Assembly (NCBI RefSeq): GCF_008297975.1
Contig: NZ_VLNY01000010.1
Location: 62,001 to 126,000, forward strand
Origin: Antrihabitans cavernicola
GTDB lineage: Bacteria > Actinomycetota > Actinomycetes > Mycobacteriales > Mycobacteriaceae
Length of the DNA stretch: 64,000 bases
Direction: 5' to 3'
The translations under genes were made by a program, and so were the position numbers. A model generated the notes under the pieces. The model worked only from the letters and a program-made list of their open reading frames with translations. It had not been told where the DNA came from and made no database searches. This document shows positions 1-64,000 of the stretch, one piece after another (the stretch's first letter is position 1; the number at the start of each line of letters is the position of its first letter).

Positions 1-611
1 TCGCTGCGGCGCTCGCCGACGCAGCTCGTAATCGCGCGAGCGCTACGGCGAACGGCAACGTCCCCAGTGGGTGGCGAAACCTCGCCGGTCCGATGCAGAC
101 CAAGACCTACGGCAGCCGCGAAGTGCGTTACCGCTTCACTCGCGACGGCGTGATCGTCGACGGTCGCGACGACCTGGAACTGGTCTCGTCCGGACCGAAC
201 CAGGTCACCCTGCGTGTCTCCGGCGAAAATGGCAGCGTGCAAAGGCGATTCGACGTCGCTCGGTACGGCGACCTGGTGTGCATCGACTCGCCGGCCGGTC
301 CGGTGACGCTCGTTCGGCAGCCGCGATTCGTCGATCCGGCGTCGCAGCTCGCCGCGGGATCGTTGGTCGCTCCGATGCCGGGCACCGTCGTGCGTCTCGG
401 TGCCGCAGTCGGTGACACGGTCGGGGCCGGTAAGCCCATTCTCTGGCTGGAGGCCATGAAGATGGAGCACACCATTGCCGCACCCGTCGCGGGCCGCATC
501 ACCGATTTGGCCGTCAGCGTCGGACAGCAGGTGGAAGTCGGCCAAGTACTGGCCATCGTCGAAGACAAAGAGATCTCCGAGAACCCCGAAGAAAGCGAGA
601 AGTCGGCATGA
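1..611 (+). CDS. accA2: Acetyl/propionyl-CoA carboxylase alpha subunit, C-terminal part (biotin carboxyl carrier domain)
   Basis: The window opens inside this gene; the reading frame is open from base 3. The visible part ends in a biotinyl (BCCP) domain with the biotin attachment motif EAMKMEH, whose lysine codon is at 459-461, about 50 residues before the stop, as usual for fused biotin carboxylase-BCCP subunits. The enzyme would carboxylate an acyl-CoA together with a beta subunit lying outside the window. It overlaps the next gene by ATGA (608-611), so the two are translationally coupled. The order carboxylase alpha, acyl-CoA dehydrogenase, enoyl-CoA hydratase matches accA2-fadE12-echA7 of M. 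tuberculosis; the symbol rests on that order, not on a search. Confidence 0.9.
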   Translation, partial: AAALADAARNRASATANGNVPSGWRNLAGPMQTKTYGSREVRYRFTRDGVIVDGRDDLELVSSGPNQVTLRVSGENGSVQRRFDVARYGDLVCIDSPAGPVTLVRQPRFVDPASQLAAGSLVAPMPGTVVRLGAAVGDTVGAGKPILWLEAMKMEHTIAAPVAGRITDLAVSVGQQVEVGQVLAIVEDKEISENPEESEKSA

Positions 612-1768
612 GCTTCATCGAGACAGACGAGCAGAAGGAACTTCGCGCGGCGGTTGCCAAGGTAGGCGAGCGCTTCAACTTCCTCGACTACGTTCTGCCG
701 AAAGCACGCACGGGTGAGCCGCTCACCGAATTGTGGAACGAGGCAAGCAAACTCGGTTTTCTCGGGGTGAATCTGCCGGAAGAGTACGGCGGCGGCGGAG
801 CGGGAATCTACGAACTCGCCCTCGTGCAGGAAGAACTGGCGGCAAAGGGTGCGGGACTCCTGCTGGTCGTCGTGTCGCCGGCGATCTGCGGCACCATCAT
901 CGGAAAGTACGGCACCGACGAGCAGAAGTCTCACTGGCTGCCGAAGCTGGCGGACGGGTCGTCGATCATGGTGTTCGGCATCACCGAGCCCGATGCCGGT
1001 TCCAACTCCCACCAGATCACCACCACTGCGCGACGAGACGGCGACGACTGGATTCTCAAGGGCCGCAAGGTCTACATCTCGGGGGTCGATCAGGCGGACG
1101 CCGTCCTGATCGTCGCGCGCACCGAGGACTCCAAATCCGGCAAGCTGAAGCCCGCCCTGTTCATCGTGCCGACCGACTCCGAGAACTTCGTCGCACAGCA
1201 GATGGACATGGACATCCTGGAGCCTGATCACCAATTCACGCTCTTCCTCGACGACGTCCGGCTGCCTGCCGACGCGCTCGTCGGAGCAGCCGACGCAGCG
1301 TTGATGCAGCTGTTCGCGGGGCTGAACCCGGAGCGCATTCTGGGCGCAGCCATGGCGATCGGCATGGGCCGCTACGCGATCGACGCGGCGGTGAAGTACG
1401 CCAAGGAACGGCAGGTCTGGAAGACGACGATCGGCGCGCACCAAGGTATTTCGCATCCCTTGGCGCAGGTGAAGATCGAGCTCGAGCTGGCAAAGGTGAT
1501 GATGCAGAAGGCCGCGACGCTCTACGACAGTGGCGACGATTTCGGTGCTGCAGAGGCCGCGAACATGGCGAAATACGCGGCAGCCGAGGCCAGCATCAAG
1601 GCCCTCGACCAAGCCATCCAGACTCACGGTGGTGCAGGGCTGACGAGTGAGTACGGCCTCGCTGCGATGCTGGCGTCCGCACGCATCGCGCGGGTTGCGC
1701 CGGTCAGCCGAGAAATGATCCTCAACTTCGTCGCCCAGCACAGCCTGGGCCTCCCGAAGTCGTACTGA
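608..1768 (+). CDS. fadE12: Acyl-CoA dehydrogenase (FadE12-like)
   Basis: This 386-residue protein has the normal length of an FAD-dependent acyl-CoA dehydrogenase. It introduces the alpha-beta double bond into an acyl-CoA and passes electrons to electron transfer flavoprotein. The family N-terminal all-alpha domain is followed by the FAD/substrate segment FGITEPDAGSNSHQI (about residues 121-135), a beta domain, and a C-terminal helical domain containing QTHGGAGLTSEYG. It starts within the carboxylase stop (ATGA) and is followed after 11 bases by an enoyl-CoA hydratase, so a single acyl-CoA catabolic operon is likely (branched-chain amino acid or related acyl units). The exact substrate cannot be read from sequence. 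Confidence 0.93.
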   Translation: MSFIETDEQKELRAAVAKVGERFNFLDYVLPKARTGEPLTELWNEASKLGFLGVNLPEEYGGGGAGIYELALVQEELAAKGAGLLLVVVSPAICGTIIGKYGTDEQKSHWLPKLADGSSIMVFGITEPDAGSNSHQITTTARRDGDDWILKGRKVYISGVDQADAVLIVARTEDSKSGKLKPALFIVPTDSENFVAQQMDMDILEPDHQFTLFLDDVRLPADALVGAADAALMQLFAGLNPERILGAAMAIGMGRYAIDAAVKYAKERQVWKTTIGAHQGISHPLAQVKIELELAKVMMQKAATLYDSGDDFGAAEAANMAKYAAAEASIKALDQAIQTHGGAGLTSEYGLAAMLASARIARVAPVSREMILNFVAQHSLGLPKSY

Positions 1769-1779
1769 GGCACGCGATC

Positions 1780-2562
1780 ATGACCGATATCTCGACCGCT
1801 CCCTACGTCCGCTACGAGGTCGCAGGCGGATTCGCAACGCTCACCCTGGACTCGCCACACAATCGCAACGCCATCTCGTCTCGCATGGTGGCGGAGTTGG
1901 CTCGGGGTCTTGCCGACGCGGCCGCCGATGCGAACGTGAGAGCGGTGGTGCTCACCCACACCGGCACTACCTTCTGTGCCGGTGCGGATCTGGCGGAGGC
2001 CAGCAATGCCGACCCCGCGGTGGCTGCCGACGACCGCACTCGAACGATGATCGCGTTGCTGCGTGGAGTGCTCGAGCTACCGAAGCCGGTCATCGCCGCG
2101 GTGAACGGGAACGTTCGAGCCGGCGGTATGGGTATTTTGGCGGCCTGCGATATCGCCGTCGCAGGTCCGACCAGTTCGTTCGCGCTGACCGAGGCCCGAC
2201 TCGGCTTGGCGCCCTTCATGATCTCGCTGACGCTGCTCCCGCGGCTGTCCTCGCGTGCTGCATCGCGGTACTACCTCACAGGAGCCAAGTTCGATGCGAC
2301 TGAGGCCGCGAACATCGGGCTGATCACCGTCGCCGCCGACGACACAGCGACCACCGTGGCGGAGCTGCAGCACGAACTGGGCAAGGCGTCACCGCAAGGC
2401 CTGGCAGAATCCAAGCGACTGGTGAACGCGGCGATGCTCGCCGAATTCGACAGGTCAGCGGACGAGTTGGCGCAACGGTCCGCGTCGTTCTTCGGAACCG
2501 AGGAGGTGCGGGAGGGGATGATGTCGTTTCTCCAGAAGCGGCCGCCGCGGTGGGCGCTGTGA
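1780..2562 (+). CDS. echA7: Enoyl-CoA hydratase/isomerase family protein (EchA7-like)
   Basis: A 260-residue crotonase-fold protein, expected to hydrate the enoyl-CoA made by the preceding dehydrogenase. The oxyanion-hole segments are visible: FCAGADLAEA (about residues 66-75) and NGNVRAGGMGILAACD (about 109-124). The second is a slightly altered form of the crotonase G-GGG pattern. One of the usual catalytic glutamates is not obvious, so isomerase or another crotonase activity is possible. The stop overlaps the start of the TetR gene by GTGA (2559-2562). Confidence 0.88.
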   Translation: MTDISTAPYVRYEVAGGFATLTLDSPHNRNAISSRMVAELARGLADAAADANVRAVVLTHTGTTFCAGADLAEASNADPAVAADDRTRTMIALLRGVLELPKPVIAAVNGNVRAGGMGILAACDIAVAGPTSSFALTEARLGLAPFMISLTLLPRLSSRAASRYYLTGAKFDATEAANIGLITVAADDTATTVAELQHELGKASPQGLAESKRLVNAAMLAEFDRSADELAQRSASFFGTEEVREGMMSFLQKRPPRWAL

Positions 2563-3176
2563 CGACGGTTCGCGAACCGAAACAAGATCGCAGCCGGGTC
2601 ACTCGACAACGGCTGCTCGAGGCGACGATCGACTGCTTGGCCGAACTGGGCTGGGCAGCAACGACAGTCGCCGTCGTTGCCGAACGTGCGGGCGTGTCCC
2701 GCGGCGCCACCCAGCATCATTTTCCGACTCGCGAAGACCTGATCACCGCCGCTCTCGACTACATGTTCGACAACCGGATGGCGCAGGCGCGGGTAGAAGC
2801 AACGGCGTTACCCGCGGGGGAGGGCCGGACGGAAGCCGTCATCGTGCGACTGGTCGAATACTTCACCGGCACTATGTTCAAAGCCGCACTGCAGGTGTGG
2901 ACTGCCGCCGCCGCAGATCCGGCGCTGAAAGAGCGAATAGTGCCGCTGGAGAACAAGTTCGGTCGCGTAGCACACAGAACGGCTGTCCACCTCCTCCAAG
3001 TGGACGACAAGGACCCAGCGAGCCACCAGCTGGTCCAGGCGACGATGGATCTGGCTCGCGGACTGGGACTCGCCGACGTGCTCACCGACGACTCCGCACG
3101 GCGCAACATCATCATCCGGCAGTGGGCGACGACCCTCGATTCGCGCGTAAAGCGACTGCCAACTACTGATAGCTGA
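2559..3176 (+). CDS. TetR family transcriptional regulator
   Basis: TetR-type repressor of 205 residues. The N-terminal helix-turn-helix covers about residues 15-60 (TVAVVAERAGVSRGATQHHF), followed by a ligand-binding domain. I chose GTG 2559 because it gives the GTGA overlap with the hydratase; an in-frame GTG at 2550 would add three residues. Being last in the acyl-CoA operon it probably controls it in response to an acyl-CoA or free acid, which is inference. The 3' end overlaps the convergent lipoprotein gene by 14 bases. Confidence 0.9.
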   Translation: MTTVREPKQDRSRVTRQRLLEATIDCLAELGWAATTVAVVAERAGVSRGATQHHFPTREDLITAALDYMFDNRMAQARVEATALPAGEGRTEAVIVRLVEYFTGTMFKAALQVWTAAAADPALKERIVPLENKFGRVAHRTAVHLLQVDDKDPASHQLVQATMDLARGLGLADVLTDDSARRNIIIRQWATTLDSRVKRLPTTDS

Positions 3177-4089
3177 TGTACTCCGGCTGCGGATTCAGGC
3201 CGAGCACATCCTTCGGTGACAATGGATTCACGTCCTCGGTGTAGAAGACCTTGAAGCCGAGGTGGAACTGCCCAGCACGCTGCAAGGCCGTGTACTTGTC
3301 TATCTTGACGGCAGGCGTGCCGAACCCGTCGACATGTTGAACCAGTGCCAATTCGGGATGCTGAGCGACCGTGCCGACGTTCGTGATCATCGTGTCCGTG
3401 AATTGATGCAGCACCACCAATTTCTGCGGCAACTTCAGGTTGCGCACCACTCCGGCAAGCCAGTCGGTCACACCGTTGATTTCGGCGGCATCGACCTGCC
3501 CGATCTGTTTGCCCGGAACAGCACCGCCCTGCATTCGCCATTCGGCGTCCAGAGCGACACCGACATCGGGCTGGGCCAACAATTGCTCCCATTGCCGTGT
3601 TGCCGTCAGAAAGTCGGTACGACCCGGCTGGATATCGAGAACCAGCATTTGATGGTGCGCACGAGCGGCATCGAGGTACTGCCAGGCCAGCGCGGGATCG
3701 ATGGTGTGGCTGTACTTGCCACCGTCGCCGGGCGCTCCGTCCGCGATGGTCACGATCAGCTCCATCGCGGGCTGAACACGTCGATCCGGTGTGGCGAAGG
3801 GCGCTGCGGCCTGATCCAGGCGATCGGCGGCCTCCGCGGGAGGGACCGCGCCGAGCACTCCGAGAGCGCCCGTTCCCGCTGTTCCGTAGTAGGTGACGAT
3901 GCGGTAGTCCGGGAAGATCCGGGTACCGCCACGAGGTAGCTGAAGTGGCTGCTCGGCAACCAAACGTGCAGGTTGCGGCGGTTTCTCGGGCTCAGCCGTC
4001 GGCGCGTCCGCAGCGCTGCTGCATGCTCCTGCCGCCGCGACGACGGCAACGGTGCACAGCAGCTTTTTCAGTCCTCCCACCCCAGGCAT
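3163..4089 (-). CDS. Putative lipoprotein, function unknown
   Basis: A 308-residue exported protein. A short basic segment (LKK), a hydrophobic core and a cysteine in AGACSS suggest a lipoprotein signal, although the residue at -3 is Ala rather than the usual Leu. A Pro/Glu/Ala-rich linker (about residues 27-40) follows. The mature domain has segments such as YGTAGTGALGVLG and VALDAEWRM, which look like a TIM-barrel, glycosidase-like fold, but I cannot name the family. The ATG at 4089 could be replaced by GTG 4080. It ends inside the TetR gene. The upstream DUF2231 gene lies 9 bases away on the same strand, so they may be co-transcribed. Confidence 0.75.
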   Translation of the reverse strand: MPGVGGLKKLLCTVAVVAAAGACSSAADAPTAEPEKPPQPARLVAEQPLQLPRGGTRIFPDYRIVTYYGTAGTGALGVLGAVPPAEAADRLDQAAAPFATPDRRVQPAMELIVTIADGAPGDGGKYSHTIDPALAWQYLDAARAHHQMLVLDIQPGRTDFLTATRQWEQLLAQPDVGVALDAEWRMQGGAVPGKQIGQVDAAEINGVTDWLAGVVRNLKLPQKLVVLHQFTDTMITNVGTVAQHPELALVQHVDGFGTPAVKIDKYTALQRAGQFHLGFKVFYTEDVNPLSPKDVLGLNPQPEYISYQ

Positions 4090-4098
4090 CCGGCAATG

Positions 4099-4608
4099 CT
4101 AGACCCTGAGAGGCAAAATCCCCTGATCGGCGCGAATGGGCAGCGGTTGCGAACTCACCTGATCGCCCCATACGGCGCGCGCTCCCGACTCGCCGATTCG
4201 GTAGATCTGAACCATCGTCGCGACTCCGATCACGACCGCCAGAACGGCAACTGCGACACGTAACGGCGTCGACGTGTCGAGGCGATTTTCGCGCAGATGC
4301 AGTGCCGCGAGCAGTAACGCGACCACGAGCATCGCCACCGAGAAATAGATCATCCAGTCACCACGATCGGCATGCGTACGGATGGCATCGGATGCTCCCA
4401 GCCGGTCCTCCAGCCATTCGCCCGCGTCGGTGGTCACGGGAGTCAACACCGTGGTGAGCACGGCGAGAACGACGATCAGCCACACCAGTCGACTACGCGC
4501 TGCGGGCCATAGCGCGGCGACGATCTCGAGTGTCGCCACCAGCGGCGCCACGACGACGATGAAATGTACGAGCAGCACATGAGCCGGCAAGCCGTCGATC
4601 GTGGACAT
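4099..4608 (-). CDS. DUF2231 family integral membrane protein
   Basis: 169 residues with four clear hydrophobic segments: about 10-33, 40-60, 85-103 and 116-136. The N-terminal motif GLPAHVLLVHFIVVVAPL is typical of DUF2231 proteins, small membrane proteins sometimes annotated as haem-binding or redox associated. No enzymatic motif is seen. It lies directly upstream of the lipoprotein gene on the same strand and downstream of a 22-codon mini-ORF (4664-4732), so the three may form one transcript. Function unknown. Confidence 0.82.
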   Translation of the reverse strand: MSTIDGLPAHVLLVHFIVVVAPLVATLEIVAALWPAARSRLVWLIVVLAVLTTVLTPVTTDAGEWLEDRLGASDAIRTHADRGDWMIYFSVAMLVVALLLAALHLRENRLDTSTPLRVAVAVLAVVIGVATMVQIYRIGESGARAVWGDQVSSQPLPIRADQGILPLRV

Positions 4609-4663
4609 CGAGCCTCCAGAGGTGTTCGAGTGGCCTTCATCGTCGCGTGAGCGCCGCGTGCTG

Positions 4664-4732
4664 TCAGGGCAGCAGGTGACAAAGTCCGGTTGCGACTACG
4701 AAGTTGCAGAACATTTCCATCAGTGCGTTCAT
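4664..4732 (-). CDS. 22-residue mini-protein with strong ribosome binding site
   Basis: Too short for normal gene calling, but AGGAGGT stands about 9 bases before the ATG at 4732, the best Shine-Dalgarno in this neighbourhood. The peptide begins MNALMEMFCNFVVATG and ends CHLLP; it is hydrophobic with two cysteines (positions 9 and 18). It sits in the 200-bp gap between the upstream tetR (ends 4810) and DUF2231 (starts 4608). It could be a small membrane peptide or a leader peptide controlling DUF2231 translation. I know of no named family. Confidence 0.45.
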   Translation of the reverse strand: MNALMEMFCNFVVATGLCHLLP

Positions 4733-4809
4733 GGGATCCCACCTCCTATCGTCTCGTACACGGACGATTCACGAGATGGAGAGCGCTTCGGTTCAGTCGA
4801 CTCGGCGTG

Positions 4810-5394
4810 CTATTCGATTCGCCCGAGGGAGCGCAGAGCCAGCGGCAGATCGGGCGGGAGGTAGGTGTCCTTGCCCATGGCGACGCCGTGCAAACCGAAT
4901 CCGTCGACGAGCGCGACCACCCATCGAGCGCACGCCTCTGCGCTGTCTTCGGAGAGCCCCGATGCCAGTAGCGCCCGGTACGTCATGCGTTGATACGCGC
5001 GAATGCAGCGAGTCGAGATCTCGGCCAGGAACGGATCGCGCGCGGCTGCGAGATACAACTCCATCTGGGCAATCGAGCCGCCGTCCTTCCGAGCGAAGGT
5101 GCGTTCCAACTCGCCGATCAGCGCCTGGACCGTGTCCTCGCCGGAGACGTTCGGATCGTCGATCGATCGCATGATCGCGTCGCACCGGGAAATCTCGTCA
5201 TCGACGAATCGTTCCAACGCCGCGCCGACCAGGACGGTGCGCCGTCCGTAGAGTCTGCGCGCCTCGGCAACCGATACGCCCGCTTCGGCCGCGATATGTT
5301 TCACTCGCAGTCCCGCCAAGCCCTGCGACGCAACCAGACTCATGGTTGCGCGCATCAAGGCGTCACGTGTCGCCTGTTCGTCTCCGTCAGCCAT
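4810..5394 (-). CDS. TetR family transcriptional regulator
   Basis: A 194-residue TetR regulator. The N-terminal helix-turn-helix is at about residues 28-52 (VKHIAAEAGVSVAEARRLYG), and the C-terminal all-alpha domain resembles the TetR_C group with the closing segment ARWVVALVDGFGLHGV. The gene lies 63 bases downstream of the DapA-like gene on the same strand. Its target is not evident, and no palindrome is conspicuous upstream. Confidence 0.87.
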   Translation of the reverse strand: MADGDEQATRDALMRATMSLVASQGLAGLRVKHIAAEAGVSVAEARRLYGRRTVLVGAALERFVDDEISRCDAIMRSIDDPNVSGEDTVQALIGELERTFARKDGGSIAQMELYLAAARDPFLAEISTRCIRAYQRMTYRALLASGLSEDSAEACARWVVALVDGFGLHGVAMGKDTYLPPDLPLALRSLGRIE

Positions 5395-5457
5395 AGTCGC
5401 TTCCTACCTCGAGATCACCGGCAGGAAGCGCAAATTCACCAAAGCTGTCGACCACTG

Positions 5458-6360
5458 TTACGTCGGTACCGCCACGGTTGCCAGCGCTGCGGTCAGCTGC
5501 TCCAGGTGGGCAGGTGGCGATTCGAGCAATGGCAGTCGAACCGTCGCGTGCGGGATGATCCCCAGTTCCGCGAGTGCAGCCTTGGCGACGATCGCCCCTT
5601 GCGAGGTGCGCATGACGGCCTCCACGAGCGGGATCAACGCGGTCGCAATGGTGCGAGCCTCGTCGAGGTCACCGTTGCGGATGGCGCGGATCAGTGCGGC
5701 ATTGCGGTCGGCGACGACATTGCCCACAACGCTCACCACACCGGTGGCGCCCGAGGCGAGGTACGGGAGATTCAGTTCGTCGATGCCGCAGTAGTAGGCG
5801 AGCGACGTCCGGTCCATGACGCTCATCGCCTGGTGCAGATCGCCTTTGGCATCCTTGACAGCCCTGATCCGCGGGTGGCTCGCGAGCTCGACCAACGTCG
5901 ATTGCGCCATTGCGGTACCGGTGCGTGCGGGCACGTCGTAGAGAATCACGGGTAGGTCGGTGGCGTCGGCGACCGCTGTGCAGTGCGCGATGATTCCGGC
6001 TTGGGTGGGCATCGAGTAGAAGGGGCAGACGAGCAGCAGCGCATCGGCACCCGCATCCGCGGCGGTGCGAGCCCGCCGAATGCTGACCGAGGTGTCGTAG
6101 GTTCCGACACCGGCGATCACCCGCGCGCGGCTCTTCGACTGCGACGCAACAGCTCTCACGATATCGGCGGTGTCGATATCGCTCAACGTGGGCGATTCAC
6201 CGGCGGTGCCAGCGACGACGATACCGTCGCAGCCGGTGTCGAGCAGGTGCTGCACAAGGCCGCTGAGACCGGTCGCGCTGACAGCGCCGTCCGGCTGCAT
6301 GGGCGTCACCATGGCGACGAGGTTGGTGCCGAACAGTCGATCGGCTGTTGTAGAGGTCAT
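5458..6360 (-). CDS. dapA: Dihydrodipicolinate synthase family aldolase
   Basis: 300 residues, a class I aldolase TIM barrel. Family landmarks are present: GTAGESPTLS (about 51-60, the GTTGE loop), YDVPARTG with the catalytic Tyr at about 141 and the substrate-binding Arg, and the Schiff-base Lys in IRAVKDAKGD (about 169). This set is that of 4-hydroxy-tetrahydrodipicolinate synthase in lysine and diaminopimelate synthesis. The isolated position next to a LysR regulator, away from other lysine genes, leaves room for a catabolic paralogue (keto-acid aldolase). I chose ATG 6360; an upstream ATG at 6399 would run into the regulator's promoter. Divergent from the LysR gene. Confidence 0.82.
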   Translation of the reverse strand: MTSTTADRLFGTNLVAMVTPMQPDGAVSATGLSGLVQHLLDTGCDGIVVAGTAGESPTLSDIDTADIVRAVASQSKSRARVIAGVGTYDTSVSIRRARTAADAGADALLLVCPFYSMPTQAGIIAHCTAVADATDLPVILYDVPARTGTAMAQSTLVELASHPRIRAVKDAKGDLHQAMSVMDRTSLAYYCGIDELNLPYLASGATGVVSVVGNVVADRNAALIRAIRNGDLDEARTIATALIPLVEAVMRTSQGAIVAKAALAELGIIPHATVRLPLLESPPAHLEQLTAALATVAVPT

Positions 6361-6395
6361 GCGTCGATCCTGCCGACCTGTATACCTATGGTCCA

Positions 6396-6419
6396 GCAAT
6401 GCTTTCTTGCCAATATTGC
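6396..6419. promoter_or_regulatory. Dyad in the dapA-lysR divergent promoter
   Basis: The 72-bp gap between the divergent dapA-like and lysR genes contains GCAAT, 14 bases, ATTGC, a 24-bp interrupted dyad, plus an internal perfect octamer palindrome CAATATTG at 6411-6418. LysR-type regulators bind such interrupted dyads in divergent promoters; that this regulator binds here is inference. Confidence 0.45.
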
Positions 6420-6432
6420 GTAGAATTACTTC

Positions 6433-7332
6433 ATGATCGACGTGAGTGCGTTACGTGCGTTGCAATCGGTGGCCGCGCTGGGGACTCTCGCGCAAGCGGC
6501 CGACGAGTTGGGTTTCACGGCGTCGGCGGTGTCCCAACAGATCAAGCGGCTGGAGCGTCAGATCGGCGTTGCCGTGTTGGCACCCGCGGGTCGCCGGGTG
6601 GTGCTCACCCCGGCCGGGCAGGCTGTCGTCGATTCGGCCCCGGCCGTCTTCCAGGCAATGGAACGATGCACCGAAGCGGCACAGTCGGTTTCGCGCGGCG
6701 CACCACGTGGCCTGCTGCGCGTCGTCGCATTCTCGACGGCGATCCGCGGATTGCTCGCACCCGCCATCGGTCGACTGTCGACGACGTGCCCAGATCTTCG
6801 ACTGCACGTCACCGAGATGGATCCCGACGACGCGCTTCGCTGCGTCGACGCGGGCACCGCGGACCTCGCGTTGGTGCACGACGCCGACGGCGTACCGGCC
6901 GCGGCGGCGCCCTCGCTGATCCAACGTCATGTGCACACCGACTTCGGTGACGTCGTGATGAGTCGAGATCATCCGCTCGCCTCGATCGATGCGCCGTTGA
7001 CGGGCCGCGATCTGGTCGGGCATGCGTGGGTCACGAGCCCACCGGGCACGGTATGCCATCAGTGGTTTCGACGGTTGTTCGCGGACCTGACGGACGCGCC
7101 GAATGTGCGTCACCTTGTCGACGATTTCGCTACTCAACTCGCACTGGCGGCGTCGGACAACGTCGTCGCATTGGTGCCACGGCTCGCGCGCCCGGCGGTC
7201 GGTGACGAACTCGTGGTTCGGCCACTGCGGCGTCAGCCGAAACGAGACGTCGCAGCAGCGTGGCGGCACAGTGCCGATGCCAGCCCGGCGATCCGAGCCG
7301 TGCTCGCGGAGTTGGTATCGGCCGCACAGTGA
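6433..7332 (+). CDS. LysR family transcriptional regulator
   Basis: A 299-residue LysR regulator. The winged helix-turn-helix is at about residues 1-60 (QAADELGFTASAVSQQIKRL), followed by a periplasmic-binding-protein-like effector domain. It is transcribed away from the dapA-like gene and likely activates or represses it, using an amino acid or keto acid as effector. This resembles the ArgP/LysG-type layout but cannot be assigned. It ends 10 bases before the convergent DUF3558 gene. Confidence 0.92.
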   Translation: MIDVSALRALQSVAALGTLAQAADELGFTASAVSQQIKRLERQIGVAVLAPAGRRVVLTPAGQAVVDSAPAVFQAMERCTEAAQSVSRGAPRGLLRVVAFSTAIRGLLAPAIGRLSTTCPDLRLHVTEMDPDDALRCVDAGTADLALVHDADGVPAAAAPSLIQRHVHTDFGDVVMSRDHPLASIDAPLTGRDLVGHAWVTSPPGTVCHQWFRRLFADLTDAPNVRHLVDDFATQLALAASDNVVALVPRLARPAVGDELVVRPLRRQPKRDVAAAWRHSADASPAIRAVLAELVSAAQ

Positions 7333-7342
7333 GCGACATCCA

Positions 7343-7954
7343 CTACTTCATGTTCGGCACCATCTTGCGATAGAGGTCGGTCACGAAGTCGTTGGTGAAC
7401 GAGTCCTCGCCCGATTGGAACATCACATCACCGACCTTGACGTACGTGACCCCTGCCGAGTCGACAGCCTCGTCGCCGAGCCCGGCGATGGGCTTGCCGT
7501 TTCCGGCGTAGAGGTCGAAGTCGCTGGCCGGGCTGGTTTCGATCACGACAGCGCCGACAAAGTTGGTATCGCCGTCCGAACCGGTGGCGTCGAACGAAAA
7601 GCGGCAACCGGACTTGGGGGAGTACTGCTGAATCGAGGGGTCGTAGTCGACCTTGGTCGACGTGAGCTTGTAGGTGGCACCCGCGGCCTTGCCACCGGCC
7701 AAGCCCGACTTGTCCGCCACGGCGTACGCGTCGTCCTCGTGCAACAGCGAACACACGTCGACGTTTGCCGCTGCGCTCGATGCACCGTTGGGTGTGGTGA
7801 AATCGAGACCCATGTCCGAGCCGCTGGCGATGCTGTCCGCGGCACTTTGCGCATTGCCGTCGGTACTGCTGCCGCCACATGCGGCCAGCAGCGGAAACGC
7901 CGCAATTACGATCGCAGCCGCCACACCCTGAGAAATTCTGTTGCCGAGCGCCAT
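7343..7954 (-). CDS. DUF3558-type lipoprotein
   Basis: A 203-residue lipoprotein. The signal sequence ends in LLAACGGSS, a good lipobox with the Cys at about residue 27. The mature part holds DVCSLLHEDDAYAVAD, a later Cys in SGCRFSF, and a GDEA-like C-terminal portion, typical of the actinobacterial DUF3558 family. I start at ATG 7954 (MALGNRISQG), which has AGAAGGTGG just upstream. The open frame continues upstream into the 93-bp repeat, but that extension is not convincingly coding because it matches repeat copy B, which has no such gene. Role unknown; probably at the outer face of the cytoplasmic membrane. Confidence 0.82.
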   Translation of the reverse strand: MALGNRISQGVAAAIVIAAFPLLAACGGSSTDGNAQSAADSIASGSDMGLDFTTPNGASSAAANVDVCSLLHEDDAYAVADKSGLAGGKAAGATYKLTSTKVDYDPSIQQYSPKSGCRFSFDATGSDGDTNFVGAVVIETSPASDFDLYAGNGKPIAGLGDEAVDSAGVTYVKVGDVMFQSGEDSFTNDFVTDLYRKMVPNMK

Positions 7955-7977
7955 TCGGAATCCACCTTCTGAACTTG

Positions 7978-8104
7978 GAGTGCGCATGCGTGGGAGCGCC
8001 GCGTCGATCTGAATTCTGCGCCGGATTTGGGCGAAGCAAAAGACATCCTGTGGGTGGTCTTTACGCACCCCTGGTCGCTCGAGTCGCTGGCTGGTGCCGA
8101 CCGA
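7978..8104 (-). repeat. 93-bp dispersed repeat, copy A, fused to a helix-hairpin-helix gene fragment
   Basis: Bases 7978-8070 align without gaps to 14440-14532 (copy B), 82 of 93 identical by hand count. Both copies can form a hairpin GGGTG-9-CACCC and a second one CGCC-7-GGCG. Directly after copy A, 8072-8104 matches the segment of the helix-hairpin-helix gene at 14684-14715 (about 28 of 32). So this is a decayed copy of the copy-B locus with about 150 bp missing between the two parts. The lipoprotein gene starts 23 bases to its left, so any RNA read on the minus strand would be its 5' leader. Confidence 0.7.
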
Positions 8105-8197
8105 ACAGGTGTCAAGAAACTCAGATGTCGACCGTGTATTCCTCGGCCGTCGGTTCGTCGCGCACCCTTATGGCCGGACCGGACGAAGGGCTGAGTT

Positions 8198-8440
8198 TCA
8201 CCAGTGGCCGCCGTCGGGCTCAGATTGACCCTGGACGCAGGGCGGCGTCGCGACGTTTGGGATGTACCAGTTGATCGCCTTGCCGATCAGACAAAGCACG
8301 TAATCGAACGATTGCCCATCGATGGCCGTCGCATGGGGCACCGAGGCGGGAGCGGCCGGATCGGCGTTGGCTGCTGCCGGTGCGGACAACAGAGCCGCAC
8401 CAGCGAGTGCCGTCGCTGCACAGATGATCCTTGCCTTCAT
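8198..8440 (-). CDS. Small secreted protein of unknown function
   Basis: An 80-residue precursor starting at ATG 8440 (MKARIICAATALAGAALL). It has a Sec signal peptide with likely cleavage after ANA, near residue 25. The mature peptide is about 55 residues with two cysteines (DYVLCLIG and TPPCVQG) that could form one disulfide. Similar short exported proteins are common in Mycobacteriales and most lack a known role. It stands alone between the decayed repeat and the beta-propeller gene, both separated by about 100 bp. Confidence 0.68.
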   Translation of the reverse strand: MKARIICAATALAGAALLSAPAAANADPAAPASVPHATAIDGQSFDYVLCLIGKAINWYIPNVATPPCVQGQSEPDGGHW

Positions 8441-8540
8441 TGCATGACTCCTTCGTCGGCGGACTCGCATTCAGTCAGCGCTCAGCAGAGGTTCAGTTTA
8501 CGTATGCCCTGCAGGAAACACTGGCGATTTCGATGCGCGT

Positions 8541-9635
8541 CTATCCGTGGTCCGGATAGACGCCAGCGGCAGGGCCGAGCCCGATCGGCGTCACGTCGCG
8601 CTCCCGATACGACGTCGTGTCGAAGGTCCGCAAGAAGCCGGGCGGGCCGGGCCGGGCGAGATACCAGGCCAACAACCTGAAGCCGAGCAACAGCGGATGC
8701 CCCCGGGTATAGGCGCCTTCGTCACTGACATAGGCAGTTTTGCCGTCGGCTGAGAAGCCCACGTACAACGGCGAGTCCTCGAACGGGATGACGTGGATGA
8801 TGTCGCCCGTCCGGGTGTCCATCACGGTGACGTTGTTCGTACCGAAGTTGCTGATCCATATCTGATTGCCATCAGGCGTGAGCGTCGCCGACATCGACGT
8901 CGACAACAGCGGCATGAACACGTTCTTGGTCACCGTCATCGTCCGCGCGTCGATCCAGGTGACGTTGCTCGTGCCGAAGCTGATCGCATAGATCGTGTTG
9001 CCGTCCGCGCTGCGCGCGCCCCAGCCCGGAGCCAGTCCAGGAATGAAGATCGGCGGTTCCAGCAGCCGGCCGGTCTGGGTGTCGAAGTGGCCGAGGCCGC
9101 TCAGCGCCGAGAACGCATAGAACGACTTGTTGTCCGGCGCGATCTCGAGATGAATCGGCGCCGGTGGGAAGACGATCGCGATGTTGTTGACGATCTGCTC
9201 GGTCCGGGTGTCGATGACCTGCACGATCGAAAATTCGGTCGGTACGAACAGGTACCGGCCGTCGTCGGACATCTGCGTTACCGCGTAGGCGGGTCCGAGC
9301 GTCGGAATCCGGTTGGTGACCTGCATCGTCGCAGTGTCGATGACGACCATCTCCCAGTGGATGAGATCCCACACCGCGACGAACAGCTTTTTGTGGTCGG
9401 GAGTTTCCCGAATGACGATCGGGTTGCCGCCGACGCCGATGGTCTTGACGACGCGCCGGTCGACCGGGTCGACCACCTGGACCGTGCTGTCGACATACAT
9501 CGGGAGATAGACGAGGTTGCTCGGATGGTTCGTTCCGGAAGGCTGGGCCGAAGCGGTCGATGAACCGAGCACGGCCCCGGACGTAGCCAGCAGTATTGCG
9601 AGCAGCACAACGACCACTCGACGAACGACGTTCAT
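8541..9635 (-). CDS. Secreted YVTN-type beta-propeller protein (1)
   Basis: A 364-residue exported protein. The start at ATG 9635 gives a Sec signal peptide (MNVVRRVVVVLLAILL) with cleavage near SAQA-like residues 28-31. The mature part is built of about seven repeats with the pattern YLPMYVDSTVQVVDP, LFVPTEFSIVQVID, IYAISFGTSNVTWID and TAYVSDEGAY, the YVTN/40-residue propeller family. It is the closest relative in the window of the protein at 13249-14349: both carry PAYAVTQMS-DGRYL in the same place. It is divergent from the lipoxygenase gene and shares its 376-bp intergenic region. Likely a surface or secreted protein, perhaps a partner or scaffold of the lipoxygenase; that is inference. 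Confidence 0.85.
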   Translation of the reverse strand: MNVVRRVVVVLLAILLATSGAVLGSSTASAQPSGTNHPSNLVYLPMYVDSTVQVVDPVDRRVVKTIGVGGNPIVIRETPDHKKLFVAVWDLIHWEMVVIDTATMQVTNRIPTLGPAYAVTQMSDDGRYLFVPTEFSIVQVIDTRTEQIVNNIAIVFPPAPIHLEIAPDNKSFYAFSALSGLGHFDTQTGRLLEPPIFIPGLAPGWGARSADGNTIYAISFGTSNVTWIDARTMTVTKNVFMPLLSTSMSATLTPDGNQIWISNFGTNNVTVMDTRTGDIIHVIPFEDSPLYVGFSADGKTAYVSDEGAYTRGHPLLLGFRLLAWYLARPGPPGFLRTFDTTSYRERDVTPIGLGPAAGVYPDHG

Positions 9636-10011
9636 GACCGCTCCAGCCCTCGGCGCTCCAAGAATGCCGATTGTGCTACACCACTTACGCCGTAACGGCC
9701 GAATGCTCGTAAAGCACTGCGCTGCCTGAATTGTCGGACTCCGCATCTACCGACCGCACTGCGCTCGACAGCAGCGGCTACGGCCCAAACCCGAGATCGC
9801 AAATTCGCTCTCCTGAACCTGAGAGTTCGATAAGCTCCACCGCAGTCACTCGACGTCGTAAGCACTTTCGGCAGTGCAGAGGCATCGACGCCGAGCAGTA
9901 ACGACTGTCGGGAACGGGAGGTCGCCTTCGATGCGCCCTTCGAACACTTCGTCACGGCTCCACGCCGCGGTGACGGTCGCTTTTCGATGACTCGAACGCA
10001 GTGGAGGTCCA
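9636..10011. promoter_or_regulatory. Divergent promoter region of propeller 1 and lipoxygenase
   Basis: 376 bp without a credible gene. It contains a small hairpin CTCTC-8-GAGAG at 9808-9825 and GGAGG just before the lipoxygenase ATG. I see no clear sigma-A promoter. It presumably drives both the propeller gene at 8541-9635 and the lipoxygenase operon. Confidence 0.45.
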
Positions 10012-12093
10012 ATGTCCGAAACGATCAACCGCCGTCAGCTACTGCGAGCAGCCGCCATGCTGCCGCTGGTCGGCGCGGGCCTCGCGAGCGTCGCCAACGC
10101 CGCTCCCGCAGGCGCCGACGCCCCTCCCGCCTTGCCACTGCTGCCGCAGTTCGATCCCGCGCCGTGGGCACGGCAGGCGGCCCTCGTAGGTAAGAAGGGG
10201 GCGTACGTCTGGACCGAGAACGTCCCGTTCCTGCCCGGCATCCCGGCCGCCAACTTCGTACCGCTGGACGCGATTCCGACGATCGAGTGGTGGCTCACCG
10301 CTGCCGACGCGTTCTTCACGATCGGCATCGACGTCGTATCGGCGCTGATTCCGGTGCTGAACGCGATGAACACCAGCACTCTCGCCGACGCCCGGAACCA
10401 GATGGTCGGCCAGAAGCAGGAGCTCGCCCAGTACCACATTCGGTTCAAGAACCTCGGCAACGGCAAGTACAACATGGACGGCCCTCGGCTCGGCATCGTG
10501 CACTACGACGTTACCGACCAGGACATGGCCGAAGCGACTTTGTTGCAAGCCGAGGTCGGTCGGCTGTTCAACGAATTCTGGCTCCTCCTCGGCAACGTCC
10601 GCCAGAACCTGATGGAGCTGATCGGCTCCCAACAAGGCATCGGCAACTTCGGCTCGAAGCAGGGCCTGGCCGAGTACAACGCGATCTTCGGAACGATGCC
10701 GATCCCGGATGTCGCCTCGAACGTCCACGACGACAAGACCTTCGCCTGGATGCAGCAGGGCGGTTTCGACACCAACGTGCTGCGACAGGTACGCGAGCTG
10801 CCTGCGAACTTTCCACTTACCGATGCCCAGTACCGCGAGGGCATCCAGGCCGACGACGGGTTGGCCGCCGCGCTCGCCGCCGGCCGGGTCTACATGTGCG
10901 ATTACGTCGGGCTGGGCAAGATGGCTTCGGAACAAGCCACCTACAAGGTGCTGCTCGGCGACACCTGGCACACCGCGCCGATCGTGCTCTACGCCCTGCC
11001 GCCGGGCAAGGGTGACCTCGAGGTCGTCGCAATCCAGTGCGGTCAGAACTCAGGCACCTCGCCGATGTTCGTGCGCCCGCGCCCGGACGACAAGGACCGA
11101 TACTGGGGCTGGCAGATGGCCAAGACCTCTGCGATGACCGCCGCCTGGAACTACCACGAGATGTTCTCGCATCTCGGCATGTCACACCTCATCTCGGAGG
11201 TGTTCACCGTCTCGCTCAACCGCACGATCGCACCGAACCATCCTCTGTACCAGCTGATGTCGCCGCACGCCGAGGGCGACATCTTCATCAACTTCCTGGC
11301 CGCGACGATCATCATGCCGCCGAAATCGTTCGCCGACGACATCGTGGGCGGCGAGATCAATCTGGTCTGCGAGGAAGTGGTCAACCAGCGGTTGGCGTGG
11401 AACTTCCACGACCGGATGATCCCCAACGACATCGCGCGCCGCGGCCTGAACAACCCGCAGCTCGACCACCCGGTGCGCGACGACTCGACGCGGATCTGGA
11501 ATGCGTTGCACGACTGGATCGACGACTACGTGCGGCTCTACTACCACAACGACGGCGACGTCACCGGTGACCAGGAGCTCACCGACTACTGCAACGAAGT
11601 CATCAACATCGGCAAGATGAAGGGCTTCAGCAGGCCGCAGACGGTCTCGCAGCTGGTCGACTTGCTGACCATGGTGGCGTACACCGCCAGCGCGTACCAC
11701 GCGTCGGTCAACTTCCCGCAGGCGGAGTTCATGACCTACGCGCCGTTCGGCTCCGGCACCACCACGGCGCCGCCGCCGACCGAGATTCGTGGGCACACCG
11801 AAGCCGACTGGCTCAGGATGCTGCCCGGCATGTTCAGCGCAGTGGCCCAGTTCACCTTCTTGCACCAGCTGGCCACGGTGTATTACCGGCCGCTGGGCGA
11901 CTACCGCACCAACGCCTTTCCGTTCCCGACTCCGTTCTCCGATCCCCGCGTCTTCGGACCGGACGGCCCGCTTACGAAGTTCCGCAACCGGCTCGACCAG
12001 ATCGAGGCAGAGATCAACGAGGCGAACAGGTCTCGGTTCCAGCCTTACGAATTTCTACTGCCCAAGAACATCCCGACGAGCACCAACATCTAA
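10012..12093 (+). CDS. Tat-exported bacterial lipoxygenase
   Basis: 693 residues. The N-terminus is a twin-arginine signal (NRRQLLRAA, cleavage near SVANA/AP at about 31). The catalytic domain has the lipoxygenase signatures: YHEMFSHLGMSHLISE with iron ligands His387 and His392 (HLGMSH), PNHPLYQLMSPHAEGD, and YHASVNFPQ with His563 and Asn567. The protein ends in Ile693, the fifth, carboxylate ligand. Spacing fits the Pseudomonas aeruginosa LoxA set (H377, H382, H555, N559, I685): Asn to terminal Ile is 126 residues in both. It would oxygenate polyunsaturated fatty acids to hydroperoxides outside the membrane; Tat export suits a protein that folds around iron in the cytoplasm. Start supported by GGAGG. 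It heads an operon with two propeller genes. Confidence 0.93.
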   Translation: MSETINRRQLLRAAAMLPLVGAGLASVANAAPAGADAPPALPLLPQFDPAPWARQAALVGKKGAYVWTENVPFLPGIPAANFVPLDAIPTIEWWLTAADAFFTIGIDVVSALIPVLNAMNTSTLADARNQMVGQKQELAQYHIRFKNLGNGKYNMDGPRLGIVHYDVTDQDMAEATLLQAEVGRLFNEFWLLLGNVRQNLMELIGSQQGIGNFGSKQGLAEYNAIFGTMPIPDVASNVHDDKTFAWMQQGGFDTNVLRQVRELPANFPLTDAQYREGIQADDGLAAALAAGRVYMCDYVGLGKMASEQATYKVLLGDTWHTAPIVLYALPPGKGDLEVVAIQCGQNSGTSPMFVRPRPDDKDRYWGWQMAKTSAMTAAWNYHEMFSHLGMSHLISEVFTVSLNRTIAPNHPLYQLMSPHAEGDIFINFLAATIIMPPKSFADDIVGGEINLVCEEVVNQRLAWNFHDRMIPNDIARRGLNNPQLDHPVRDDSTRIWNALHDWIDDYVRLYYHNDGDVTGDQELTDYCNEVINIGKMKGFSRPQTVSQLVDLLTMVAYTASAYHASVNFPQAEFMTYAPFGSGTTTAPPPTEIRGHTEADWLRMLPGMFSAVAQFTFLHQLATVYYRPLGDYRTNAFPFPTPFSDPRVFGPDGPLTKFRNRLDQIEAEINEANRSRFQPYEFLLPKNIPTSTNI

Positions 12094-12103
12094 GGAATCA
12101 GTT

Positions 12104-13228
12104 GTGCTGAGTCGACGTTTCAAGAGCGCCGGGCTTGTCGTAACGATGGCTGTCGCGACCGCACTTACAGTCGCGACGGTCGGTGTCGGTGTCGCGCAGG
12201 CTGCCCCACCCGGCGGCCAACCGGGTGAGCTGTACATCCCCGAGGTCGACAACGACACCGTCGCGGTGATGGACACCGTGACTCACCAGATCACGCACCG
12301 GATCCCCATGCGTCAGCCGGTCGGGTTCTCACACCCAGCCGTGCTCGCGGTGACCCCGGACCACAGCAAGATCTACTCCGACAACTTCTCGGTCGCGGGT
12401 CTGCCGACAGTCGGTGTGATCGACACGAAGACCAAGACGGCCAAGACGATTCCGATCTTCACGGTCGCGCTCGGCATCTTCCTTTCGCCCAACGGCAAAC
12501 AGATCCTCGTCCCGGAGCTGGGTTTCACGATCGAGGTCATCGACATCGCGACCGACAAGATCGTCAAGACTTGGCACTACGGTGACGTACCGGCCGGCGC
12601 ATTCCCCGGCCCGGACGGCCTTGTGTATGTCGGGTTCGTCAGTGGCTTGATTGCCGCGATCGACCCGAACGACGGGCACATCGTGAAGCGGCCGATCTGG
12701 TCGGGTGGTGTGGCGACGTTCTGGTACTCCTTCGCCAACGGCGGACACAAGCTGTACACCGACACGATCAACTCGATCGGCGTGATCGATGTGGACAAGT
12801 GGGAGCTGGTCAAGACCATCCCCACCACCAAGGACGGCATCGGCAAGCTCACCAACCCGGGCGCATTCGTCTCGGAGGTCACGCCGGACGGCAAGAAGCT
12901 CTACGTCACGACCTTCGGTGGTGCGGAGGGCACCATGGTCATCGACACCGCGACCGACCAGTGGGTCGACACCATTCCGATGGAAGGCGCCCAGATCGGC
13001 CTGACGTTCAGTCCGGACGGCAAACGCGCCTACATCTCCGACAGCGCGTCGTTCACCAACCTGCCGACACCGGTGGGTGAGTTGACGATCTTCAACCTGA
13101 TGGTCTCGCTAGGGCAGTTCGTGTACGGGCCAGGTCGTCTGGTGGTCGTCGACACGGCCACCAACAAGATCATCGACGTCGTTCCGACCGAAAAGATTCC
13201 CGGTATCCCCGCCTTCATCCCGAAGTAG
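12104..13228 (+). CDS. Secreted YVTN-type beta-propeller protein (2)
   Basis: A 374-residue precursor; GTG 12104 lies 10 bases after the lipoxygenase stop, with the ribosome site AAGGA overlapping that stop. The Sec signal (LVVTMAVATALTVATVGVGVAQA) is cleaved near residue 33. Propeller blades are recognisable as GELYIPEVDNDTVAVMD, KQILVPELGFTIEVID, LVYVGFVSGLIAAID and KLYVTTFGG. It is more distant from the other two propellers than they are from each other. Tight spacing to the lipoxygenase argues for co-expression and a linked extracellular role. No catalytic residues can be named. Confidence 0.85.
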   Translation: MLSRRFKSAGLVVTMAVATALTVATVGVGVAQAAPPGGQPGELYIPEVDNDTVAVMDTVTHQITHRIPMRQPVGFSHPAVLAVTPDHSKIYSDNFSVAGLPTVGVIDTKTKTAKTIPIFTVALGIFLSPNGKQILVPELGFTIEVIDIATDKIVKTWHYGDVPAGAFPGPDGLVYVGFVSGLIAAIDPNDGHIVKRPIWSGGVATFWYSFANGGHKLYTDTINSIGVIDVDKWELVKTIPTTKDGIGKLTNPGAFVSEVTPDGKKLYVTTFGGAEGTMVIDTATDQWVDTIPMEGAQIGLTFSPDGKRAYISDSASFTNLPTPVGELTIFNLMVSLGQFVYGPGRLVVVDTATNKIIDVVPTEKIPGIPAFIPK

Positions 13229-13248
13229 TGATCCAGAAAGGCGCAACG

Positions 13249-14349
13249 ATGCGTAACTTCGGCCGATCGATGCTGAAGGTCGGTGTGACCCTGGCCGCGG
13301 CGGCGACCCTACTCGTCGCCCCGGCCACCGCCGGTGCAATGCCCCAAATCCCGGGCAGCACAACGAAAGACGGTCTGATCTGGCTGCCGATCTACGGCGA
13401 GGGCTCGGTGCAGGCGATCGACCCGGTGACACGGAAGGTCGTCGTGACAATCCCCGGTGTAGCCGACCATCCGCTGGTCGTTCGGGCGACACCGGACGGG
13501 AAACGGCTGTTCGTGAACAGCTTCGGGCCGCTCGTATGGACCATGAACGTCATCGACGTCCCGTCCCGCCGTGTGATCAAGACTGTGACCACCGCCGGTG
13601 CACCTTACGCAGTGACGCAGATGTCGCACGACGGGCGCTACCTGTACATGCCCACCCAGCTTTCCCTCGTGCAGGTGATGGACACACAAACACTCGACAT
13701 CGTCCGGACGTTGCCGGTCCTGCTGCCACCGGGGGCTGCGCACATGGAGATCACCAATGACGATCAATCGATCATCGTCCTCGCAGCCCCCGGTACTGCG
13801 ACGCAATACAACGCCTTCACCGGCGCTCTCGAGAAGCCGCCGATCTTTCTGGACGGGTTCGTCCCGGGTTGGGGCGAAACGTCCATGGACGGCAACACGG
13901 TCTACGGCGTGAATTTCTACTCGGGTGTCACCGCGGTGAATACCAAGGGCTGGTACGTCGAGCGCGTGATACCCGACGGTTCTCTAGCCGCACCGATCTC
14001 CGCCACACTGACACCCGACGGCAAGCAGATGTGGGTCTGCAACTTCGGTGACAACTCGCTGGTGATTCTCGACCCGCACACCGGACAGATCATCAAGAGA
14101 ATTGTCAATCCCGACGGCACGCCCGTCTACGCCGGCTTCTCGAGCGACGGTAAGACGGCATACGTAAGTAATCTCGGCGGTAACGCCGCTCAATTCCCGG
14201 CTTTGCTCCATCCGTTCAAGCTCGCATACGCCTTCTTCTCGGCTCCGCTGGGCGTGCACTCGACGTTGGATTTCTACGACACAGCTACGTTGACCCGGAC
14301 CGGGCAACTGCCGGTCGGCGCGGCACCGATCGCGGGCGCCTACCCCTGA
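13249..14349 (+). CDS. Secreted YVTN-type beta-propeller protein (3)
   Basis: A 366-residue precursor. ATG 13249 has AGAAAGG upstream; an in-frame GTG at 13228 overlaps the previous stop. The signal peptide (VGVTLAAAATLLVAPATAGA) is cleaved near residue 31. Blades include LIWLPIYGEGSVQAID, LYMPTQLSLVQVMD, MWVCNFGDNSLVILD and TAYVSNLGG. It is paralogous to the protein at 8541-9635, so the pair brackets the lipoxygenase in opposite orientation, as from an inverted duplication. Third gene of the lipoxygenase operon. Confidence 0.85.
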   Translation: MRNFGRSMLKVGVTLAAAATLLVAPATAGAMPQIPGSTTKDGLIWLPIYGEGSVQAIDPVTRKVVVTIPGVADHPLVVRATPDGKRLFVNSFGPLVWTMNVIDVPSRRVIKTVTTAGAPYAVTQMSHDGRYLYMPTQLSLVQVMDTQTLDIVRTLPVLLPPGAAHMEITNDDQSIIVLAAPGTATQYNAFTGALEKPPIFLDGFVPGWGETSMDGNTVYGVNFYSGVTAVNTKGWYVERVIPDGSLAAPISATLTPDGKQMWVCNFGDNSLVILDPHTGQIIKRIVNPDGTPVYAGFSSDGKTAYVSNLGGNAAQFPALLHPFKLAYAFFSAPLGVHSTLDFYDTATLTRTGQLPVGAAPIAGAYP

Positions 14350-14430
14350 TCGCCGTTTCACGTCGCTACGACGACGACCCGATGAACGCAAGGTGGCAAT
14401 CCTGTAGGACGACGGATCCTAGGCAGGATG

Positions 14431-14447
14431 GCCCACTCGGAGTGGGC
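14431..14447 (+). terminator. Hairpin after the lipoxygenase operon
   Basis: GCCCACTCGGAGTGGGC is a 7-bp stem with a 3-base loop, 82 bases after the propeller 3 stop. No T-tract follows, so it is a weak terminator candidate. It overlaps the start of repeat copy B and is absent from copy A. Confidence 0.4.
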
Positions 14448-14532
14448 ATGCGGGGGAGCGCCGCGTCCAAATGAATCCTGCGCCGGGTATGGGCGAAGCA
14501 AAACACATCCTGCGGGTGGTCTCTACGCACCC
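14440..14532. repeat. 93-bp dispersed repeat, copy B
   Basis: Ungapped partner of 7978-8070 (about 88% identical). Conserved potential stems are CGCC-7-GGCG (about 14480-14494) and GGGTG-9-CACCC (14514-14532), with several differences in loops. The central stretch AAATGAATCC after GGGGGAGCGCC superficially recalls the c-di-AMP (ydaO) riboswitch, but the rest of that motif is missing. It lies 89 bases upstream of the helix-hairpin-helix gene. Function unknown; structured RNA or mobile repeat. Confidence 0.65.
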
Positions 14533-14621
14533 ATGAAAAGGCCGCGTCGGTACCGATGAGTTTGCGTCGCCCCGTCCGTACAAGCGATGACACCCACTTA
14601 CCGACCGGAGGAGCTGCATCG

Positions 14622-14819
14622 ATGACAGATCTACCCAAGATTGGAGCGCCCGCTACCCGAGCATTGGAGGCGATCGGCTATCGGTCGCTGGAGTCGCTGG
14701 CAGGAGTCGACCGATCCACGTTGCTCGCCCTGCACGGCTTCGGTCCCCGCGCAGAGCGAATCGTCGACGAAGCCTTGACGGCGGCAGCGCTACCGCAACT
14801 CACCGATGGACGGAGGTAG
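14622..14819 (+). CDS. Small helix-hairpin-helix protein
   Basis: 65 residues with a good ribosome site (GGAGGAG) before ATG 14622. The sequence LPKIGAPATRALEAIGY, SLESLAGVDRSTLLALHGFG has two helix-hairpin-helix units (IGAPATRAL and HGFGPRAERI), the layout of the RNA polymerase alpha C-terminal or DUF4332-like domains that bind DNA without sequence specificity. It is followed after 5 bases by the deazaflavin-type oxidoreductase gene and is probably co-transcribed. A fragment of a second copy is attached to repeat copy A at 8072-8104. Confidence 0.7.
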   Translation: MTDLPKIGAPATRALEAIGYRSLESLAGVDRSTLLALHGFGPRAERIVDEALTAAALPQLTDGRR

Positions 14820-14824
14820 CCACG

Positions 14825-15250
14825 GTGTCGGGTTGGGTGCAGCGAAAGATGAACTCCCGCATGAACCGCAAGATACGACGCGGCTATGGCACGTTCATGG
14901 GAATGGACGTATTGATCTTGTACACGATCGGCCGTCGATCCGGACGGTCGATAGAGACACCGCTCGCGTATTTCGCCGACGGTACGAACGCCCGATTGCT
15001 CGTGGCATCCGGCGGTGGCGAACACGACCCGGACTGGCACCGCAATCTCATGGCGCACCCCGACGAGGTCGCGATCGAATTGCCCGGTCGTCACCGCGAG
15101 CCGGTCGTGCCGTCCGTGCTCGAGGGTGCCGACCGCGAACACGCGTGGCAGCGCATCGTCACCGCTGTGCCCCGATATGCGAAGTACCAGAACAAATCCG
15201 AGAGGCAGTACCCGGTAATTCGGCTCGTCGACAAGAAAGCTGGATCGTGA
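14825..15250 (+). CDS. Deazaflavin(F420)-dependent nitroreductase family protein
   Basis: 141 residues of the DUF385/Ddn split-barrel family. Typical motifs are LILYTIGRRSGRSIETPLAY (about 30-49), ASGGGEHDPDWHRNL (about 60-74) and a WQRIV-P-YAKYQ C-terminal motif. Such proteins use reduced coenzyme F420 for quinone or nitro reduction, often at the membrane. GTG start at 14825. The next gene, an F420-dependent NADP reductase-like protein, starts 1 base after the stop, which supports an F420 link. Confidence 0.85.
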   Translation: MSGWVQRKMNSRMNRKIRRGYGTFMGMDVLILYTIGRRSGRSIETPLAYFADGTNARLLVASGGGEHDPDWHRNLMAHPDEVAIELPGRHREPVVPSVLEGADREHAWQRIVTAVPRYAKYQNKSERQYPVIRLVDKKAGS

Positions 15251-15251
15251 C

Positions 15252-15830
15252 ATGCGCATCGCAATAATCGGCACCGGCAACGTGGGCAACACGTTGGCCG
15301 TCGCATTGGCCAAGGCCGGTCATGACGTGAACCTGGGCTCCCGCGATCCCCACGACGCCGGCGATGGTCCGCCAGTTGTCGACGTGGCGACCGCAGTGGC
15401 CGATTCCGACGTCGCGCTCTTGGCAGTTCCTCCCGAAGCAGTGGACAACCTGCTGACAACGCACGCGGGCTTGTTCGCCGACACACTGATCATCGATGCG
15501 ACCAACCGATTCGACGGCCCGGTTGCCAATGCCTCGGCAGCGGTGGCTGCGGCAGTTCCGACCGCGCGCTATGCGCGCGCGTTCAACACCTTGGGCTGGG
15601 AAAACTTCGCGGAGCCGACGATCGACGGCGAACAGGCCGATCTGGTGTTCTCCTGCCCACTCGGTGACCGAGCAGTGCTCGAGGAGCTGATCACTGCGGT
15701 AGGCCTTCGGCCGGCGTACGTGGGCGAGAACATGCAGTCGGTGGTCGACGGAGCGTTGATGCTCTGGTTCGCATTGGTACAAGCGAACGGCGGCAACCGC
15801 AGGTTGGCCTTTCGGATACTAGGCGTGTGA
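15252..15830 (+). CDS. NADPH-dependent F420 reductase-like protein
   Basis: A 192-residue Rossmann protein. The N-terminal MRIAIIGTGNVGNTLA is the NADP-binding glycine motif, and the body matches the F420-dependent NADP reductase (Fno/NpdG) and ProC-like family, with ARAFNTLGWENFAEP and a C-terminal MLWFALVQANGG. It would exchange hydride between NADPH and F420. Coupled to the Ddn-like gene by a 1-base gap; an F420 redox pair is the simplest reading. Confidence 0.82.
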   Translation: MRIAIIGTGNVGNTLAVALAKAGHDVNLGSRDPHDAGDGPPVVDVATAVADSDVALLAVPPEAVDNLLTTHAGLFADTLIIDATNRFDGPVANASAAVAAAVPTARYARAFNTLGWENFAEPTIDGEQADLVFSCPLGDRAVLEELITAVGLRPAYVGENMQSVVDGALMLWFALVQANGGNRRLAFRILGV

Positions 15831-15847
15831 CGAGTCCGCCCATTCAA

Positions 15848-15861
15848 TTGCGTAATCGCAA
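15848..15861. promoter_or_regulatory. Palindrome upstream of zinc-ribbon gene
   Basis: TTGCGTAATCGCAA, a perfect inverted repeat with a TAAT loop, followed shortly by another TTGCGG half site. It lies 95 bases upstream of the zinc-ribbon gene start. Possible operator; the binding protein is unknown. Confidence 0.35.
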
Positions 15862-15955
15862 CTATTGCGGTAGACCTGAAGTTGTGTCGTCGCGTTCGAC
15901 GGCTCCGAATGGTGCATTCGGTCGCTCGCACTGCACCGGAAAGGCTTACGCAACA

Positions 15956-16201
15956 ATGCATCTGGAAGAGCATGCGACAGAGCAGTTCACCTTCACCTGC
16001 CCAGGCTGTGGACACCGTTGGTCTGCGGACTACGAGTCCGTGCATGTCGAAGACCATCGCGGCCACGAGAACGATTACTACTTTCGCAATGGACTGCCCA
16101 GCCTGAACCCGACGGCGTTCGGGTCGGTGGCCTGCCCCGCGTGTGCGCGTAGCCATATCCGGTCGACGCGCGTCTCGCGGCGCATCGACGTCGCGACCTA
16201 G
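15956..16201 (+). CDS. Small zinc-ribbon protein
   Basis: 81 residues from ATG 15956 with GGAAAGG upstream. Two CxxC knuckles (CPGCGHRW at about 16-23 and CPACARSH at about 64-71) should bind one zinc; a His/Glu-rich segment (VHVEDHRGHEND) lies between. No other domain. Role unknown; such proteins may serve as nucleic-acid or protein-binding modules. The MarR gene begins 24 bases downstream. Confidence 0.7.
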   Translation: MHLEEHATEQFTFTCPGCGHRWSADYESVHVEDHRGHENDYYFRNGLPSLNPTAFGSVACPACARSHIRSTRVSRRIDVAT

Positions 16202-16224
16202 CGAGGATCACCGATACTCACACC

Positions 16225-16719
16225 ATGAGTTCTCAGGAAGTCGCGGTACACACACCCGCCACCGACTCGCAGATCGACGCGATGATGCTCGCCGCCCGAG
16301 CGCTGATCGGTATCGCGGCGCAATCGGTGGCCGAGGTCGAAGATCAGGTCACGCTGCCCCAGCTGCGGGTCCTTGTGTTGGTGGACAGCCGCGGAACGCT
16401 CAACCTCAACGGTCTTGCCCAGGCGATGGGGATTCACCCGTCCAACGCGACGCGAGCCTGCGACCGATTGGTCGCCCTCGGGCTGTTGGAGCGACAGGAG
16501 TCACCCACCGATCGACGCAACTTGGTGCTCGCACTCACCGACCGTGGTCGCGGCTTGGTGGAGGGCGTGATCTCGCATCGCCGAACGGCAATCGCCGAGG
16601 TGCTGTCCGGGATACCCGAGCGGCGCAGACGCGGACTCGAATCGGCGATGTCGGCATTTGCCGGCGAGGCAGGGGAGGAGTCGAGCGAAAACGCCTGGAA
16701 ACTGGGCTGGCCGAATTAG
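16225..16719 (+). CDS. MarR family transcriptional regulator
   Basis: 164 residues. The winged helix is visible: LNLNGLAQAMGIHPSNATRACDRL (recognition helix at about 66-89), followed by the wing ERQESPTDRRNLVLALTDRG, which is diagnostic of MarR. It probably regulates itself or neighbours in response to a small aromatic or oxidant ligand; no target is identifiable. It converges on the thiamine-binding-type gene. Confidence 0.9.
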   Translation: MSSQEVAVHTPATDSQIDAMMLAARALIGIAAQSVAEVEDQVTLPQLRVLVLVDSRGTLNLNGLAQAMGIHPSNATRACDRLVALGLLERQESPTDRRNLVLALTDRGRGLVEGVISHRRTAIAEVLSGIPERRRRGLESAMSAFAGEAGEESSENAWKLGWPN

Positions 16720-16733
16720 CGCGAAATGGGCAG

Positions 16734-17027
16734 TCAGAGTTCGGCTTCGAGTCGCACCAGTTTTGCGTCGAGCTCACCGCTGTAACCTGGCCGGATGTCG
16801 GCCTTGAGAACCAGCGAGACCCTGCTTCCGTAACGGCCTATCTCGTCGCACGCGCGCTTGACCACGTCCATGCATTCGTCCCAGTCACCCTCGATCGTGG
16901 TGAACATCGCGTCGGTGCGGTTCGGCAGGCCGGACTCGCGAACCACCCGAACGGCCGCAGCGACCGCCTTCGAAACCGAGTCCGACGAACTGCCACCGGA
17001 CGGCGCTACCGAGAATGCAATCAACAT
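16734..17027 (-). CDS. MTH1187/YkoF-type thiamine-binding protein
   Basis: 97 residues from ATG 17027 (MLIAFSVAPSGG); a GTG three codons upstream is also possible. The family pattern is clear: VRVVRESGLPN, AMFTTIEGDWDECMDVVKRA and VSLVLKADIRPGY, as in the COG0011 ferredoxin-like fold proteins, some of which bind thiamine. No thiamine transport or synthesis genes are adjacent, so the ligand is uncertain. Confidence 0.83.
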   Translation of the reverse strand: MLIAFSVAPSGGSSSDSVSKAVAAAVRVVRESGLPNRTDAMFTTIEGDWDECMDVVKRACDEIGRYGSRVSLVLKADIRPGYSGELDAKLVRLEAEL

Positions 17028-17171
17028 GCATGCCACCGTATCGCCACGCCAGTTTTCGGATTCGCTCCGAGTCGTTCTGCGATCTGTCATAGTGACCGCG
17101 ACTCCGTAGTTCGTCGGCCGAAAAATCGGTCCGCGCCGCTGCTTCGGTCCGGATGAAGATCAGGTAATCGC

Positions 17172-18392
17172 ATGAGGTTTTCGGTTCGCAGATCCGTTGG
17201 CATGACCGCAGTGGGGTTGGCCTTCGCACTCGTCAGCGCGGTGGGCGCAAGCGGCGTCAGTGTCGCCCTACCGACGGTTCCCACGCCGGACCCCGACCCG
17301 TTCTTTTCCGCACCCGCCGACGTGGCTGCGCACGCGCCCGGCGACGTGCTCAAGGTTCGGCAGATGCCGACCAACCTGTACTTCCCGACAAGTGCGGTGT
17401 GGGAGGTGTTGTTTCGAACGACGGACTCCGAAGGCAAACCGATCGCCGCGGACACCACGTTCGTGCTCCCGCCGAACCATCGACCCGACGATCCGCTGGT
17501 GTCGTATCAGCACATCATCAATTCGCTCGGCAACAAATGCAAGATCGCCGACGAGCTGTACGCCACCGACCTGACGACTCAGATTCGCGAGGCGCCCTTG
17601 CTCAACATCGCGCTCGGGCGCGGCTGGGCGGTCGCGTTGCCGGATCACCTCGGACCCCGGATGGCCTATGGCGCAGCGAAACTGGGCGGTCAAATCACTC
17701 TGGACGGAATCCGCGCGGTCAAGCGGATTCCGGAATTCGGAGTTGCGAAGAGCAAGGTCGGTCTCGGGGGATACTCGGGCGGCGGAATGGCGACCGCATG
17801 GGCCGCCGCACTTGCCCCGACCTACGCACCGGAACTGAACATCGTCGGATCCGCCGAGGGCGGGGTTCCGATGAACCTTGCCAAGATGGCGCTGACACTG
17901 GGACCCAATCCGCATCCGGCGTTCGGACTGGCCGCAGCCGCAGCCCTAGGGCTCGAACGTGAGTATCCCGACCGCATTCACGTCACCGACCAACTCAATT
18001 CCACCGGGCGATGGCTCGAGCAATGGATGATGAACGGCTGCACCAACGAGCTGATGTTCTGGGGATTCGAGCACAGCGCAGCACAATTGACCGACAACAA
18101 GAACTTCATGGACGACCCCGAGGGTTGGAAGGTGCTCGACGAGAACAGCCTCGAGTTGTACCGGGGCGTCCCGAAGTCGCCGATCTTCGAATGGCACAGC
18201 CCCACCGATGTGTTGATACCGGTCGATTCGATCGATGCGACCGTCAAGCGTTACTGCGCGGCAGGAACGCCGGTCGTGTCTGTGCTGACTCCGAGCCCGG
18301 ATCACCTTTCTGCCGCAGTACTCGGCTTCCCCGAAGCGTTGGACTGGATGGCTGACAGGTTCGCAGGCAAGGCCGCGCCCAGCACTTGTTGA
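17172..18392 (+). CDS. Secreted lipase (secretory lipase family)
   Basis: 406 residues with a Sec signal (about 1-33). The alpha/beta-hydrolase nucleophile is Ser202 in GGYSGGGMATAW. The C-terminal half carries the likely acid (HSPTDVLIPVDS) and histidine (SPDHLSAA). This is the actinobacterial and fungal secretory lipase family (LIP), similar to the many lipases of Rhodococcus and Mycobacterium, and would release fatty acids from triacylglycerols or esters outside the cell. It could supply substrates to the lipoxygenase cluster 3 kb upstream, which is speculation. Monocistronic. Confidence 0.87.
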   Translation: MRFSVRRSVGMTAVGLAFALVSAVGASGVSVALPTVPTPDPDPFFSAPADVAAHAPGDVLKVRQMPTNLYFPTSAVWEVLFRTTDSEGKPIAADTTFVLPPNHRPDDPLVSYQHIINSLGNKCKIADELYATDLTTQIREAPLLNIALGRGWAVALPDHLGPRMAYGAAKLGGQITLDGIRAVKRIPEFGVAKSKVGLGGYSGGGMATAWAAALAPTYAPELNIVGSAEGGVPMNLAKMALTLGPNPHPAFGLAAAAALGLEREYPDRIHVTDQLNSTGRWLEQWMMNGCTNELMFWGFEHSAAQLTDNKNFMDDPEGWKVLDENSLELYRGVPKSPIFEWHSPTDVLIPVDSIDATVKRYCAAGTPVVSVLTPSPDHLSAAVLGFPEALDWMADRFAGKAAPSTC

Positions 18393-18512
18393 TCGGGCGT
18401 CGAGGGAACTGGTGAACCTGGCCTTGGCAGGACCAGTCTCGAGCAGGTCTGGTTGCGGTATGCCGACCCGCGCATAGTCGATCCCGAAGAGATTATTCGG
18501 GAAGGACCGCGC

Positions 18513-19925
18513 ATGCCGCAGATGGAATCGACCCCGCCAGTGCGTCCCGGTCTGACGTTGAGCGTCGTCTGCATCGGTTTCGCGATGGTGATCGTGGATA
18601 CGACGATCGTCAACGTCGCACTACCGGCGATCGAGAACGATCTCGGCTCGAGCCTGGCCATGCTGCAGTGGGTGGTGGACGGCTACGTCCTGGTGCTCGC
18701 GAGCTTGCTGCTGTCGGGTGGAGCCTTGGTCGACCGACTCGGCAGCGCCAGGATGTTTCGCTGCGGCGTCGCCTTGTTCACCATCGCCTCGGCACTGTGC
18801 GGGCTGGCACCGAGCGGAGTCGTCTTGGTTGCGACCCGCTTGCTACAGGGCGTGGCCGCCGCGCTGCTCATGCCCGCCGCCATGGCGTTGATAGCCGAGG
18901 CCTACCCCGAACCGAAAGCGAAGGCGAAAGCAGTCGCCTTGTTCACCACCGTCGCAGGCAGCCCGCAGGCATTCGGCCCGGTCCTGGGTGGTGCGCTCGT
19001 ATCGACGATCGGATGGCGCAGCATCTTCTTCCTCAACGTTCCGATCGGCGCGGTAACCATGGTGCTGGCGCTGCGACCTGGAATCCCAAGCAGCACAACG
19101 AACCACGGCCACCGCGCGGACCTTCCCGGCCAGATCTTGACCGTCGTCGTCATGGTCGCCGCGACGGGTGCGCTGATCGAGGCCGGCGCCCAGGGCTGGT
19201 CGGCACCGTTTCCGCTCGCCGCGTTTGCTGTCGCGATCGTCTCGGGCATCGGGTTGTGCATCCGCGAACGTGGGGCCCCCGCACCGATGCTGCCCGCGCG
19301 GCTGCTCACCGCGCCGGGACTGTCGGCATTCGTTGCGATCGGGCTCCTGCTGTTCGCGGCCTATTACGGGCTCGTGTTCACTCTCAGCCTCTACCTCCAG
19401 CAGGTCGAACACCTCGGGCCTTTCTCCGCTGGCCTGCGGTTCCTGCCGTCCGCGCTTCCGATATTCGTGCTACCCGTTTTCGTCGGGCGCCTGACCGCAC
19501 GATGGGGAGCGAGGACGATCGCGTGTGGTGGGCTACTGGCTGCCGCAGGCGGTGCAGCCGCACTTCTTGCTGTGCACCAGCACGCCGGGCCGCTCACGCT
19601 GTCGATCGCACTTGCTCTGCTCGGTTGCGGCGTCGGCCTGACCGTGGGACCGCAGATTTCGCTCGTCATCGGTGCCGCGCCGACCGATCAAACGGGTATC
19701 GCGAGTGGGCTGCTCAACGCAGGCAGACAGGCGGGCAGTGTGCTCGGTGTCGCCGTACTGGGCTCGTTGGCGGGCAGCGGTGACCGTGTCACGGGCATCC
19801 ACACCGCCGCGGTTGCAGCCGTCGCACTGCTACTGGTCGCTGCCGTTGCGGCCGCACCCCGTCGGGCTACGTCGAGGCCAACTCTCACGACGCATCCGGA
19901 TCTGTCGCGGGCGCGGCAATCGTGA
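18513..19925 (+). CDS. MFS drug exporter, EmrB/QacA (DHA2, 14-TM) family
   Basis: 470 residues. The DHA2 motifs are VIVDTTIVNVALPAIENDL (end of TM1) and GALVDRLGSARMFR (motif A), followed by PAAMALIAEAYP. About 14 hydrophobic segments are visible. Proton-driven export of lipophilic drugs or cations is the expected role. The start at ATG 18513 follows GAAGGA. It converges with, and overlaps by 41 bp, the XRE regulator gene. Confidence 0.88.
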   Translation: MPQMESTPPVRPGLTLSVVCIGFAMVIVDTTIVNVALPAIENDLGSSLAMLQWVVDGYVLVLASLLLSGGALVDRLGSARMFRCGVALFTIASALCGLAPSGVVLVATRLLQGVAAALLMPAAMALIAEAYPEPKAKAKAVALFTTVAGSPQAFGPVLGGALVSTIGWRSIFFLNVPIGAVTMVLALRPGIPSSTTNHGHRADLPGQILTVVVMVAATGALIEAGAQGWSAPFPLAAFAVAIVSGIGLCIRERGAPAPMLPARLLTAPGLSAFVAIGLLLFAAYYGLVFTLSLYLQQVEHLGPFSAGLRFLPSALPIFVLPVFVGRLTARWGARTIACGGLLAAAGGAAALLAVHQHAGPLTLSIALALLGCGVGLTVGPQISLVIGAAPTDQTGIASGLLNAGRQAGSVLGVAVLGSLAGSGDRVTGIHTAAVAAVALLLVAAVAAAPRRATSRPTLTTHPDLSRARQS

Positions 19926-20769
19926 CGGGTTCCGAGTTGCTGCGCTCAGCAAGCTTGTGCAACTTGTCCGCTGTCTCTGTCGACTTTGCCGCGGACCACG
20001 TCACGATCGTCAGCCGTGGATCCGCCGGTAGAGGGAGTGCCGTGTAGTACATGTCGAGTACGCCGACGTCTGGATGATCGAGCAGTCGCCGACCGTGCGA
20101 GCGAGACCGAATCTCGTAGCGATCCCACAGCTTTCGGAACTCGGGGGACTGGTCCAGCAACTCTTCGATCAGTGCGAACAGCGCTCGGTAGCGGGGGTGC
20201 CGAACAGTGTCGTAGCGCAGCCACGCAACCTGCTCGCGCACAACGCGCTCCCAATCCCCGTACATCGCGCGGGTGGGAGCGTCCATGAACAGTTGACGGG
20301 CGACGTTGCGCTGCGTCGGAGAGCGACCCGCGATGCAGAACGCTTCGCCGCCGACGGCGTTCCATGCGATCACATCTGTCGCCGGGGTCAAGACGAATGC
20401 GGGCACCATTTCACTCAACGATGCAACCAGTTGCCCAACCTCGTTCGGGACCTTCCACGGAGGCTCGTCCGTCGGATCGTCGAGCTGGTCCAGACCGATC
20501 AGATAGTCGCGCTCGCTCCGACCCAGGTCCAACGCATCCGCAATCGCCCCGACGACCGCCGGCGACGGGTTCGACGCCCGGCCCTGCTCGAGCTTCGTGT
20601 AGTACTCGACGCTCAACCCGACCAACTCGGCGAATTCGTGACGGCGGAGTCCAGGCACACGCCGACCGTCAGCTGAATACCCGAAAGACTCGGGGTCCAG
20701 CGATGCGCGCCGCGCACGAAGGAACTCTGGAAAAGCTCGAGCCAATATCGGTTCCACGCCAACTCCCAT
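19885..20769 (-). CDS. XRE family regulator with MmyB-like ligand-binding domain
   Basis: 294 residues. N-terminal helix-turn-helix: GLRRHEFAELVGLSVEYYTKLEQGR (about 40-64). The C-terminal MmyB domain (VPAFVLTPATDVIAWNAVGGEAF, AWLRYDTVRHP) is thought to bind fatty-acid-like ligands. Such regulators are common in actinomycetes and often control a neighbouring short-chain dehydrogenase or hydrolase; here the patatin gene lies just upstream on the same strand (24-bp gap). Confidence 0.9.
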   Translation of the reverse strand: MGVGVEPILARAFPEFLRARRASLDPESFGYSADGRRVPGLRRHEFAELVGLSVEYYTKLEQGRASNPSPAVVGAIADALDLGRSERDYLIGLDQLDDPTDEPPWKVPNEVGQLVASLSEMVPAFVLTPATDVIAWNAVGGEAFCIAGRSPTQRNVARQLFMDAPTRAMYGDWERVVREQVAWLRYDTVRHPRYRALFALIEELLDQSPEFRKLWDRYEIRSRSHGRRLLDHPDVGVLDMYYTALPLPADPRLTIVTWSAAKSTETADKLHKLAERSNSEPVTIAAPATDPDAS

Positions 20770-20793
20770 GAGTATGGAGCCCCACAGGACAGC

Positions 20794-21669
20794 CTATTGT
20801 TCCCGCGACCAGGTTTGGATGGTCGAGTTGCCGGCACGTCCCAGCCACTCCCGGATCGGCCCGACTGCTTTGTCCGCCTGGCGTGTTCCGTGAGCGAAGG
20901 CAAGCGACCATGCTGCAGACGCAGCCAGCGCGGGGTCGAGCGCCATTCGCGATTCCGAATCGGGCCCGACGAGCAATGTCGTGTTCGCGGTCAGGACGGC
21001 GGATTCGTCTGGAGACGGTATTTCGGGAAAAACGCCATGAAACGGTCGAAGTATGAGAACTCGCTGAGCTGGTCCTGCCAGATCCGCGTTGATATCGGAG
21101 AAGAGGCCGCCGTCGATGTGACGCGCTCGTCCGATCTGGACTGGCGGAAAGGCGCCGGGGAACGCGTGGCTGGCCGCGACAGCCGTCGAGAGAGTCGTGC
21201 CGGATTCAGACGTCCACACGTGACGTTCGCCGGTGTCCGCCGCGAGGGAAACGATCCGCAGGTCGGTGCGAGGCCAGCTGGATGTGCCTATCAGAGTGTG
21301 GATTCGGCGGATTTGACTGTCGTCGGCTGTCGGGAGGGTCGATGTGATGTCGGCGATTCTGGCGCTCTTGTCGCGTCGGGAGGCGTCGGAATCTCCCAGA
21401 ATGTCGAACAGCGCTCGCTGAATCTCGGCGTCGGGTACCGGTGGCGGCGCGCCCTCTCGGATCGCGGGCGCGTCGCCGAGTGTCGACAAGTCCCAGACTC
21501 CGGTGGCAAGAATTGCGGCGGCTATGGCACCCGCCGATGTGCCGACCGATCTCTCGGCTCGGGTCAGGTCGATACCGTTGGCGGCCAGGCCGTTCGCGAG
21601 TCCGAGCATCCACGCCGTCCCGCCGACGCCACCACCACCGAGGAGCAAAGCGGTTTGCGGCGCGCTCAT
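20794..21669 (-). CDS. Patatin-like phospholipase
   Basis: 291 residues. The glycine-rich oxyanion loop LLLGGGGVGG is at about 9-17, the nucleophile Ser45 is in GTSAG, and the catalytic Asp is in HIDGGLFSD (about 180-188). This Ser-Asp dyad defines patatin phospholipases/acyl hydrolases. No signal peptide or membrane segment, so it is cytoplasmic. It lies upstream of the MmyB regulator, which may respond to its lipid product. Confidence 0.9.
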   Translation of the reverse strand: MSAPQTALLLGGGGVGGTAWMLGLANGLAANGIDLTRAERSVGTSAGAIAAAILATGVWDLSTLGDAPAIREGAPPPVPDAEIQRALFDILGDSDASRRDKSARIADITSTLPTADDSQIRRIHTLIGTSSWPRTDLRIVSLAADTGERHVWTSESGTTLSTAVAASHAFPGAFPPVQIGRARHIDGGLFSDINADLAGPAQRVLILRPFHGVFPEIPSPDESAVLTANTTLLVGPDSESRMALDPALAASAAWSLAFAHGTRQADKAVGPIREWLGRAGNSTIQTWSREQ

Positions 21670-21720
21670 TCCAGCGATTTCTTGGCGGCGGATTGCATAC
21701 TTTTGCTCATGTCCGAAACG

Positions 21721-22659
21721 CTACGACCTCGAGCTAACTCGAGGTAAAGCGCGCTTATCCAAGGCGGTCAGACCGAGCTCTCTGGCAAGCTCTTCCAGAA
21801 ACTCGACCTGCCGCTCCGGAACGGCAGGAATGAGATGGAGAGCGATGTGCATCTCGTCGGCGCCGACCGCCGCGGCGCAGTCGATGTTGCTCAGCACGGC
21901 ATCGGTGAAAGCCCGGCGTGATGGCTGACGGTCGCGATGGTCCGGAAGCGTGTTCACGATGACTGTGCCGATCCCGCCGGCCTCTCGGTACCAGCGGATG
22001 TGAGTGCGGGCGTCGTCCCAATCGACTGCGGTGGTGACGAAGCCGTCAGCGATCCGCGCTGCCCGTTCGACGGTGTGGCGAGTGATCGCGCCGATGAAGA
22101 GGGGTATCGTGCGTCCGCAGGGCTTCGGGCCGACCATGGACAGCGGGATCTGGTATCGCTCACCATGGAACTCGACAGGGTCGGGACCCCAACAGGCCCT
22201 CATCGCGGCGATGTGCTCGACAAATCCGCTGCCGCGCCGACTAGCAGGCACGCCTGCCGCGATGAACTCCTCTGGGATGTAGAACGGTGGCAGCCGCGTT
22301 CCGCCGCCTTGGCCGATGCCGACATCCAACCGACCGCCGGACAGCCGGTCCAGGGTGGCCAGCCTGCGGGCGAGGACGACGGGTGGCTGGAAGATCGAGT
22401 TCACGATGTCGGTCGTCACGCGGATCCGGCTCGTGTGCGCAGCCGCCCACGTCAGCATCTCCAGCGACTCCCAGGCGTACGCCTCGGGCAGGCCCGCGTC
22501 GTTGCTCCAGTGCGGACCGGTCGGGATGAGCATCCGATCGCTGGCGGATACGGCGTGGAAGCCGAGTCGTTCTACCGCTTGCGCGACAGTGACGACGGCA
22601 TCAGGGCCTGCGTAGGGGTCGATATAGGGAAGGCTGACGCCGATGCGTGGCAGGTTCAT
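21721..22659 (-). CDS. LLM class F420-dependent oxidoreductase
   Basis: 312 residues from ATG 22659 (MNLPRIGVSLPYID); the open frame upstream overlaps the divergent promoter and is ignored. Luciferase-like TIM barrel features are FHAVSASDRMLIP, LDRLSGGRLDVGIGQGGG (about 113-130) and RIADGFVTTAVDWDD. Members use F420 or FMN; the F420 genes at 14825-15830 make F420 plausible. Substrate unknown. Divergent from the DGPF/sigma operon. Confidence 0.87.
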   Translation of the reverse strand: MNLPRIGVSLPYIDPYAGPDAVVTVAQAVERLGFHAVSASDRMLIPTGPHWSNDAGLPEAYAWESLEMLTWAAAHTSRIRVTTDIVNSIFQPPVVLARRLATLDRLSGGRLDVGIGQGGGTRLPPFYIPEEFIAAGVPASRRGSGFVEHIAAMRACWGPDPVEFHGERYQIPLSMVGPKPCGRTIPLFIGAITRHTVERAARIADGFVTTAVDWDDARTHIRWYREAGGIGTVIVNTLPDHRDRQPSRRAFTDAVLSNIDCAAAVGADEMHIALHLIPAVPERQVEFLEELARELGLTALDKRALPRVSSRS

Positions 22660-22828
22660 TCGTACACTCCAGTGATCGCAGTCGTTCAGAACGTCCAGGT
22701 GGCGCGCTCTTCGTAGGGATAGTCGGAGTGGGCGACAGATTTTTGCGTCGCGTCGCAAGAATGCGCTCTCGACTCCGACTTGTTGGGTGAAGGCGCCGAA
22801 GGAGTGCCCGACAATCGAAGGAGACGAC

Positions 22829-23197
22829 GTGAAGTTCTTGTTGATCATGCACAACAACCCGCAGATCTGGGATGCGCTGACGGAGGACGAGCGCGACGCC
22901 GTGATGGGCGGTCACGGCGCGTTCATGGAGACCGTCACGAAGTCGGGGGAGTTGATCAGCACCGCTGCGTTGGCGGACCCGTCGCAGAGCGCGGTGGTCA
23001 GGGTCAGAGACGGTATCCGGGCAGTGACCGACGGGCCCTACCTCGAGGCCAAGGAATTCCTCGGTGGCTATTACTTGGTGGAGTGCGACAGCCAAGACCG
23101 AGCCCTCGACCTGGCGGCGCTGATCCCCGACGCGGGCATCGACGGCCTCGGCATCGAGGTACGGCCGGTGGTCTTCGCGGGTACAGCCGACGACTGA
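22829..23197 (+). CDS. YCII/DGPF domain protein (1)
   Basis: 122 residues from GTG 22829, preceded by GAAGGAG. The signature TDGPYLEAKEFLGGYYLVE is the DGPF motif of the YCII family, small ferredoxin-fold proteins. First gene of a three-gene unit with a second DGPF protein and an ECF42-type sigma factor. In ECF42 operons the DGPF proteins are conserved partners of unknown biochemical role. Confidence 0.87.
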   Translation: MKFLLIMHNNPQIWDALTEDERDAVMGGHGAFMETVTKSGELISTAALADPSQSAVVRVRDGIRAVTDGPYLEAKEFLGGYYLVECDSQDRALDLAALIPDAGIDGLGIEVRPVVFAGTADD

Positions 23198-23204
23198 GAA
23201 CACG

Positions 23205-23543
23205 ATGAAGTTCCTGCTGAATATTTACCAGAGTGCGGCGCCTTTCCCGGGGCAAGAATTCGATCACGATCGGTTTCTGGCCGAAGCCGCACAGGCGGGA
23301 GAACTGATCAGCGGCAACGCATTCGCCGATCCGTCCATCAGTGCGGTGGTACGGGTTCGCGATGGCGTGGTGTCGGTGACCGAAGGTCCGTATCTTCCGA
23401 ACTCGGATCATGTCGTCGGCCACTACGTGATCGACTGCGACAGTCGGGAGCGCGCCGCCGAACTGGCCACCTTGCTATCGGGCCGTGCGATCGGCGTCGT
23501 CGAGGTGCGACCGCTGATGGATTCGGCTGGGATGGAAATGTGA
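23205..23543 (+). CDS. YCII/DGPF domain protein (2)
   Basis: 112 residues, paralogous to the preceding protein: SISAVVRVRDGVVSVTEGPY and VGHYVIDCDSRERAAELA match its counterpart. The D-G-P-F core is changed to EGPY. It begins 7 bases after the first DGPF gene and overlaps the sigma factor start by GTGA (23540-23543), so all three are translated together. Confidence 0.85.
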   Translation: MKFLLNIYQSAAPFPGQEFDHDRFLAEAAQAGELISGNAFADPSISAVVRVRDGVVSVTEGPYLPNSDHVVGHYVIDCDSRERAAELATLLSGRAIGVVEVRPLMDSAGMEM

Positions 23544-24787
23544 ATACGCCCGAGCGGCTCGAGGATCTGTTGCGCGAACTCGCCCCGCAGATCCTCGGTT
23601 CGCTACTGCGCCGCTACGGCGGGTTCGAGGAGTGCGAAGACGCGGTCCAGGAGGCGTTGCTGGCCGCAGCGATGCAATGGCCTGCCGAAGGCATCCCGGA
23701 CAACCCGCGGTCGTGGCTGGTCACCGTCGCCGGCCGCCGGTTGGTCGATCAGATTCGCAGCGAACAGGCACGTAGACGGCGAGAGGTCACCACGGCGGCG
23801 CTGGAACCGTCGGACGTCACCGACCTCGGAGACCAGGACGACACGCTCGCGCTGCTGTTCCTGTGCTGCCATCCGGCGATCACGCCCGGCGCTCAGGTGG
23901 CACTCACACTCCGTGCGGTCGGCGGGCTGACCACTGCCGAGGTGGCGCAGGCATTCTTGGTGCCGGAAGCAACCATGGCGCCACGGATCAGCCGTGCCAA
24001 GCAGCGCATAAGGGCTGCTGGAGCGTCGTTTGCTATGCCGAGCGACCAGGAGTGGGCCGAACGACTGGACACTGTCCTGCACGTTCTCTACCTGATCTTC
24101 AACGAGGGGTATACCGCCAGCTCCGGACCCGATTTGCACCGCGGCGAGCTCACCGCCGAGGCGATTCGACTCACCCGAATGCTGCACAGATCGCTGCCGG
24201 ATGACGGTGAAGTCGCAGGGCTGCTGGCGCTGATGCTGCTGACCGACGCCCGCCGATCGGCCCGCATCAGATCGGACGGCGCGCTCGTGCCGCTGGCCGA
24301 GCAGGACCGAAACCTGTGGGACCGCAACATGATCGACGAGGGCAGCACGTTGGTCACCAAGGCCATGTCGGTTTCTCCGCTAGGCCAGTACCAGCTTCAG
24401 GCAGCGACCGCTGCATTGCACGTTCAGGCGCCACGAGCCGACGACACCGACTGGGAACAGATCCGGATTCTCTACGAAATCCTTCGCCGAATCGCACCGA
24501 ACCCGATGGTGACGCTGAATTACAGTGTCGCAGTGGCGATGAGCCGCAACCCTCAGGCTGGACTCGACCAACTGGAAGAACTCGACAGCGACCCGCGCAT
24601 GGCACGCCACCATCGCCTGTACGCCGTCCGCGCCCACTTACAGGAACTCGCCGGCGACAGCGCTGCCGCGCACGCGAACTACCTGCTGGCGGCTCAGCGG
24701 ACCACCAGCATTCCCGAGCAGCGGTACCTGCGGGAAAGAGCAGCCAAACTCGCCCATGGCGAACCGGACCTTAAACCGTCACAGTGA
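23540..24787 (+). CDS. ECF42-type RNA polymerase sigma factor
   Basis: 415 residues, much longer than a normal ECF sigma. The first 170 residues hold sigma regions 2 and 4 (YGGFEECEDAVQEALLAA, GGLTTAEVAQAFLVPEATMAPRISRAKQ). The remaining 240 residues form the alpha-helical, TPR-like DUF6596 extension with ILYEILRRIAPNPMVTLNYSVAVA and LYAVRAHLQELAGDSAAA. No anti-sigma gene is present; in ECF42 proteins the C-terminal extension is needed for activity. Partner DGPF genes lie upstream. Confidence 0.9.
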   Translation: MNTPERLEDLLRELAPQILGSLLRRYGGFEECEDAVQEALLAAAMQWPAEGIPDNPRSWLVTVAGRRLVDQIRSEQARRRREVTTAALEPSDVTDLGDQDDTLALLFLCCHPAITPGAQVALTLRAVGGLTTAEVAQAFLVPEATMAPRISRAKQRIRAAGASFAMPSDQEWAERLDTVLHVLYLIFNEGYTASSGPDLHRGELTAEAIRLTRMLHRSLPDDGEVAGLLALMLLTDARRSARIRSDGALVPLAEQDRNLWDRNMIDEGSTLVTKAMSVSPLGQYQLQAATAALHVQAPRADDTDWEQIRILYEILRRIAPNPMVTLNYSVAVAMSRNPQAGLDQLEELDSDPRMARHHRLYAVRAHLQELAGDSAAAHANYLLAAQRTTSIPEQRYLRERAAKLAHGEPDLKPSQ

Positions 24788-24894
24788 CGTTTTGAAGTGG
24801 AGTGACTGGACCGGGGAAGCAGCCGCAGCAGGGGCGAAATCTACTGCAGTGGTTGATCATTGGAGAGTTTGAGCAATCGCGAGTTGGGTTGAGA

Positions 24895-24966
24895 ACATTT
24901 CGCGCGTCGAGTTTGCATCCGCGCAGCAAGCTTCGCGCGCAGATGCAAAGTGGTTGCGCCAAATGT
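24895..24966. repeat. Compound 72-bp dyad just outside the transposon left end
   Basis: A strikingly symmetric structure: ACATTT-c-GCGC, six bases, TTTGCATC-c-GCGC, 12-base loop, then GCGC-a-GATGCAAA, six bases, GCGC-c-AAATGT. All four arm pairs are perfect. It ends 10 bp before the transposon tip at 24977. It may be a terminator-like structure of the ECF42 gene (107 bp upstream), a recombination site, or the target used by the transposon. The rest of 24788-24976 shows no gene. Confidence 0.65.
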
Positions 24967-24976
24967 GAGCGACGAC

Positions 24977-25077
24977 TGTCCTGTCTCATCGAACCTGACA
25001 TAGGCCAAGGCTTGGACCTGCGGTGCGTCAACTGCCGTGAGACGCGTCCTACGCCAACGTCTCATTCATCGTGGCAC
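24977..25077 (+). repeat. Transposon left end with 19-bp transposase-site repeats
   Basis: The tip TGTCCTGTCTC is at 24977-24987. Repeats: 24983-25001 (GTCTCATCGAACCTGACAT) and 25059-25077 (GTCTCATTCATCGTGGCAC) in left-end orientation. A third, 25025-25043 (GCGTCAACTGCCGTGAGAC), is in the opposite orientation and closely matches the right-end copy at 45178. Confidence 0.65.
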
Positions 25078-25094
25078 AAATCATCGAATGAATA

Positions 25095-25790
25095 CTGTCG
25101 TGCAAGGTCGTCGTCATCACCGGAGCCAGCAGCGGCGTCGGCGCCGAAACGGCACGTCACCTGTCCGCGGCCGGAGCAAAGGTGGTTCTCGGTGCGCAGA
25201 TCGGTCTTCCCGATGGTGCGGTCGTACAGACCGACGTGACCGACCGCCAGCAGGTGACCGCGCTGGTCCAAAATGCCGTGAATCTCCACGGCCGGATCGA
25301 CGTCATGATCAACAACGCCGGCCTCATGCCGCTTTCGCCGCACGAGATGGAGCGGTTCGACGAACGGGAACAGGCGATCGACGTCAACATCAAGGGTGTG
25401 CTCTGGGGCAGCGCCGCCGCGCTACCGCACTTCAAGCAGCAGCGGTCCGGGCAGTTCGTCAACGTTTCCTCGGTCGCCGGCCACGCCGTCAATCCCGGCG
25501 GCGCGATCTACTCCGCGACCAAGTACTCGATGCGGGTGATCTCCGAAGTGCTCCGTCAAGAGGTCAAGCCCTACAACATTCGGACCACCGTCATCTCACC
25601 CGGCGCTGTCGACACCGAAGTTCCAGGCTCTGTCAAAGCCGACGGTGTCGCCGCATCTGTCGCGGATTTCTACCGGGACACCGCAATCCCCGCCAACAGC
25701 TTCGCCCGCTGCGTCGCCTTCGCGATTGGCCAGCCTGAGAACGTCGACATCAATGAAATACTCTTCCGCCCCACCAACCAGCAACGCTGA
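25095..25790 (+). pseudogene. Short-chain dehydrogenase, 5'-truncated
   Basis: A clear classical [16 protein letters not shown] at the N-terminus, [13 protein letters not shown] and the catalytic YSATK. But an in-frame TGA (25089-25091) lies five codons before the NAD-binding motif and no ATG, GTG or TTG intervenes, so the natural start is gone. In addition, about a dozen residues seem missing between KVVLGAQ and IGLPDGAV, where relatives have an R-R-x-R-L-x-x-L segment. The break lies 18 bp inside the last left-end repeat, so the gene was probably cut when the transposon end and cargo were joined. Translation from GTG 25182 would lack the cofactor motif. Confidence 0.72.
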
Positions 25791-26320
25791 GCACCGCCAA
25801 CACGCAACGTCGCATGGCGGCCCGGACTGACCCGGCAGCGATTCGTCGCCATTCAGCCCGAGATATGCCTGGTGGATGACCGGGAATACAGAAGTCTTCG
25901 TCGTTCTTGGTATCGACGAATCGGCGGGTGATGCGCTCATCGAATCCGAGATCGAGGCGCCGGGTAAATACCGTTCGCATCGCCACGGTCGAGCCTTGTA
26001 GCACTGGATCAGCAGTGACCGATAGCTACCGCTCATTGAGATTCGCTGCATACCGGGTCCAGCGACGGGGGTGACGGACATTGCGTGACGTCGCGTCGAA
26101 CCCTTGTCCTGGACTGTGCCAACAGTATGTCCCGGCTATCCGTCCTCGCTCGGATCGGCGGGTTCCGGCGTGGAGCGCGAATTTGGTCGTGGTCTGGACA
26201 GTACTGCCGTACGCTTGGTCCAACCACATGTTAGCGGCGCACACATCGAGTTGTCGGGTGAGTCCGGTCGCGGCCCCCAACCAGCAGATACGCCCCACGA
26301 CGTAATGAAGGGATTCAACG
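25791..26320. other. 530-bp intergenic region without a recognisable gene
   Basis: No reading frame here resembles a protein I recognise. A short palindrome CAGTACTG occurs at 26199-26206 and the segment just upstream of 26321 should hold the promoter and ribosome site (AAGGG) of the DJ-1-like gene. The region may contain decayed cargo. Confidence 0.4.
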
Positions 26321-27004
26321 ATGACCAAGCGAATTCTGCACGTTGTCACCAATGTCGGCCACTACGAGGACCCGTCCAAGCCGACCGGGTTGTGGCTGTC
26401 GGAGTTGACGCACGCGTATCACGTGTTCGAGGAGCAGGGCTATGAGCAGCGGATCGTCAGCCCGAACGGAGGCTTGTCCCCGTTGGAACCGCGCGCGCTG
26501 AAGTTTCCGAACTACGACAAGACCGCGAAGGCGTGGCGCGCCGACGAGGCCCGGATGGCGCTGCTCGCGAATACCGCCTCACCCGACGAGATCGACTCGG
26601 CAGATTTCGACGCCATCTACTTCACCGGCGGCCATGCTGTGATGTTCGACTTTCCCGACAGCGAAGGCTTGCAACGGATTACGCGTGAGATCTGGGAACA
26701 GGGCGGAATCGTCTCATCGGTGTGCCACGGATACTGCGGGCTGCTGAACACCAAGCTGTCGGACGGCTCGCTGCTGATCGCGGACCGTAAGCTCACCGGG
26801 TTCGCGTGGCAGGAGGAAGTGGTCGCCAGAGTCGACAAGCTGGTGCCCTACAACGCCGAACAGGAATCGAAGCAACGTGGTGCGCTGTACGAGAAGGCCC
26901 TGGTGCCATTCGCGGTGAAGGTCGTCATCGACGGCCGGCTGGTGACGGGCCAGAATCCGCCGTCGGCCAAGGCGACTGCCAAAGCGGTCGTGTCGGTGCT
27001 GTGA
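26321..27004 (+). CDS. DJ-1/PfpI (Hsp31-like) family protein
   Basis: 227 residues with the class I glutamine-amidotransferase-like fold. The nucleophile elbow is SVCHGYCGLLN with Cys at about 128, and FTGGHAVMFDFPD carries the conserved upstream Gly-His segment, as in Hsp31/YajL-type chaperones and glyoxalase III. Likely repair or detoxification of reactive carbonyls. It overlaps the next SDR gene by TGATG (stop 27002-27004, start 27004). Confidence 0.87.
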   Translation: MTKRILHVVTNVGHYEDPSKPTGLWLSELTHAYHVFEEQGYEQRIVSPNGGLSPLEPRALKFPNYDKTAKAWRADEARMALLANTASPDEIDSADFDAIYFTGGHAVMFDFPDSEGLQRITREIWEQGGIVSSVCHGYCGLLNTKLSDGSLLIADRKLTGFAWQEEVVARVDKLVPYNAEQESKQRGALYEKALVPFAVKVVIDGRLVTGQNPPSAKATAKAVVSVL

Positions 27005-27858
27005 TGTCCAGCCGGCAAACAGTCGTCGCCCTCGTCACCGGTTGTTCGAGTGGCATCGGCGCGGCGACCGCGACCGACCTCGCGGCGCACGGCCACACCG
27101 TCTATGCCACCGCGCGCCGTCCCGAAACACTGAATTCGCTCGCCGATCAGGGATGCCACACGCTCGCGCTCGACGTCACCGACGATGCGTCTATGTCCGC
27201 CGCTATCGCTGCCGTCGAGCAGGAACACGGTGCTGTCGACGTGCTGGTGAACAATGCCGGCTATTCGCAGTCGGGTGCGGTCGAGTCGATCCCCCTCGAC
27301 GACATCCGCAAGCAGTTCGAAACCAACGTCTTCGGACTGATCCGGATGAGCCAGCTCGTCCTCCCGGGCATGCGCAAGGCCGGTCGGGGGCGGATCGTCA
27401 ACATCGGCTCGATGGGCGGCAAACTGACCTTCCCCGGCGGCGGCATCTATCACGCCACGAAATATGCGGTGGAGGCGATCTCGGACGCGATGCGGTTCGA
27501 GGTCCAGGGTTTCGGTGTCCAGGTCGTGCTCATCGAGCCCGGCCTGATCACCACCGAATTCGCCGGTACCGCAGTCGGATCGGTCGACGGCCTCGACGAC
27601 GGACCGTACGCGGACTTCAACGCGCGAGTCGGTGCGGTGACCGCCGACATCTACGCCGGCCCGATCGCCAAACTCGCCGGTGGTGGCCCGGAGTCGGTCG
27701 CCAAGGTCATCCGCAAGGCAGTCGAGAGCAAGCGGCCGAAGGCCCGGTATACGGTCACTCCCAGTGCGACACTGGGCATTCTGCAACGTCAGCTGACACC
27801 CGACAGGTTCTGGGATCTGGCGATGCGCACCCAGTTCCCAGTCCCCAAGAGCGACTGA
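27004..27858 (+). CDS. SDR family NAD(P)-dependent oxidoreductase
   Basis: 284 residues. TGCSSGIGAATATDLAAHGH is the cofactor motif, NNAGYSQSG follows at about 87-95, Ser is in IVNIGSMGG, and YHATKYAVEA holds the catalytic Tyr and Lys. The Thr-Gly-Cys-Ser-Ser-Gly form is typical of SDRs annotated as oxidoreductases close to retinol dehydrogenases. Translationally coupled to the DJ-1-like gene. It ends 4 bases before the convergent aldehyde dehydrogenase stop. Confidence 0.88.
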   Translation: MSSRQTVVALVTGCSSGIGAATATDLAAHGHTVYATARRPETLNSLADQGCHTLALDVTDDASMSAAIAAVEQEHGAVDVLVNNAGYSQSGAVESIPLDDIRKQFETNVFGLIRMSQLVLPGMRKAGRGRIVNIGSMGGKLTFPGGGIYHATKYAVEAISDAMRFEVQGFGVQVVLIEPGLITTEFAGTAVGSVDGLDDGPYADFNARVGAVTADIYAGPIAKLAGGGPESVAKVIRKAVESKRPKARYTVTPSATLGILQRQLTPDRFWDLAMRTQFPVPKSD

Positions 27859-27862
27859 CGGT

Positions 27863-29464
27863 TCAGCGCGAGCCCACACCTTTCAGGATCCGTTGCGCAC
27901 CGACCAAGACGGTCTCCCAGGACTGGTATGACAGCCAGGTCGGTGGGGTGAAGCCTTGGAGACGCTGCTGCGCGATCGTTTGGGGCTCGGTGTATTTCAG
28001 GATGCCGTCCACGCCGTGCCGGCGTCCCAATCCGGAGTCGCCCATGCCGCCCATCGGTGAGTCGATGCTTCCCCATGCGGCGGCGAAGGCTTCGTTGACG
28101 TTCACCGTGCCTGAGTGCAGCCGCGCGGCCACCGCTCGGCCCTTGGCGCTGTCGCGGGTCCAGACGCTGCCGTTGAGGCCGTACGGGGTGGCATTGGCCC
28201 GTTCGATCGCGTCGTCGACGTCGTGGAACTTGTAGATCGATACGACGGGGCCGAAGGTCTCGTGGTCGTAGAGCGTCATGTCGGGGGTGACGTCGACGAG
28301 GATGGTCGGTTCGTAGAACAACGGGCCGAGATCGGGTCGCGCCTTCCCGCCGGCGAGCACGGTGGCGCCCTTCGCGACCGCGTCCTCGACGTGCGCGGTG
28401 ACGGTGTCCAGCTGGGACCGGTTCGTGAGGCAGCCGACGTCGATGCTGTAGTCGTAGGCAGCACCGAGGCGGAGCTTCGTTGTGCGCGTGGCAAATTCGG
28501 CGACGAATTCGTCGTAGATCTGCTCGGCGACGTACATGCGCTCGATGGATACGCAGAGCTGTCCGGTGGAGGGGAAGCATGCGGTGATCGCGCCGTCCGC
28601 GGCCCGGTCGATATCGGCATCGTCGAGGACGAGCATCGCGTTCTTGCCGCCGAGTTCGAGCGATGCGCCGATGAGGCGTTCGCCGGCGTCGCGGGCGATC
28701 TGCCGTCCGCTCGCCGTGGATCCGGTGAACATCACGTAGTCGGCGTTGTCCATCAGCGCTGCGCCGATGGAGCTGCCGCGCCCGATCACCATCTGCCAGA
28801 CATCGGTAGGGAGGCCGGCCTCGTGCATCAGATCCAGCGCCCACAAAGCGGTGAGCGCGGTCTGGGTGTCGGGCTTCTGGACGACGGCGTTGCCGGCCAT
28901 CAACGCGGGGATGGCGTCGCCCGCGGCCATGCTGAGGGGGTAGTTCCACGGTGAGATTACCGACACCACGCCCTTGGGGTGGTGCAGTTCGGTGGTGTGG
29001 GTGAGCAGGGGAATCGCGCCGCGGCGTCGCTGGGGCGCAAGGAGTTTGGCGGCGCTGCGGGCGTAGTACCTTGCGGTGATCGCGATGTCGGTGACCTCGA
29101 GCAGCGCATCGCGGCGGGTCTTGCCGTTTTCGGCCTGCATCAGATCCAGGGCCTGCTCCCGGCGGTCGAGGACGAGGTCGTGGAATCGGAGCAGGATCTT
29201 CTTTCGCTCGCGCACGGGCGTGGCCGCCCAGCTCGCCTGGGCTACGCGTGCGCGCGCGAAGGCGTCCTCGACATCGGCGGGAGTGGAGACCGGCAGATCC
29301 GCCAGCTGCGTGTCCGTATAGGGGGCGTTGGTGGTTACGCGGGCTGCATCCGGTGCCGCCGCCACGCGCGAGGTCAGCCGGATCAGCAGGGCGGGGGTCA
29401 ACGACGGGGGTCGGTGGCCGGTGCCGATTGCCTGGGTTGGCAAGGTGGATTGATCGATCGACAT
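27863..29464 (-). CDS. gabD2: NAD(P)-dependent aldehyde dehydrogenase, GabD2-like
   Basis: 533 residues. PWNYPLSMAAGDAIPALMAGNAVVQKPD (first 20 residues PWNYPLSMAAGDAIPALMAG) is the cofactor region, the catalytic Glu is in LELGGKNAML, and the nucleophile Cys is in STGQLCVSIER. The C-terminal NVNEAFAAAWGSIDSPMGG fits succinic-semialdehyde dehydrogenases of the Mycobacterium GabD2 type, though other aldehydes are possible. Last gene of the minus-strand unit esterase-ADC-like, whose promoter carries operator O1 (31442-31489). Confidence 0.85.
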   Translation of the reverse strand: MSIDQSTLPTQAIGTGHRPPSLTPALLIRLTSRVAAAPDAARVTTNAPYTDTQLADLPVSTPADVEDAFARARVAQASWAATPVRERKKILLRFHDLVLDRREQALDLMQAENGKTRRDALLEVTDIAITARYYARSAAKLLAPQRRRGAIPLLTHTTELHHPKGVVSVISPWNYPLSMAAGDAIPALMAGNAVVQKPDTQTALTALWALDLMHEAGLPTDVWQMVIGRGSSIGAALMDNADYVMFTGSTASGRQIARDAGERLIGASLELGGKNAMLVLDDADIDRAADGAITACFPSTGQLCVSIERMYVAEQIYDEFVAEFATRTTKLRLGAAYDYSIDVGCLTNRSQLDTVTAHVEDAVAKGATVLAGGKARPDLGPLFYEPTILVDVTPDMTLYDHETFGPVVSIYKFHDVDDAIERANATPYGLNGSVWTRDSAKGRAVAARLHSGTVNVNEAFAAAWGSIDSPMGGMGDSGLGRRHGVDGILKYTEPQTIAQQRLQGFTPPTWLSYQSWETVLVGAQRILKGVGSR

Positions 29465-29535
29465 GAGTTCGCTCCAAGGGGTTGCCGGGGTTGCCGGAGG
29501 TCGGGGTCGCCCGCCCTTCAGCTACCGCCGCGTTG

Positions 29536-30489
29536 TCAGTGCAGTGCTGCGCGCAGGGTGTCCTGCGCGAGCTTGATGGCCGCCTTCGCGGCCTGGGTCG
29601 ACGCCAGGGCGTGCAGCATCACGAAATCGTGGATGATGCCGCCGAAGCGCACCTGGGTGACCGGGACGCCGGCCTCGCGGAGTTTGGCGGCGTAGGCCTC
29701 GCCCTCGTCGCGCAGTACGTCGGCCTCGCCGGTGATGATCAGTGCCGGCGGCAGCCCTCGGAGTTGCTCGACCGACGCGCGCAGCGGGGACGCGTAGATC
29801 TCCTCGCGTTGCGCGTCGTTCTCGGTGTACTGGTCCCAGAACCATTGCATGCCTTTGCGAGCGAGGAAGTAGTGCTCGGCGAACTGGTGGTAGGAGGCGG
29901 TGTCGAAGTCGGCGTTGGTGACCGGGTAGAACAGCACTTGCTGCGCGATCGTCACGTCGCCGCGCTCTTTCGCCATCAAGGTGAGCACGGCGGTCATGTT
30001 GCCGCCGACCGAGTCGCCGGCTGCGGCGAATCGTGATGCGTCGAGCCCTTTTTCGGCACCGTGGGCGAAGACCCACTGGGCGGCGGCGTAGTTCTGCTCG
30101 ATCGCGGTCGGATACTTCGCTTCGGGAGATCGGTCGTACTCCGGGAACACCACCGCTGCGTCGGCGCCGACGGCGAGCTCGCGGACCAGCCGATCGTGGG
30201 TGTGCGCATTGCCGAACACCCAGCCGGCGCCGTGGATGAAGAAGATGACTGGCAGGGTCCCGGTTGCTCCGGCGGGTTTGACGATGCGTACTGGTACCGA
30301 CCCGGTCGGCCCGCCCTCGATGGTGATCCACTCCTCGTCGATCTCCGGCTTGTCGATCTCGCTGGACTGAACCTCGTCGACGGTGGCGCGACCTTCCTCG
30401 GGAGGCAGCTGGAACAGGAACGGTGGAGTGTCGGTGGCCTTTGCGAACTCTGCTGCTTCGGACTCGAGTACCGGCTCGATCTCGGGCAT
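29536..30489 (-). CDS. Alpha/beta hydrolase, hormone-sensitive-lipase family esterase (1)
   Basis: 317 residues. HGAGWVFGNAHTHDR is the HGGG-type oxyanion motif in its HGAG form, GDSVGGNM holds the nucleophile Ser (about 164), and the catalytic Asp and His are in EADVLRDEGEAYA and GIIHDFVML. Paralogous to the esterase at 31521-32495. Cytoplasmic. Lies between the ADC-like gene (12-bp gap) and gabD2; it probably hydrolyses the ester or lactone made in the pathway. Confidence 0.88.
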   Translation of the reverse strand: MPEIEPVLESEAAEFAKATDTPPFLFQLPPEEGRATVDEVQSSEIDKPEIDEEWITIEGGPTGSVPVRIVKPAGATGTLPVIFFIHGAGWVFGNAHTHDRLVRELAVGADAAVVFPEYDRSPEAKYPTAIEQNYAAAQWVFAHGAEKGLDASRFAAAGDSVGGNMTAVLTLMAKERGDVTIAQQVLFYPVTNADFDTASYHQFAEHYFLARKGMQWFWDQYTENDAQREEIYASPLRASVEQLRGLPPALIITGEADVLRDEGEAYAAKLREAGVPVTQVRFGGIIHDFVMLHALASTQAAKAAIKLAQDTLRAALH

Positions 30490-30501
30490 CGCTGTCTCCT
30501 T

Positions 30502-31419
30502 CTATCGGGGTGTCGCCGGTACCGAGGTCGGGACCGGCATATGCAGGGCGAGTTGACCTTCGGTGGTGACATCGAGCCGAACGGTTCGGATCGGTTTCAG
30601 TGAGCGCACGTCGTCGGACAGGCGCCCGCTGCCGAGTCGGAGATCGAGATTGCGCGGCAGGAGCGCGGATCCGGCCGACAGCTGGTTGGTCTGGCTGGTG
30701 GTCGAATGCCAGGCACCATTGATCGACGTGTAGGACGTCAGCGACGAAACCCTTTCTCCGCTTGGGTGTCTCGTCTGTGCAGGGGTAGGTACCGAGAGCG
30801 CGATGTCGGTGTCGCCGTGGTCGTTGGCGACGCGTGCGGTCGTGTGCGTGTCATCGATGTCGACGTCGAGCTCGGTGACCCATTTCGGGAAGCCGTAGCC
30901 ATCGTGCCCACGGACTTGCGCGATCTGGGTGTTGACCGGCAGCGAGAGCACATACGAATGCAGGTGGTCGTCGTCGAGGCCGGCGACCAGGTCGGCGAAC
31001 CCGAGCCTGCCGTGCCGTGCCGGCCTGACCGCGACCCCGACCGCCGCCTCCGTGTAGAAGTCGATGTCGCACACGTCGTAGCGGAAGAAGATGATCGAGA
31101 CCAGCCCGAGTCCGGGCGCGACCTGCAGAGGGGCCAACTCCGCGGGCAGCCGGTCGCGGATCGCGCTGGAACGGGCGAGCATCGTGATTCGCGCGGTCGA
31201 GATGCGGTAGTAGAAGTTCGGCGTGAACGTCTCGCCGATCGGCGAATCAACCTTGGTCTTCGACAGCCCGCGGAAAAAGTCCACGCTGCTCACCCGCGGG
31301 TCGCGGGCGATCTCGTCCAGATTCGGATCCATCCGAAACCGGTCGTACAGGCCACCTTTCGGGACCGTGACCGTGCGGCCACCCAACTCGACCTCGACTG
31401 TGTCCTGGATTGTCGGCAT
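30502..31419 (-). CDS. Acetoacetate decarboxylase family protein
   Basis: 305 residues of the ADC-like fold, recognised by GLGLVSIIFFRYDVCDIDFYTEAAVGVAV and HGYGFPKWVTELDV-type segments (short pieces: VPKGGLYDRF, GYGFPKWV). Members include acetoacetate decarboxylase and enzymes acting on related keto acids or enals; the Schiff-base lysine is not certain here. First gene after operator/promoter O1, leading the ADC-esterase-gabD2 unit. Confidence 0.75.
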   Translation of the reverse strand: MPTIQDTVEVELGGRTVTVPKGGLYDRFRMDPNLDEIARDPRVSSVDFFRGLSKTKVDSPIGETFTPNFYYRISTARITMLARSSAIRDRLPAELAPLQVAPGLGLVSIIFFRYDVCDIDFYTEAAVGVAVRPARHGRLGFADLVAGLDDDHLHSYVLSLPVNTQIAQVRGHDGYGFPKWVTELDVDIDDTHTTARVANDHGDTDIALSVPTPAQTRHPSGERVSSLTSYTSINGAWHSTTSQTNQLSAGSALLPRNLDLRLGSGRLSDDVRSLKPIRTVRLDVTTEGQLALHMPVPTSVPATPR

Positions 31420-31441
31420 CCGAAATGCTCCTCGCTCAAAT

Positions 31442-31489
31442 GTGTGCAGTGCTTACATCAGGCTAGACGTCAATGTAAGCACAGTCAAC
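31442..31489 (-). promoter_or_regulatory. TetR operator O1 and promoter for the ADC-esterase-gabD2 unit
   Basis: Perfect inverted repeat TGCTTACAT (31450-31458), 14 bases, ATGTAAGCA (31473-31481), flanked by GTGTGCAG and GTCAAC. Read on the minus strand the outer GTTGAC supplies a -35 TTGACT, and TAGCCT 17 bases on is a possible -10, so repressor and RNA polymerase sites overlap. It starts 23 bases upstream of the ADC-like gene. Confidence 0.75.
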
Positions 31490-31520
31490 AATGGTGCCGG
31501 TCACATCGGGACCGGCGGCC

Positions 31521-32495
31521 TCAGTCCTCGTGCAATGCGTCGCGCAGCGCGTCGACAGCGAGCTTGCGCGCGACGTTCGTGGCAGGGGTGTCGCGGAGGC
31601 TGTCCAGGAGCAGGAAGTCGTGCACGGTGCCGCTCACCCGGACGGCGGTGACGTCCACGCCTGCCTCGCGCAGTTTGTTGGCGTACAGTTCGCCGCCGTC
31701 GCGCAGCACGTCTGCTTCGGCGGTGATCACCAACGCGGGCGGCAGGCCGCTGAGTTGCTCCAGGCTCGCCCGCAGCGGCGCGGCATAGGGTTGTTCCCGC
31801 TCGTCCGGGTCGGTGGTGTAGGCATCCCAGAACCACTTCATTCCGTCACGGGTGAGGTAGTAGTGCTCGGCGAACTGGTAGTAGGACGGGGTGTCGAAGT
31901 CGGCGGCGGTCACCGGGTACAGCAGCACCTGGGCCTTGAGATCGATTCCGCCGCGGTCCTTGTTCATCAACGCGAAGACCGTGGACATGCAGCCGCCGAC
32001 GGACTCGCCGGTCACCGCGACGCGCGAGGTGTCCAGGCCGTGCTCGGCGCCGTGCTCGAGCACCCACTTGCCGACGGCGTAGTTCTGTTCGACCTGAGTA
32101 GGGAATTTCGACTCTGGCGCGCGGTCGTAGACGGGGAAGACGCCGGCCGCGCCGGCTCCGACGGTGAGTTCGCGGAAGAGTCGGTCGTGGGTCTTGTCGT
32201 CGCCGAAAACCCAACCGGCACCATGGATATAGAAGACGACCGGAAGTGGACCGGCGGCGCCCTTGGGTCGAATGATGCGAGTGTGCACGGTGCCCCAGGT
32301 GCCCGCATCGACGTCGACCCATTCCTCGTCGACGTCGGGCCGCGGCACGCTTGCGTCACTCTGGATGTCGAGCAGGAGTTGGCGACCCTTTTTCGGCGGC
32401 AACTCGTAGATCCGAGGGTGCGGGTCGGTCTGTTCGGTCAATTCGCGGGCGGCAGTTTCCAGGTACGGCGTGATCGGTTGTGGCTGATCGGTCAT
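31521..32495 (-). CDS. Alpha/beta hydrolase, hormone-sensitive-lipase family esterase (2)
   Basis: 324 residues. Oxyanion motif HGAGWVFGDDKTHDR, nucleophile in GESVGGCM (Ser at about 167), acid and His in EADVLRDGGELYA and GTVHDFLLL. About half identical by eye to the esterase at 29536, so a duplicated enzyme in one pathway. Divergent from the AraC regulator, which starts 58 bases away. Confidence 0.88.
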   Translation of the reverse strand: MTDQPQPITPYLETAARELTEQTDPHPRIYELPPKKGRQLLLDIQSDASVPRPDVDEEWVDVDAGTWGTVHTRIIRPKGAAGPLPVVFYIHGAGWVFGDDKTHDRLFRELTVGAGAAGVFPVYDRAPESKFPTQVEQNYAVGKWVLEHGAEHGLDTSRVAVTGESVGGCMSTVFALMNKDRGGIDLKAQVLLYPVTAADFDTPSYYQFAEHYYLTRDGMKWFWDAYTTDPDEREQPYAAPLRASLEQLSGLPPALVITAEADVLRDGGELYANKLREAGVDVTAVRVSGTVHDFLLLDSLRDTPATNVARKLAVDALRDALHED

Positions 32496-32553
32496 GGTTC
32501 CTCCTTGTCGGGGCGAGTACCCAGCGGGTGCTCGATGACGCGTCTATCACGCT

Positions 32554-33588
32554 ATGGACGCCGGTACTGTGGCGACAATGGGCGCACACGACACTTTCCG
32601 GGGCGATCGCGACAGCCCGCCGCGGATAGCGAGTGAGGTGGGGCTGGTCGTCTACCCGGACTGTCAACTGTCGGCGATTCACGGCCTCACCGACATTTTC
32701 CGGATCGCCAGCGAGTACGCGGCCACGAGCATAAGCAGCCCCCCGGCCGTCATCCGGGTCAGCCACTGGGCGGCGGTGAACGGGGAAGTCGAGTGCACTT
32801 TCGACAGCCATCCCGGCACCGATCACGCACTGACGCATGTGATTTCGCCGCCCAGCTTAATCGTGCCCGAGTACATGACGCCACGCGCGGATCTGCGGAG
32901 CTGGATGCTCGACATCCACGCGGCGGGGACCACCGTGTGCGCGGTGTGTGCGGGCGTGTTCGTTCTGGCTGACGCGGGACTGCTCGACGATCGGGACGCA
33001 ACGACCCATTGGGCGTTCGCCGACGAGCTGTCCAGGCGCTATCCGGCGGTCCGTGTCGATGCGTCCCGGATGGTCGTCGACGACGTCGACATCATCACCG
33101 CGGCAGGGATTTTGGCGTGGGTCGACCTCGGGCTCACGCTGGTCGAGCGGCTACTCGGCCCGAGTGTCATGCTGCACACGTCCCGTTTCATCCTCAGCGA
33201 TCCACCACGGCGCGAGCAACGCCTCTACAGCGAATTCGTCCCATCGCTCGGTCACGGCGATTCCGCGATTCTGCAAGCGCAGCAATACATTCACGCACAT
33301 AGCGACCTACAGGTAACTGTGCGAGGACTCGCCGAGGTCACCCGACTGCAACCGCGGACTCTGCAGCGGCGATTTCGGAAGGCAACGGGAATGAGCGTGA
33401 CCGAGTACCTGCAAGGCGCACGGATCGCCAAGGCGCGAGAATCACTGGAACTGACACAACATTCCGTGGAGCAGATCTCGATGGATTCGGGATACCTCGA
33501 TGCGTCGACCTTCCGAAGACTCTTCCAGCGCACAACGGGAGTCAGCCCCTCCGAATACCGCAAGCGGTTCGGGATCGCCCGAACGTGA
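32554..33588 (+). CDS. GlxA-type AraC family regulator
   Basis: 344 residues (336 if ATG 32578 is used; neither has a good ribosome site). N-terminal DJ-1/PfpI-like sensor domain with VGLVVYPDCQLSAIHGL and VCAVCAGVFVLADAGLL, and a C-terminal AraC double helix-turn-helix (VRGLAEVTRLQPRTLQRRF, VEQISMDSGYLDASTFRRLF). GlxA-type regulators activate neighbouring catabolic genes. It is divergent from esterase 2 and overlaps no operator of the O1-O4 type, so it probably gives a second input to the cluster. Confidence 0.9.
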   Translation: MDAGTVATMGAHDTFRGDRDSPPRIASEVGLVVYPDCQLSAIHGLTDIFRIASEYAATSISSPPAVIRVSHWAAVNGEVECTFDSHPGTDHALTHVISPPSLIVPEYMTPRADLRSWMLDIHAAGTTVCAVCAGVFVLADAGLLDDRDATTHWAFADELSRRYPAVRVDASRMVVDDVDIITAAGILAWVDLGLTLVERLLGPSVMLHTSRFILSDPPRREQRLYSEFVPSLGHGDSAILQAQQYIHAHSDLQVTVRGLAEVTRLQPRTLQRRFRKATGMSVTEYLQGARIAKARESLELTQHSVEQISMDSGYLDASTFRRLFQRTTGVSPSEYRKRFGIART

Positions 33589-34764
33589 TTATGTCGACGA
33601 CATGCGCGTGAACGACATGCCCGAGTCGGTCAGTCGTCGAATCAGATTCTCGCCCATCGCGGTTGCCGTCGTCACCTGACCGGCGGTGGGCGGATTGTCG
33701 TCGAACGCGAGGCACATCGCGGCGTGCGCGAGCATCTTCGCAGTGTCTCCGTAGCCTGGGTCACCACCCCGGACCTGCGTGTGCACCTGCCGCCCGCCGC
33801 CCTCGCCGATGAAGTCGACAGTGAACCACGAGCGTGCCCGCCGTGACTCCGACGGCCCGTCGCCCTGCGGGATGCGCGCACCGATCAATCGACGCAACGG
33901 TGGCACCTGCGTGGCCGCGACGAATCCCGCCAGTCCGACCGTGGCACCCGCCAGGAGAACGGGATTCCGCAGGCCCGCATAGTGCGCGTAGGTGAAGTCG
34001 GGGCCGTAGTCGGCGCGGGCCCGGGCGGATCGTTCGACGATCTGCGGGTCGACGGTCGGCAATGGCAACAACCAGAGATCAAGTGCGGCCTCACGGTGTG
34101 GAGCGCCGGCCCGGGCACGCGTCCGACGTCCTGCCGGTCGCGGCTCGATCTTCTTTCGGTCGGCCGCGGCGGTGCGCATCTGCCGCAACCGTGACATCTG
34201 CCCCAATCCGGAGTGCAGGGTGCCGCCCGAGATCATTGCGTTGCTGCGGATAACGCCGCGGACGCTCAGTGGGACGTCGGCCGGGAGCTGCTTGATCGTG
34301 AAGAGGGCGCCGAGATCGTGTGGGACGGAGTCGAATCCGCAGGCGTGCACGATCCGGGCGCCGGTCTCGACGGCGGTTGCGTGGTGGGCCAAGTACATCC
34401 GGTCGATGAATTCCGGCTCGCCGGTGAGGTCGACGTAGTCGGTGCCGGCAGCGGCGCACGCGGCGACCAGCGGCTCACCGTGCTCAAGGTACGGGCCGAC
34501 CGTCGTGATGACGACGCGCGCCGATTCAGCGACCGTGCGCAGGGAGCCGGGATCGGAGGTGTCGGCATGCAGGAGGTCGAGTTCGGACGCCGTCGGGTCG
34601 GTCGCGGCGAGGCGTTTACGCACCGCTTCGAGCTTGGTCCGGTTCCGGCCGGCGAGTGCCCAGCTGGCACCGGCAGGCAGGTTGGCGACGAGGTACTCGG
34701 CGGTCAATCCGCCGGTGAAGCCTGTGGCGCCGAAGAGCACCACGTCGTAAGCGCGGTCGGGCAT
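33589..34764 (-). CDS. Saccharopine dehydrogenase-like / trans-acting enoyl reductase family protein
   Basis: 391 residues. N-terminal Rossmann motif YDVVLFGATGFTGGLTAEYL and GPYLEHGEPLVAACAAAGTDYVDLTGE (first part GPYLEHGEPLVAA). This is the family of Rv2449c and Rv2953 (trans-acting enoyl reductase in M. tuberculosis lipid synthesis), usually annotated saccharopine dehydrogenase. One hydrophobic segment (VLLAGATVGLAGFVAA, about 270-285) is typical. Reduction of a C=C or a polyketide-like substrate is likely. 29-bp gap to the upstream old-yellow-enzyme gene; co-transcribed. Confidence 0.82.
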   Translation of the reverse strand: MPDRAYDVVLFGATGFTGGLTAEYLVANLPAGASWALAGRNRTKLEAVRKRLAATDPTASELDLLHADTSDPGSLRTVAESARVVITTVGPYLEHGEPLVAACAAAGTDYVDLTGEPEFIDRMYLAHHATAVETGARIVHACGFDSVPHDLGALFTIKQLPADVPLSVRGVIRSNAMISGGTLHSGLGQMSRLRQMRTAAADRKKIEPRPAGRRTRARAGAPHREAALDLWLLPLPTVDPQIVERSARARADYGPDFTYAHYAGLRNPVLLAGATVGLAGFVAATQVPPLRRLIGARIPQGDGPSESRRARSWFTVDFIGEGGGRQVHTQVRGGDPGYGDTAKMLAHAAMCLAFDDNPPTAGQVTTATAMGENLIRRLTDSGMSFTRMSST

Positions 34765-34793
34765 TCTCGTGATCCTTTGCAGTGGAGGCTGAG

Positions 34794-36032
34794 TCAGGCG
34801 CTGCGGGTCTGCAGCCAGGTCTGGTAGCGGCGCAGGGCGCGGCGCCGCAGGACGGCTTCTCGAGCGTAGGCAGAGATCGGGTGGATCGCGGGCCGAGTGG
34901 TGCGTCCCTTGCCGAGGCGACGCAGCTGGTAGCGGACGCGGGCCATGCTCGCCGCGGATGCGGCGGCCTTGTCCTTCAAGGTGACCGGGGCGAGCTCGAC
35001 CGCAGCGTCGGTGCCGCCGTGCCACTTGTTCGGCAGGTCGGGGTCGACGGCAAGTGCGGTTCCCATGCCGACGAGGTCAACGCCGCTGGCCAGTACGTCC
35101 TCGGCGACGGATCGGCGGACGATGCCGCCAGTGAGCATCAGCGGCAGCGGGCTGGACTGGGCCAGCTCCTCGGCGAGGGTGAGGAAATAGGCTTCGCGAG
35201 CGCTGGTTCGCTCGTCTGCGGACTGGCCTGTCATCGCGGGACTTTCGTAGCTGCCGCCGGACAGCTCGACCACGTCGACTCCGAGCGGCGCAAGCATCCG
35301 GATCACCGCCCGCGCATCGTCGGCGTCGAAGCCGCCGCGCTGGAAATCGGCCGAGTTGAGCTTCACCGCCACCGCGAAGTCGGCGGCGACCGACGCCCTG
35401 ACGGCTCGGACGATGTCGAGCAGCAGGCGCGCGCGGTTCTCCAGGGTGCCGCCCCACCGGTCGGCGCGCCGGTTCGACAGCGGGGAGAGGAACTGCGACA
35501 ACAGATACCCGTGCGCGGCATGGATCTCCACACCGTCGAACCCCGCAGCCTCGGCTCGTCGCGCCGTCTCGGCAAACCGCGCCACCGTCCCCGCGATCTG
35601 CTCAGTGGTCATCTCGACCGGCTGCGCGAGCCGCCTGCTGTTCCTGCCGATATCGACACGGATCGCGGACGGTCCCCACGCGACGCCGGGCATGTTCGCC
35701 ATCACCTGCCGGCCGGGGTGGTTGATCTGCATCCACACCCGCGAGCCTCCGCTCTTGGCGGCGGCCGCCCACTGCCGGAACGGCTCCAGCGGCGAATGCG
35801 CATCGAGTACGACTCCCGCCGGCCCGGTCAGGGCTTCGGCATGGACCATCACGTTGCCGGTGATGAGCAGCCCGGCGCCGCCTTCGCTCCAGCGTCGGTA
35901 CAACCGGAACAGCGGTTCGCCGGGTAGCTGTTCGCTGCCGGCCATGTTCTCCTCCATCGCGGCCTTGGCAAGCCGATTCGGGATTACCGATCCGTTCGGC
36001 AGCGTCTGAGGCGTGAACAGCGTGGATGGCAT
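34794..36032 (-). CDS. NADH:flavin oxidoreductase (old yellow enzyme family)
   Basis: 412 residues. FMN barrel motifs: LPNGSVIPNRLAKAAMEEN, QINHPGRQ, GFDGVEIHAAHGYLLSQFLSP (first 20 residues counted) and NRRADRWGGTLENRARL, with the C-terminal TGGIVRRSVAEDVLASGVD. It lacks the extra FeS and FAD domains of dienoyl-CoA reductases, so it is a single-domain ene-reductase-like enzyme for enones. First gene of a two-gene unit whose promoter region contains the degenerate operator O4. Confidence 0.87.
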   Translation of the reverse strand: MPSTLFTPQTLPNGSVIPNRLAKAAMEENMAGSEQLPGEPLFRLYRRWSEGGAGLLITGNVMVHAEALTGPAGVVLDAHSPLEPFRQWAAAAKSGGSRVWMQINHPGRQVMANMPGVAWGPSAIRVDIGRNSRRLAQPVEMTTEQIAGTVARFAETARRAEAAGFDGVEIHAAHGYLLSQFLSPLSNRRADRWGGTLENRARLLLDIVRAVRASVAADFAVAVKLNSADFQRGGFDADDARAVIRMLAPLGVDVVELSGGSYESPAMTGQSADERTSAREAYFLTLAEELAQSSPLPLMLTGGIVRRSVAEDVLASGVDLVGMGTALAVDPDLPNKWHGGTDAAVELAPVTLKDKAAASAASMARVRYQLRRLGKGRTTRPAIHPISAYAREAVLRRRALRRYQTWLQTRSA

Positions 36033-36056
36033 GGGCTCTCCAGGGAGTACGGGGAT

Positions 36057-36105
36057 GTTTGCAGTGCTAACACGAGAATAGGAAGGCGAAGTAAGCGATG
36101 TCAAC
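36057..36105 (-). promoter_or_regulatory. TetR operator O4 (degenerate) upstream of the old-yellow-enzyme gene
   Basis: TGCTAACAC (36064-36072) and AAGTAAGCG (36089-36097) are imperfect versions of the O1-O3 half sites, with the same outer GCAG and GTCAAC flanks. On the minus strand the outer end again reads GTTGAC, giving a -35 pointing at the gene. Confidence 0.5.
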
Positions 36106-36164
36106 ATCGTGTGTCGAACGCCATCCGGTCCGAACGTCGGCTCGCGCCCTGCCCCCTTCTCCGT

Positions 36165-36204
36165 GTGAGCAGTGCTTACACTGTGTTGTGTAAGCATCGT
36201 GCAC
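36165..36204 (+). promoter_or_regulatory. TetR operator O2 upstream of tetR
   Basis: TGCTTACAC (36173-36181) and GTGTAAGCA (36188-36196) form a perfect inverted repeat with 6 bases between, 28 bases before the tetR ATG. Flanks GAGCAG and GTGCAC resemble those of O1 and O3. Suggests autoregulation. Confidence 0.7.
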
Positions 36205-36223
36205 ACCCGATAGGTTGACACCC

Positions 36224-36793
36224 ATGTCCGCGAAAACGACCTACCACCACGGCGATCTCCCCAGCGCGCTGGTGCGGGCCGCCATCGAACTGCTCGAAGA
36301 GGGCGGAGCCACCGCGCTGTCGCTGCGTGCGGTTGCTCGGCACGCCGGCGTGTCGACCGCCGCGCCGTACCGGCACTTCCCGGACCGCAACGCCCTGCTG
36401 TCGGCCGTCGCTGCTGTCGGCTACCAGGAACTGGGCGCCGATCTGATTGCGGCGAGCCCCTCGCCGAGCACGCCCGACGATCTCGCCGCCATCGCGGTCG
36501 CCTACGTCCAGTTCGCGCTGAAGCGGCCGGGGATGTTCCGCGCAATGTTCACCGAACAATGTGACGACACCAGCCCGGACCGCGTTGCCGCTGTCGCGGC
36601 CATCCACGAGTACCTCAATTTCATCGTCAAGCAGACCGTTCCCGCCCGCGATCCGGAGCCAGTCGCGACCGCGATGTGGGGGCTCGTGCACGGCCTCGCC
36701 TTCCTGTTCCTCGACGGCAAGCTCGACTCGTCGTCGGACGACGTGGTGGCCGATCGGGTGCGCGCGACGGTGACCGCGATACTCGCGCTGTAA
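36224..36793 (+). CDS. TetR family repressor of the cargo regulon
   Basis: 189 residues from ATG 36224. Helix-turn-helix ALSLRAVARHAGVSTAAPYRHF (about 31-52; recognition helix VSTAAPYRHF) and a C-terminal domain of the WHG/TetR_C_33 kind (FRAMFTEQ, AMWGLVHGLAFLFLDGKL). It lies between operator O4/O2 and O3 and is the only TetR in the cluster, so it is the natural ligand-responsive repressor of the four operators. That it binds them is inference from location and symmetry. Confidence 0.85.
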   Translation: MSAKTTYHHGDLPSALVRAAIELLEEGGATALSLRAVARHAGVSTAAPYRHFPDRNALLSAVAAVGYQELGADLIAASPSPSTPDDLAAIAVAYVQFALKRPGMFRAMFTEQCDDTSPDRVAAVAAIHEYLNFIVKQTVPARDPEPVATAMWGLVHGLAFLFLDGKLDSSSDDVVADRVRATVTAILAL

Positions 36794-36804
36794 GGCCACT
36801 CGGT

Positions 36805-36846
36805 GTTGACGATGCTTACATTTGCTGTAATGTAAGCAGTGCACAC
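36805..36846 (+). promoter_or_regulatory. TetR operator O3 and promoter of the quinone oxidoreductase gene
   Basis: TGCTTACAT (36813-36821), 8 bases, ATGTAAGCA (36830-36838). The -35 TTGACG is at 36806-36811 and the -10 TAATGT at 36828-36833, 16 bases apart, so the operator covers the whole core promoter. Flanks GTTGAC and GTGCACAC match O1 read in reverse. Confidence 0.78.
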
Positions 36847-36876
36847 ATTGCCTTGGTGATCGAAAGGATGTCTCTC

Positions 36877-37869
36877 ATGTATGCGGTGACCCTCGACGGT
36901 TTCGGCGGACCGGAAGTCTTGGCGTGGGCCCAGGTGGACGACCTGCCGGCACCCGGTCCCGGTGAGGTGACCATCGATGTCGCGGCTGCCGGGGTGAATC
37001 GGGCAGACGTGATGCAGCGAGGCGGCTTCTACCCGCCGCCGCCGGGCGCTAGCGAGATCCTCGGCCTGGAGGTCTCCGGCGTGATCGCCGAAGTCGGTCC
37101 CGGCGTGCAGGATTGGCAGCCCGGTGACGCGGTGTGCGCGCTGCTGGCCGGCGGCGGGTACGCCGAGAAGGTCATCGCGCCGGCCAGTCAATTGCTCCCG
37201 GTGCCGGAGGGGGTGAGCCTCACCGCCGCCGCCGCGTTGCCCGAGGCCGCCGCCACGGTCTGGTCGAACCTGGTGATGACCGCCGGACTGCACTCCGGGC
37301 AGGTGTTGCTCATTCACGGTGGCGCGAGTGGAATCGGTACGCACGCAATTCAAGTCGGTCGTGCGCTCGGCGCCCGGGTTGCGGTCACGGCAGGATCGCA
37401 GGCCAAGCTGGATCGCTGCCGCGAGCTCGGCGCGACGACGTTGATCGACTACCACGATCAGGATTTCGTGACCGTCGTGTCCGACGAGTATTCCGGCGCG
37501 GACGTCATTCTCGACATCATGGGCGGCAGTTACCTGCAGCGGAACGTGGACACCCTCGCCGAGGGCGGACAGTTGACGATCATCGGGCTGCAAGGCGGTG
37601 CCACGGCGGAACTGAATCTCGGTGCGCTCCTGAGCAAGCGGGGATCCGTGCACGTGACCAACCTGCGCCGCCGCCCCGCACACGGGCCCGGCTCCAAGGC
37701 CGCGATCATCACGGAAGTGCGGAAGCACCTGTGGCCGTTGGTATCCGACGGAACGGTCATGCCCATCGTGTCCGCCGAAGTGCCGATCACCGACGTTGCC
37801 TCGGCCCACCCGCTGCTGGACTCGCCCGCGACGGTCGGCAAGGTGGTCCTCACGGTCCGCGAGCCCTGA
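36877..37869 (+). CDS. Zinc-independent NADPH:quinone oxidoreductase (PIG3/QorA-like)
   Basis: 330 residues from ATG 36877 (GAAAGG nine bases upstream; ATG 36868 also possible). MDR superfamily: GVNRADVMQRGGFYPPPPG, LGLEVSGVIAEVG, and the NADPH site HGGASGIGTHAIQVGRALGA (20 residues). The pattern closely fits the TP53I3 (PIG3) quinone oxidoreductase group; no zinc ligands. Reduces quinones or enones. Preceded by operator O3 and followed by a strong terminator. Confidence 0.88.
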   Translation: MYAVTLDGFGGPEVLAWAQVDDLPAPGPGEVTIDVAAAGVNRADVMQRGGFYPPPPGASEILGLEVSGVIAEVGPGVQDWQPGDAVCALLAGGGYAEKVIAPASQLLPVPEGVSLTAAAALPEAAATVWSNLVMTAGLHSGQVLLIHGGASGIGTHAIQVGRALGARVAVTAGSQAKLDRCRELGATTLIDYHDQDFVTVVSDEYSGADVILDIMGGSYLQRNVDTLAEGGQLTIIGLQGGATAELNLGALLSKRGSVHVTNLRRRPAHGPGSKAAIITEVRKHLWPLVSDGTVMPIVSAEVPITDVASAHPLLDSPATVGKVVLTVREP

Positions 37870-37924
37870 GCGCAGGAACTGTTCCAGATGGTTACCCCGG
37901 ATGTGGAAGTGGGGCGACGTGCCG

Positions 37925-37953
37925 AACCCGCTCGGGGCCCCGAGCGGGTTTCT
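37925..37953 (+). terminator. Rho-independent terminator after the quinone oxidoreductase gene
   Basis: Stem AACCCGCTCGGGG paired with CCCCGAGCGGGTT, a 13-bp perfect arm, followed by TCT. It closes the TetR-regulated block about 55 bases after the stop codon. Confidence 0.8.
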
Positions 37954-37994
37954 GCTCACGCTGGTAGAACTAACTTGATCGGGCCCACGTCGTA

Positions 37995-38242
37995 TCAGTC
38001 GGGGCCATCGCCGCGAGCGTCCTGTATCCGCCGGGTGCGGTTCAGGTCGATGCGGCGTTGCCGCTGGTCTTGGCGCTGGATGTAGATCTCGAGCTGCCAC
38101 AGCAGGAAGTGTTCGGCGTCGGTGTAACGATGCCGCGAGATCCGAAGTGGCTGTACTGCTTCGGCAGCTCCGGCCACCGCACGACGTTGGCGGCTTCGTC
38201 GAGGACCGCGAGCATCGGCACCGACTTCTTGTGCCGCGGGGT
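37995..38242 (-). pseudogene. Remnant of a conjugative coupling protein (TraG/VirD4-like)
   Basis: On the minus strand 38242-38129 reads SVPMLAVLDEAANVVRWPEL then PKQYSHFGSRGI, which matches the ALDEAAN...LP..YSHYGSRGI core of TraM/VirD4-type coupling ATPases of actinobacterial conjugative elements. The frame then shifts by one and continues to 37995 as RYTDAEHFLLWQLEIYI..., a piece I cannot place. No start is present. It shows the cargo region was once in contact with a conjugative plasmid or ICE. Confidence 0.6.
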
Positions 38243-38312
38243 TGTCGGTGCTCGCAAGTACTGTCGAACGCACGCGAGGTACGGCCAACGGTTCAAGCAT
38301 GGAGATATTGGT

Positions 38313-40214
38313 GTGAGTCGGAAATACGGACGTCGAAATCCGAAACGGCCGCCCCGTTGCCGACCGGCGCCGGCGCCTCCAGCCGGCGACAATGGTGCGG
38401 ACGTCGAGGTCGACGCGATGATGGAACTACTCGGGGCTCAGATCTTTCCAGTCATGTGCGCCGACGTCGGGCTCGTACCGATGCAGGCTGCGGACCGGCA
38501 GACCTTGTTAGCGCGACTTGCGCTAGGGCCGACTCTGACGCTGATCGTGGGGCGCTGGACGCGCTTCGACGTCGCGGCGACGACTGACTGGCAAACCCGT
38601 CGAGTTCAACTCGAATTCATTGAGGGCATCGACGCCGACTGGGCGGATGCTCTACGTGAGCGAGTTACTCGCGGCCATGTTGTATTCGTGCCGCGTTCGG
38701 TCGCGCAACTCGTTCGCGAGGTGCTTGAGTCCGCTAGCACGGACGCGACTGCTGTTGCCCCGGAACCGAGTCAGCTCACGCATATGCTGCTTTCGATCAA
38801 CACCGAGCACAATTCGACCGAACTCAGCCCAACCGGAACTGTGACCCGTGCAATCGTCGAACGAATGCGTGATGAGGTCTTCGGACTTGACGCTGAGCAG
38901 ACCACAGCCCGCCTACGTGAGTCGCTGATCACCGAAATAGCGAGCGTACTGTTCGACGCTCCTCTCAAACTTGAGATACTGCAGGGGAACAGCAGGGACA
39001 CTTGGTTCAGGCCGTGGCCAGCTCAAGTCATCCGCCCCGAGCTCGGTGCGACGCCGGCAGACGCGTTCGCGTCGGCGAACGGCGTTCCGCTCGTCGACGT
39101 GCTCAAGGTTGGCTCGTACATCGTCGACCAAATGCGGTCCTGCACCCAGCTCCGGTTCGGTAGGTCCGAATTGATAGACGCTGGCGCGACAGAATCAGCT
39201 GTGGACTACTGCATCCGCGAGATGTCCAGTCCGCTCGGAAGTTTCCGGTCCAACCTGCGCCGTGATCGTCGACGCGGACCGATTGAACAGCAGCGCTATA
39301 CGATGACGCGTTTCCCCTTCCTACGGATGCCGGACGATTCGGTCGTCGTGTTGCGCTACCAATGGGTTGTCGATCGCTTCTTTGGCTCGATGCTGTACTG
39401 GCCGACCTTCGTGGGGCTGCCAGGATTCCAGCCTCCCGGCACCGCCGACCCCGGATCCGTCGCTGAGGCGTTCAGCGACGGAATGAACCACGTCTTCGAA
39501 CGGTCGGTCGGTGAGGGATTGACCAACCTCGTCAACAACAGTCGATTGGCAACACGGTTGGTCACCGAACCCGAGTTGCAGGAAACGTGGGCGGCCCGGC
39601 GAGGCGAGACGCCATCGGCGTGCGATTGGGTAGTCGTCGTGGGCAAGCTGTGCGTCGTCGTCGACGCCACGAACCATCACCTGGATGCCACGCTCGCTCA
39701 GGCCCTAGGTACGGTCGACGACTATTCCGCAGAGATCGAGGCAACGTTCTCCAACCCGAACGAGAAGTTCGACCAGCTCGGCAAAACGATGGATCGGTTG
39801 GCAGAGTCAGGCTTCCGCGAATTCGGGCTGGCACGCAATCCCGTGTTCGCGCCGCTCATAGTTGTTCCCGACGGGGGTCTCCCGAATACGCCCACGACCG
39901 ACCTCGACCTTCAGTTGCGGAGCCAACCAAATCTCGGGCGATTCAACGGCCAAATGTACCCACCCGCGGTCGTCACACTTTCCATGCTTCAACTCCTGGA
40001 GGGAGTAGCCGAGTCGTTCGGACGAAATCCCTTCTATCCCGATGTGTTCGAGGTAATCAACGCATGGCGTAGAGCAAGCATGATGCCCCCGGGTACGACG
40101 CTCGACAAAATTGTCGATAGCAGGCTTCCGGCCCGCCCGATACCGAAGCGGATTCTTCGCGCGCACACTGCGATGAATGCGCAACTCGCTTCGCCGCCGC
40201 CCGATGGAATCTGA
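38313..40214 (+). CDS. Unrecognised 633-residue protein next to the transposition module
   Basis: I do not recognise the family. GTG 38313 follows GGAGAT; an open frame continues upstream but overlaps the TraG remnant. The N-terminus is basic and Pro-rich (SRKYGRRNPKRPPRC). The middle contains FPFLRMPDDSVVVLRYQWVV, and residues 438-458 read DWVVVVGKLCVVVDATNHHL, with Asp438 and Asp451 spaced as in some restriction-endonuclease-like cores; that is only a hint. No signal peptide or membrane segment. Base composition looks less GC-rich than its neighbours. Convergent to tniQ (87-bp gap), thus cargo in the classic position; an anti-phage or plasmid-defence role is possible but unproven. Confidence 0.75.
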   Translation: MSRKYGRRNPKRPPRCRPAPAPPAGDNGADVEVDAMMELLGAQIFPVMCADVGLVPMQAADRQTLLARLALGPTLTLIVGRWTRFDVAATTDWQTRRVQLEFIEGIDADWADALRERVTRGHVVFVPRSVAQLVREVLESASTDATAVAPEPSQLTHMLLSINTEHNSTELSPTGTVTRAIVERMRDEVFGLDAEQTTARLRESLITEIASVLFDAPLKLEILQGNSRDTWFRPWPAQVIRPELGATPADAFASANGVPLVDVLKVGSYIVDQMRSCTQLRFGRSELIDAGATESAVDYCIREMSSPLGSFRSNLRRDRRRGPIEQQRYTMTRFPFLRMPDDSVVVLRYQWVVDRFFGSMLYWPTFVGLPGFQPPGTADPGSVAEAFSDGMNHVFERSVGEGLTNLVNNSRLATRLVTEPELQETWAARRGETPSACDWVVVVGKLCVVVDATNHHLDATLAQALGTVDDYSAEIEATFSNPNEKFDQLGKTMDRLAESGFREFGLARNPVFAPLIVVPDGGLPNTPTTDLDLQLRSQPNLGRFNGQMYPPAVVTLSMLQLLEGVAESFGRNPFYPDVFEVINAWRRASMMPPGTTLDKIVDSRLPARPIPKRILRAHTAMNAQLASPPPDGI

Positions 40215-40301
40215 AGTTGTTCGATGATGCAGATTCGTGTCCGACGCGACGATTGCATCGAATCGGAGCGGTTGCCGCCCCTCCTATTGGGTGTCTCATT
40301 G

Positions 40302-41282
40302 TCAGTCAGCGCGGGAAGAAGTCGTGATTGTCGCCACTGCCGCCGTTGAACGATGGGTGACTGCGCCGGGCAGTACGAGCACCCTCCGCTCCGAATCTGG
40401 CGGCACGGTTCTGGGAATGGCAACGATCGGGCCACTCGGCGCATCGAGTTCCATCCAGCGGGGGTGGCGGTCGTTGACCCATTGGATCAAGGGGTCGTGC
40501 GCGCCTTCAGGTCGGTAGCGGCCGGTCACACTACGCGCGACCTGATCACGGGCGCGGTTCCACCCGGTTGGTCCGCTCAGCGCGTCCTCGACCCAGGTGG
40601 CGTTGGTGAGCAGCAAAGTCAGAGCGACGACGGCAGGATACTGCGCGGCGAGTTGATGCTCCGCTATGGCCGCGTAGGACTCAGGATCGGCGCCGGGCAG
40701 GCGTTCCGCCCGCGCGGTGACCGCGGGCAGGGCGTTGCGTCGGTGCCAGCGATCGATGATGCCGGCGGCTTCGGCACGTGCTTCGCGGACGGCAGCCGCG
40801 CCGATGCGCACGATGAGGCGCCTGTGGATCCGATTGGCGCGCACGATTTCCGGTGCTTTCTGGAGAACCATCTGGTTCGTCGAGCCGTCACCGATCCATC
40901 GATGGTGCCGCAGGCAGACGCAGTCTTCATCGTTGTGCCACACCGTGATCCGGCGACCGCCGTGCCGTGCGGTGCAGAGTCGACACGGTTGCCCGACACC
41001 GGTAAAACCGGGAGGTGGGCGAAGCTTGCGTTCGCCGAGGTTCACCGACGCCTCCCGGAGTTCGGGCAAGGTCCGTGTGAGAACGTCGATCGAGTGCCCG
41101 GTCAACGCGGCCAATGTGGCCACCGGGTTCGGGGGCGTGTGCCGCACCACGCCGAGCAAATACCTGGCGGGCAGCCCATTTCCGACGGCAAGCCGTTGCA
41201 GGAAGAGCAGCAGCACCTCGTTGCGTATCGGCACCGTTCGCAGCGGGAGCCGTTGCGGCACGACCAGTTCCACCGGCGACAT
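40302..41282 (-). CDS. tniQ: TniQ family transposition target-selection protein
   Basis: 326 residues from ATG 41282, two bases after the tniB stop. The N-terminal TniQ domain (LPLRTVPIRNEVLLLFLQRL, ARYLLGVV) is followed by the TniQ zinc knuckle QPCRLC...DEDCVCLRHH (about 98-128). In Tn5053/Tn7-like elements TniQ (TnsD-like) links the ATPase to the target. The C-terminal part shows no further DNA-binding motif that I can identify. Last gene of the transposition operon. Confidence 0.88.
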   Translation of the reverse strand: MSPVELVVPQRLPLRTVPIRNEVLLLFLQRLAVGNGLPARYLLGVVRHTPPNPVATLAALTGHSIDVLTRTLPELREASVNLGERKLRPPPGFTGVGQPCRLCTARHGGRRITVWHNDEDCVCLRHHRWIGDGSTNQMVLQKAPEIVRANRIHRRLIVRIGAAAVREARAEAAGIIDRWHRRNALPAVTARAERLPGADPESYAAIAEHQLAAQYPAVVALTLLLTNATWVEDALSGPTGWNRARDQVARSVTGRYRPEGAHDPLIQWVNDRHPRWMELDAPSGPIVAIPRTVPPDSERRVLVLPGAVTHRSTAAVATITTSSRAD

Positions 41283-41284
41283 CT

Positions 41285-42313
41285 TCAGCCCGTCGAGGTC
41301 GATGCAGGACGTTGGTGCGGAGCTACGGTTTCGGCGGCGTGATCCAGGACGGTCGCATCCAGCAGATCGCGGGTGACCGCTTCGGAGCCGGACACGATAG
41401 CCGACAGAGCGGCGGTGCGGATAAGCTGCGACAGGCTCGAGATCGACCCTCCGGTGCGCTGGTGCAGATACTTGGCGTTGCGCGTCAACGTCCCCGGCGC
41501 GTGCTCGTAGAGGCGAAGCGCGGCCTCCAACGTGGCGACCAGCGAACGCCATTCGTCACCGAAGATGAACGGGCCGGTGTGCACCAGCACCGATCGAGCG
41601 GAGATCTGCTTACCGCGCACGCCGGTGAACAGCCCCGAGCGTTCGACATTGATCCCGGCGTATACGAAGGTCGCCGGCATGTGCTCGGTGAAGTACTTCA
41701 AGTGATCGGACATGTCCTCGCCAGCACTGGTAGCCAGGTTCAGATTGTGGATCTCGTCGACGATCACCAGGTCGGTCCGGGCCTCGGTCAGCACGTGACA
41801 GACGGCGTCGGCGATGTCGGTCGTGTTGTAGCGCGGCTTGTCCGGCAGGCCAAGGAAATGTGCGAACTCGCTGGCGAGCTTGCGTGGTGACCCCTTCGGC
41901 GGTGTGGTGATGTAGACGACGGGGATTCTGTCGTGGTCGGGCCAATGACTACGCACCTTCTGCTCGTGCACCTTGCCGAGCAATTTGATCGTGGTGGATT
42001 TGCCGCTGGCCCACGGACCGTCGACGATCAACGACCGGCGCGCGCTGATCTCTCGCTGATTGAGCATCATCAGCAGTCGGCCCTGATGAATGATCTGACG
42101 AACCGTGGACGTTTCCACGACCACCAGCTCGGAGTGGTAAGCGATGCGCCGCTCGTCATACTCCTCGCGAGCCGCCGCGCCGAGATCGTCGAAGGACATC
42201 CGATCCATGAGAGTCAAATGGACTGGTTTGTTGTCGACGAACTGCCGCCACCCCTCAAGCGTGACGGTCGGTAGCCGCCGATGTTCTGTGTGACCATCCC
42301 CGGACCCGTTCAC
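41285..42313 (-). CDS. tniB: TniB/TnsC-type AAA+ transposition ATPase
   Basis: 342 residues. Walker A DGPWASGKSTT (about 98-108) and Walker B DLVIVDEIHNL (about 181-191). This is the AAA+ regulator that forms filaments on target DNA and couples TniQ to the transposase. Four bases separate it from tniA. Typical length for TniB (about 300-340). Confidence 0.92.
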   Translation of the reverse strand: MNGSGDGHTEHRRLPTVTLEGWRQFVDNKPVHLTLMDRMSFDDLGAAAREEYDERRIAYHSELVVVETSTVRQIIHQGRLLMMLNQREISARRSLIVDGPWASGKSTTIKLLGKVHEQKVRSHWPDHDRIPVVYITTPPKGSPRKLASEFAHFLGLPDKPRYNTTDIADAVCHVLTEARTDLVIVDEIHNLNLATSAGEDMSDHLKYFTEHMPATFVYAGINVERSGLFTGVRGKQISARSVLVHTGPFIFGDEWRSLVATLEAALRLYEHAPGTLTRNAKYLHQRTGGSISSLSQLIRTAALSAIVSGSEAVTRDLLDATVLDHAAETVAPHQRPASTSTG

Positions 42314-42317
42314 GTTC

Positions 42318-44387
42318 TCACCACCAGGACTTGGCCTCCTTGTCGGGATCGAACACCGGTAGCGGGATCACGTCGGCAATGTCGTCGTCGGCGTCCTGCT
42401 CGGCCAATGCGGGCCCGGCTACCGGTTCGGTCGGCGGGATCGGCGACGCAACAGAGTTGGTGGCGCGGGTGCGGGCCGCCACGCGACGGCCCTTGCGAGA
42501 CGACGCAGCCCGGCCGGCGTTCGACGGCGCTGCGGCCCGGTCTAGCAGGTCGTCGACCGCCGCGGTGATCGTTTCCTCGGTCGGTGCTTGCTGGCCGCGT
42601 TCGGCAACGACGCGGCGGGCATGGTTCCACGCGTCCTGCCCGAAGGGTTGCGGTACCGCCCGTAGCTGCTTCCAATAGGCGGTGATCCAGGCATCGTCGG
42701 CGCGATTGCGGATCCAGACCCTCGTCACGTCGTATGGGTCGTAGTGCACCGCCCACCTGCCGCCGAGCGCGGCGATGCCGGACTTCTCTCCCCGCAACGG
42801 ATTCAACGCTTCGTCGTCGTAGACCCGGTGGTCGATCTTGACGCCGTAGGCGTTAATCACGCGCGGCACGCTCGGAAGCAGCCGGATGTAGTCCTCGCCC
42901 GAGAGCGGTGCCGGCACATAGCCCGCGACGGCAAGCAGCGCCGCATACTTCTCGTTCGGCGTCAGCATCTGCTTGCTGCTCAACGGATCCCGCAGCCCGT
43001 CGTGCGGGCGATTCTGCCAGCAGGTGACGATCCACTCGTCGAGCAGACTCTGCAACTCGACCAAGGAAAACGCCGCCTGCCCCTCCGCGTTGTTGCCGCG
43101 CCGCTCGACCGACGAGCCGAGATAGCCGGTGACCTTCTCCGCGAACAATGTCGCGACCGAGCCCAGGGTGCGTTCGACGATGCCCTTGTCGGTCGGCGTG
43201 TCCGGATGGGCGGGCTGGATCGTCACACCCAAAGTACGACATGCGGAACGGAACGTGTTCGACACGAACACTTTTCCGTGGTCGAACACGATCGTCTCCG
43301 GCACGATCACAGGTCGCGCAGCGGCATCGCGTAAGCGGTCGTCGACCGCGAGCATGTGCTGGAACGGCAACGCCGAGTTCGCCATAGCGATCGCCTCCGG
43401 CCATCCCGGGCGCATCGGCTCCGGCGTCATCGCCTTCGCTAGCAGTAGTGCGGCGTCGACCGCCTTCGTAGTCGGGCGCAACACCGCCGCCGCGATGCTG
43501 CGGGTCGCGACATCCACTAGGGCAGTTAACTCGACCCGACCGATCACCCCGTCATCCAGAACGATCGCGACATCGAGTGGGGTGGAGTCGATCTGAGTGA
43601 GTTCACCCGGACGCACCGCGACCACCGACCCGAACGGGCCCGTCGGCTGCTTGGCCAACGTACGCCGCGTCCGAGCCGATCCGGTCGCGTGCCGAGCCTC
43701 GGCCATCCGGTCCAGCAGACGGTAGAACGTCGGCCGAGACGGCATCGAAACCGACTCGCCCGGATACTGTTCCGCCAGATCCCGCTCCACCGCGCGGCGC
43801 AGCCGGTCGGCGCTCCCCGACGATGCCTCGGTGTTGGCCGCCAGGACTCGACGCACCGACGCAACCACCCGCTCGTCGGCACGGCCCAGCGCCGACGACC
43901 GCCTGATCAGGCGTTTGTCGACCAGACCGAACACATTCTCCGCTTCATAAGATTGCCGCATCCGCTGCAACGACCGCAACGGGATCGGCTCGCCGGATGC
44001 GGCCATCTCGGCCGCCTTGCTGACCTCGCGTTGACGCAACGTCGTTGTCAGAACGCAATATTCGGGCCGGGGCAGAGTCCCCGTCGGGGCATCGAACGGC
44101 ACGCCGTCCAGGATCTCGGTGATGTGGTGCTCCAACCGCAGCGCCCGCTCACGCACCTCCACGGGAAGCTGTTCGAAAATTGGTGGGGGAGCGATACGTC
44201 GCGACCGCTCGCTCGACAGGACCCGGAATGTCCTGTCGGTCAGCAGATCAGCGGCCCGCACGGTCAGCGGTGCACAACCCGGCGTGGTCAGGTACACGAC
44301 CGTGCCGTCCACGCCGGACACGTCGTACTCGGTGTCACCGAAACGAATACGCGAACCGACCCGTATCCGACGGCTGTCGGCGCTCAT
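42318..44387 (-). CDS. tniA: TniA/TnsB-type DDE transposase
   Basis: 689 residues from ATG 44387, overlapping the tnsA stop by ATGA. The Mu-type rve core has Asp267 (QIDSTPLDV), Asp369 (VFDHGKVFVS) and Glu405 (KGIVERTLGS): 35 residues separate the last two, the classical DD35E. N-terminal winged-helix DNA-binding regions (about 100-235) precede it and a Mu C-terminal beta-barrel follows (INAYGVKIDHRVYDDEAL). It cuts and joins the transposon 3' ends. Confidence 0.94.
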   Translation of the reverse strand: MSADSRRIRVGSRIRFGDTEYDVSGVDGTVVYLTTPGCAPLTVRAADLLTDRTFRVLSSERSRRIAPPPIFEQLPVEVRERALRLEHHITEILDGVPFDAPTGTLPRPEYCVLTTTLRQREVSKAAEMAASGEPIPLRSLQRMRQSYEAENVFGLVDKRLIRRSSALGRADERVVASVRRVLAANTEASSGSADRLRRAVERDLAEQYPGESVSMPSRPTFYRLLDRMAEARHATGSARTRRTLAKQPTGPFGSVVAVRPGELTQIDSTPLDVAIVLDDGVIGRVELTALVDVATRSIAAAVLRPTTKAVDAALLLAKAMTPEPMRPGWPEAIAMANSALPFQHMLAVDDRLRDAAARPVIVPETIVFDHGKVFVSNTFRSACRTLGVTIQPAHPDTPTDKGIVERTLGSVATLFAEKVTGYLGSSVERRGNNAEGQAAFSLVELQSLLDEWIVTCWQNRPHDGLRDPLSSKQMLTPNEKYAALLAVAGYVPAPLSGEDYIRLLPSVPRVINAYGVKIDHRVYDDEALNPLRGEKSGIAALGGRWAVHYDPYDVTRVWIRNRADDAWITAYWKQLRAVPQPFGQDAWNHARRVVAERGQQAPTEETITAAVDDLLDRAAAPSNAGRAASSRKGRRVAARTRATNSVASPIPPTEPVAGPALAEQDADDDIADVIPLPVFDPDKEAKSWW

Positions 44388-45145
44388 GCAGCCGACCGGC
44401 CACGGACGACCGACGCCAGACTCAACGGCACCGAACCAAGATCGGTCGCGATTCGATGTATCCAGATCAAATGAAAGATAGTCGGCAGCACCACGATCGG
44501 AGGCCCGCACCGCTCGGCAAGCGTGCCGATCGGCATCGGAGCCGCCGCCAATACCTCGGCGACGACCGCCGCGATCGCCGAGTCCAGACACCGACGGTGC
44601 CGATAACCCGCGAGCCAACGCAGATTCGCTGCGAACACCGGATCGAGTTCTCCGACTCGCGTATACCGCCAGCCAGCCGCCTCGCAGCACCTGCCCGTCG
44701 CGGCGAACACCGCTGCGTCATGCTCACCGACCAGAGCGTCCGGACGCACATCGACAACCCAGCCCGTTCCGTCGCCGCAGCGGACGAAATAGTCCGGTGT
44801 ATGCGCCACGGCTCGCTCGCCGACACGTAACCCGAGCCGGAACGGCTGACTCGCGATACCAACCGACTCGCGAACGAAATCCAGCTCCATCAACCTGTCG
44901 CGCTCCACCCACGACTCGAACCCGACGTGGTCGCCTGTCGTTGCCGACCACCATTCGCCGACGAAATTGCGTTGTCCCTTGTAGGTCCGCAGCGCGCGAA
45001 CCGGCCGACCCGACTCGAACGGCCGGTGGTGAACCCGAGCCAGCACATCGGACTGTTCACCACCATCGTCACAAAACGTCACAGTGACAAATTCGAGTGG
45101 ATCACGCCTCGGCGGAGGAGGCGGCGCACAGACCGCTGTGGTCAT
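44384..45145 (-). CDS. tnsA: TnsA-like endonuclease
   Basis: 253 residues from ATG 45145. The N-terminal restriction-like domain contains GFESWVERDRLMELDF (acidic residues about 77-88), HTPDYF (Asp118) and VVDVRPD where TnsA has a Lys (here Arg134). This arrangement fits TnsA, which cuts the 5' strands so that the element moves by cut-and-paste. The catalytic Lys-to-Arg change makes activity uncertain. The start codon directly abuts the first right-end repeat (45146), implying autoregulation by transposase binding. Confidence 0.8.
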   Translation of the reverse strand: MTTAVCAPPPPPRRDPLEFVTVTFCDDGGEQSDVLARVHHRPFESGRPVRALRTYKGQRNFVGEWWSATTGDHVGFESWVERDRLMELDFVRESVGIASQPFRLGLRVGERAVAHTPDYFVRCGDGTGWVVDVRPDALVGEHDAAVFAATGRCCEAAGWRYTRVGELDPVFAANLRWLAGYRHRRCLDSAIAAVVAEVLAAAPMPIGTLAERCGPPIVVLPTIFHLIWIHRIATDLGSVPLSLASVVRGRSAA

Positions 45146-45254
45146 GCGCCAACTGTAATGAGACGAAACATGCAGGTGCGCCAACTGAACTGAGACACGC
45201 CGAGCGAATACGTCAGATCAAACGAGACTGCGCCACATCAGGCGAGACAGGACA
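45146..45254 (-). repeat. Transposon right end with four 19-bp transposase-site repeats
   Basis: Repeats: 45146-45164 (GCGCCAACTGTAATGAGAC), 45178-45196 (GCGCCAACTGAACTGAGAC), 45210-45228 (ACGTCAGATCAAACGAGAC) and 45230-45248 (GCGCCACATCAGGCGAGAC). Spacing is 32, 32 and 20 bp. The tip GAGACAGGACA ends at 45254. Confidence 0.8.
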
Positions 45255-45411
45255 CGTGCGGCTGTGGCGTTGTGTTCAGTTGCTCCTGTCGGCGTACTCG
45301 CAATTCGACATATTGCCGATAATCGACATTATGTCATTTAAACGCTGCACACTGCATCTGATGAATCATCGACTGCAGTGGCGTGTCCCCGATCAACGGG
45401 CCGCTGCGGGC

Positions 45412-45876
45412 TCAGACAGCGTCCTTCGCATCGGTCAGCGGAATGACGCGTGCGGTGGCTGTCGCGCTGGCGATCCTCACGCTGTCCTCGGTTGTCAGTA
45501 CGGCATCGAGGTCTGCCATGTCGCCGCGCCGATCGACGACTCGGCCGGTACCGAGGATCCGGCCCGGCCGGACTGGACTGTGAAATGTGGTGTGGATGTC
45601 CAGCGTCGACTGGAATTGGTCGGGCTCGAGCGTCGCGAGTAGCGCCGGACCGACGGTGTCGTACAGCATGGCGGCGAGAAATGCGCCGAGGACGTTGCCG
45701 GCCGGATTGGTGAACTCGTGCGGCGCAGTGAATGCGACGCAGGTTGTGGCGGATTCCTTGTCGTGCGAGAGGAATTCGAATCCAAGCGTCTTCGCGGCGG
45801 GTGGAATCGGTGCACGTCCGTGCACGCCGTCCCAGAACGGTCCCGTCAAGTAGTTCTCCGATCGGATCACACTCAA
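45412..45876 (-). CDS. PaaI-like hotdog-fold thioesterase
   Basis: 154 residues. Hotdog features: EFTNPAGNVLGAFLAAMLYD (the N-P-x-G-x-x-G-G/A-motif), followed by TTFHSPVRPGRILGTGRVV. The start at TTG 45876 overlaps the upstream metallopeptidase stop; GTG 45872 is an alternative. It would hydrolyse aromatic or acyl-CoA thioesters. First intact chromosomal gene to the right of the transposon; the intervening 157 bp (45255-45411) hold no gene but an AT-rich GACATA...TATGTC dyad at 45307-45335. Confidence 0.85.
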   Translation of the reverse strand: MSVIRSENYLTGPFWDGVHGRAPIPPAAKTLGFEFLSHDKESATTCVAFTAPHEFTNPAGNVLGAFLAAMLYDTVGPALLATLEPDQFQSTLDIHTTFHSPVRPGRILGTGRVVDRRGDMADLDAVLTTEDSVRIASATATARVIPLTDAKDAV

Positions 45877-46235
45877 TATCGATCCAGCTCGATCAGTCGC
45901 TCATCGCTGATACCGAAGTGATGAGCGATCTCGTGAAGCGTGACGTGCTTGACTTCGCGATGCAGGCGATCGGCATCTCCACGCGCAAGTCTGGTGAGAG
46001 GTCCGCGGTAGATGCTGATCTTGTCCGGCAGCACCCCACCGTAGTTGCTGCTCCTACGCGGCAGCGGCACACCGCGATACAAGCCGAGCAGAGGCTGACC
46101 ATATGGCGGCTCGTCCTCGACGACGATTTCGACATTGTTGATCGCTTCGCGAAGCCCATGAGGCAGAGAGTTCAGTGCGTCGTCGATCGCGGCTTCGAAG
46201 GGATCGAATTCGTCGGGCCGCGAATCTGCTTCCAC
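45873..46235 (-). CDS. Zincin-like metallopeptidase family protein
   Basis: About 120 residues from GTG 46235; the start is uncertain because the frame is open farther up. The motif TLHEIAHHFGISDERLIELD contains HExxH, and the protein fits the Zincin_1 (DUF1025) family of small actinobacterial metallopeptidases. Coupled to the downstream thioesterase by overlapping stop and start codons. Physiological substrate unknown. Confidence 0.78.
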   Translation of the reverse strand: MEADSRPDEFDPFEAAIDDALNSLPHGLREAINNVEIVVEDEPPYGQPLLGLYRGVPLPRRSSNYGGVLPDKISIYRGPLTRLARGDADRLHREVKHVTLHEIAHHFGISDERLIELDRY

Positions 46236-46329
46236 TCCACCATCGTGCCAGAACCTCTTGCGACGGTGAGGTCCACGCCCACTGCAGTGCCCCGCGGAGC
46301 CTGACACCGCACACGACTTTCCTGGTGTC

Positions 46330-46980
46330 TCAGCGCTCGTTGCCTCCGGGGACGTAGAACGCGGTGGTGGCCTTGACCGCGGCCGCCACGTGATCCGGAT
46401 CGCCGCCGGCGGCCAGGTGAGCTTCGCCCCATGCCACAGCGCTACGCCCGGCGAATTCGCGGCCCGCAGGCGAGGTCTCGAACTCCTCGTGGTCGAAGGC
46501 ATCGCTGTCGGCCAGGAACTGGGCCAGGGTGAGGAGACGCAGGTCCCAGCCCACACCACCGGAACCGGGGCCGTAGGTCGGGAACATGGGCTCTCCGACC
46601 GCCACCGCATGGACCAACTCGAACTCCGTGTGCCCGGCAGGGCCTGGCGACAGGCGCACCTCCAGCTCGCTCGTGCCCGGCCACTCGTCGGCGCCGGGTC
46701 CGAAGAGCCAGGACACGCGCAGCCGTCGCGGCGGGTCGCACGCGAGAATCTCGCCATGCTCACCACCGTCGAGCTCGAACGACCCACCGAGCCGCAGATC
46801 CCCGGTGACCGGCTTCAACCAACGGCCGAGTCGGTCGGGATCGGTGACGGCGTTCCACACGTCGTCGACCGACGCGTCGTAGGTGCGCTGCAACTCGATC
46901 GTGTACGCATCGCCGGCGGGCAGGGTTGCTGTGCCCATCGTCCGGCGCGCAGCGGCCAGCTCGTCCAGTACATCCTTCAT
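46330..46980 (-). CDS. SRPBCC (AHSA1/START-like) domain protein
   Basis: 216 residues. The SRPBCC domain begins YTIELQRTYDASVDDVWNAV (about 26-45), with TDPDRLGRWLKPVTG and a C-terminal helix. Such proteins bind small hydrophobic ligands and often pair with ArsR repressors, as here: the ArsR stop is 1 base upstream of this ATG. Ligand unknown. Confidence 0.87.
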   Translation of the reverse strand: MKDVLDELAAARRTMGTATLPAGDAYTIELQRTYDASVDDVWNAVTDPDRLGRWLKPVTGDLRLGGSFELDGGEHGEILACDPPRRLRVSWLFGPGADEWPGTSELEVRLSPGPAGHTEFELVHAVAVGEPMFPTYGPGSGGVGWDLRLLTLAQFLADSDAFDHEEFETSPAGREFAGRSAVAWGEAHLAAGGDPDHVAAAVKATTAFYVPGGNER

Positions 46981-46981
46981 T

Positions 46982-47350
46982 TCATGTTCCTTTCGCTAGC
47001 GGATTGGTCTTGCCATCACTGGCGGTCCGAGACGCACGCCTGCCGCGTGCCAGCTCGGTCTCCAGAGCATCGAGTCGCTGATCCCAGAACCCGCGAAACC
47101 GTTCCAACCACACGTCGATGTCGCTGAGCGGCGTGGCATCGACGGCGTAGAACCGGCGAGTTCCCTCAGCCCGGACCGACGCGAAACCGTTCTCACGCAG
47201 AACGCGCAGATGTTGCGACACAGCCGGCTGGGAAAGTGCGAACTCGGCCCGGATCACGTCTGTGATTGCGCCGGAGGTCTGCTCACCGTCGGCAAGCAGC
47301 TCCAGGATGCGCCGACGCACTGGGTCTCCGAGGATGTCGAAAGCGTGCAC
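46982..47350 (-). CDS. ArsR family transcriptional repressor
   Basis: 122 residues. Helix-turn-helix FALSQPAVSQHLRVLRENGF (about 37-56) and the wing SVRAEGTRRFYAVD. No metal-binding Cys cluster (ELCVCDL type) is present, so it is the non-metal ArsR type usually paired with AHSA1 proteins. Forms a two-gene unit with the SRPBCC protein. Confidence 0.9.
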   Translation of the reverse strand: MHAFDILGDPVRRRILELLADGEQTSGAITDVIRAEFALSQPAVSQHLRVLRENGFASVRAEGTRRFYAVDATPLSDIDVWLERFRGFWDQRLDALETELARGRRASRTASDGKTNPLAKGT

Positions 47351-47410
47351 AACACGGACAATACCTAGTTGTGCTTATATAAGCTAACTCCGGTATTCAG
47401 CACAAGAGGT

Positions 47411-48562
47411 TCACCTATGTGCGGCAAGCACTGCGGCAAGACCTTCGCGCAGATCGCTGACGAAATAGGCGGGAACCTCGAGCGACGGAAAGTGCCCGCC
47501 TTTTTCCGGTGCCCTCCACCGCATGATCTGGCGGAACCGTTCTTGCGCCCAGGCACGCGGATACTTCTCGATGTCGTGTGGATACGTCGTGATCGCCGAC
47601 GGGACGTCGACCCGCAAATCCGGATCGAGAGAGTTATGACTTTCGTAGTAGATACGAGCTGACGATGCCCCCGTCCGCGTCAACCAATACAGCGTGACGT
47701 CGTCCAAGAGACGGTCGATCGAGGTCGTTTCGAAAGGACTGTCTTCGGTGTCCGTCCACTCGGCGAACTTGTCGAGGATCCAGGCCAGCAACCCGACCGG
47801 CGAGTCGACCAACGAGTAGCCGATGGTCTGCGGTCGAGTCGCCTGCTGCTTCGCGTATGCCGCGCGGTGATGCCAGAAATCGTGGCTCTCCTCGGTCCAT
47901 GCGCGCTCCGCGGCCGACAGCCCATCCGTGGTCATCCCTGGCGGGGCCTGCGCAACCGTTGTGTGGATGCCGAGTACCTGCTCTGGGAATCTGCCGCCGA
48001 GGATCGTGGTGATCACACCTCCCCAGTCGCCGCCGTGGGCTAAGAACTTGCCGTAACCGAGCTGCCCCATCAGCTCTACCCAGGCAGCCGCGATCTTCTC
48101 TGTCCCCCACCCTGTGGTCGCCGGCTTATCGCTGTAACCGAAGCCCGGCAACGACGGGACCACGACGTGAAACGCCGGCGCCCCTGCATCTTTCGGATCT
48201 GCGAGTTCGTCCACTAGGTCGATGAACTCGGCAATGCTGCCGGGCCAGCCGTGCGTCAAGATCAGCGGAGTGGCGTCTGCGCGCGTCGAACGACGGTGCA
48301 GGAAATGGATTCCGAGGCCGTCGATGGTCGTGCGGAACTGCCCGATGCGGTCGAGTCTCGACTCGAACGCTCGCCAGTCGTAGCCGGTACGCCAATAGTT
48401 CACCACGTCGACGAGATCGGCGAGCGGAACGCCCTGGTCCCATCGTCGAGGGCCCGACACCGTCTCGGCTTCCGGGAGCCGCGCCGCCGCCAATCGCGAA
48501 CGCAGATCGTCGAGTTCGACATCGGATACATGAGCTTCGAATGCTTGCACGTCCGCAGACAT
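47411..48562 (-). CDS. Epoxide hydrolase family protein
   Basis: 383 residues from ATG 48562. The N-terminal EHN domain (FEAHVSDVELDDLRSRLAAA) precedes an alpha/beta hydrolase core with LTHGWPGSIAEF (HGWPG oxyanion motif), the nucleophile Asp in HGGDWGGVI (about 184-192) and the EKGGHFPSLEVP histidine near the C-terminus. Typical microsomal-type epoxide hydrolase; it opens epoxides to diols. Divergent from the CGNR regulator, with two matching operators between them. Confidence 0.9.
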   Translation of the reverse strand: MSADVQAFEAHVSDVELDDLRSRLAAARLPEAETVSGPRRWDQGVPLADLVDVVNYWRTGYDWRAFESRLDRIGQFRTTIDGLGIHFLHRRSTRADATPLILTHGWPGSIAEFIDLVDELADPKDAGAPAFHVVVPSLPGFGYSDKPATTGWGTEKIAAAWVELMGQLGYGKFLAHGGDWGGVITTILGGRFPEQVLGIHTTVAQAPPGMTTDGLSAAERAWTEESHDFWHHRAAYAKQQATRPQTIGYSLVDSPVGLLAWILDKFAEWTDTEDSPFETTSIDRLLDDVTLYWLTRTGASSARIYYESHNSLDPDLRVDVPSAITTYPHDIEKYPRAWAQERFRQIMRWRAPEKGGHFPSLEVPAYFVSDLREGLAAVLAAHR

Positions 48563-48582
48563 GAGACCTCCAGGCGTTGGTG

Positions 48583-48640
48583 AACCGTCTAAGACGGTTC
48601 TAACATGTCTCCAGGTTCCGAGCAACCAGCTAAGGTGGTT
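48583..48640. promoter_or_regulatory. Two 17-bp operators between epoxide hydrolase and CGNR regulator genes
   Basis: AACCGTCTAAGACGGTT (48583-48599) is a perfect palindrome with a TAA centre; AACCAGCTAAGGTGGTT (48624-48640) has the same AACC-TAA-GGTT skeleton and length. Their centres are 41 bp apart, close to four helical turns, so dimers would lie on the same face. The second ends two bases before the regulator ATG, fitting autorepression. Confidence 0.8.
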
Positions 48641-48642
48641 CC

Positions 48643-49221
48643 ATGCCCAGCGAGTTCCCTGACTTCCGACTCGGCAGCGTTCTGGCAACCAGCTTCACGG
48701 GGACCCTGTCCGAGCGTCAGGGCATCTCGGTGGAGCGCATTCCCACTCCGCAACGACTGGTCGATTGGCTGGAGGTGAGCGGCCTCGCCGTCGACTCTTG
48801 CACCGCAGCCCAGCTCGAACTAGCTTGGAAATTAAGGGAATCGATCCACGCCGCCGCATCGGCGGCCGCAGTCGACGACGTACTCCCCCAGTCAGCCGTC
48901 CGAGTAATCAACGATTTCAGCAGTCACGGTCGCGCTTCAGCGCTTCTGACACTTGCGGGCACTCGACGATGGCGACTTGGCGCGACTTCTGGCGTCGAAG
49001 ATGCCCTCGGCGTCATCGCCGCCGACGCGATCAGCATCATCGCAGGCGAACGAGACGGAAAGTTGGCCTTGTGCGCGTCACCCACGTGCCGAGCTGCCTT
49101 CTTCGACACCAGTCAAAGTCGAACCCGCAAATGGTGTGACATGAACACGTGCGGCAATCGGCAGAAGAAGGCGCGCTTCAACGCCAGTCAGCGAACCAGC
49201 GCCGGGCCCACTCAGCCGTGA
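48643..49221 (+). CDS. CGNR zinc-finger transcriptional regulator
   Basis: 192 residues. The C-terminal zinc finger CASPTCRAAFFD...KWCDMNTCGNRQKKARF holds the name-giving CGNR and the Cys ligands (about 146-172). The N-terminal DUF1470 stress-response domain begins FPDFRLGSVLATSF. These regulators often sit divergent to a detoxification enzyme, here the epoxide hydrolase. Two palindromic operators overlap its promoter. Its stop overlaps the next, broken gene by GTGA. Confidence 0.9.
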   Translation: MPSEFPDFRLGSVLATSFTGTLSERQGISVERIPTPQRLVDWLEVSGLAVDSCTAAQLELAWKLRESIHAAASAAAVDDVLPQSAVRVINDFSSHGRASALLTLAGTRRWRLGATSGVEDALGVIAADAISIIAGERDGKLALCASPTCRAAFFDTSQSRTRKWCDMNTCGNRQKKARFNASQRTSAGPTQP

Positions 49222-49609
49222 ACGACAAGAGAACCGACGGCTCTGTTTCGGGGCATTTCGTCACTGCGGAGTTCGACTACGACGGCGGCCGCGAGGTCAC
49301 CGTGTTCGTTCCGCCAGAGCCGCCGAAGGCCATCGTGTTCGCGGGCGACGGCGAGCGATCGCGCAATGGGGCCTGCTGCTCGAGACAGCGGGCTCACCTT
49401 CGACGATGATCGTCGGCGTCCACGGGCCGGCCGATGAGGCGTCGGAGCCATTCTTCCGGGAGAAGGCGACCCGCTGGGCAGATGCGCTCCGCGACGCCGG
49501 CGGGGAGGCCGTATTCAAGGAAAGAATCGGGTCGCACGGTGACTCGTTCTGGCGCGAAGAGCTTCCGCTCATAGTCCGCCTGGGCATTCCGAGACTGACG
49601 CCGACGTAG
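49218..49609 (+). pseudogene. Enterochelin-esterase-like hydrolase, frameshifted and internally deleted
   Basis: Starts as a normal coupled gene (GTG 49218, GTGA overlap) with VTAEFDYDGGREVTVFVPPE and AIVFAGDG. Near 49345 the frame shifts, and IAQWGLLLETAGSPSTMIVG continues in another frame. After GVHGPADE it jumps directly to PFFREKATRWADALRDAGGE and ERIGSHGDSFWREELP, which are C-terminal in esterases of this type. About 120 residues containing the nucleophile are missing. Both ends intact, middle gone. Confidence 0.75.
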
Positions 49610-49625
49610 ACGTTCAGCCGCCGGG

Positions 49626-49712
49626 ATGACCGCCGTCATTCTGATCGCGATACGGTTCGAGGACCGCGACCCGGTCGACACCTTCGGCGTTGGCTTCGGG
49701 CGGACAACTTGA
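49626..49712 (+). pseudogene. Remnant of an mddA-like methyltransferase gene tail
   Basis: 49623-49688 matches 61128-61193 of the intact MddA-like gene at about 83% over 66 bases, coding ILIAIRFEDRDPVDTFG instead of ILIAIRFEERDLVDTFG. Everything else of the gene is absent. A relic of a second copy. Confidence 0.65.
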
Positions 49713-49743
49713 CATGATCGTGCGGCACCTGGAGGACAGTGAC

Positions 49744-51228
49744 ATGGAGACCGTCGAGAGCCTTTCGATTGCGATCATCGGCACCGGTTTCGGTGGCCTC
49801 GCCGCCGCTATCGGGCTGAAGACGCGCGGCTTTCACGACATCGTCATCCTCGAGAAGGCCGACGACGTCGGCGGAGTGTGGCGCGAGAACACGTACCCCG
49901 GCGCAGCGTGTGATGTGCCGTCGCCGTTCTATTCGTACTCGTTCGAGCCTAATCCCCGCTGGCCGCACCGGTTTTCGCGGCAGCCGGCAATCCTCGACTA
50001 CATCCGGACCGTTGCGGACAAGTACGACGTCAGCCGTCATATCCGTTTCGGCACCGAGGTACTCGGCTTGACATACGACGCCGCAACTGGAAAGTGGACC
50101 GTCGCATTGAGCACGGGAGCCCCGCTCGTAGTCGACGTTCTGGTCTCCGCTGTCGGTCAGCTGTCGCGACCGGCGTTCGCCGACATTCCCGGCCGCAACC
50201 TGTTCACAGGCGAAAGCTTCCATTCCGCGCAGTGGGACCATGATGTCGACCTGACCGGAAAGCGAGTTGCCGTGATCGGGACGGGTGCCAGCTCGATCCA
50301 GTTCGTACCCCAGATCCAGCAGCAAGTCGCCGAGCTCGTGTTGTTCCAGCGCAGCGCGCCCTATGTGATCCCGCGATTCGATCGGGAGTTTTCACCACGA
50401 CATCATCGAGTCTTCGAGACGGTCCCTGCGACAGAGCTGGCCGAGCGAGCCACCTGGTACGGCGTCGTTGAGGGGCTCAGCATCGCGTGGGTCTACTCCA
50501 AACCCCTTTCGCGCGTTCTGAAGCGTCTCTCCAAGTGGCACATGCGCCGCCAAACCAAATCGAAGCCAGGACTCTTCGAGAAGGTGTGGCCGGATTATCC
50601 GATCGGCTGCAAGCGGATCCTGTTCTCCAACGATTACCTACCGGCGCTCGCGCAGCCCAACGTCGATGTGGTGACCGAACGGATCCGAGAGATCACTCCT
50701 GGCGGGATCGTGGCCGAGGACGGTCACGTGCACAACGTCGACGTCATCGTCTGGGGCACCGGTTTCAAGGCGACCGAGTTCCTCGAGCCGATGTCCATCA
50801 AGCGCGCCGACGGCCGTCGCCTGACTGACGAATGGTCAGGCGGTGCCCACGCCTACTACGGCATGACCGTTCCGGGGTTCCCCAATCTGTTGAACATGTA
50901 CGGCCCGAACACCAACACCGGCGGGGGTTCGATCATCTACTTTCTGGAGTCGCAAGCCGCATATCTGGCTGATTACGTCACGCATATCGCCGCGACGGGC
51001 ACGCCCCTGCAGGTGCGTCCCGATGTCGAAAGATCGTACGACGAACGCGTACAGCAGGAGCTCCGTGGAAGTGTCTGGAGTCAGTGCACCTCGTGGTATC
51101 GCCAGGCCGACGGTCGGATCACCACGAACTGGCCGTGGCTCGGAGTGCAGTATCGCCGGCAAGCGAAGTTCAGGCCGTCGGACTACGAGAGTGTTTCGGT
51201 GACCGGCCGTCTGCCGGAACTTCGATGA
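49744..51228 (+). CDS. Flavin-containing Baeyer-Villiger-type monooxygenase
   Basis: 494 residues from ATG 49744 with GGAGG upstream; ATG 49714 is possible. FAD motif AIIGTGFGGLAAAIGLK, the NADPH motif VIGTGASSIQFVPQI, and the Baeyer-Villiger fingerprint FTGESFHSAQWD (F-x-G-x-x-x-H-x-x-x-W-D). It would convert a ketone to an ester or lactone, or oxidise a heteroatom. Follows the pseudogene remnants and is probably transcribed alone. Confidence 0.92.
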   Translation: METVESLSIAIIGTGFGGLAAAIGLKTRGFHDIVILEKADDVGGVWRENTYPGAACDVPSPFYSYSFEPNPRWPHRFSRQPAILDYIRTVADKYDVSRHIRFGTEVLGLTYDAATGKWTVALSTGAPLVVDVLVSAVGQLSRPAFADIPGRNLFTGESFHSAQWDHDVDLTGKRVAVIGTGASSIQFVPQIQQQVAELVLFQRSAPYVIPRFDREFSPRHHRVFETVPATELAERATWYGVVEGLSIAWVYSKPLSRVLKRLSKWHMRRQTKSKPGLFEKVWPDYPIGCKRILFSNDYLPALAQPNVDVVTERIREITPGGIVAEDGHVHNVDVIVWGTGFKATEFLEPMSIKRADGRRLTDEWSGGAHAYYGMTVPGFPNLLNMYGPNTNTGGGSIIYFLESQAAYLADYVTHIAATGTPLQVRPDVERSYDERVQQELRGSVWSQCTSWYRQADGRITTNWPWLGVQYRRQAKFRPSDYESVSVTGRLPELR

Positions 51229-51339
51229 CACCGAAACTCCGAAACATCTTGCGCCCGTGACCAGCCGAGCTACGCTCGTCACCGTGGCGTGAACGGGGTC
51301 GCGCAGCGTGTTCGGATGTCCATCGAGGCAAGGAACGCC

Positions 51340-51951
51340 ATGCCGAAGACTCTCGTGGTACCCGGTCGCACCGCCGCCGCTGTCCTGATTCTGGTCGTCG
51401 GGATGATCGCCGCTCTCGCGCAAACGGCGAACGCCACTCCCCCAACGGCCTGGTTGCATGTGACGATCCACGCCGACTTCCTCAACTCCGGCGAGTGCGG
51501 CGACTTCGATCATCCGTTCAGCGACGTCAGGAAGTCGGGTTACTGCGCTGCCGGCGTGCATACGGCCGGACACACGCCACCGTTCACCGACCGCAGGCGC
51601 GCCGATATGAGCTGGACGAGTTGGGGAGTCCTCCCCCTCGACAGCACCAACATCACGATCTCGGTCAGTACGGATCACGTCATCGCACAGATCAGCGGTC
51701 AGATTCCGGCGCGTAGCTCGGGCCGGTTCATGCCGACCGGATTCTCGGGCGTGCCATGGACAACGGACGGTATCGATTCGCGGAGCCCCGAGGACACACC
51801 CGGCGGACCGTGGCATCTGAACGTGAACGACGTTTCGGCACCGCTGGGCTCGCGGCAGCATTACCACGTCTACCTCAACGGATGGGCGCCCCTGCTCAGA
51901 CAGGGCGGCGCACAACCCCCGTCCTTGCCGAACACCGGAAGCGGCAGTTGA
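51340..51951 (+). CDS. Secreted protein of unknown function
   Basis: 203-residue precursor; ATG 51340 is preceded by AAGGA, while ATG 51316 and GTG 51289 are in frame upstream. Signal peptide RTAAAVLILVVGMIAALAQ cleaved near ANA. The mature part has two Cys (GECGDF, SGYCAAG), His/Asp-rich stretches (DFDHPFSD) and no motif I know. Mature size about 175 residues. Stands alone after the monooxygenase. Confidence 0.65.
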   Translation: MPKTLVVPGRTAAAVLILVVGMIAALAQTANATPPTAWLHVTIHADFLNSGECGDFDHPFSDVRKSGYCAAGVHTAGHTPPFTDRRRADMSWTSWGVLPLDSTNITISVSTDHVIAQISGQIPARSSGRFMPTGFSGVPWTTDGIDSRSPEDTPGGPWHLNVNDVSAPLGSRQHYHVYLNGWAPLLRQGGAQPPSLPNTGSGS

Positions 51952-52012
51952 CGCAGTCCAGTCGGTCGCATACGCGACCTCATCTGCATCGGTCGAGCGG
52001 CTCGGGTCGGTT

Positions 52013-52035
52013 TACTAAAGTCACCTTATAAAGTA
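52013..52035. promoter_or_regulatory. Possible MarR operator
   Basis: TACT...AGTA bracket two direct repeats CTAAAGT (52015-52021) and ATAAAGT (52028-52034), 11 bases before the marR ATG, in an AT-rich patch of otherwise GC-rich DNA. Binding by the adjacent MarR is inference. Confidence 0.45.
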
Positions 52036-52045
52036 GGCTTAGCAT

Positions 52046-52486
52046 ATGGCAGGTGACGCGACCCCCGGGGCGGTGGCAACTACCCTTCTGGCAAGCGTCA
52101 GCGTGCTCTTACGCCGGATTCGACAGATTCCTACACCGGGTGAGCTCACCATGCCCGAGCGAACTGCCCTGTCTCGCCTCGAACGTTCCGGCCCCACCAC
52201 TTCGTCGAACCTTGCACGAGAGGTGCAGATCACCGCCCAGGCCATGGGCGCGACGATCAGCGACCTGTGCACTCGCGGACTGGTCGAACGCCGCCCGGAC
52301 CCCAACGACGGTAGACGCGTCGTGCTGAGCGCTACCGATGCCGGCTTGCAGGCGCTGAAAGACAAACGCAACGCGCGAAGCGAACTCGTTGCCCAAGCAC
52401 TGACCAGCGGTGCTTTCAGCTCGACGGAGCTGGCGCAACTCGCTGCCGCCGCCGCGCTGCTCGAGCGGCTGGCACACCACATCTGA
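52046..52486 (+). CDS. MarR family transcriptional regulator
   Basis: 146 residues. Winged helix: SNLAREVQITAQAMGATISDL (recognition helix about 60-75) and wing RPDPNDGRRVVLSATDAG. Sits 29 bases upstream of the exporter-isochorismatase fusion and so is likely its repressor, released by the exported compound; standard for MarR-MFS pairs. Confidence 0.9.
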   Translation: MAGDATPGAVATTLLASVSVLLRRIRQIPTPGELTMPERTALSRLERSGPTTSSNLAREVQITAQAMGATISDLCTRGLVERRPDPNDGRRVVLSATDAGLQALKDKRNARSELVAQALTSGAFSSTELAQLAAAAALLERLAHHI

Positions 52487-52515
52487 CGCAGAAAGAACCT
52501 GAAGGACACAAGTTG

Positions 52516-54792
52516 ATGACGGATCTTGGGACGTCGCTCGACGCGCGCCGGGTATCCGATGGCCGGTACAAGTGGACCGCTCTGACGAATACCACCGCCG
52601 CGGTATTCATGTCTGCGTTGGACGGCTCCATCGTGCTGATCGCCCTGCCCGCGATCTTCAGAGGTGTACACCTGGATCCGCTGGCGGCGGGCAACATCGC
52701 GTACCTGTTGTGGATGATTATGGGATACCGACTGGTTCAAGCCGTCCTCGTGGTCACGGTGGGTCGGCTCGGCGACATGTATGGGCGGGTCCGGATCTAC
52801 AACGCGGGATTCGCGGTGTTCACCTTCGCCTCCATTCTGCTGTCCTTCGATCCGTTCGACGGTGGCCATGGGGCGATGTGGCTGATCGGCTGGCGAGTGC
52901 TGCAAGCAGTCGGTGGCTCGATGCTGACCGCGAACTCGGCAGCGATCTTGACCGATGCCTTTCCCCAGGATCAGCGCGGCTTCGCGCTCGGCGTCAACCA
53001 GGTCGCAGGCCTCGCGGGAATGTTCATAGGACTGGTCGCAGGCGGTGTGCTCGCCGCTTGGGACTGGCGGGCCGTGTTCTGGGTCAACGTCCCCGTCGGG
53101 GTCTTCTTCACGGTATGGGCGTATCGCACCCTCCACGACACCGGCAAGCGTGTTGCCGGGCATATCGACTGGTGGGGAAATATCAGCTTCGCCGTCGGCT
53201 TGAGCGCAATCCTGATCGGAATCACCTCTGGCCTACAGCCTTACCGCGGCCACACCATGGGCTGGACTAGCCCGCTGGTGGTCGTCCTGCTCGGCGGTGG
53301 TCTCGCTTTGCTGATCGTGTTCGTGGCAATCGAGAACCGGGTCGACTCGCCGATGATCCAGTTGAGCCTCTTCCGTATCCGAGCCTTCAGTTTGGGCAAC
53401 CTTGCGGGGCTTGCCATCTCGATCGGCCGCGGCGGGATGCAATTCGTACTGATCGTCTGGCTGCAGGGCATCTGGCTTCCGTTGCACGGCTACAACTACG
53501 AAAGCACCCCACTGTGGGCGGGCATATTCATGCTGCCGCTGACCGCCGGATTCCTCGCCGCCGGCCCGGTTTCCGGCTACTTGTCCGACCGGGTCGGCTC
53601 ACGCGGTCTGGCCACGGGCGGAGCCGCGTTGTTCGGCGCGAGCTTCCTCGGCCTGATACTCGTCCCGATCGACTTCAGCTACTGGATCTTCGCGGTGTTG
53701 ATCGCACTCAACGGGATCGCCAGCGGCATGTTTGCCTCTCCCAACTCGTCCTCGATCATGGGCAGCGTGCCCGCGCAGTTGCGTGGCGTCGCTTCGGGTA
53801 TGCGCGCCACCTTCCAGAACTCCGGCACTGCCGTTTCGATCGGCGTGTTCTTCTCCCTCATGATCGCCGGGCTGGCCAGCAGCCTCCCCCGCACCCTCAC
53901 CAGCGCACTACAACAGCAGGGCGTCCCCGCTGATCTCGCCACCCAGGTCGGCAACCTACCCCCCGTTGCCTCACTTTTCGCCGCGCAACTCGGCGTCAAC
54001 CCGATCCAACACTTGCTGCAACCGAGCGGCGCCCTGAGGCAACTCACAGCCGCGCAGCAACAAACGCTGACCGGACGGGAGTTCTTCCCTGCGCTCATCT
54101 CCGGGCCTTTTCACTCGGGGCTGGTCATCGTGTTCGCGTTCGGCGCGACGCTCGCCTTCGTCGCCGCAATCGTCTCGCTGCTGCGCGGCACAAATAGCAC
54201 TACCGACCCAACAGGAGAAGCCGCCATGGCATTGACAACGATCGACCCGACGACCGCGTTGGTCGTGATCGACCTGCAGAAGGGCGTCGTGTCCGCCGTC
54301 GCCGACAATTCGATGACTGCTGTCGTCGGGCAAGCAGCACAACTGGTCGCCGAGTTCCGGCGACACAGCTTGCCGGTGGTTCTGGTGAACGTGATCGGAC
54401 GTGCGCCGGGTCGTACCGAAGCTGGATGGTCCAGGGGCAGCGCCGCAATGTCGGCCAACTGGGCTGATCTCATCGACGAACTCGACGTCCAGCCGACCGA
54501 TCACCTGATCACCAAGCGCCGCCGCAGCGCGTTTCACGACACCGGCCTCGACACCCTGCTGCGAGATCTCGGTGTTACCCAGATCGTGCTCGCGGGTATT
54601 TCGACCAGCGCAGGCGTCGAGTCGACCGCCCGATCGGCATCCGATTACGGCTACCACGTCGTGCTCGCCACCGACGCCATGGGCGACCTGGAATCCTACT
54701 CGCATCGGCACAGCATCGAACGCGTCTTCCCGAAGATCGGGGAAACAGCCACCACGGCCGAGGTCATCGACATGGTCGGGGCAACGCGATGA
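52516..54792 (+). CDS. Natural fusion: 14-TM MFS exporter plus isochorismatase-family hydrolase
   Basis: 758 residues in one frame from ATG 52516 (GAAGGA upstream). Residues 1-560 are a DHA2 exporter: SALDGSIVLIALPAIFRGV, GRLGDMYGRVRIYN and about 14 hydrophobic segments. Residues 571-758 are a complete isochorismatase-like hydrolase: TALVVIDLQKGVVSAV with the Asp, ITKRRRSAF with the Lys, and AGISTSAGVESTARSASDYG. The nucleophile Cys is replaced by Gly or Ala, as in EntB-type isochorismatases. The second domain starts with its own ATG (54226) and good ribosome site (AGGAG), so a separate hydrolase could also be made. No stop lies between. Downstream PEBP gene overlaps by ATGA. Confidence 0.85.
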   Translation: MTDLGTSLDARRVSDGRYKWTALTNTTAAVFMSALDGSIVLIALPAIFRGVHLDPLAAGNIAYLLWMIMGYRLVQAVLVVTVGRLGDMYGRVRIYNAGFAVFTFASILLSFDPFDGGHGAMWLIGWRVLQAVGGSMLTANSAAILTDAFPQDQRGFALGVNQVAGLAGMFIGLVAGGVLAAWDWRAVFWVNVPVGVFFTVWAYRTLHDTGKRVAGHIDWWGNISFAVGLSAILIGITSGLQPYRGHTMGWTSPLVVVLLGGGLALLIVFVAIENRVDSPMIQLSLFRIRAFSLGNLAGLAISIGRGGMQFVLIVWLQGIWLPLHGYNYESTPLWAGIFMLPLTAGFLAAGPVSGYLSDRVGSRGLATGGAALFGASFLGLILVPIDFSYWIFAVLIALNGIASGMFASPNSSSIMGSVPAQLRGVASGMRATFQNSGTAVSIGVFFSLMIAGLASSLPRTLTSALQQQGVPADLATQVGNLPPVASLFAAQLGVNPIQHLLQPSGALRQLTAAQQQTLTGREFFPALISGPFHSGLVIVFAFGATLAFVAAIVSLLRGTNSTTDPTGEAAMALTTIDPTTALVVIDLQKGVVSAVADNSMTAVVGQAAQLVAEFRRHSLPVVLVNVIGRAPGRTEAGWSRGSAAMSANWADLIDELDVQPTDHLITKRRRSAFHDTGLDTLLRDLGVTQIVLAGISTSAGVESTARSASDYGYHVVLATDAMGDLESYSHRHSIERVFPKIGETATTAEVIDMVGATR

Positions 54793-55358
54793 GCATGCTC
54801 GGTCGACTCCTGAACAACCGCAGAGCCGGCGACACTCACACAGCCTGGAACCGGCCCAACCTGCACGGCCCGGAACTACTGACCGTCAGCAGCCGACATA
54901 TCGATGACGGCGGCGCAATACCACTGCAGCACTGCGCGAAGAACATCGGCGGCGACGACTTGTCCCCCCACCTGGCGTGGAGCTCACTACCAACCGGGAC
55001 GACACAACTGCTCCTCGTCGTAGAGGACATCGACGTTCCCATGACGAAACCAGCGGTGCACTGCCTCGCCTTGGTCGAGCCGGCGATCGCACACCTCGAG
55101 GCGGGTGCCCTGGCTGCACGGCGGCCCGGCAACGGTGTGCGGGTGCTGCGGTCCACGATCGGACGCGGCTACCACGGTCCGGCACCGATCAAGGGGCACG
55201 GGCCGCACCACTACGTCTTTCAACTCTTCGCACTGTCCTCACCCCTGGACGGCACCGGTGCGTCCTCGCCAGATCGTGTTCGCCCTCGAACCCTTCTGTC
55301 CGGAATCGACTCGCCCGTCCTCGCCCGCGGTCGACTGACCGGCGCATTCGAACGCTGA
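54789..55358 (+). CDS. YbhB/YbcL (PEBP, Raf kinase inhibitor-like) family protein
   Basis: 189 residues. PEBP landmarks are LSPHLAWSSLPTGTTQLLLVVEDID (core D-x-D of the anion-binding pocket in VVEDIDVP, His in AVHCL) and YHGPAPIKGHGPHHYVFQLFAL (GPAPIKGHGPHHYVFQLF). Family binds phosphorylated or phospholipid ligands; bacterial role unclear. It lies at the end of the marR operon, coupled by ATGA. Confidence 0.87.
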   Translation: MSMLGRLLNNRRAGDTHTAWNRPNLHGPELLTVSSRHIDDGGAIPLQHCAKNIGGDDLSPHLAWSSLPTGTTQLLLVVEDIDVPMTKPAVHCLALVEPAIAHLEAGALAARRPGNGVRVLRSTIGRGYHGPAPIKGHGPHHYVFQLFALSSPLDGTGASSPDRVRPRTLLSGIDSPVLARGRLTGAFER

Positions 55359-55416
55359 CCTGAACGATCGCCTTGTCCTGGTCGAGGTCATGACAGAGCG
55401 GTGGCAACGCAACGAT

Positions 55417-55962
55417 TCACATCAACCCCGCCGCCTTGTACAACACCAGCGAGGCTGCGACGGCGACGTTCAGGCTGTGCCCGGAGCCGAGCATCGGTAT
55501 CTCCACGGCCGAGTCGAGAAGTTCCAGCGCCTCCGCTGGTATGCCGCTGCCCTCGTTGCCGAGCACCACGATCGTTCGACGACGCGCCGCAGGCAGATCG
55601 GCGAGTCTGATCGACTCGTCGGCCAGCTCGACGCCGAGAATTGCAGAATCACCCGCGCGTTGGCGGTACAGCCACCGGCACACGTCGCCCTCGATCCAGT
55701 GCACACATTGCTTGTGCCGCAGAGTATTTCCACGCCGCAGCGCTTCGGGCACCCATGGCAGGCGAGGAACTGCCAGGCACGCGCCGACAGCGTCACACGT
55801 TCGTAGCAGCGTACCGAGATTGACGCCGTGTTGCGGCCATAGCGGTGCGGCGATGAGATGGTTCCAGCATTGATGGCGTGCTGGTCTACGCTGTTGTTGC
55901 AGTTCTGATTTGCTTCTGATTCGCGGCGGTTGTCGGTCCCCACGACCCGATCGGCCGGTCAC
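55417..55962 (-). CDS. SpoU/TrmH family RNA 2'-O-methyltransferase
   Basis: 181 residues. The three SPOUT motifs are present: NLGTLLRTCDAVGACLAVP (motif 1), VVLGNEGSGIPAEALELLD (motif 2) and EIPMLGSGHSLNVAVAASLV (motif 3), forming the knotted SAM site. Methylates a ribose in tRNA or rRNA; no substrate domain at the N-terminus. The upstream ATG 55962 is in frame, but the family core starts near residue 32, so the true start may be later. Confidence 0.88.
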   Translation of the reverse strand: MTGRSGRGDRQPPRIRSKSELQQQRRPARHQCWNHLIAAPLWPQHGVNLGTLLRTCDAVGACLAVPRLPWVPEALRRGNTLRHKQCVHWIEGDVCRWLYRQRAGDSAILGVELADESIRLADLPAARRRTIVVLGNEGSGIPAEALELLDSAVEIPMLGSGHSLNVAVAASLVLYKAAGLM

Positions 55963-56019
55963 AATCGGTCGGGAAAAGCCCTCCCGCGCAATGTAGTAGT
56001 CATCGACACGATCTTAGCT

Positions 56020-56154
56020 TCATCGATTGAGAAATCGGTACATCGCGACAAGCAGGCCGACGACGATCATCAGGTACACCAGTCTCGACACGATGAAGAC
56101 ACCAGCGAGATGTCCGCCGCTGATCCCAGCGTTCGTGAGGGCGAGTACGTCCAC
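56020..56154 (-). CDS. Possible 44-residue single-pass membrane protein
   Basis: GTG 56154 to TGA 56020. The sequence has a polar start (VDVLALTNAGISGGHLAG) and then one strong hydrophobic helix VFIVSRLVYLMIVVGLLVAM with a positive end (YRFLNR), as expected for a small membrane protein with the C-terminus inside. No convincing ribosome site. In the 300-bp gap between the methyltransferase and the SDR gene. Confidence 0.35.
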   Translation of the reverse strand: MDVLALTNAGISGGHLAGVFIVSRLVYLMIVVGLLVAMYRFLNR

Positions 56155-56267
56155 TCTTCGAGGCTACCGCCGCATTGGTTCTTCCTCGACTGACAATTCG
56201 ACAAGCTGCTCATTCACTACAAGTCGCGAGACTCGCGATCAATTCGAACATGGAAGAAGGCACCGAC

Positions 56268-56996
56268 ATGACCGCCAAAACGGCCCTTGTCACGGGGACC
56301 AGCAGGGAGGCCGGGCTCGGCTTCGCCGTGGTACGACAGTTGGCCGAGCTCGACTTCCACGTCATCGTCACCGCCCGCGATATCTCGCAAGCGGAACCGC
56401 TTGCGGAGAAGCTTCGCCAGGACGGACACGCAGCGACCGCCCTACGACTCGACTTGACCGATCGAACCAGCATGGACGAGGCCGTGGGCTACCTGGCTCG
56501 CACCTTCGGCAGCCTCGATGTGCTCGTCAACAATGCCAGCGACATGCCCGACTTCCGAGTTCTGTCCGCGCTCGACGCCGACATGGATGCGGTGCGTAAA
56601 GCTATGGAAGTCAGCGTGATCGGGCCCTGGGCGCTGACCCAGTCGATGCTCCCGCTACTGACGGCCGCGCCCGCGGCTCGGATCGTGAACGTCTCCAGCA
56701 CATCCGCGCTGCAGATCTCCGACGGCCTCGACCTCGGCGCGAGCCTGCGCGCACCGGCCTATTCCATGGCGAAGCACATGCTCAACGGCTTGACCGGCGT
56801 GCTCGCTCGCGCATTGGACGACACTCCGATCCTGGTCAACGCGGTCGACCCGGGCAACACCGCCACGCACCCCGAACGCGGCGACGACAACGACCGATCC
56901 GCTTCCGAGAGCGCAAAGGACATCGTATGGGCAGCGGTTCTCGGCACCAACGGTCCCACCGGAGGACTCTTCGCCAACGGGAAGCGTATCGCCTGA
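56268..56996 (+). CDS. SDR family NAD(P)-dependent oxidoreductase
   Basis: 242 residues from ATG 56268 with GAAGAAGG upstream. Cofactor motif ALVTGTSREAGLGFAVVRQL (Thr-Gly-x3-Glu-Ala-Gly, slightly unusual), NNAS instead of NNAG, VNVSSTSALQ with Ser, and YSMAKHML with Tyr and Lys. Classical SDR; substrate unknown. The DinB gene starts 28 bases downstream. Confidence 0.88.
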   Translation: MTAKTALVTGTSREAGLGFAVVRQLAELDFHVIVTARDISQAEPLAEKLRQDGHAATALRLDLTDRTSMDEAVGYLARTFGSLDVLVNNASDMPDFRVLSALDADMDAVRKAMEVSVIGPWALTQSMLPLLTAAPAARIVNVSSTSALQISDGLDLGASLRAPAYSMAKHMLNGLTGVLARALDDTPILVNAVDPGNTATHPERGDDNDRSASESAKDIVWAAVLGTNGPTGGLFANGKRIA

Positions 56997-57023
56997 AGCC
57001 ACGAAGGAACGGAGTGAAATCGC

Positions 57024-57536
57024 ATGAGTATCAACAGAATTACCGAGGGCACTGAGCGGGCGCTCATCGAGAACACGCTCGATCGCAATCGTGAAGCACT
57101 CATCGACACCGTACGAGGCTTGTCGGATGCGGACGCCCGCCGACAACTGGTTATCTCGTTGACAACACCCATCTCATTGATAAAGCACGCCGCAGGTGCG
57201 GAACGCATTTGGTTCCAACGGTTCTGGGCAGGGCTCGACGAAACCGAGTGCGACGGTTACTCGAAGCGAGACGAAGGCACGTTCGCCGTCGCCGACGACG
57301 AATCGTTGGCCGACGTCATTGCCGAATTCCAGCGCGCCAGTGCACGATCGCGTGCGATCGCCGCCCGGTTCGATCTGGACGACACCAAGGACAATCCTCG
57401 CGAAGGAACCGTCAGTATGCGATGGACACTGCTTGCCATGATCGAAGAGTTCGCCCGGCACGCAGGCCACGGCGACATCTTGCGCGAACAGATCGAAGCG
57501 CCCCGATCGGGACCGCCCTGCCATACGCCGGTATAA
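57024..57536 (+). CDS. DinB family (DUF664) protein
   Basis: 170 residues of the four-helix DinB fold, with the His-based metal ligands in LIKHAAGAERIWF (about 52-64) and EFARHAGHGDILREQ near the C-terminus. DUF664 members include mycothiol-dependent thiol transferases and maleylpyruvate isomerases of actinobacteria, so a mycothiol-linked detoxification role is plausible. Preceded by GAACGGAG, separate ribosome site. Confidence 0.85.
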   Translation: MSINRITEGTERALIENTLDRNREALIDTVRGLSDADARRQLVISLTTPISLIKHAAGAERIWFQRFWAGLDETECDGYSKRDEGTFAVADDESLADVIAEFQRASARSRAIAARFDLDDTKDNPREGTVSMRWTLLAMIEEFARHAGHGDILREQIEAPRSGPPCHTPV

Positions 57537-57543
57537 CTGACCG

Positions 57544-57945
57544 ATGGCTCCGACATTCAGCGATGTTTCCGGCGAGAAGTACCTTCTCCTGACCACTTTC
57601 ACCAAGGACGGCAGGCCCAAGCCAACGCCCGTCTGGGGTGTTCCCGAGGGCGACAAGTTGCTGATCATCACCGATGACGGATCGTGGAAGACCAAGCGCA
57701 TCAACAACACCCCTCGCGTGACGATTCAGAAATGTGGAATCTTCGGCAAGGTGCAGGGCGAGCCGGTCGAGGCGGTAGCGCGCATGTTGCCGAAGTCGGA
57801 TACGAGGCGCGTGTTCGACAAGATCGTCAGGCGCTACTGGCATCACGCCATCTATTTCGTTCCGCAGGCCATCCTGCGCGGTGGCATCGACAAGGTGCAT
57901 GCGGCGATCGAGGTCGAGGCACCGTCGAGCCCGACCCAGCACTAG
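57544..57945 (+). CDS. PPOX-class F420-dependent oxidoreductase
   Basis: 133 residues of the pyridoxamine-phosphate-oxidase-like split barrel: EKYLLLTTFTKDGRPKPTPV, WGVPEGDKLLIITDDGSWKT and RVTIQKCGIFGKVQGEPVEA. This group is typically F420-dependent in actinobacteria. 7 bases after the DinB stop, likely same transcript. Confidence 0.88.
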   Translation: MAPTFSDVSGEKYLLLTTFTKDGRPKPTPVWGVPEGDKLLIITDDGSWKTKRINNTPRVTIQKCGIFGKVQGEPVEAVARMLPKSDTRRVFDKIVRRYWHHAIYFVPQAILRGGIDKVHAAIEVEAPSSPTQH

Positions 57946-57948
57946 CCG

Positions 57949-58250
57949 TCAGCAGGCCCGGCGCATCGCTTCGAGGACTTGGCGCGCAGCCCTTTCCCCC
58001 GACTCGATGGCTCCCTCGATGTAGCCGGCATGTTCGCAGGCGGTCTCGGCTCCGGCCCAGAAGATTGCGTCGTCGATCGGGTCCGACGGCATGGGAGGAT
58101 TGCCTCGGCGTCTGCCTTGTCACGCCAGAACGGCTCGACATCGATGCCCTCACGGTGTAACGCTCGTGCCGCGATCAACCCCGCCATGCCCGCACCGATC
58201 ACAGCAACAGTGGTACTAAGCGAATCAGCCGGCTCGGTGGGCATCGACAT
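57949..58250 (-). pseudogene. Flavin monoamine oxidase with large internal deletion
   Basis: The N-terminus is a full FAD-binding motif (VAVIGAGMAGLIAARALHRE, about 15-34). After ADAEAILP the frame shifts and the sequence resumes as [20 protein letters not shown] and [20 protein letters not shown], which is the conserved C-terminal FAD-binding segment of monoamine oxidases. About 350 residues between are missing. Ends 4 bases after the convergent PPOX gene. Confidence 0.8.
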
Positions 58251-58373
58251 GCGAACGACCCTACCGATACAGCAACATCACATTTCTTGTTCGGTGTCGT
58301 ATCGGTCGCCGCCCATTCGTGGAGTAGACGAGAGACAGCCGCTCCTGGCCGTCCCTGGACGAGGAGGAACACC

Positions 58374-58696
58374 ATGACCGCCACCTACACATTCGACGTC
58401 TTTTCCAGCCTCGACGGCTACGGCTCCGCCACCGGTGACTGGACCGGCTACTGGGGAAAGCAAGGCCCCGAGTTGCTCGATCACCGATACGCCTTGTTCG
58501 GCCAGGAGCAACAAATGGTGTTCGGAGCGAACACCTCGTCGACCGCGTCCAGGTGACGCTCTTCCCTGTAATCACCGGGCAGACCGGGCAAGATCCAATC
58601 TTCGAGGGCGCGGCCGACTTCGACCTGGAATTGCTCGAGAGCCGTGCGCTCGATCGAAACATCCTGGAACTGATCTACCGACCCACCCTGCATTGA
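58374..58696 (+). pseudogene. Dihydrofolate reductase-like (RibD C-terminal) protein with internal deletion
   Basis: ATG 58374 after GAGGAGGA; the start TATYTFDVFSSLDGYGSATG and MVFGANT are normal. At 58533 the sequence jumps in another frame to EHLVDRVQVTLFPVITGQTG and ADFDLELLESRALD, the C-terminus of the family. About 70 residues are missing. The junction carries GCGAACACCT, which could code both ANT and EHL sides: a deletion between short direct repeats is likely. Confidence 0.78.
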
Positions 58697-58712
58697 TCGC
58701 TAGTGCGCCAAC

Positions 58713-59597
58713 TCAGGCTTCGGGAATGTCCCTCCGAAACTTCTCGCGCGTGATGGCGTCGGGCTCGGGTCCGCCACGCACACCGGTGTCGAGCCCGTCT
58801 ATCGCGTCGAGTTGGTCTGCGGTGAGCTCGAAATCGAACACGTCGAAGTTCTCCGCGATGCGCGACGGCGTCACCGATTTCGGAATGACCTGACGGCCCT
58901 CTTGCAGGTGCCACCGCAGCATAACCTGCGCGGCAGTCTTGTTGTGCGCCTTGGCAATACCGACAATCGTGGTATCTTCCAGCGTCGAACCGTGCGAGCC
59001 GTCCCGGTAGAAGGTGATGCCGCCGATCGGCGACCACGCCTGCGACACGATTCCGCGATCGGCGTTGGCGGCCAACACTTCTGGCTGGCGGAAATACGGG
59101 TGCACCTCGATCTGGTTCACTGCAGGCACCACCGATGTCTTCTCGGCGAGGTCGGCGAGATGATCGGGCATGAAGTTGCTGACGCCGATCGCGCGTACCT
59201 TGCCGTCGGCAAGGAGTTTCTCCAATGCGCGGTACGCATCGACGGTGAGCTCGAACTCGCCAGGCAAAGCTTGATGCAAGATCAACAGATCGATCTGCTC
59301 GATCCCGAGCTTGCGCGCACTCTTGTCGAAGGCATGCAGTGTCGAGTCGTAGCCGTAGTCGGTGATCCAGATCTTCGTCTCGACGAAGAGCTCGGCGCGT
59401 GGGATACCCGATCGTGCGATCGCCTCCCCCACACCCGACTCGTTGCCGTAGGCAGCTGCGGTATCGATGTGGCGATATCCGGTCGTCAATGCGGTCTCGA
59501 CCGCGGTGGCCGTCTCGTCAGGGGGCGTCTGAAAGACGCCGTAACCCAGGGCGGGTATTTCGACGCCGTTGTTCAAAGTCAGGTTCGGGAGGCTCAT
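58713..59597 (-). CDS. Aldo/keto reductase (AKR5-like)
   Basis: 294 residues from ATG 59597. TIM barrel with the AKR tetrad: Asp and Tyr in HIDTAAAYGNE (about 44-54), Lys in VETKIW, His in LLILHQALP; NADPH-binding IPKSVTPSRIAENFDVF. Similar to 2,5-diketo-gluconate reductases and prostaglandin F synthase homologues. Divergent from a broken MmyB-type regulator, a frequent pairing. Confidence 0.9.
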   Translation of the reverse strand: MSLPNLTLNNGVEIPALGYGVFQTPPDETATAVETALTTGYRHIDTAAAYGNESGVGEAIARSGIPRAELFVETKIWITDYGYDSTLHAFDKSARKLGIEQIDLLILHQALPGEFELTVDAYRALEKLLADGKVRAIGVSNFMPDHLADLAEKTSVVPAVNQIEVHPYFRQPEVLAANADRGIVSQAWSPIGGITFYRDGSHGSTLEDTTIVGIAKAHNKTAAQVMLRWHLQEGRQVIPKSVTPSRIAENFDVFDFELTADQLDAIDGLDTGVRGGPEPDAITREKFRRDIPEA

Positions 59598-59698
59598 GAT
59601 CTCCACAGTAGGAGGCGGTGCACAATCGAGGGAGGTTCCACGCACCCAGGTACCGACAGTGCCTCCCCTTGATTCGGCACCGCACCTACGGTGGCTAC

Positions 59699-60360
59699 AT
59701 GGGCCCGACTGATCTGCGAACCGAAATTCGCGACTTTCTCAGCTCCAGGCGAGCGCGTATCACTCCCGAGCAATCCGGCCTTCCCGCTTACGGCGGCAAT
59801 CGCCGAGTCAAGGGATTGCGCCGCGAAGAGGTTGCCGTGCTCGCGGGTGTCTCGGTCGACTACAACATCCGCATGGAACGCGGCAACCTCGCGGGCGCCT
59901 CCGACGGCGTCCTCGACGCGTTGGCCAATGCCCTGCAACCACGCGCTTCCTCTACCTCCATCCTGTAGCCGCGGGAGAATTCTTTGTCGACTACGACATG
60001 GTTGCCAGGGACGCGGCTGCGATGCTCCGCCTCGAGGCGGGGCGCAATCCGCACGACAAGGCGCTCATCGAATTGGTCGGCGAACTGTCCACCCAGAGCG
60101 ATCTCTTTCGTCGGCACTGGGCTTCACAAGATGTGCGATACCACCGGAGTGGCCGAAAGCGGCTGCGCCATCCCGAAATCGGTCAGCTCGACCTCGACTT
60201 CGAGGCGATGGAGCTCCCCGGCGAGCCGGGACTTCGGCTCAACATCTATACCGCGGCCTCGGGCACGCCGACTGCAGACGGACTCAAGCTGCTTGCCTCG
60301 TGGGCAGCAAGCCAAGCAGCGTTACCGACCGAAGGCGTATCGGCCCGCAGCATCGAATAG
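59699..60360 (+). pseudogene. XRE/MmyB-type regulator with internal deletion and frameshift
   Basis: Normal start with helix-turn-helix RVKGLRREEVAVLAGVSVDY and IRMERGNLAGASDGVLDAL. After ANALQP the frame shifts and resumes as RFLYLHPVAAGEFFVDYDMV, DAAAMLRLEAGRNPHDKALI and QLDLDFEAMELPGEPGLRL, the C-terminal MmyB part. Roughly 100 residues (end of the DNA-binding and start of the ligand domain) are lost, so it is inactive. Its likely target, the divergent aldo/keto reductase gene, is intact. Confidence 0.82.
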
Positions 60361-60430
60361 CCCTTCCGCCCAGTGCCACTACGGGGGTGCGGTGACTCCC
60401 ACCCAAGGGCACCTTGTTCCGCACCTCGCC

Positions 60431-60472
60431 CGATCGGAGACTCCAATGATTGGAGTACCCAGCGATCGGAGA
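60431..60472. promoter_or_regulatory. Operator-like site upstream of the MddA-like gene
   Basis: Perfect palindrome CTCCAATGATTGGAG (60441-60455) flanked by two direct repeats CGATCGGAGA (60431-60440 and 60463-60472). It lies 8-50 bases upstream of ATG 60480, ideal for a repressor. The binding protein is not obvious. Confidence 0.6.
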
Positions 60473-60479
60473 GAACATC

Positions 60480-61268
60480 ATGGCCGAGATGGTCGATACA
60501 CCGCGGACGCCGCCCACCCTTGGGCGCGGCCGAACCCTGATGACCGCATACGGTGCCGTCGTCTACGCGGCGTTCCTTGTCGTGTTCTTGTACGCGATCG
60601 GATGGGTCGAGGATGTCGTTGTCCCCCATAGCATCAACGACGGCGCCGACGCCCCCGCCGGCGTCGCGGTAGTGATCGACCTGGCACTCGTGGCAGTCTT
60701 CGCGATGCAGCATTCGGTCATGGCGAGGCCGTGGTTCAAACGGCGCTGGACGAAGATCGTGCCCCAGCCGATCGAGCGGTCCACATACGTCTTACTCGCC
60801 ACCGCGGCGCTCGCTCTGCTGATGTGGCAATGGCGCCCACTCCCCGGGACCATCTGGGACATCGACTCGACTCCGATCCGCGTTGCGGTCTTCGCGGCGT
60901 CCCTTGGCGGATGGGGACTCGTGCTTGCCGCGACGTTTGCCATCGATCACTTCGATCTATTCGGATTGCGTCAAGTTTGGCGCAATCAACGGGGAAAGAT
61001 GGCTGATTCCAATCACTTTCGTACGCCGTTGCTGTACCGCATGATTCGACACCCGCTGTACACAGGTTTCGTGATCGCATTCTGGGTCGCGCCGACGATG
61101 ACGTGGGGTCGACTGGTGTTCGCCGCTGGGATGACCGGATTCATCTTGATCGCAATTCGTTTCGAGGAACGCGACCTGGTCGACACGTTCGGTGACGACT
61201 ATCGCAGCTATCGCTCGCGGGTGCCGATGCTGATCCCCCGACTCGGTAGCCGAGCGCGGAAGTCCTAA
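60480..61268 (+). CDS. mddA: MddA-like methanethiol S-methyltransferase / NnrU-ICMT family membrane protein
   Basis: 262 residues, five to six hydrophobic segments. The isoprenylcysteine-methyltransferase-like C-terminus YRMIRHPLYTGFVIAFW (RHPLY-G motif for SAM) and IRFEERDLVDTFGDDYRSYR (E-E-R-D and Y-x-Y) are complete. The N-terminal part with AMQHSVMARPWFKRRW fits MddA proteins, which make dimethyl sulfide from methanethiol; the more general NnrU annotation is the alternative. A 66-bp relic of a second copy is at 49623. Overlaps the DUF1772 gene end by 4 bases. Confidence 0.82.
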   Translation: MAEMVDTPRTPPTLGRGRTLMTAYGAVVYAAFLVVFLYAIGWVEDVVVPHSINDGADAPAGVAVVIDLALVAVFAMQHSVMARPWFKRRWTKIVPQPIERSTYVLLATAALALLMWQWRPLPGTIWDIDSTPIRVAVFAASLGGWGLVLAATFAIDHFDLFGLRQVWRNQRGKMADSNHFRTPLLYRMIRHPLYTGFVIAFWVAPTMTWGRLVFAAGMTGFILIAIRFEERDLVDTFGDDYRSYRSRVPMLIPRLGSRARKS

Positions 61269-61742
61269 GCCACCGCGAGCACGACGCACAACGCTACGAG
61301 CGCCGTGGCCTGCAGAGCAACTCTCACGTTGATCACACCGTCCCAAGTTGCCTGCAGGACACGAGCGTTCGGGTGCGCCCGACCGCGTTGGGCGGCATCG
61401 ACGAGTTGCTTGTTCACTGGCAAGCTGATCTTCGCGAAGATTCCCAACCACACGACAAGTGCGAGGACGGCAATCGAGGCTGCCGTGGCAGCTACGACAT
61501 TGCCGGACGCGGCCGCGACGACGGCCACCAGCACCGCACTCACCAGGCCGGTGATACCGATCGGCGGAAACCGCTTGTCCGCCACCCGGTGTGCGTGCCC
61601 CATCGCGGCGGTGAGTGCAGCGTCATCGACGGCCTGCAACGCCGAACGCTGAACGACTGCCGCAAAGACATCGGTTCCAAAGATCACCGCATTGGCCCAA
61701 CACGGACACTGCCGCGACCACCGAGACGATCACGCTCATCAT
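61265..61742 (-). pseudogene. DUF1772 (anthrone oxygenase-like) membrane protein with a one-base frameshift
   Basis: The body (61265-61687) reads VIFGTDVFAAVVQRSALQAV, LPVNKQLVDAAQRGRAHPNA and two to three hydrophobic segments, as in DUF1772 proteins. The natural start with ribosome site GGAGGA and ATG 61742 codes MMSVIVSVVAAVSVL, but a third G in TTGGGCC puts the rest out of frame; removing one G restores VLANAVIFGTDVF. Either a real mutation, a sequencing error, or translation starts at GTG 61687. Confidence 0.68.
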
Positions 61743-61827
61743 CGATCCTCCTCGTAGCACTGCTAGATGCAGGAGCGACGCTACCACCGATACGCATCAG
61801 TTCCTAGCGCTGCTAGCGCGAGCGGCG

Positions 61828-62208
61828 TCATACGAACGCGTGTGGACCGAACCGACCCCAGGCAACGAAAACCGCCAGTCCCAAATAGGTCAGATCGACC
61901 AAGACGTGAACAAACTCGCGTCGTCGCGACGTCACGACTGCTGCGCCGACCATGATCGCCGCGACTCCGACCGCCGCCAGCGGCACGAGGACCGGCACGA
62001 TATCGAGCGCGGCGGGGACCACCAAACCTACGGCGCCCAGTATCTCGACAACTCCGAGAAGCTTGACGAATCGAGCGCTGAAGTCGTTCACCCATCCCCC
62101 ACCGGGTGCCTTTGCCAGCGTTGCCTTCGGAAGGAACACCTTGTTGGCACCCGCCAAGGCAAACACGGCGGCCAACAAGCAAGCGATAATCCACAGCGTG
62201 AGGTTCAT
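61828..62208 (-). CDS. DoxX family membrane protein
   Basis: 126 residues with four hydrophobic helices (about 5-22, 46-66, 72-92, 102-119). ALAGANKVFLPKATLAKAPG and VKLLGVVEILGAVGLVVPAA are typical DoxX segments. DoxX-like proteins contribute to redox and thiol stress defence with SodA/SseA in mycobacteria. Divergent from the ECF41-type sigma gene (81-bp gap with hairpins GACCC-4-GGGTC and GTCAT-5-ATGAC) and a plausible member of its regulon. Confidence 0.85.
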   Translation of the reverse strand: MNLTLWIIACLLAAVFALAGANKVFLPKATLAKAPGGGWVNDFSARFVKLLGVVEILGAVGLVVPAALDIVPVLVPLAAVGVAAIMVGAAVVTSRRREFVHVLVDLTYLGLAVFVAWGRFGPHAFV

Positions 62209-62289
62209 GATTTTCTCCTTGCCGGTTACCTCGACCCGTTCGGGTCCGTCATCACCTATGACGGAATACGAACGGCGGAGGTAACGAAC

Positions 62290-63168
62290 ATGAGCGGATC
62301 ATTTCCCGACAGCTCCTTGGCAGATGCCTTCGTCGAACAACGGCCGCGCCTTGTCGCCGTCGCCCATCGAATACTCGGATCGCGCGTCGACGCGGAGGAC
62401 GCAGTTCAGGAAGCATGGCTCCGACTCGCGCGCCAAGACGCCGCGACCATCGACAACCTCAGCGGGTGGCTGACCACCGTCGTCAGCCGGGTCTGCATCG
62501 ACACCTTGCGATCGCGAAAGGCCAAACCCGAGCAGCCGTACGACGACGATCGTGTGCCCGAGATGATCGTCACCGAAGACATCGACCGAATGCCCGAGGA
62601 AGGTGCGCTGCTCGCCGATTCGGTGGGGCTGGCACTGCTGGTGGTACTCGATTCCCTCAGCCCCGCCGAGCGACTGGCTTTCGTTCTGCACGACACGTTC
62701 GCGGTGCCGTTCGACGAGGTCGCTCAGATCGTCGGAAAGTCCACCGACGCAACCAAGATGCTTGCCAGCAGGGCCCGACGGAAGGTGCAGGGCACACAGC
62801 GTCCGGCGTCCGAACTACAGCGCCAGCGCGATGTGGTCGATGCGTTTCTCTCAGCCGCAAGAAGTGGTGACTTCGAGGCGCTGCTGGAAGTTCTCGACCC
62901 GGACGTGCGATGGACCTCGCACACCGCGCGAGGCGTGGTGGTGCGGCTGGGCGCAACCCAGGTGGCCGGCCGAGCCAAGCAGGGTGCGCACGCGAAGGTC
63001 AGCGGCCGTCGCGTTCTGGTCGACGGCCAACCAGGACTCGCTGCCTGGGGTCCGACCGGCAAGCCCCTGAGTGTCATGGCATGCACGGTGGTCGACGGCA
63101 AGATCGTCGAGATCGTATCGGTGACAGATCCGAAACGACTTGCGACCATGGATCTTCCAAAGGTGTAG
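62290..63168 (+). CDS. ECF41-type RNA polymerase sigma factor with SnoaL-like domain
   Basis: 292 residues from ATG 62290 with GGAGG. Sigma region 2 (RLVAVAHRILGSRVDAEDAV), region 4 (AFVLHDTFAVPFDEVAQIVG) and, after a linker, a C-terminal NTF2/SnoaL-like domain (RDVVDAFLSAARSGDFEALL; WTSHTARGVVVR). ECF41 sigmas have no anti-sigma factor; the fused domain modulates activity. Their usual partner is a DoxX or carboxymuconolactone-decarboxylase-type gene, fitting the divergent DoxX. Confidence 0.92.
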   Translation: MSGSFPDSSLADAFVEQRPRLVAVAHRILGSRVDAEDAVQEAWLRLARQDAATIDNLSGWLTTVVSRVCIDTLRSRKAKPEQPYDDDRVPEMIVTEDIDRMPEEGALLADSVGLALLVVLDSLSPAERLAFVLHDTFAVPFDEVAQIVGKSTDATKMLASRARRKVQGTQRPASELQRQRDVVDAFLSAARSGDFEALLEVLDPDVRWTSHTARGVVVRLGATQVAGRAKQGAHAKVSGRRVLVDGQPGLAAWGPTGKPLSVMACTVVDGKIVEIVSVTDPKRLATMDLPKV

Positions 63169-63181
63169 GGCTGATCGACGC

Positions 63182-63982
63182 CTATCTGCCGAAGACCCTG
63201 GTCGCAAAACTTTCGATGATCTCGGCAACTCGGCGCGGGTCGCCGTCGTTGCCGTTGTGCCCTTCTCTTGGCAGAACCACCTTCGTCGCAGTGGGCATGA
63301 CAGCTTGCAGTGCCGCCAATCGCCGACCGAGATGCGCCGGACTCCGGTCGCCCGCCAGGAAGACCGTGGGAACGGTGATCGTCGCGTAGGCAGCACGACG
63401 ATCACCGAGGTCGTCGATCGCATCGGTGTCGGCGAGTTGTCTCGGGACGAATGCGCGAATTCGCGGAACGCATCCGACCAGCACTCGAAGCAGTAACGCA
63501 AGCGCGCGCGATCCCTCCATCACCGTTCTGTCGAAGATCGCCATTGCCTTGCCCGACTTGCCTGCGTCGTAGGCGGTCCACGCATCGCGAACACCGGCTC
63601 CGCCGAGCGGCGGCCCGATCACCGCGGGAGGCTCGTAAGCCACCAGCCCGACAAACGATTCCGGTGCCGCGACAACGGCTTCCAACGCAACCACGGCCCC
63701 CGACGAGTGCCCGACCAGCAGGATCGGTTCCCCGATTCGCTCGACCAGCCGCAGAACGTCCGTGACCTCCTGTGCCATCGATACCGGTTCGCTCGGTGTC
63801 AGGTCGAGTCGATACTGGCGTCGATGCAATCGAACAACTCTGAACCGCGGGACCAGTTGCGCCGCAACCTTTGCCCAGGCCGAACTGTCACCCATGCCGC
63901 CGTGCACGATCAGCAACACCGGCCCGGCACCTTCGTCGACCGCCTGAATCTCGGTGCCGTCTATCGCCGCTACGCTCAACAT
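63182..63982 (-). CDS. Alpha/beta hydrolase
   Basis: 266 residues. HGGMGDSSAW oxyanion segment, nucleophile Ser in LVGHSSGAVVALE (about 93-97), acid in VPTVFLAGDRSPAHLG and His in LPREGHNGND. A small, soluble alpha/beta hydrolase of the type acting on esters or haloperoxidase-like. Convergent with the sigma factor gene (13-bp gap). The ATG lies 18 bases from the window edge, so a promoter is not visible. Confidence 0.85.
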   Translation of the reverse strand: MLSVAAIDGTEIQAVDEGAGPVLLIVHGGMGDSSAWAKVAAQLVPRFRVVRLHRRQYRLDLTPSEPVSMAQEVTDVLRLVERIGEPILLVGHSSGAVVALEAVVAAPESFVGLVAYEPPAVIGPPLGGAGVRDAWTAYDAGKSGKAMAIFDRTVMEGSRALALLLRVLVGCVPRIRAFVPRQLADTDAIDDLGDRRAAYATITVPTVFLAGDRSPAHLGRRLAALQAVMPTATKVVLPREGHNGNDGDPRRVAEIIESFATRVFGR

Positions 63983-64000
63983 GGCACCAGCGTCCGCCGT

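Follow-up and report, generated by a model that had tools for sequence, protein, structure and literature searches.

Is the 20-kb block at positions 24977-45254 a single mobile element, and why does it sit where it does on the chromosome? The block lies in a 64,000-nt stretch of the Antrihabitans cavernicola genome (GCF_008297975.1, contig NZ_VLNY01000010.1, positions 62,001-126,000 of the forward strand), hereafter the window; the genome searched comprised 41 contigs and 5,660,905 bp (5.66 Mb). Bacteria separate joined chromosome copies at the site called dif. Our reading of the sequence, to which we give a probability of about 0.8, is that the block is a Tn7-like transposon of the actinobacterial TnsA/TniA/TniB/TniQ type that inserted beside the chromosomal dif.

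Ends and boundaries of the element

The element spans 20,278 bp, and its ends, as predicted from the sequence, are inverted TGT..ACA tips with repeated sites resembling those bound by transposases.

24977..25079, plus strand: left end, with the tip at 24977-24987, a reversed repeat at 25024-25043 and a weak repeat, placed by eye, at about 25059-25078
45145..45254, minus strand: right end, comprising three repeats that finish in GAGAC plus the tip at 45244-45254

An earlier note on this DNA had described an inverted tip shared by both ends, repeats ending in GAGAC at both ends, and the lack of a visible target duplication, and all three descriptions held. The tip TGTCCTGTCTC occurs once per element end (plus strand on the left, minus strand on the right), and a search of the whole genome for further exact copies returned these two and no others; the reversed tip pattern, used as a control, had no match in the genome. 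Perfect matches to the repeat TGCGYCAANTGNNNTGAGAC fall at 25024-25043, 45145-45164, and 45177-45196, and 45229-45248 matches with three mismatches. With a fifth match outside the element at 52471 (three mismatches), the window holds 5 matches versus 1.1 expected, a count that is not an independent test because TGCGYCAANTGNNNTGAGAC was built from these very repeats. The left copy (25024) is oriented opposite to the right-end copies, and the same block (TGACCTGC..TGCGTCA) is present in the same orientation in the left ends of related elements.

Both end layouts are common to related elements, and perfect 5-bp duplications were found in six of the nine elements measured, which supports the proposal of a 20-kb Tn7-like transposon starting at 24977. 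An alternative left end near 38-40 kb, named in the earlier note as an outcome that would count against the proposal, was not seen, the 24977 end being homologous to the left ends of relatives. In the window itself, no 5-bp duplication is visible (ACGAC on the left, CGTGC on the right). It was probably lost through recombination between copies or through a small flank deletion; such a loss after insertion would not bar the element from the Tn7-like transposons. None of the three congeners compared (G001-G003) had an empty site with the same neighbouring genes, and none of the eight window flank proteins had a syntenic match near dif in them. The one observation that places the two flanks side by side is the spacing between a palindrome and dif, described below.

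Transposition genes

The right end adjoins four genes.

44384..45184, minus strand: tnsA (the match to NF033179 of NCBIfam begins at residue 49)
42318..44690, minus strand: tniA, TnsB-like DDE transposase (Pfam, PADLOC)
41285..42313, minus strand: tniB, TnsC-like ATPase (Pfam, PADLOC)
40302..41282, minus strand: tniQ, 326 aa (PADLOC; CxxC..CxxH pattern)

The tnsA-tniA-tniB-tniQ operon already proposed for this position was recovered with NF033179, Pfam, and PADLOC, with tniQ under its Pfam cut-off. The tnsA product scored 260.3 bits against NF033179 (TnsA_like_Actin, cut-off 110), the tniA product 28.8 bits against Mu-transpos_C (Pfam cut-off 21.7) and 1.1e-15 against the PADLOC TnsB profile, and the tniB product 58.9 bits against TniB (Pfam cut-off 22.4) and 1.5e-4 against PADLOC TnsC. 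Because most tniA relatives align only from residue ~102-109, the true start of this gene is probably near 44.37 kb. For tniQ (PADLOC TniQ, 4.7e-06), the sole Pfam family seen was TniQ, at a subthreshold 17.2 against the cut-off of 27; the TniQ proteins of five of five relatives also fell under that cut-off (16.8-26.4). The CxxC..CxxH zinc-finger pattern was invariant across ten sequences, and the best PDB matches were TniQ proteins, although at an E value of 0.1.

A dif site beside the right end

45312..45339, plus strand: dif, positioned against the Frankia alni dif, with core CCGATAATCGACATTATGTCA at 45316-45336

The strict dif pattern has one match in the whole genome, 61 bp beyond the right end of the element, and its core is identical to that of the dif suggested for F. 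alni. A chromosome is expected to have one dif, close to where its GC skew turns; here cumulative GC skew peaks at 40-44 kb of the window, though to the left of the element it is close to neutral, with no clear positive skew. The dif site beside the right end, which we see as the main feature of the locus, was missing from the earlier note.

The same neighbourhood recurs among relatives. We compared 49 tniA-family loci, drawn from 53 tniA places with second copies in G225, G215, G311, and G376 left out. On the side of the right end, 12 of these loci (window included; several of the 49 upstream stretches are shorter than 10 kb) had a strict dif no more than 10 kb away, versus ~0.07 expected, and 37 had none in the stretch examined. 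The orientation of dif was alike in 11 of the 12, and the reversed pattern gave no matches. In five elements, including that of the window, the right end lies 52-79 bp from dif, a 28-bp range, and always in the same orientation (61 bp in the window; 79, 53, 52, and 60 bp in G187, G176, G039, and G271, respectively). These four relatives are two Tsukamurella-like genomes, one Segniliparus, and M. iranicum; related elements flanked by 5-bp duplications are found at these distances. For seven of the 12 dif-bearing loci, the distance was 1.5-9.5 kb, with no recognised right end beside dif. Additionally, an Arthrobacter element with an identical tip lies ~75 bp (by eye) from a dif; in Arthrobacter B2a2-09, dif is in the opposite orientation. 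A fresh order-level locus (G505) had neither dif nor palindrome. Six plasmid loci had no dif-like site, which speaks against the plasmid elements as dif hunters; in two of the six, a palindrome adjoins the right end. In a tree of TniQ proteins, the six dif-adjacent rows are all placed to the same side of a branch with support 94/89 (G236a, whose frame was not properly extractable, was left out, and G236b was labelled 'pal' after its twin copy).

It is conceivable that a true Tn7-like transposon simply survives near dif, in a tolerant terminus or a region where foreign DNA builds up, without active targeting. Several relatives lie kilobases from dif and many nowhere near it, and other insertion-type ends cluster there as well. 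The 5-bp tip GGACA was found near dif in 35 of 401 genomes versus about a dozen estimated by chance; among 30 of these loci inspected, 12 end in ATCGGACA, a different end type that gave us, from translated frames, the impression of being akin to IS21, and three have window-like ends (the window, G039, and G271). It was thus not borne out that every GGACA end close to dif comes from this transposon. However, a tolerant terminus would fix neither distance nor orientation, so the 52-79 bp and single orientation of the five right ends speak against mere survival, as does the grouping of the dif-adjacent TniQ proteins, and we consider this explanation unlikely.

A palindrome associated with dif

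24778..24788, no strand assigned: palindrome GTCACAGTGAC, outside the element in its left flank, at a distance of 199 bp from the left end
45078..45088, no strand assigned: a further copy of the palindrome, lying within tnsA (translated there as VTVT), with distances of 177 bp to the right end and 238 bp to dif

Of 29 dif loci, the window among them, 18 had the rare palindrome GTCACWGTGAC at a distance of 204-422 bp upstream of dif, and no locus had it in the mirror interval. The window has two copies versus 0.04 expected. We take the left-flank copy to be the chromosome's own dif-associated palindrome; once the element is removed, it lies ~260 bp from dif, within the range of the other dif loci. 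With the element in place, the spacing from palindrome to dif is 238 bp in the window, 313 bp in G187, and 286 bp in G176. We hypothesise that insertion may rebuild the palindrome-dif arrangement through the copy in tnsA. More tentatively, the palindrome might work together with dif in Mycobacteriales in a role so far overlooked, such as that of an accessory site for dimer resolution by XerC/XerD, with the tnsA copy restoring the spacing after the chromosome's own copy has been pushed 20 kb away; we hold this to be possible, with the balance somewhat against it.

Cargo

Between the left end and tniQ lies a putative catabolic or detoxification gene set, which brings along regulators of the AraC and TetR families.

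25098..25790, plus strand: short-chain dehydrogenase (adh_short, 2.3e-45)
26321..27004, plus strand: DJ-1/PfpI family protein (profile match)
27004..27858, plus strand: putative short-chain dehydrogenase (motifs GxxxGIG and YxxxK in translation)
27863..29464, minus strand: aldehyde dehydrogenase, succinic-semialdehyde type (NF006916, 813.8 bits, cut-off 521)
29536..30489, minus strand: alpha/beta hydrolase (profile match)
30502..31419, minus strand: acetoacetate-decarboxylase-like protein (profile match)
31521..32495, minus strand: alpha/beta hydrolase (profile matches)
32554..33588, plus strand: AraC-family regulator with DJ-1/PfpI domain (profile match)
33589..34770, minus strand: saccharopine-dehydrogenase-like protein (profile match; start picked by eye)
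34794..36140, minus strand: NADH:flavin oxidoreductase, old-yellow-enzyme type (profile matches; start picked by eye)
36215..36793, plus strand: TetR-family regulator (profile match)
36838..37869, plus strand: quinone-oxidoreductase-like zinc-type dehydrogenase (profile match)
38058..40214, plus strand: 718-aa open reading frame, convergent with tniQ, no family match

Homology of the first gene begins ahead of its first in-frame ATG/GTG/TTG (25182), and the gene may therefore be 5'-truncated against the left end. The two motifs in the 27004..27858 product are what we take to be a short-chain dehydrogenase signature. The 718-aa frame had no Pfam or PADLOC match, and its 674-aa part none in NCBIfam; 97 bp at 38127-38223 resembles plasmid TraM-type genes and is a possible seam. 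Five cargo proteins have relatives at 65-81% on a Streptomyces plasmid, in a different gene order and with no tni genes beside them within the stretch shown. Cargo lacking tni genes at this same place had been named earlier as an outcome that would count against the transposon; some of it is indeed found without them, but elsewhere, on that plasmid. This points to a separately moving module, not to a wrong element boundary.

A composite, in which a tni element stands on the right, the cargo was joined to a left end by deletion or recombination, and the 20-kb unit never moved whole, is very improbable in our judgement: the same tip stands at both ends and nowhere else in the genome, the left-flank palindrome and right-flank dif fall at the expected spacing after removal of the element, and relatives hold unrelated cargo between the same ends, as against the absent duplication, the seemingly truncated first gene, the TraM-like segment, and the tni-free relatives of part of the cargo.

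Comparison with known systems

The Tn5053/Tn402 family ('res-site hunters') targets the res sites of serine resolvases, carries tniR, and is not known to carry tnsA. The element resembles it in having tniA-tniB-tniQ and a replicon resolution site as apparent target, but it has tnsA, and dif is a site of the tyrosine recombinases XerC/XerD. Together with the lack of a resolvase match in Pfam scans of the element proteins, these differences rule out membership.

A close match is the second, actinobacterial clade of Tn7-like elements, which is called experimentally uncharacterised in the sections of Benler et al. (2021, PMC8649781) used here; the targets given in those sections are safe sites, tRNA genes for instance, with dif unmentioned. 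The likeness extends to TnsA-, TnsB-, and TnsC-like proteins and TniQ, TGT..ACA tips, end-repeat arrays, 5-bp duplications (here in relatives), and cargo between the left end and tniQ, whereas the neighbouring target here is dif. The ISAjo2 subgroup of the IS1202 family, going by the relevant sections of PMC10132070, consists of 1.5-kb single-gene insertion sequences lying 5 bp from the XerC site. The element shares with it a TnsB-related transposase, TGT..ACA tips, 5-bp duplications (again in relatives), and a position to the XerC side of dif in one set orientation (dif or pdif for ISAjo2), and unlike it has four transposition genes, a length of 20 kb, and a distance of 61 bp from the dif core. 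Membership in the IS1202 family is ruled out by these last three features.

Proposed mechanism and significance

Established Tn7 biology underlies the roles that we propose for the four proteins in insertion beside dif. By analogy, TnsA and TniA would excise the element and join it to the target, and TniB would link the transposase with the target. TniQ would recognise the dif region (dif DNA, bound XerC/XerD, or a neighbouring site) and steer insertion so that the element lands on the side of the XerC arm and its right end points toward dif. Insertion at such a target would spare genes and keep dif intact.

Tn7-like elements include RNA-guided transposases. If TniQ directs insertion to dif, dif would represent a novel type of attachment site: short, non-coding, needed for chromosome segregation, left intact by insertion, and present on circular chromosomes generally. 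Next to this, the catabolic load matters less. The palindrome near dif hints at a possible unrecognised component of chromosome dimer resolution among mycobacteria and related bacteria; dif targeting, if true, would explain how large loads can enter actinobacterial chromosomes without gene breakage.

Ends and transposition genes of the element

The inverted-repeat tips that the earlier note placed at both ends of this Tn7-like transposon (24977-45254) were recovered by sequence match:

24977-24987, plus strand: tip TGTCCTGTCTC, left end
45244-45254, minus strand: tip TGTCCTGTCTC, right end (tnsA side)

No further copy of the tip was found across the 5,660,905-bp genome, and a control with the tip read backwards gave zero matches there. 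Repeats ending in GAGAC, also described for both ends, held up for the right end, which has three, but the left end has one clear copy only. The full tnsA-tniA-tniB-tniQ set was confirmed at the right end by profile matches: tnsA matched NF033179 (260 bits), and tniA and tniB were recognized in a Pfam scan. The tniQ product scored below the Pfam cutoff (17.2 versus 27), as did TniQ in 5/5 relatives; a PADLOC TniQ model matched it (4.7e-06), its CxxC..CxxH pattern is kept in ten sequences, and TniQ chains ranked first among solved structures in a profile search, but with an E value of 0.1 only.

A TniA search of 401 family genomes (E <= 1e-60) returned 53 places in 41 genomes, and no comparable tniA was found in three congeners of the window genome. 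The relatives' ends are built like those in the window, with TGTCC tips, repeats at the right end, and, at the left end, the block TGACCTGC..TGCGTCA or a variant of it. The shortest element measured is 4.9 kb long (G215) and the longest 51 kb (G271, in Mycolicibacterium iranicum).

Proximity to dif

Located 61 bp past the window's right tip, CCGATAATCGACATTATGTCA fits the strict pattern we used for dif, the chromosome dimer-resolution site, as no other sequence in the genome does, and it stays the only hit in the window when three mismatches are allowed. It has a core in common with CACGCCGATAATGCACATTATGTCAAGT, the dif suggested for Frankia alni (PMC3025954). The cumulative GC skew has its maximum at 40-44 kb of the window and declines rightward; the skew is near neutral left of the element. 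The distance from right end to dif core is 79 bp in the Tsukamurella-like genome G187, 53 bp in Tsukamurella pseudospumae (G176, which carries the same genus label), 52 bp in Segniliparus rugosus (G039), and 60 bp in M. iranicum (G271), where the dif-side end is ~45 kb away from tniA. The orientation of dif is identical in all four and the window.

For 49 of the 53 tniA hits, we scanned the flank toward the right end over at most 10 kb, which came to 405,975 bp altogether. Strict dif was found in 12/49 loci, window included, and 11 of these share one orientation; the reversed pattern occurred 0 times in the same stretches, and ~0.07 dif would be expected, as there is one per 5.5 Mb. The right end lies 52-79 bp from dif in four of the 12 and 172 bp away in another (G236b), while in the other seven dif is 1.5-9.5 kb from tniA, with no recognizable right end beside it. 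M. iranicum is an additional dif-adjacent case outside the 12. Ten named loci were also checked, four in genomes already counted and six from others. In Arthrobacter sp. B2a2-09, the tip (GAGACAGGACA) is identical and sits ~75 bp (by eye) from an oppositely oriented dif, and Arthrobacter sp. Leaf337 has a half-site only. Arthrobacter sp. efr-133-R2A-120 offers no flank, because its sequence stops at both tips. In M. hubeiense, dif is several kilobases off; in M. kumamotonensis, no dif occurred within the stretch examined; and the Hoyosella locus is rearranged. In Hoyosella altamirensis (L106, around 6.7 kb), a tniB of 82% identity is missing its N-terminal 32 residues and breaks off next to a dif-like site, and a transposon-type tip follows directly after; this is a rearrangement at dif.

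Separately, a second end type (..TTCCGGATCGGACA or variants) was seen 40-70 bp upstream of dif in 12/30 loci inspected (L115, L117, L118, L120-L123, L125, and L128-L131), one of them a congener of the window; in two loci we had the impression of IS21-like frames close by. These ends may belong to a separate kind of element that also favors dif.

ISAjo2-type elements of the IS1202 family are known dif hunters (PMC10132070). One clade of Tn7-like transposons, from actinobacteria, is called experimentally uncharacterized by Benler et al. (PMC8649781), and neither "dif site" nor "Xer" occurs in the available portion of that text, nor "dif site" in that of Faure et al. (PMC10293859). Judged by title and start of abstract, none of the matches listed, which mostly leave subscription literature uncovered, concerns a dif-targeting Tn7-like transposon, and, judged likewise, none of the papers listed for the letters of the palindrome considered below is about dif. 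Such an element is likewise not described in the available parts of PMC11187229, PMC8373256, PMC5364183, PMC4356594, PMC8754128, or PMC12907356.

Target duplications and flanks

Perfect 5-bp duplications flank 6/9 measured elements (G187, G176, G039, G226, G215, and G271). The window's flanks have none, as already noted from the sequence. Another 2/9 are identical-looking copies in G236 with mismatched 5-bp flanks:

G236 C1, about 2.311-2.321 Mb and 2.493-2.503 Mb: two element copies (L069-L072)

Their outer flanks agree (GATAG), as do their inner flanks (CGAGA), as if two copies, one on a ~171-kb circle, had recombined. The window's lack of matching duplications has a precedent in this pair, and we prefer recombination of this kind as its probable cause, though a small deletion next to one end would account for it equally well. 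Just outside the left end, at 24895-24966, is an imperfect 30-nt inverted repeat (80%).

A palindrome upstream of dif

In a partly selected set of 69 distinct dif contexts, GTCACWGTGAC was present 100-500 bp upstream of the site in 47 and within 1,200 bp downstream in 2. At 29 dif loci chosen without regard to transposons, it was upstream in 18 (204-422 bp; the window counts through its tnsA copy) and in the mirror interval in 0/29. The 13-mer CGTCACWGTGACG has zero to four copies per genome (12 genomes), and the palindrome and dif are the clearly conserved blocks across five aligned Tsukamurella-type dif regions. A fresh order-level tniA locus (G505) had neither. With the element excised in silico, the left-flank palindrome (24778-24788) falls ~260 bp from dif; removal in G187, G176, and G271 gives ~306, ~265, and ~283 bp. 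This spacing supports the original adjacency of the window's two flanks. At L166 (G206), L170 (G299), and L109 (M. hubeiense), two palindromes ~400 bp apart stand 256-677 bp upstream of dif and seem, by eye, to bracket a small reading frame.

By eye, some right ends adjoin the palindrome and not dif: about 91 bp away in L210 (M. aubagnense plasmid) and 56 bp in both L212 (M. intracellulare plasmid) and L174 (G285 C51), which suggests a sister group targeting the palindrome. When 23 TniQ proteins were placed in a tree (14 rows unlabeled), a branch with 94/89 support split the six rows labeled dif-adjacent from three labeled palindrome-adjacent, two of these three being identical; 16/500 label shuffles did equally well. 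The G226 TniQ is nearly the same as that of the M. intracellulare plasmid element, yet no palindrome was found within reach of the G226 element's own ends, and the link between TniQ type and target is thus not strict.

Cargo

Profile scans bore out the proposed enzyme cargo with its own regulators: dehydrogenases, an old-yellow-enzyme-type reductase, a quinone oxidoreductase, two alpha/beta hydrolases, an acetoacetate-decarboxylase-like protein, DJ-1/PfpI domains, and AraC and TetR regulators. We infer a role in ketone, aldehyde, or ester catabolism. Five proteins recur in a Streptomyces sp. WAC00288 plasmid cluster at 65-81% identity (aldehyde dehydrogenase, 76; decarboxylase-like protein, 72; hydrolase, 81; flavin oxidoreductase, 71; TetR, 65) and the second hydrolase at 60%, but gene order differs, the short-chain dehydrogenase, DJ-1, and saccharopine-type proteins reach only 29-39%, and the displayed 22-kb plasmid stretch holds no tni genes. 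Two more plasmids carry a 69% decarboxylase-like protein with partly similar neighbors. At the thresholds used, none of this enzyme cargo was found in related transposons at high identity, the sole matches being short-chain dehydrogenases (25-31%). Within the element, 97 bp (38127-38223) are ~84% like a TraM-recognition-domain gene of Nocardia and Gordonia plasmids, a possible plasmid remnant.

A palindrome copy within tnsA

The element itself carries a second palindrome:

45078-45088: GTCACWGTGAC inside the tnsA reading frame, 238 bp from dif

The tnsA frames of G187 and G176 likewise hold it, 313 and 286 bp from dif; the three copies are homologous and therefore not three independent events. 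The S. rugosus element has no copy; in that of M. iranicum, a copy lies 647 bp from the right end. The tnsA copy encodes VTVT (GTC-ACW-GTG-ACG), and ACW is not a common threonine codon in these elements' genes (0.20, 0.12, and 0.17). An operator of the tns operon would also explain the tnsA copy, as would coding constraint. We hypothesize that insertion, which parts the flanking palindrome from dif, restores their arrangement through the tnsA copy.
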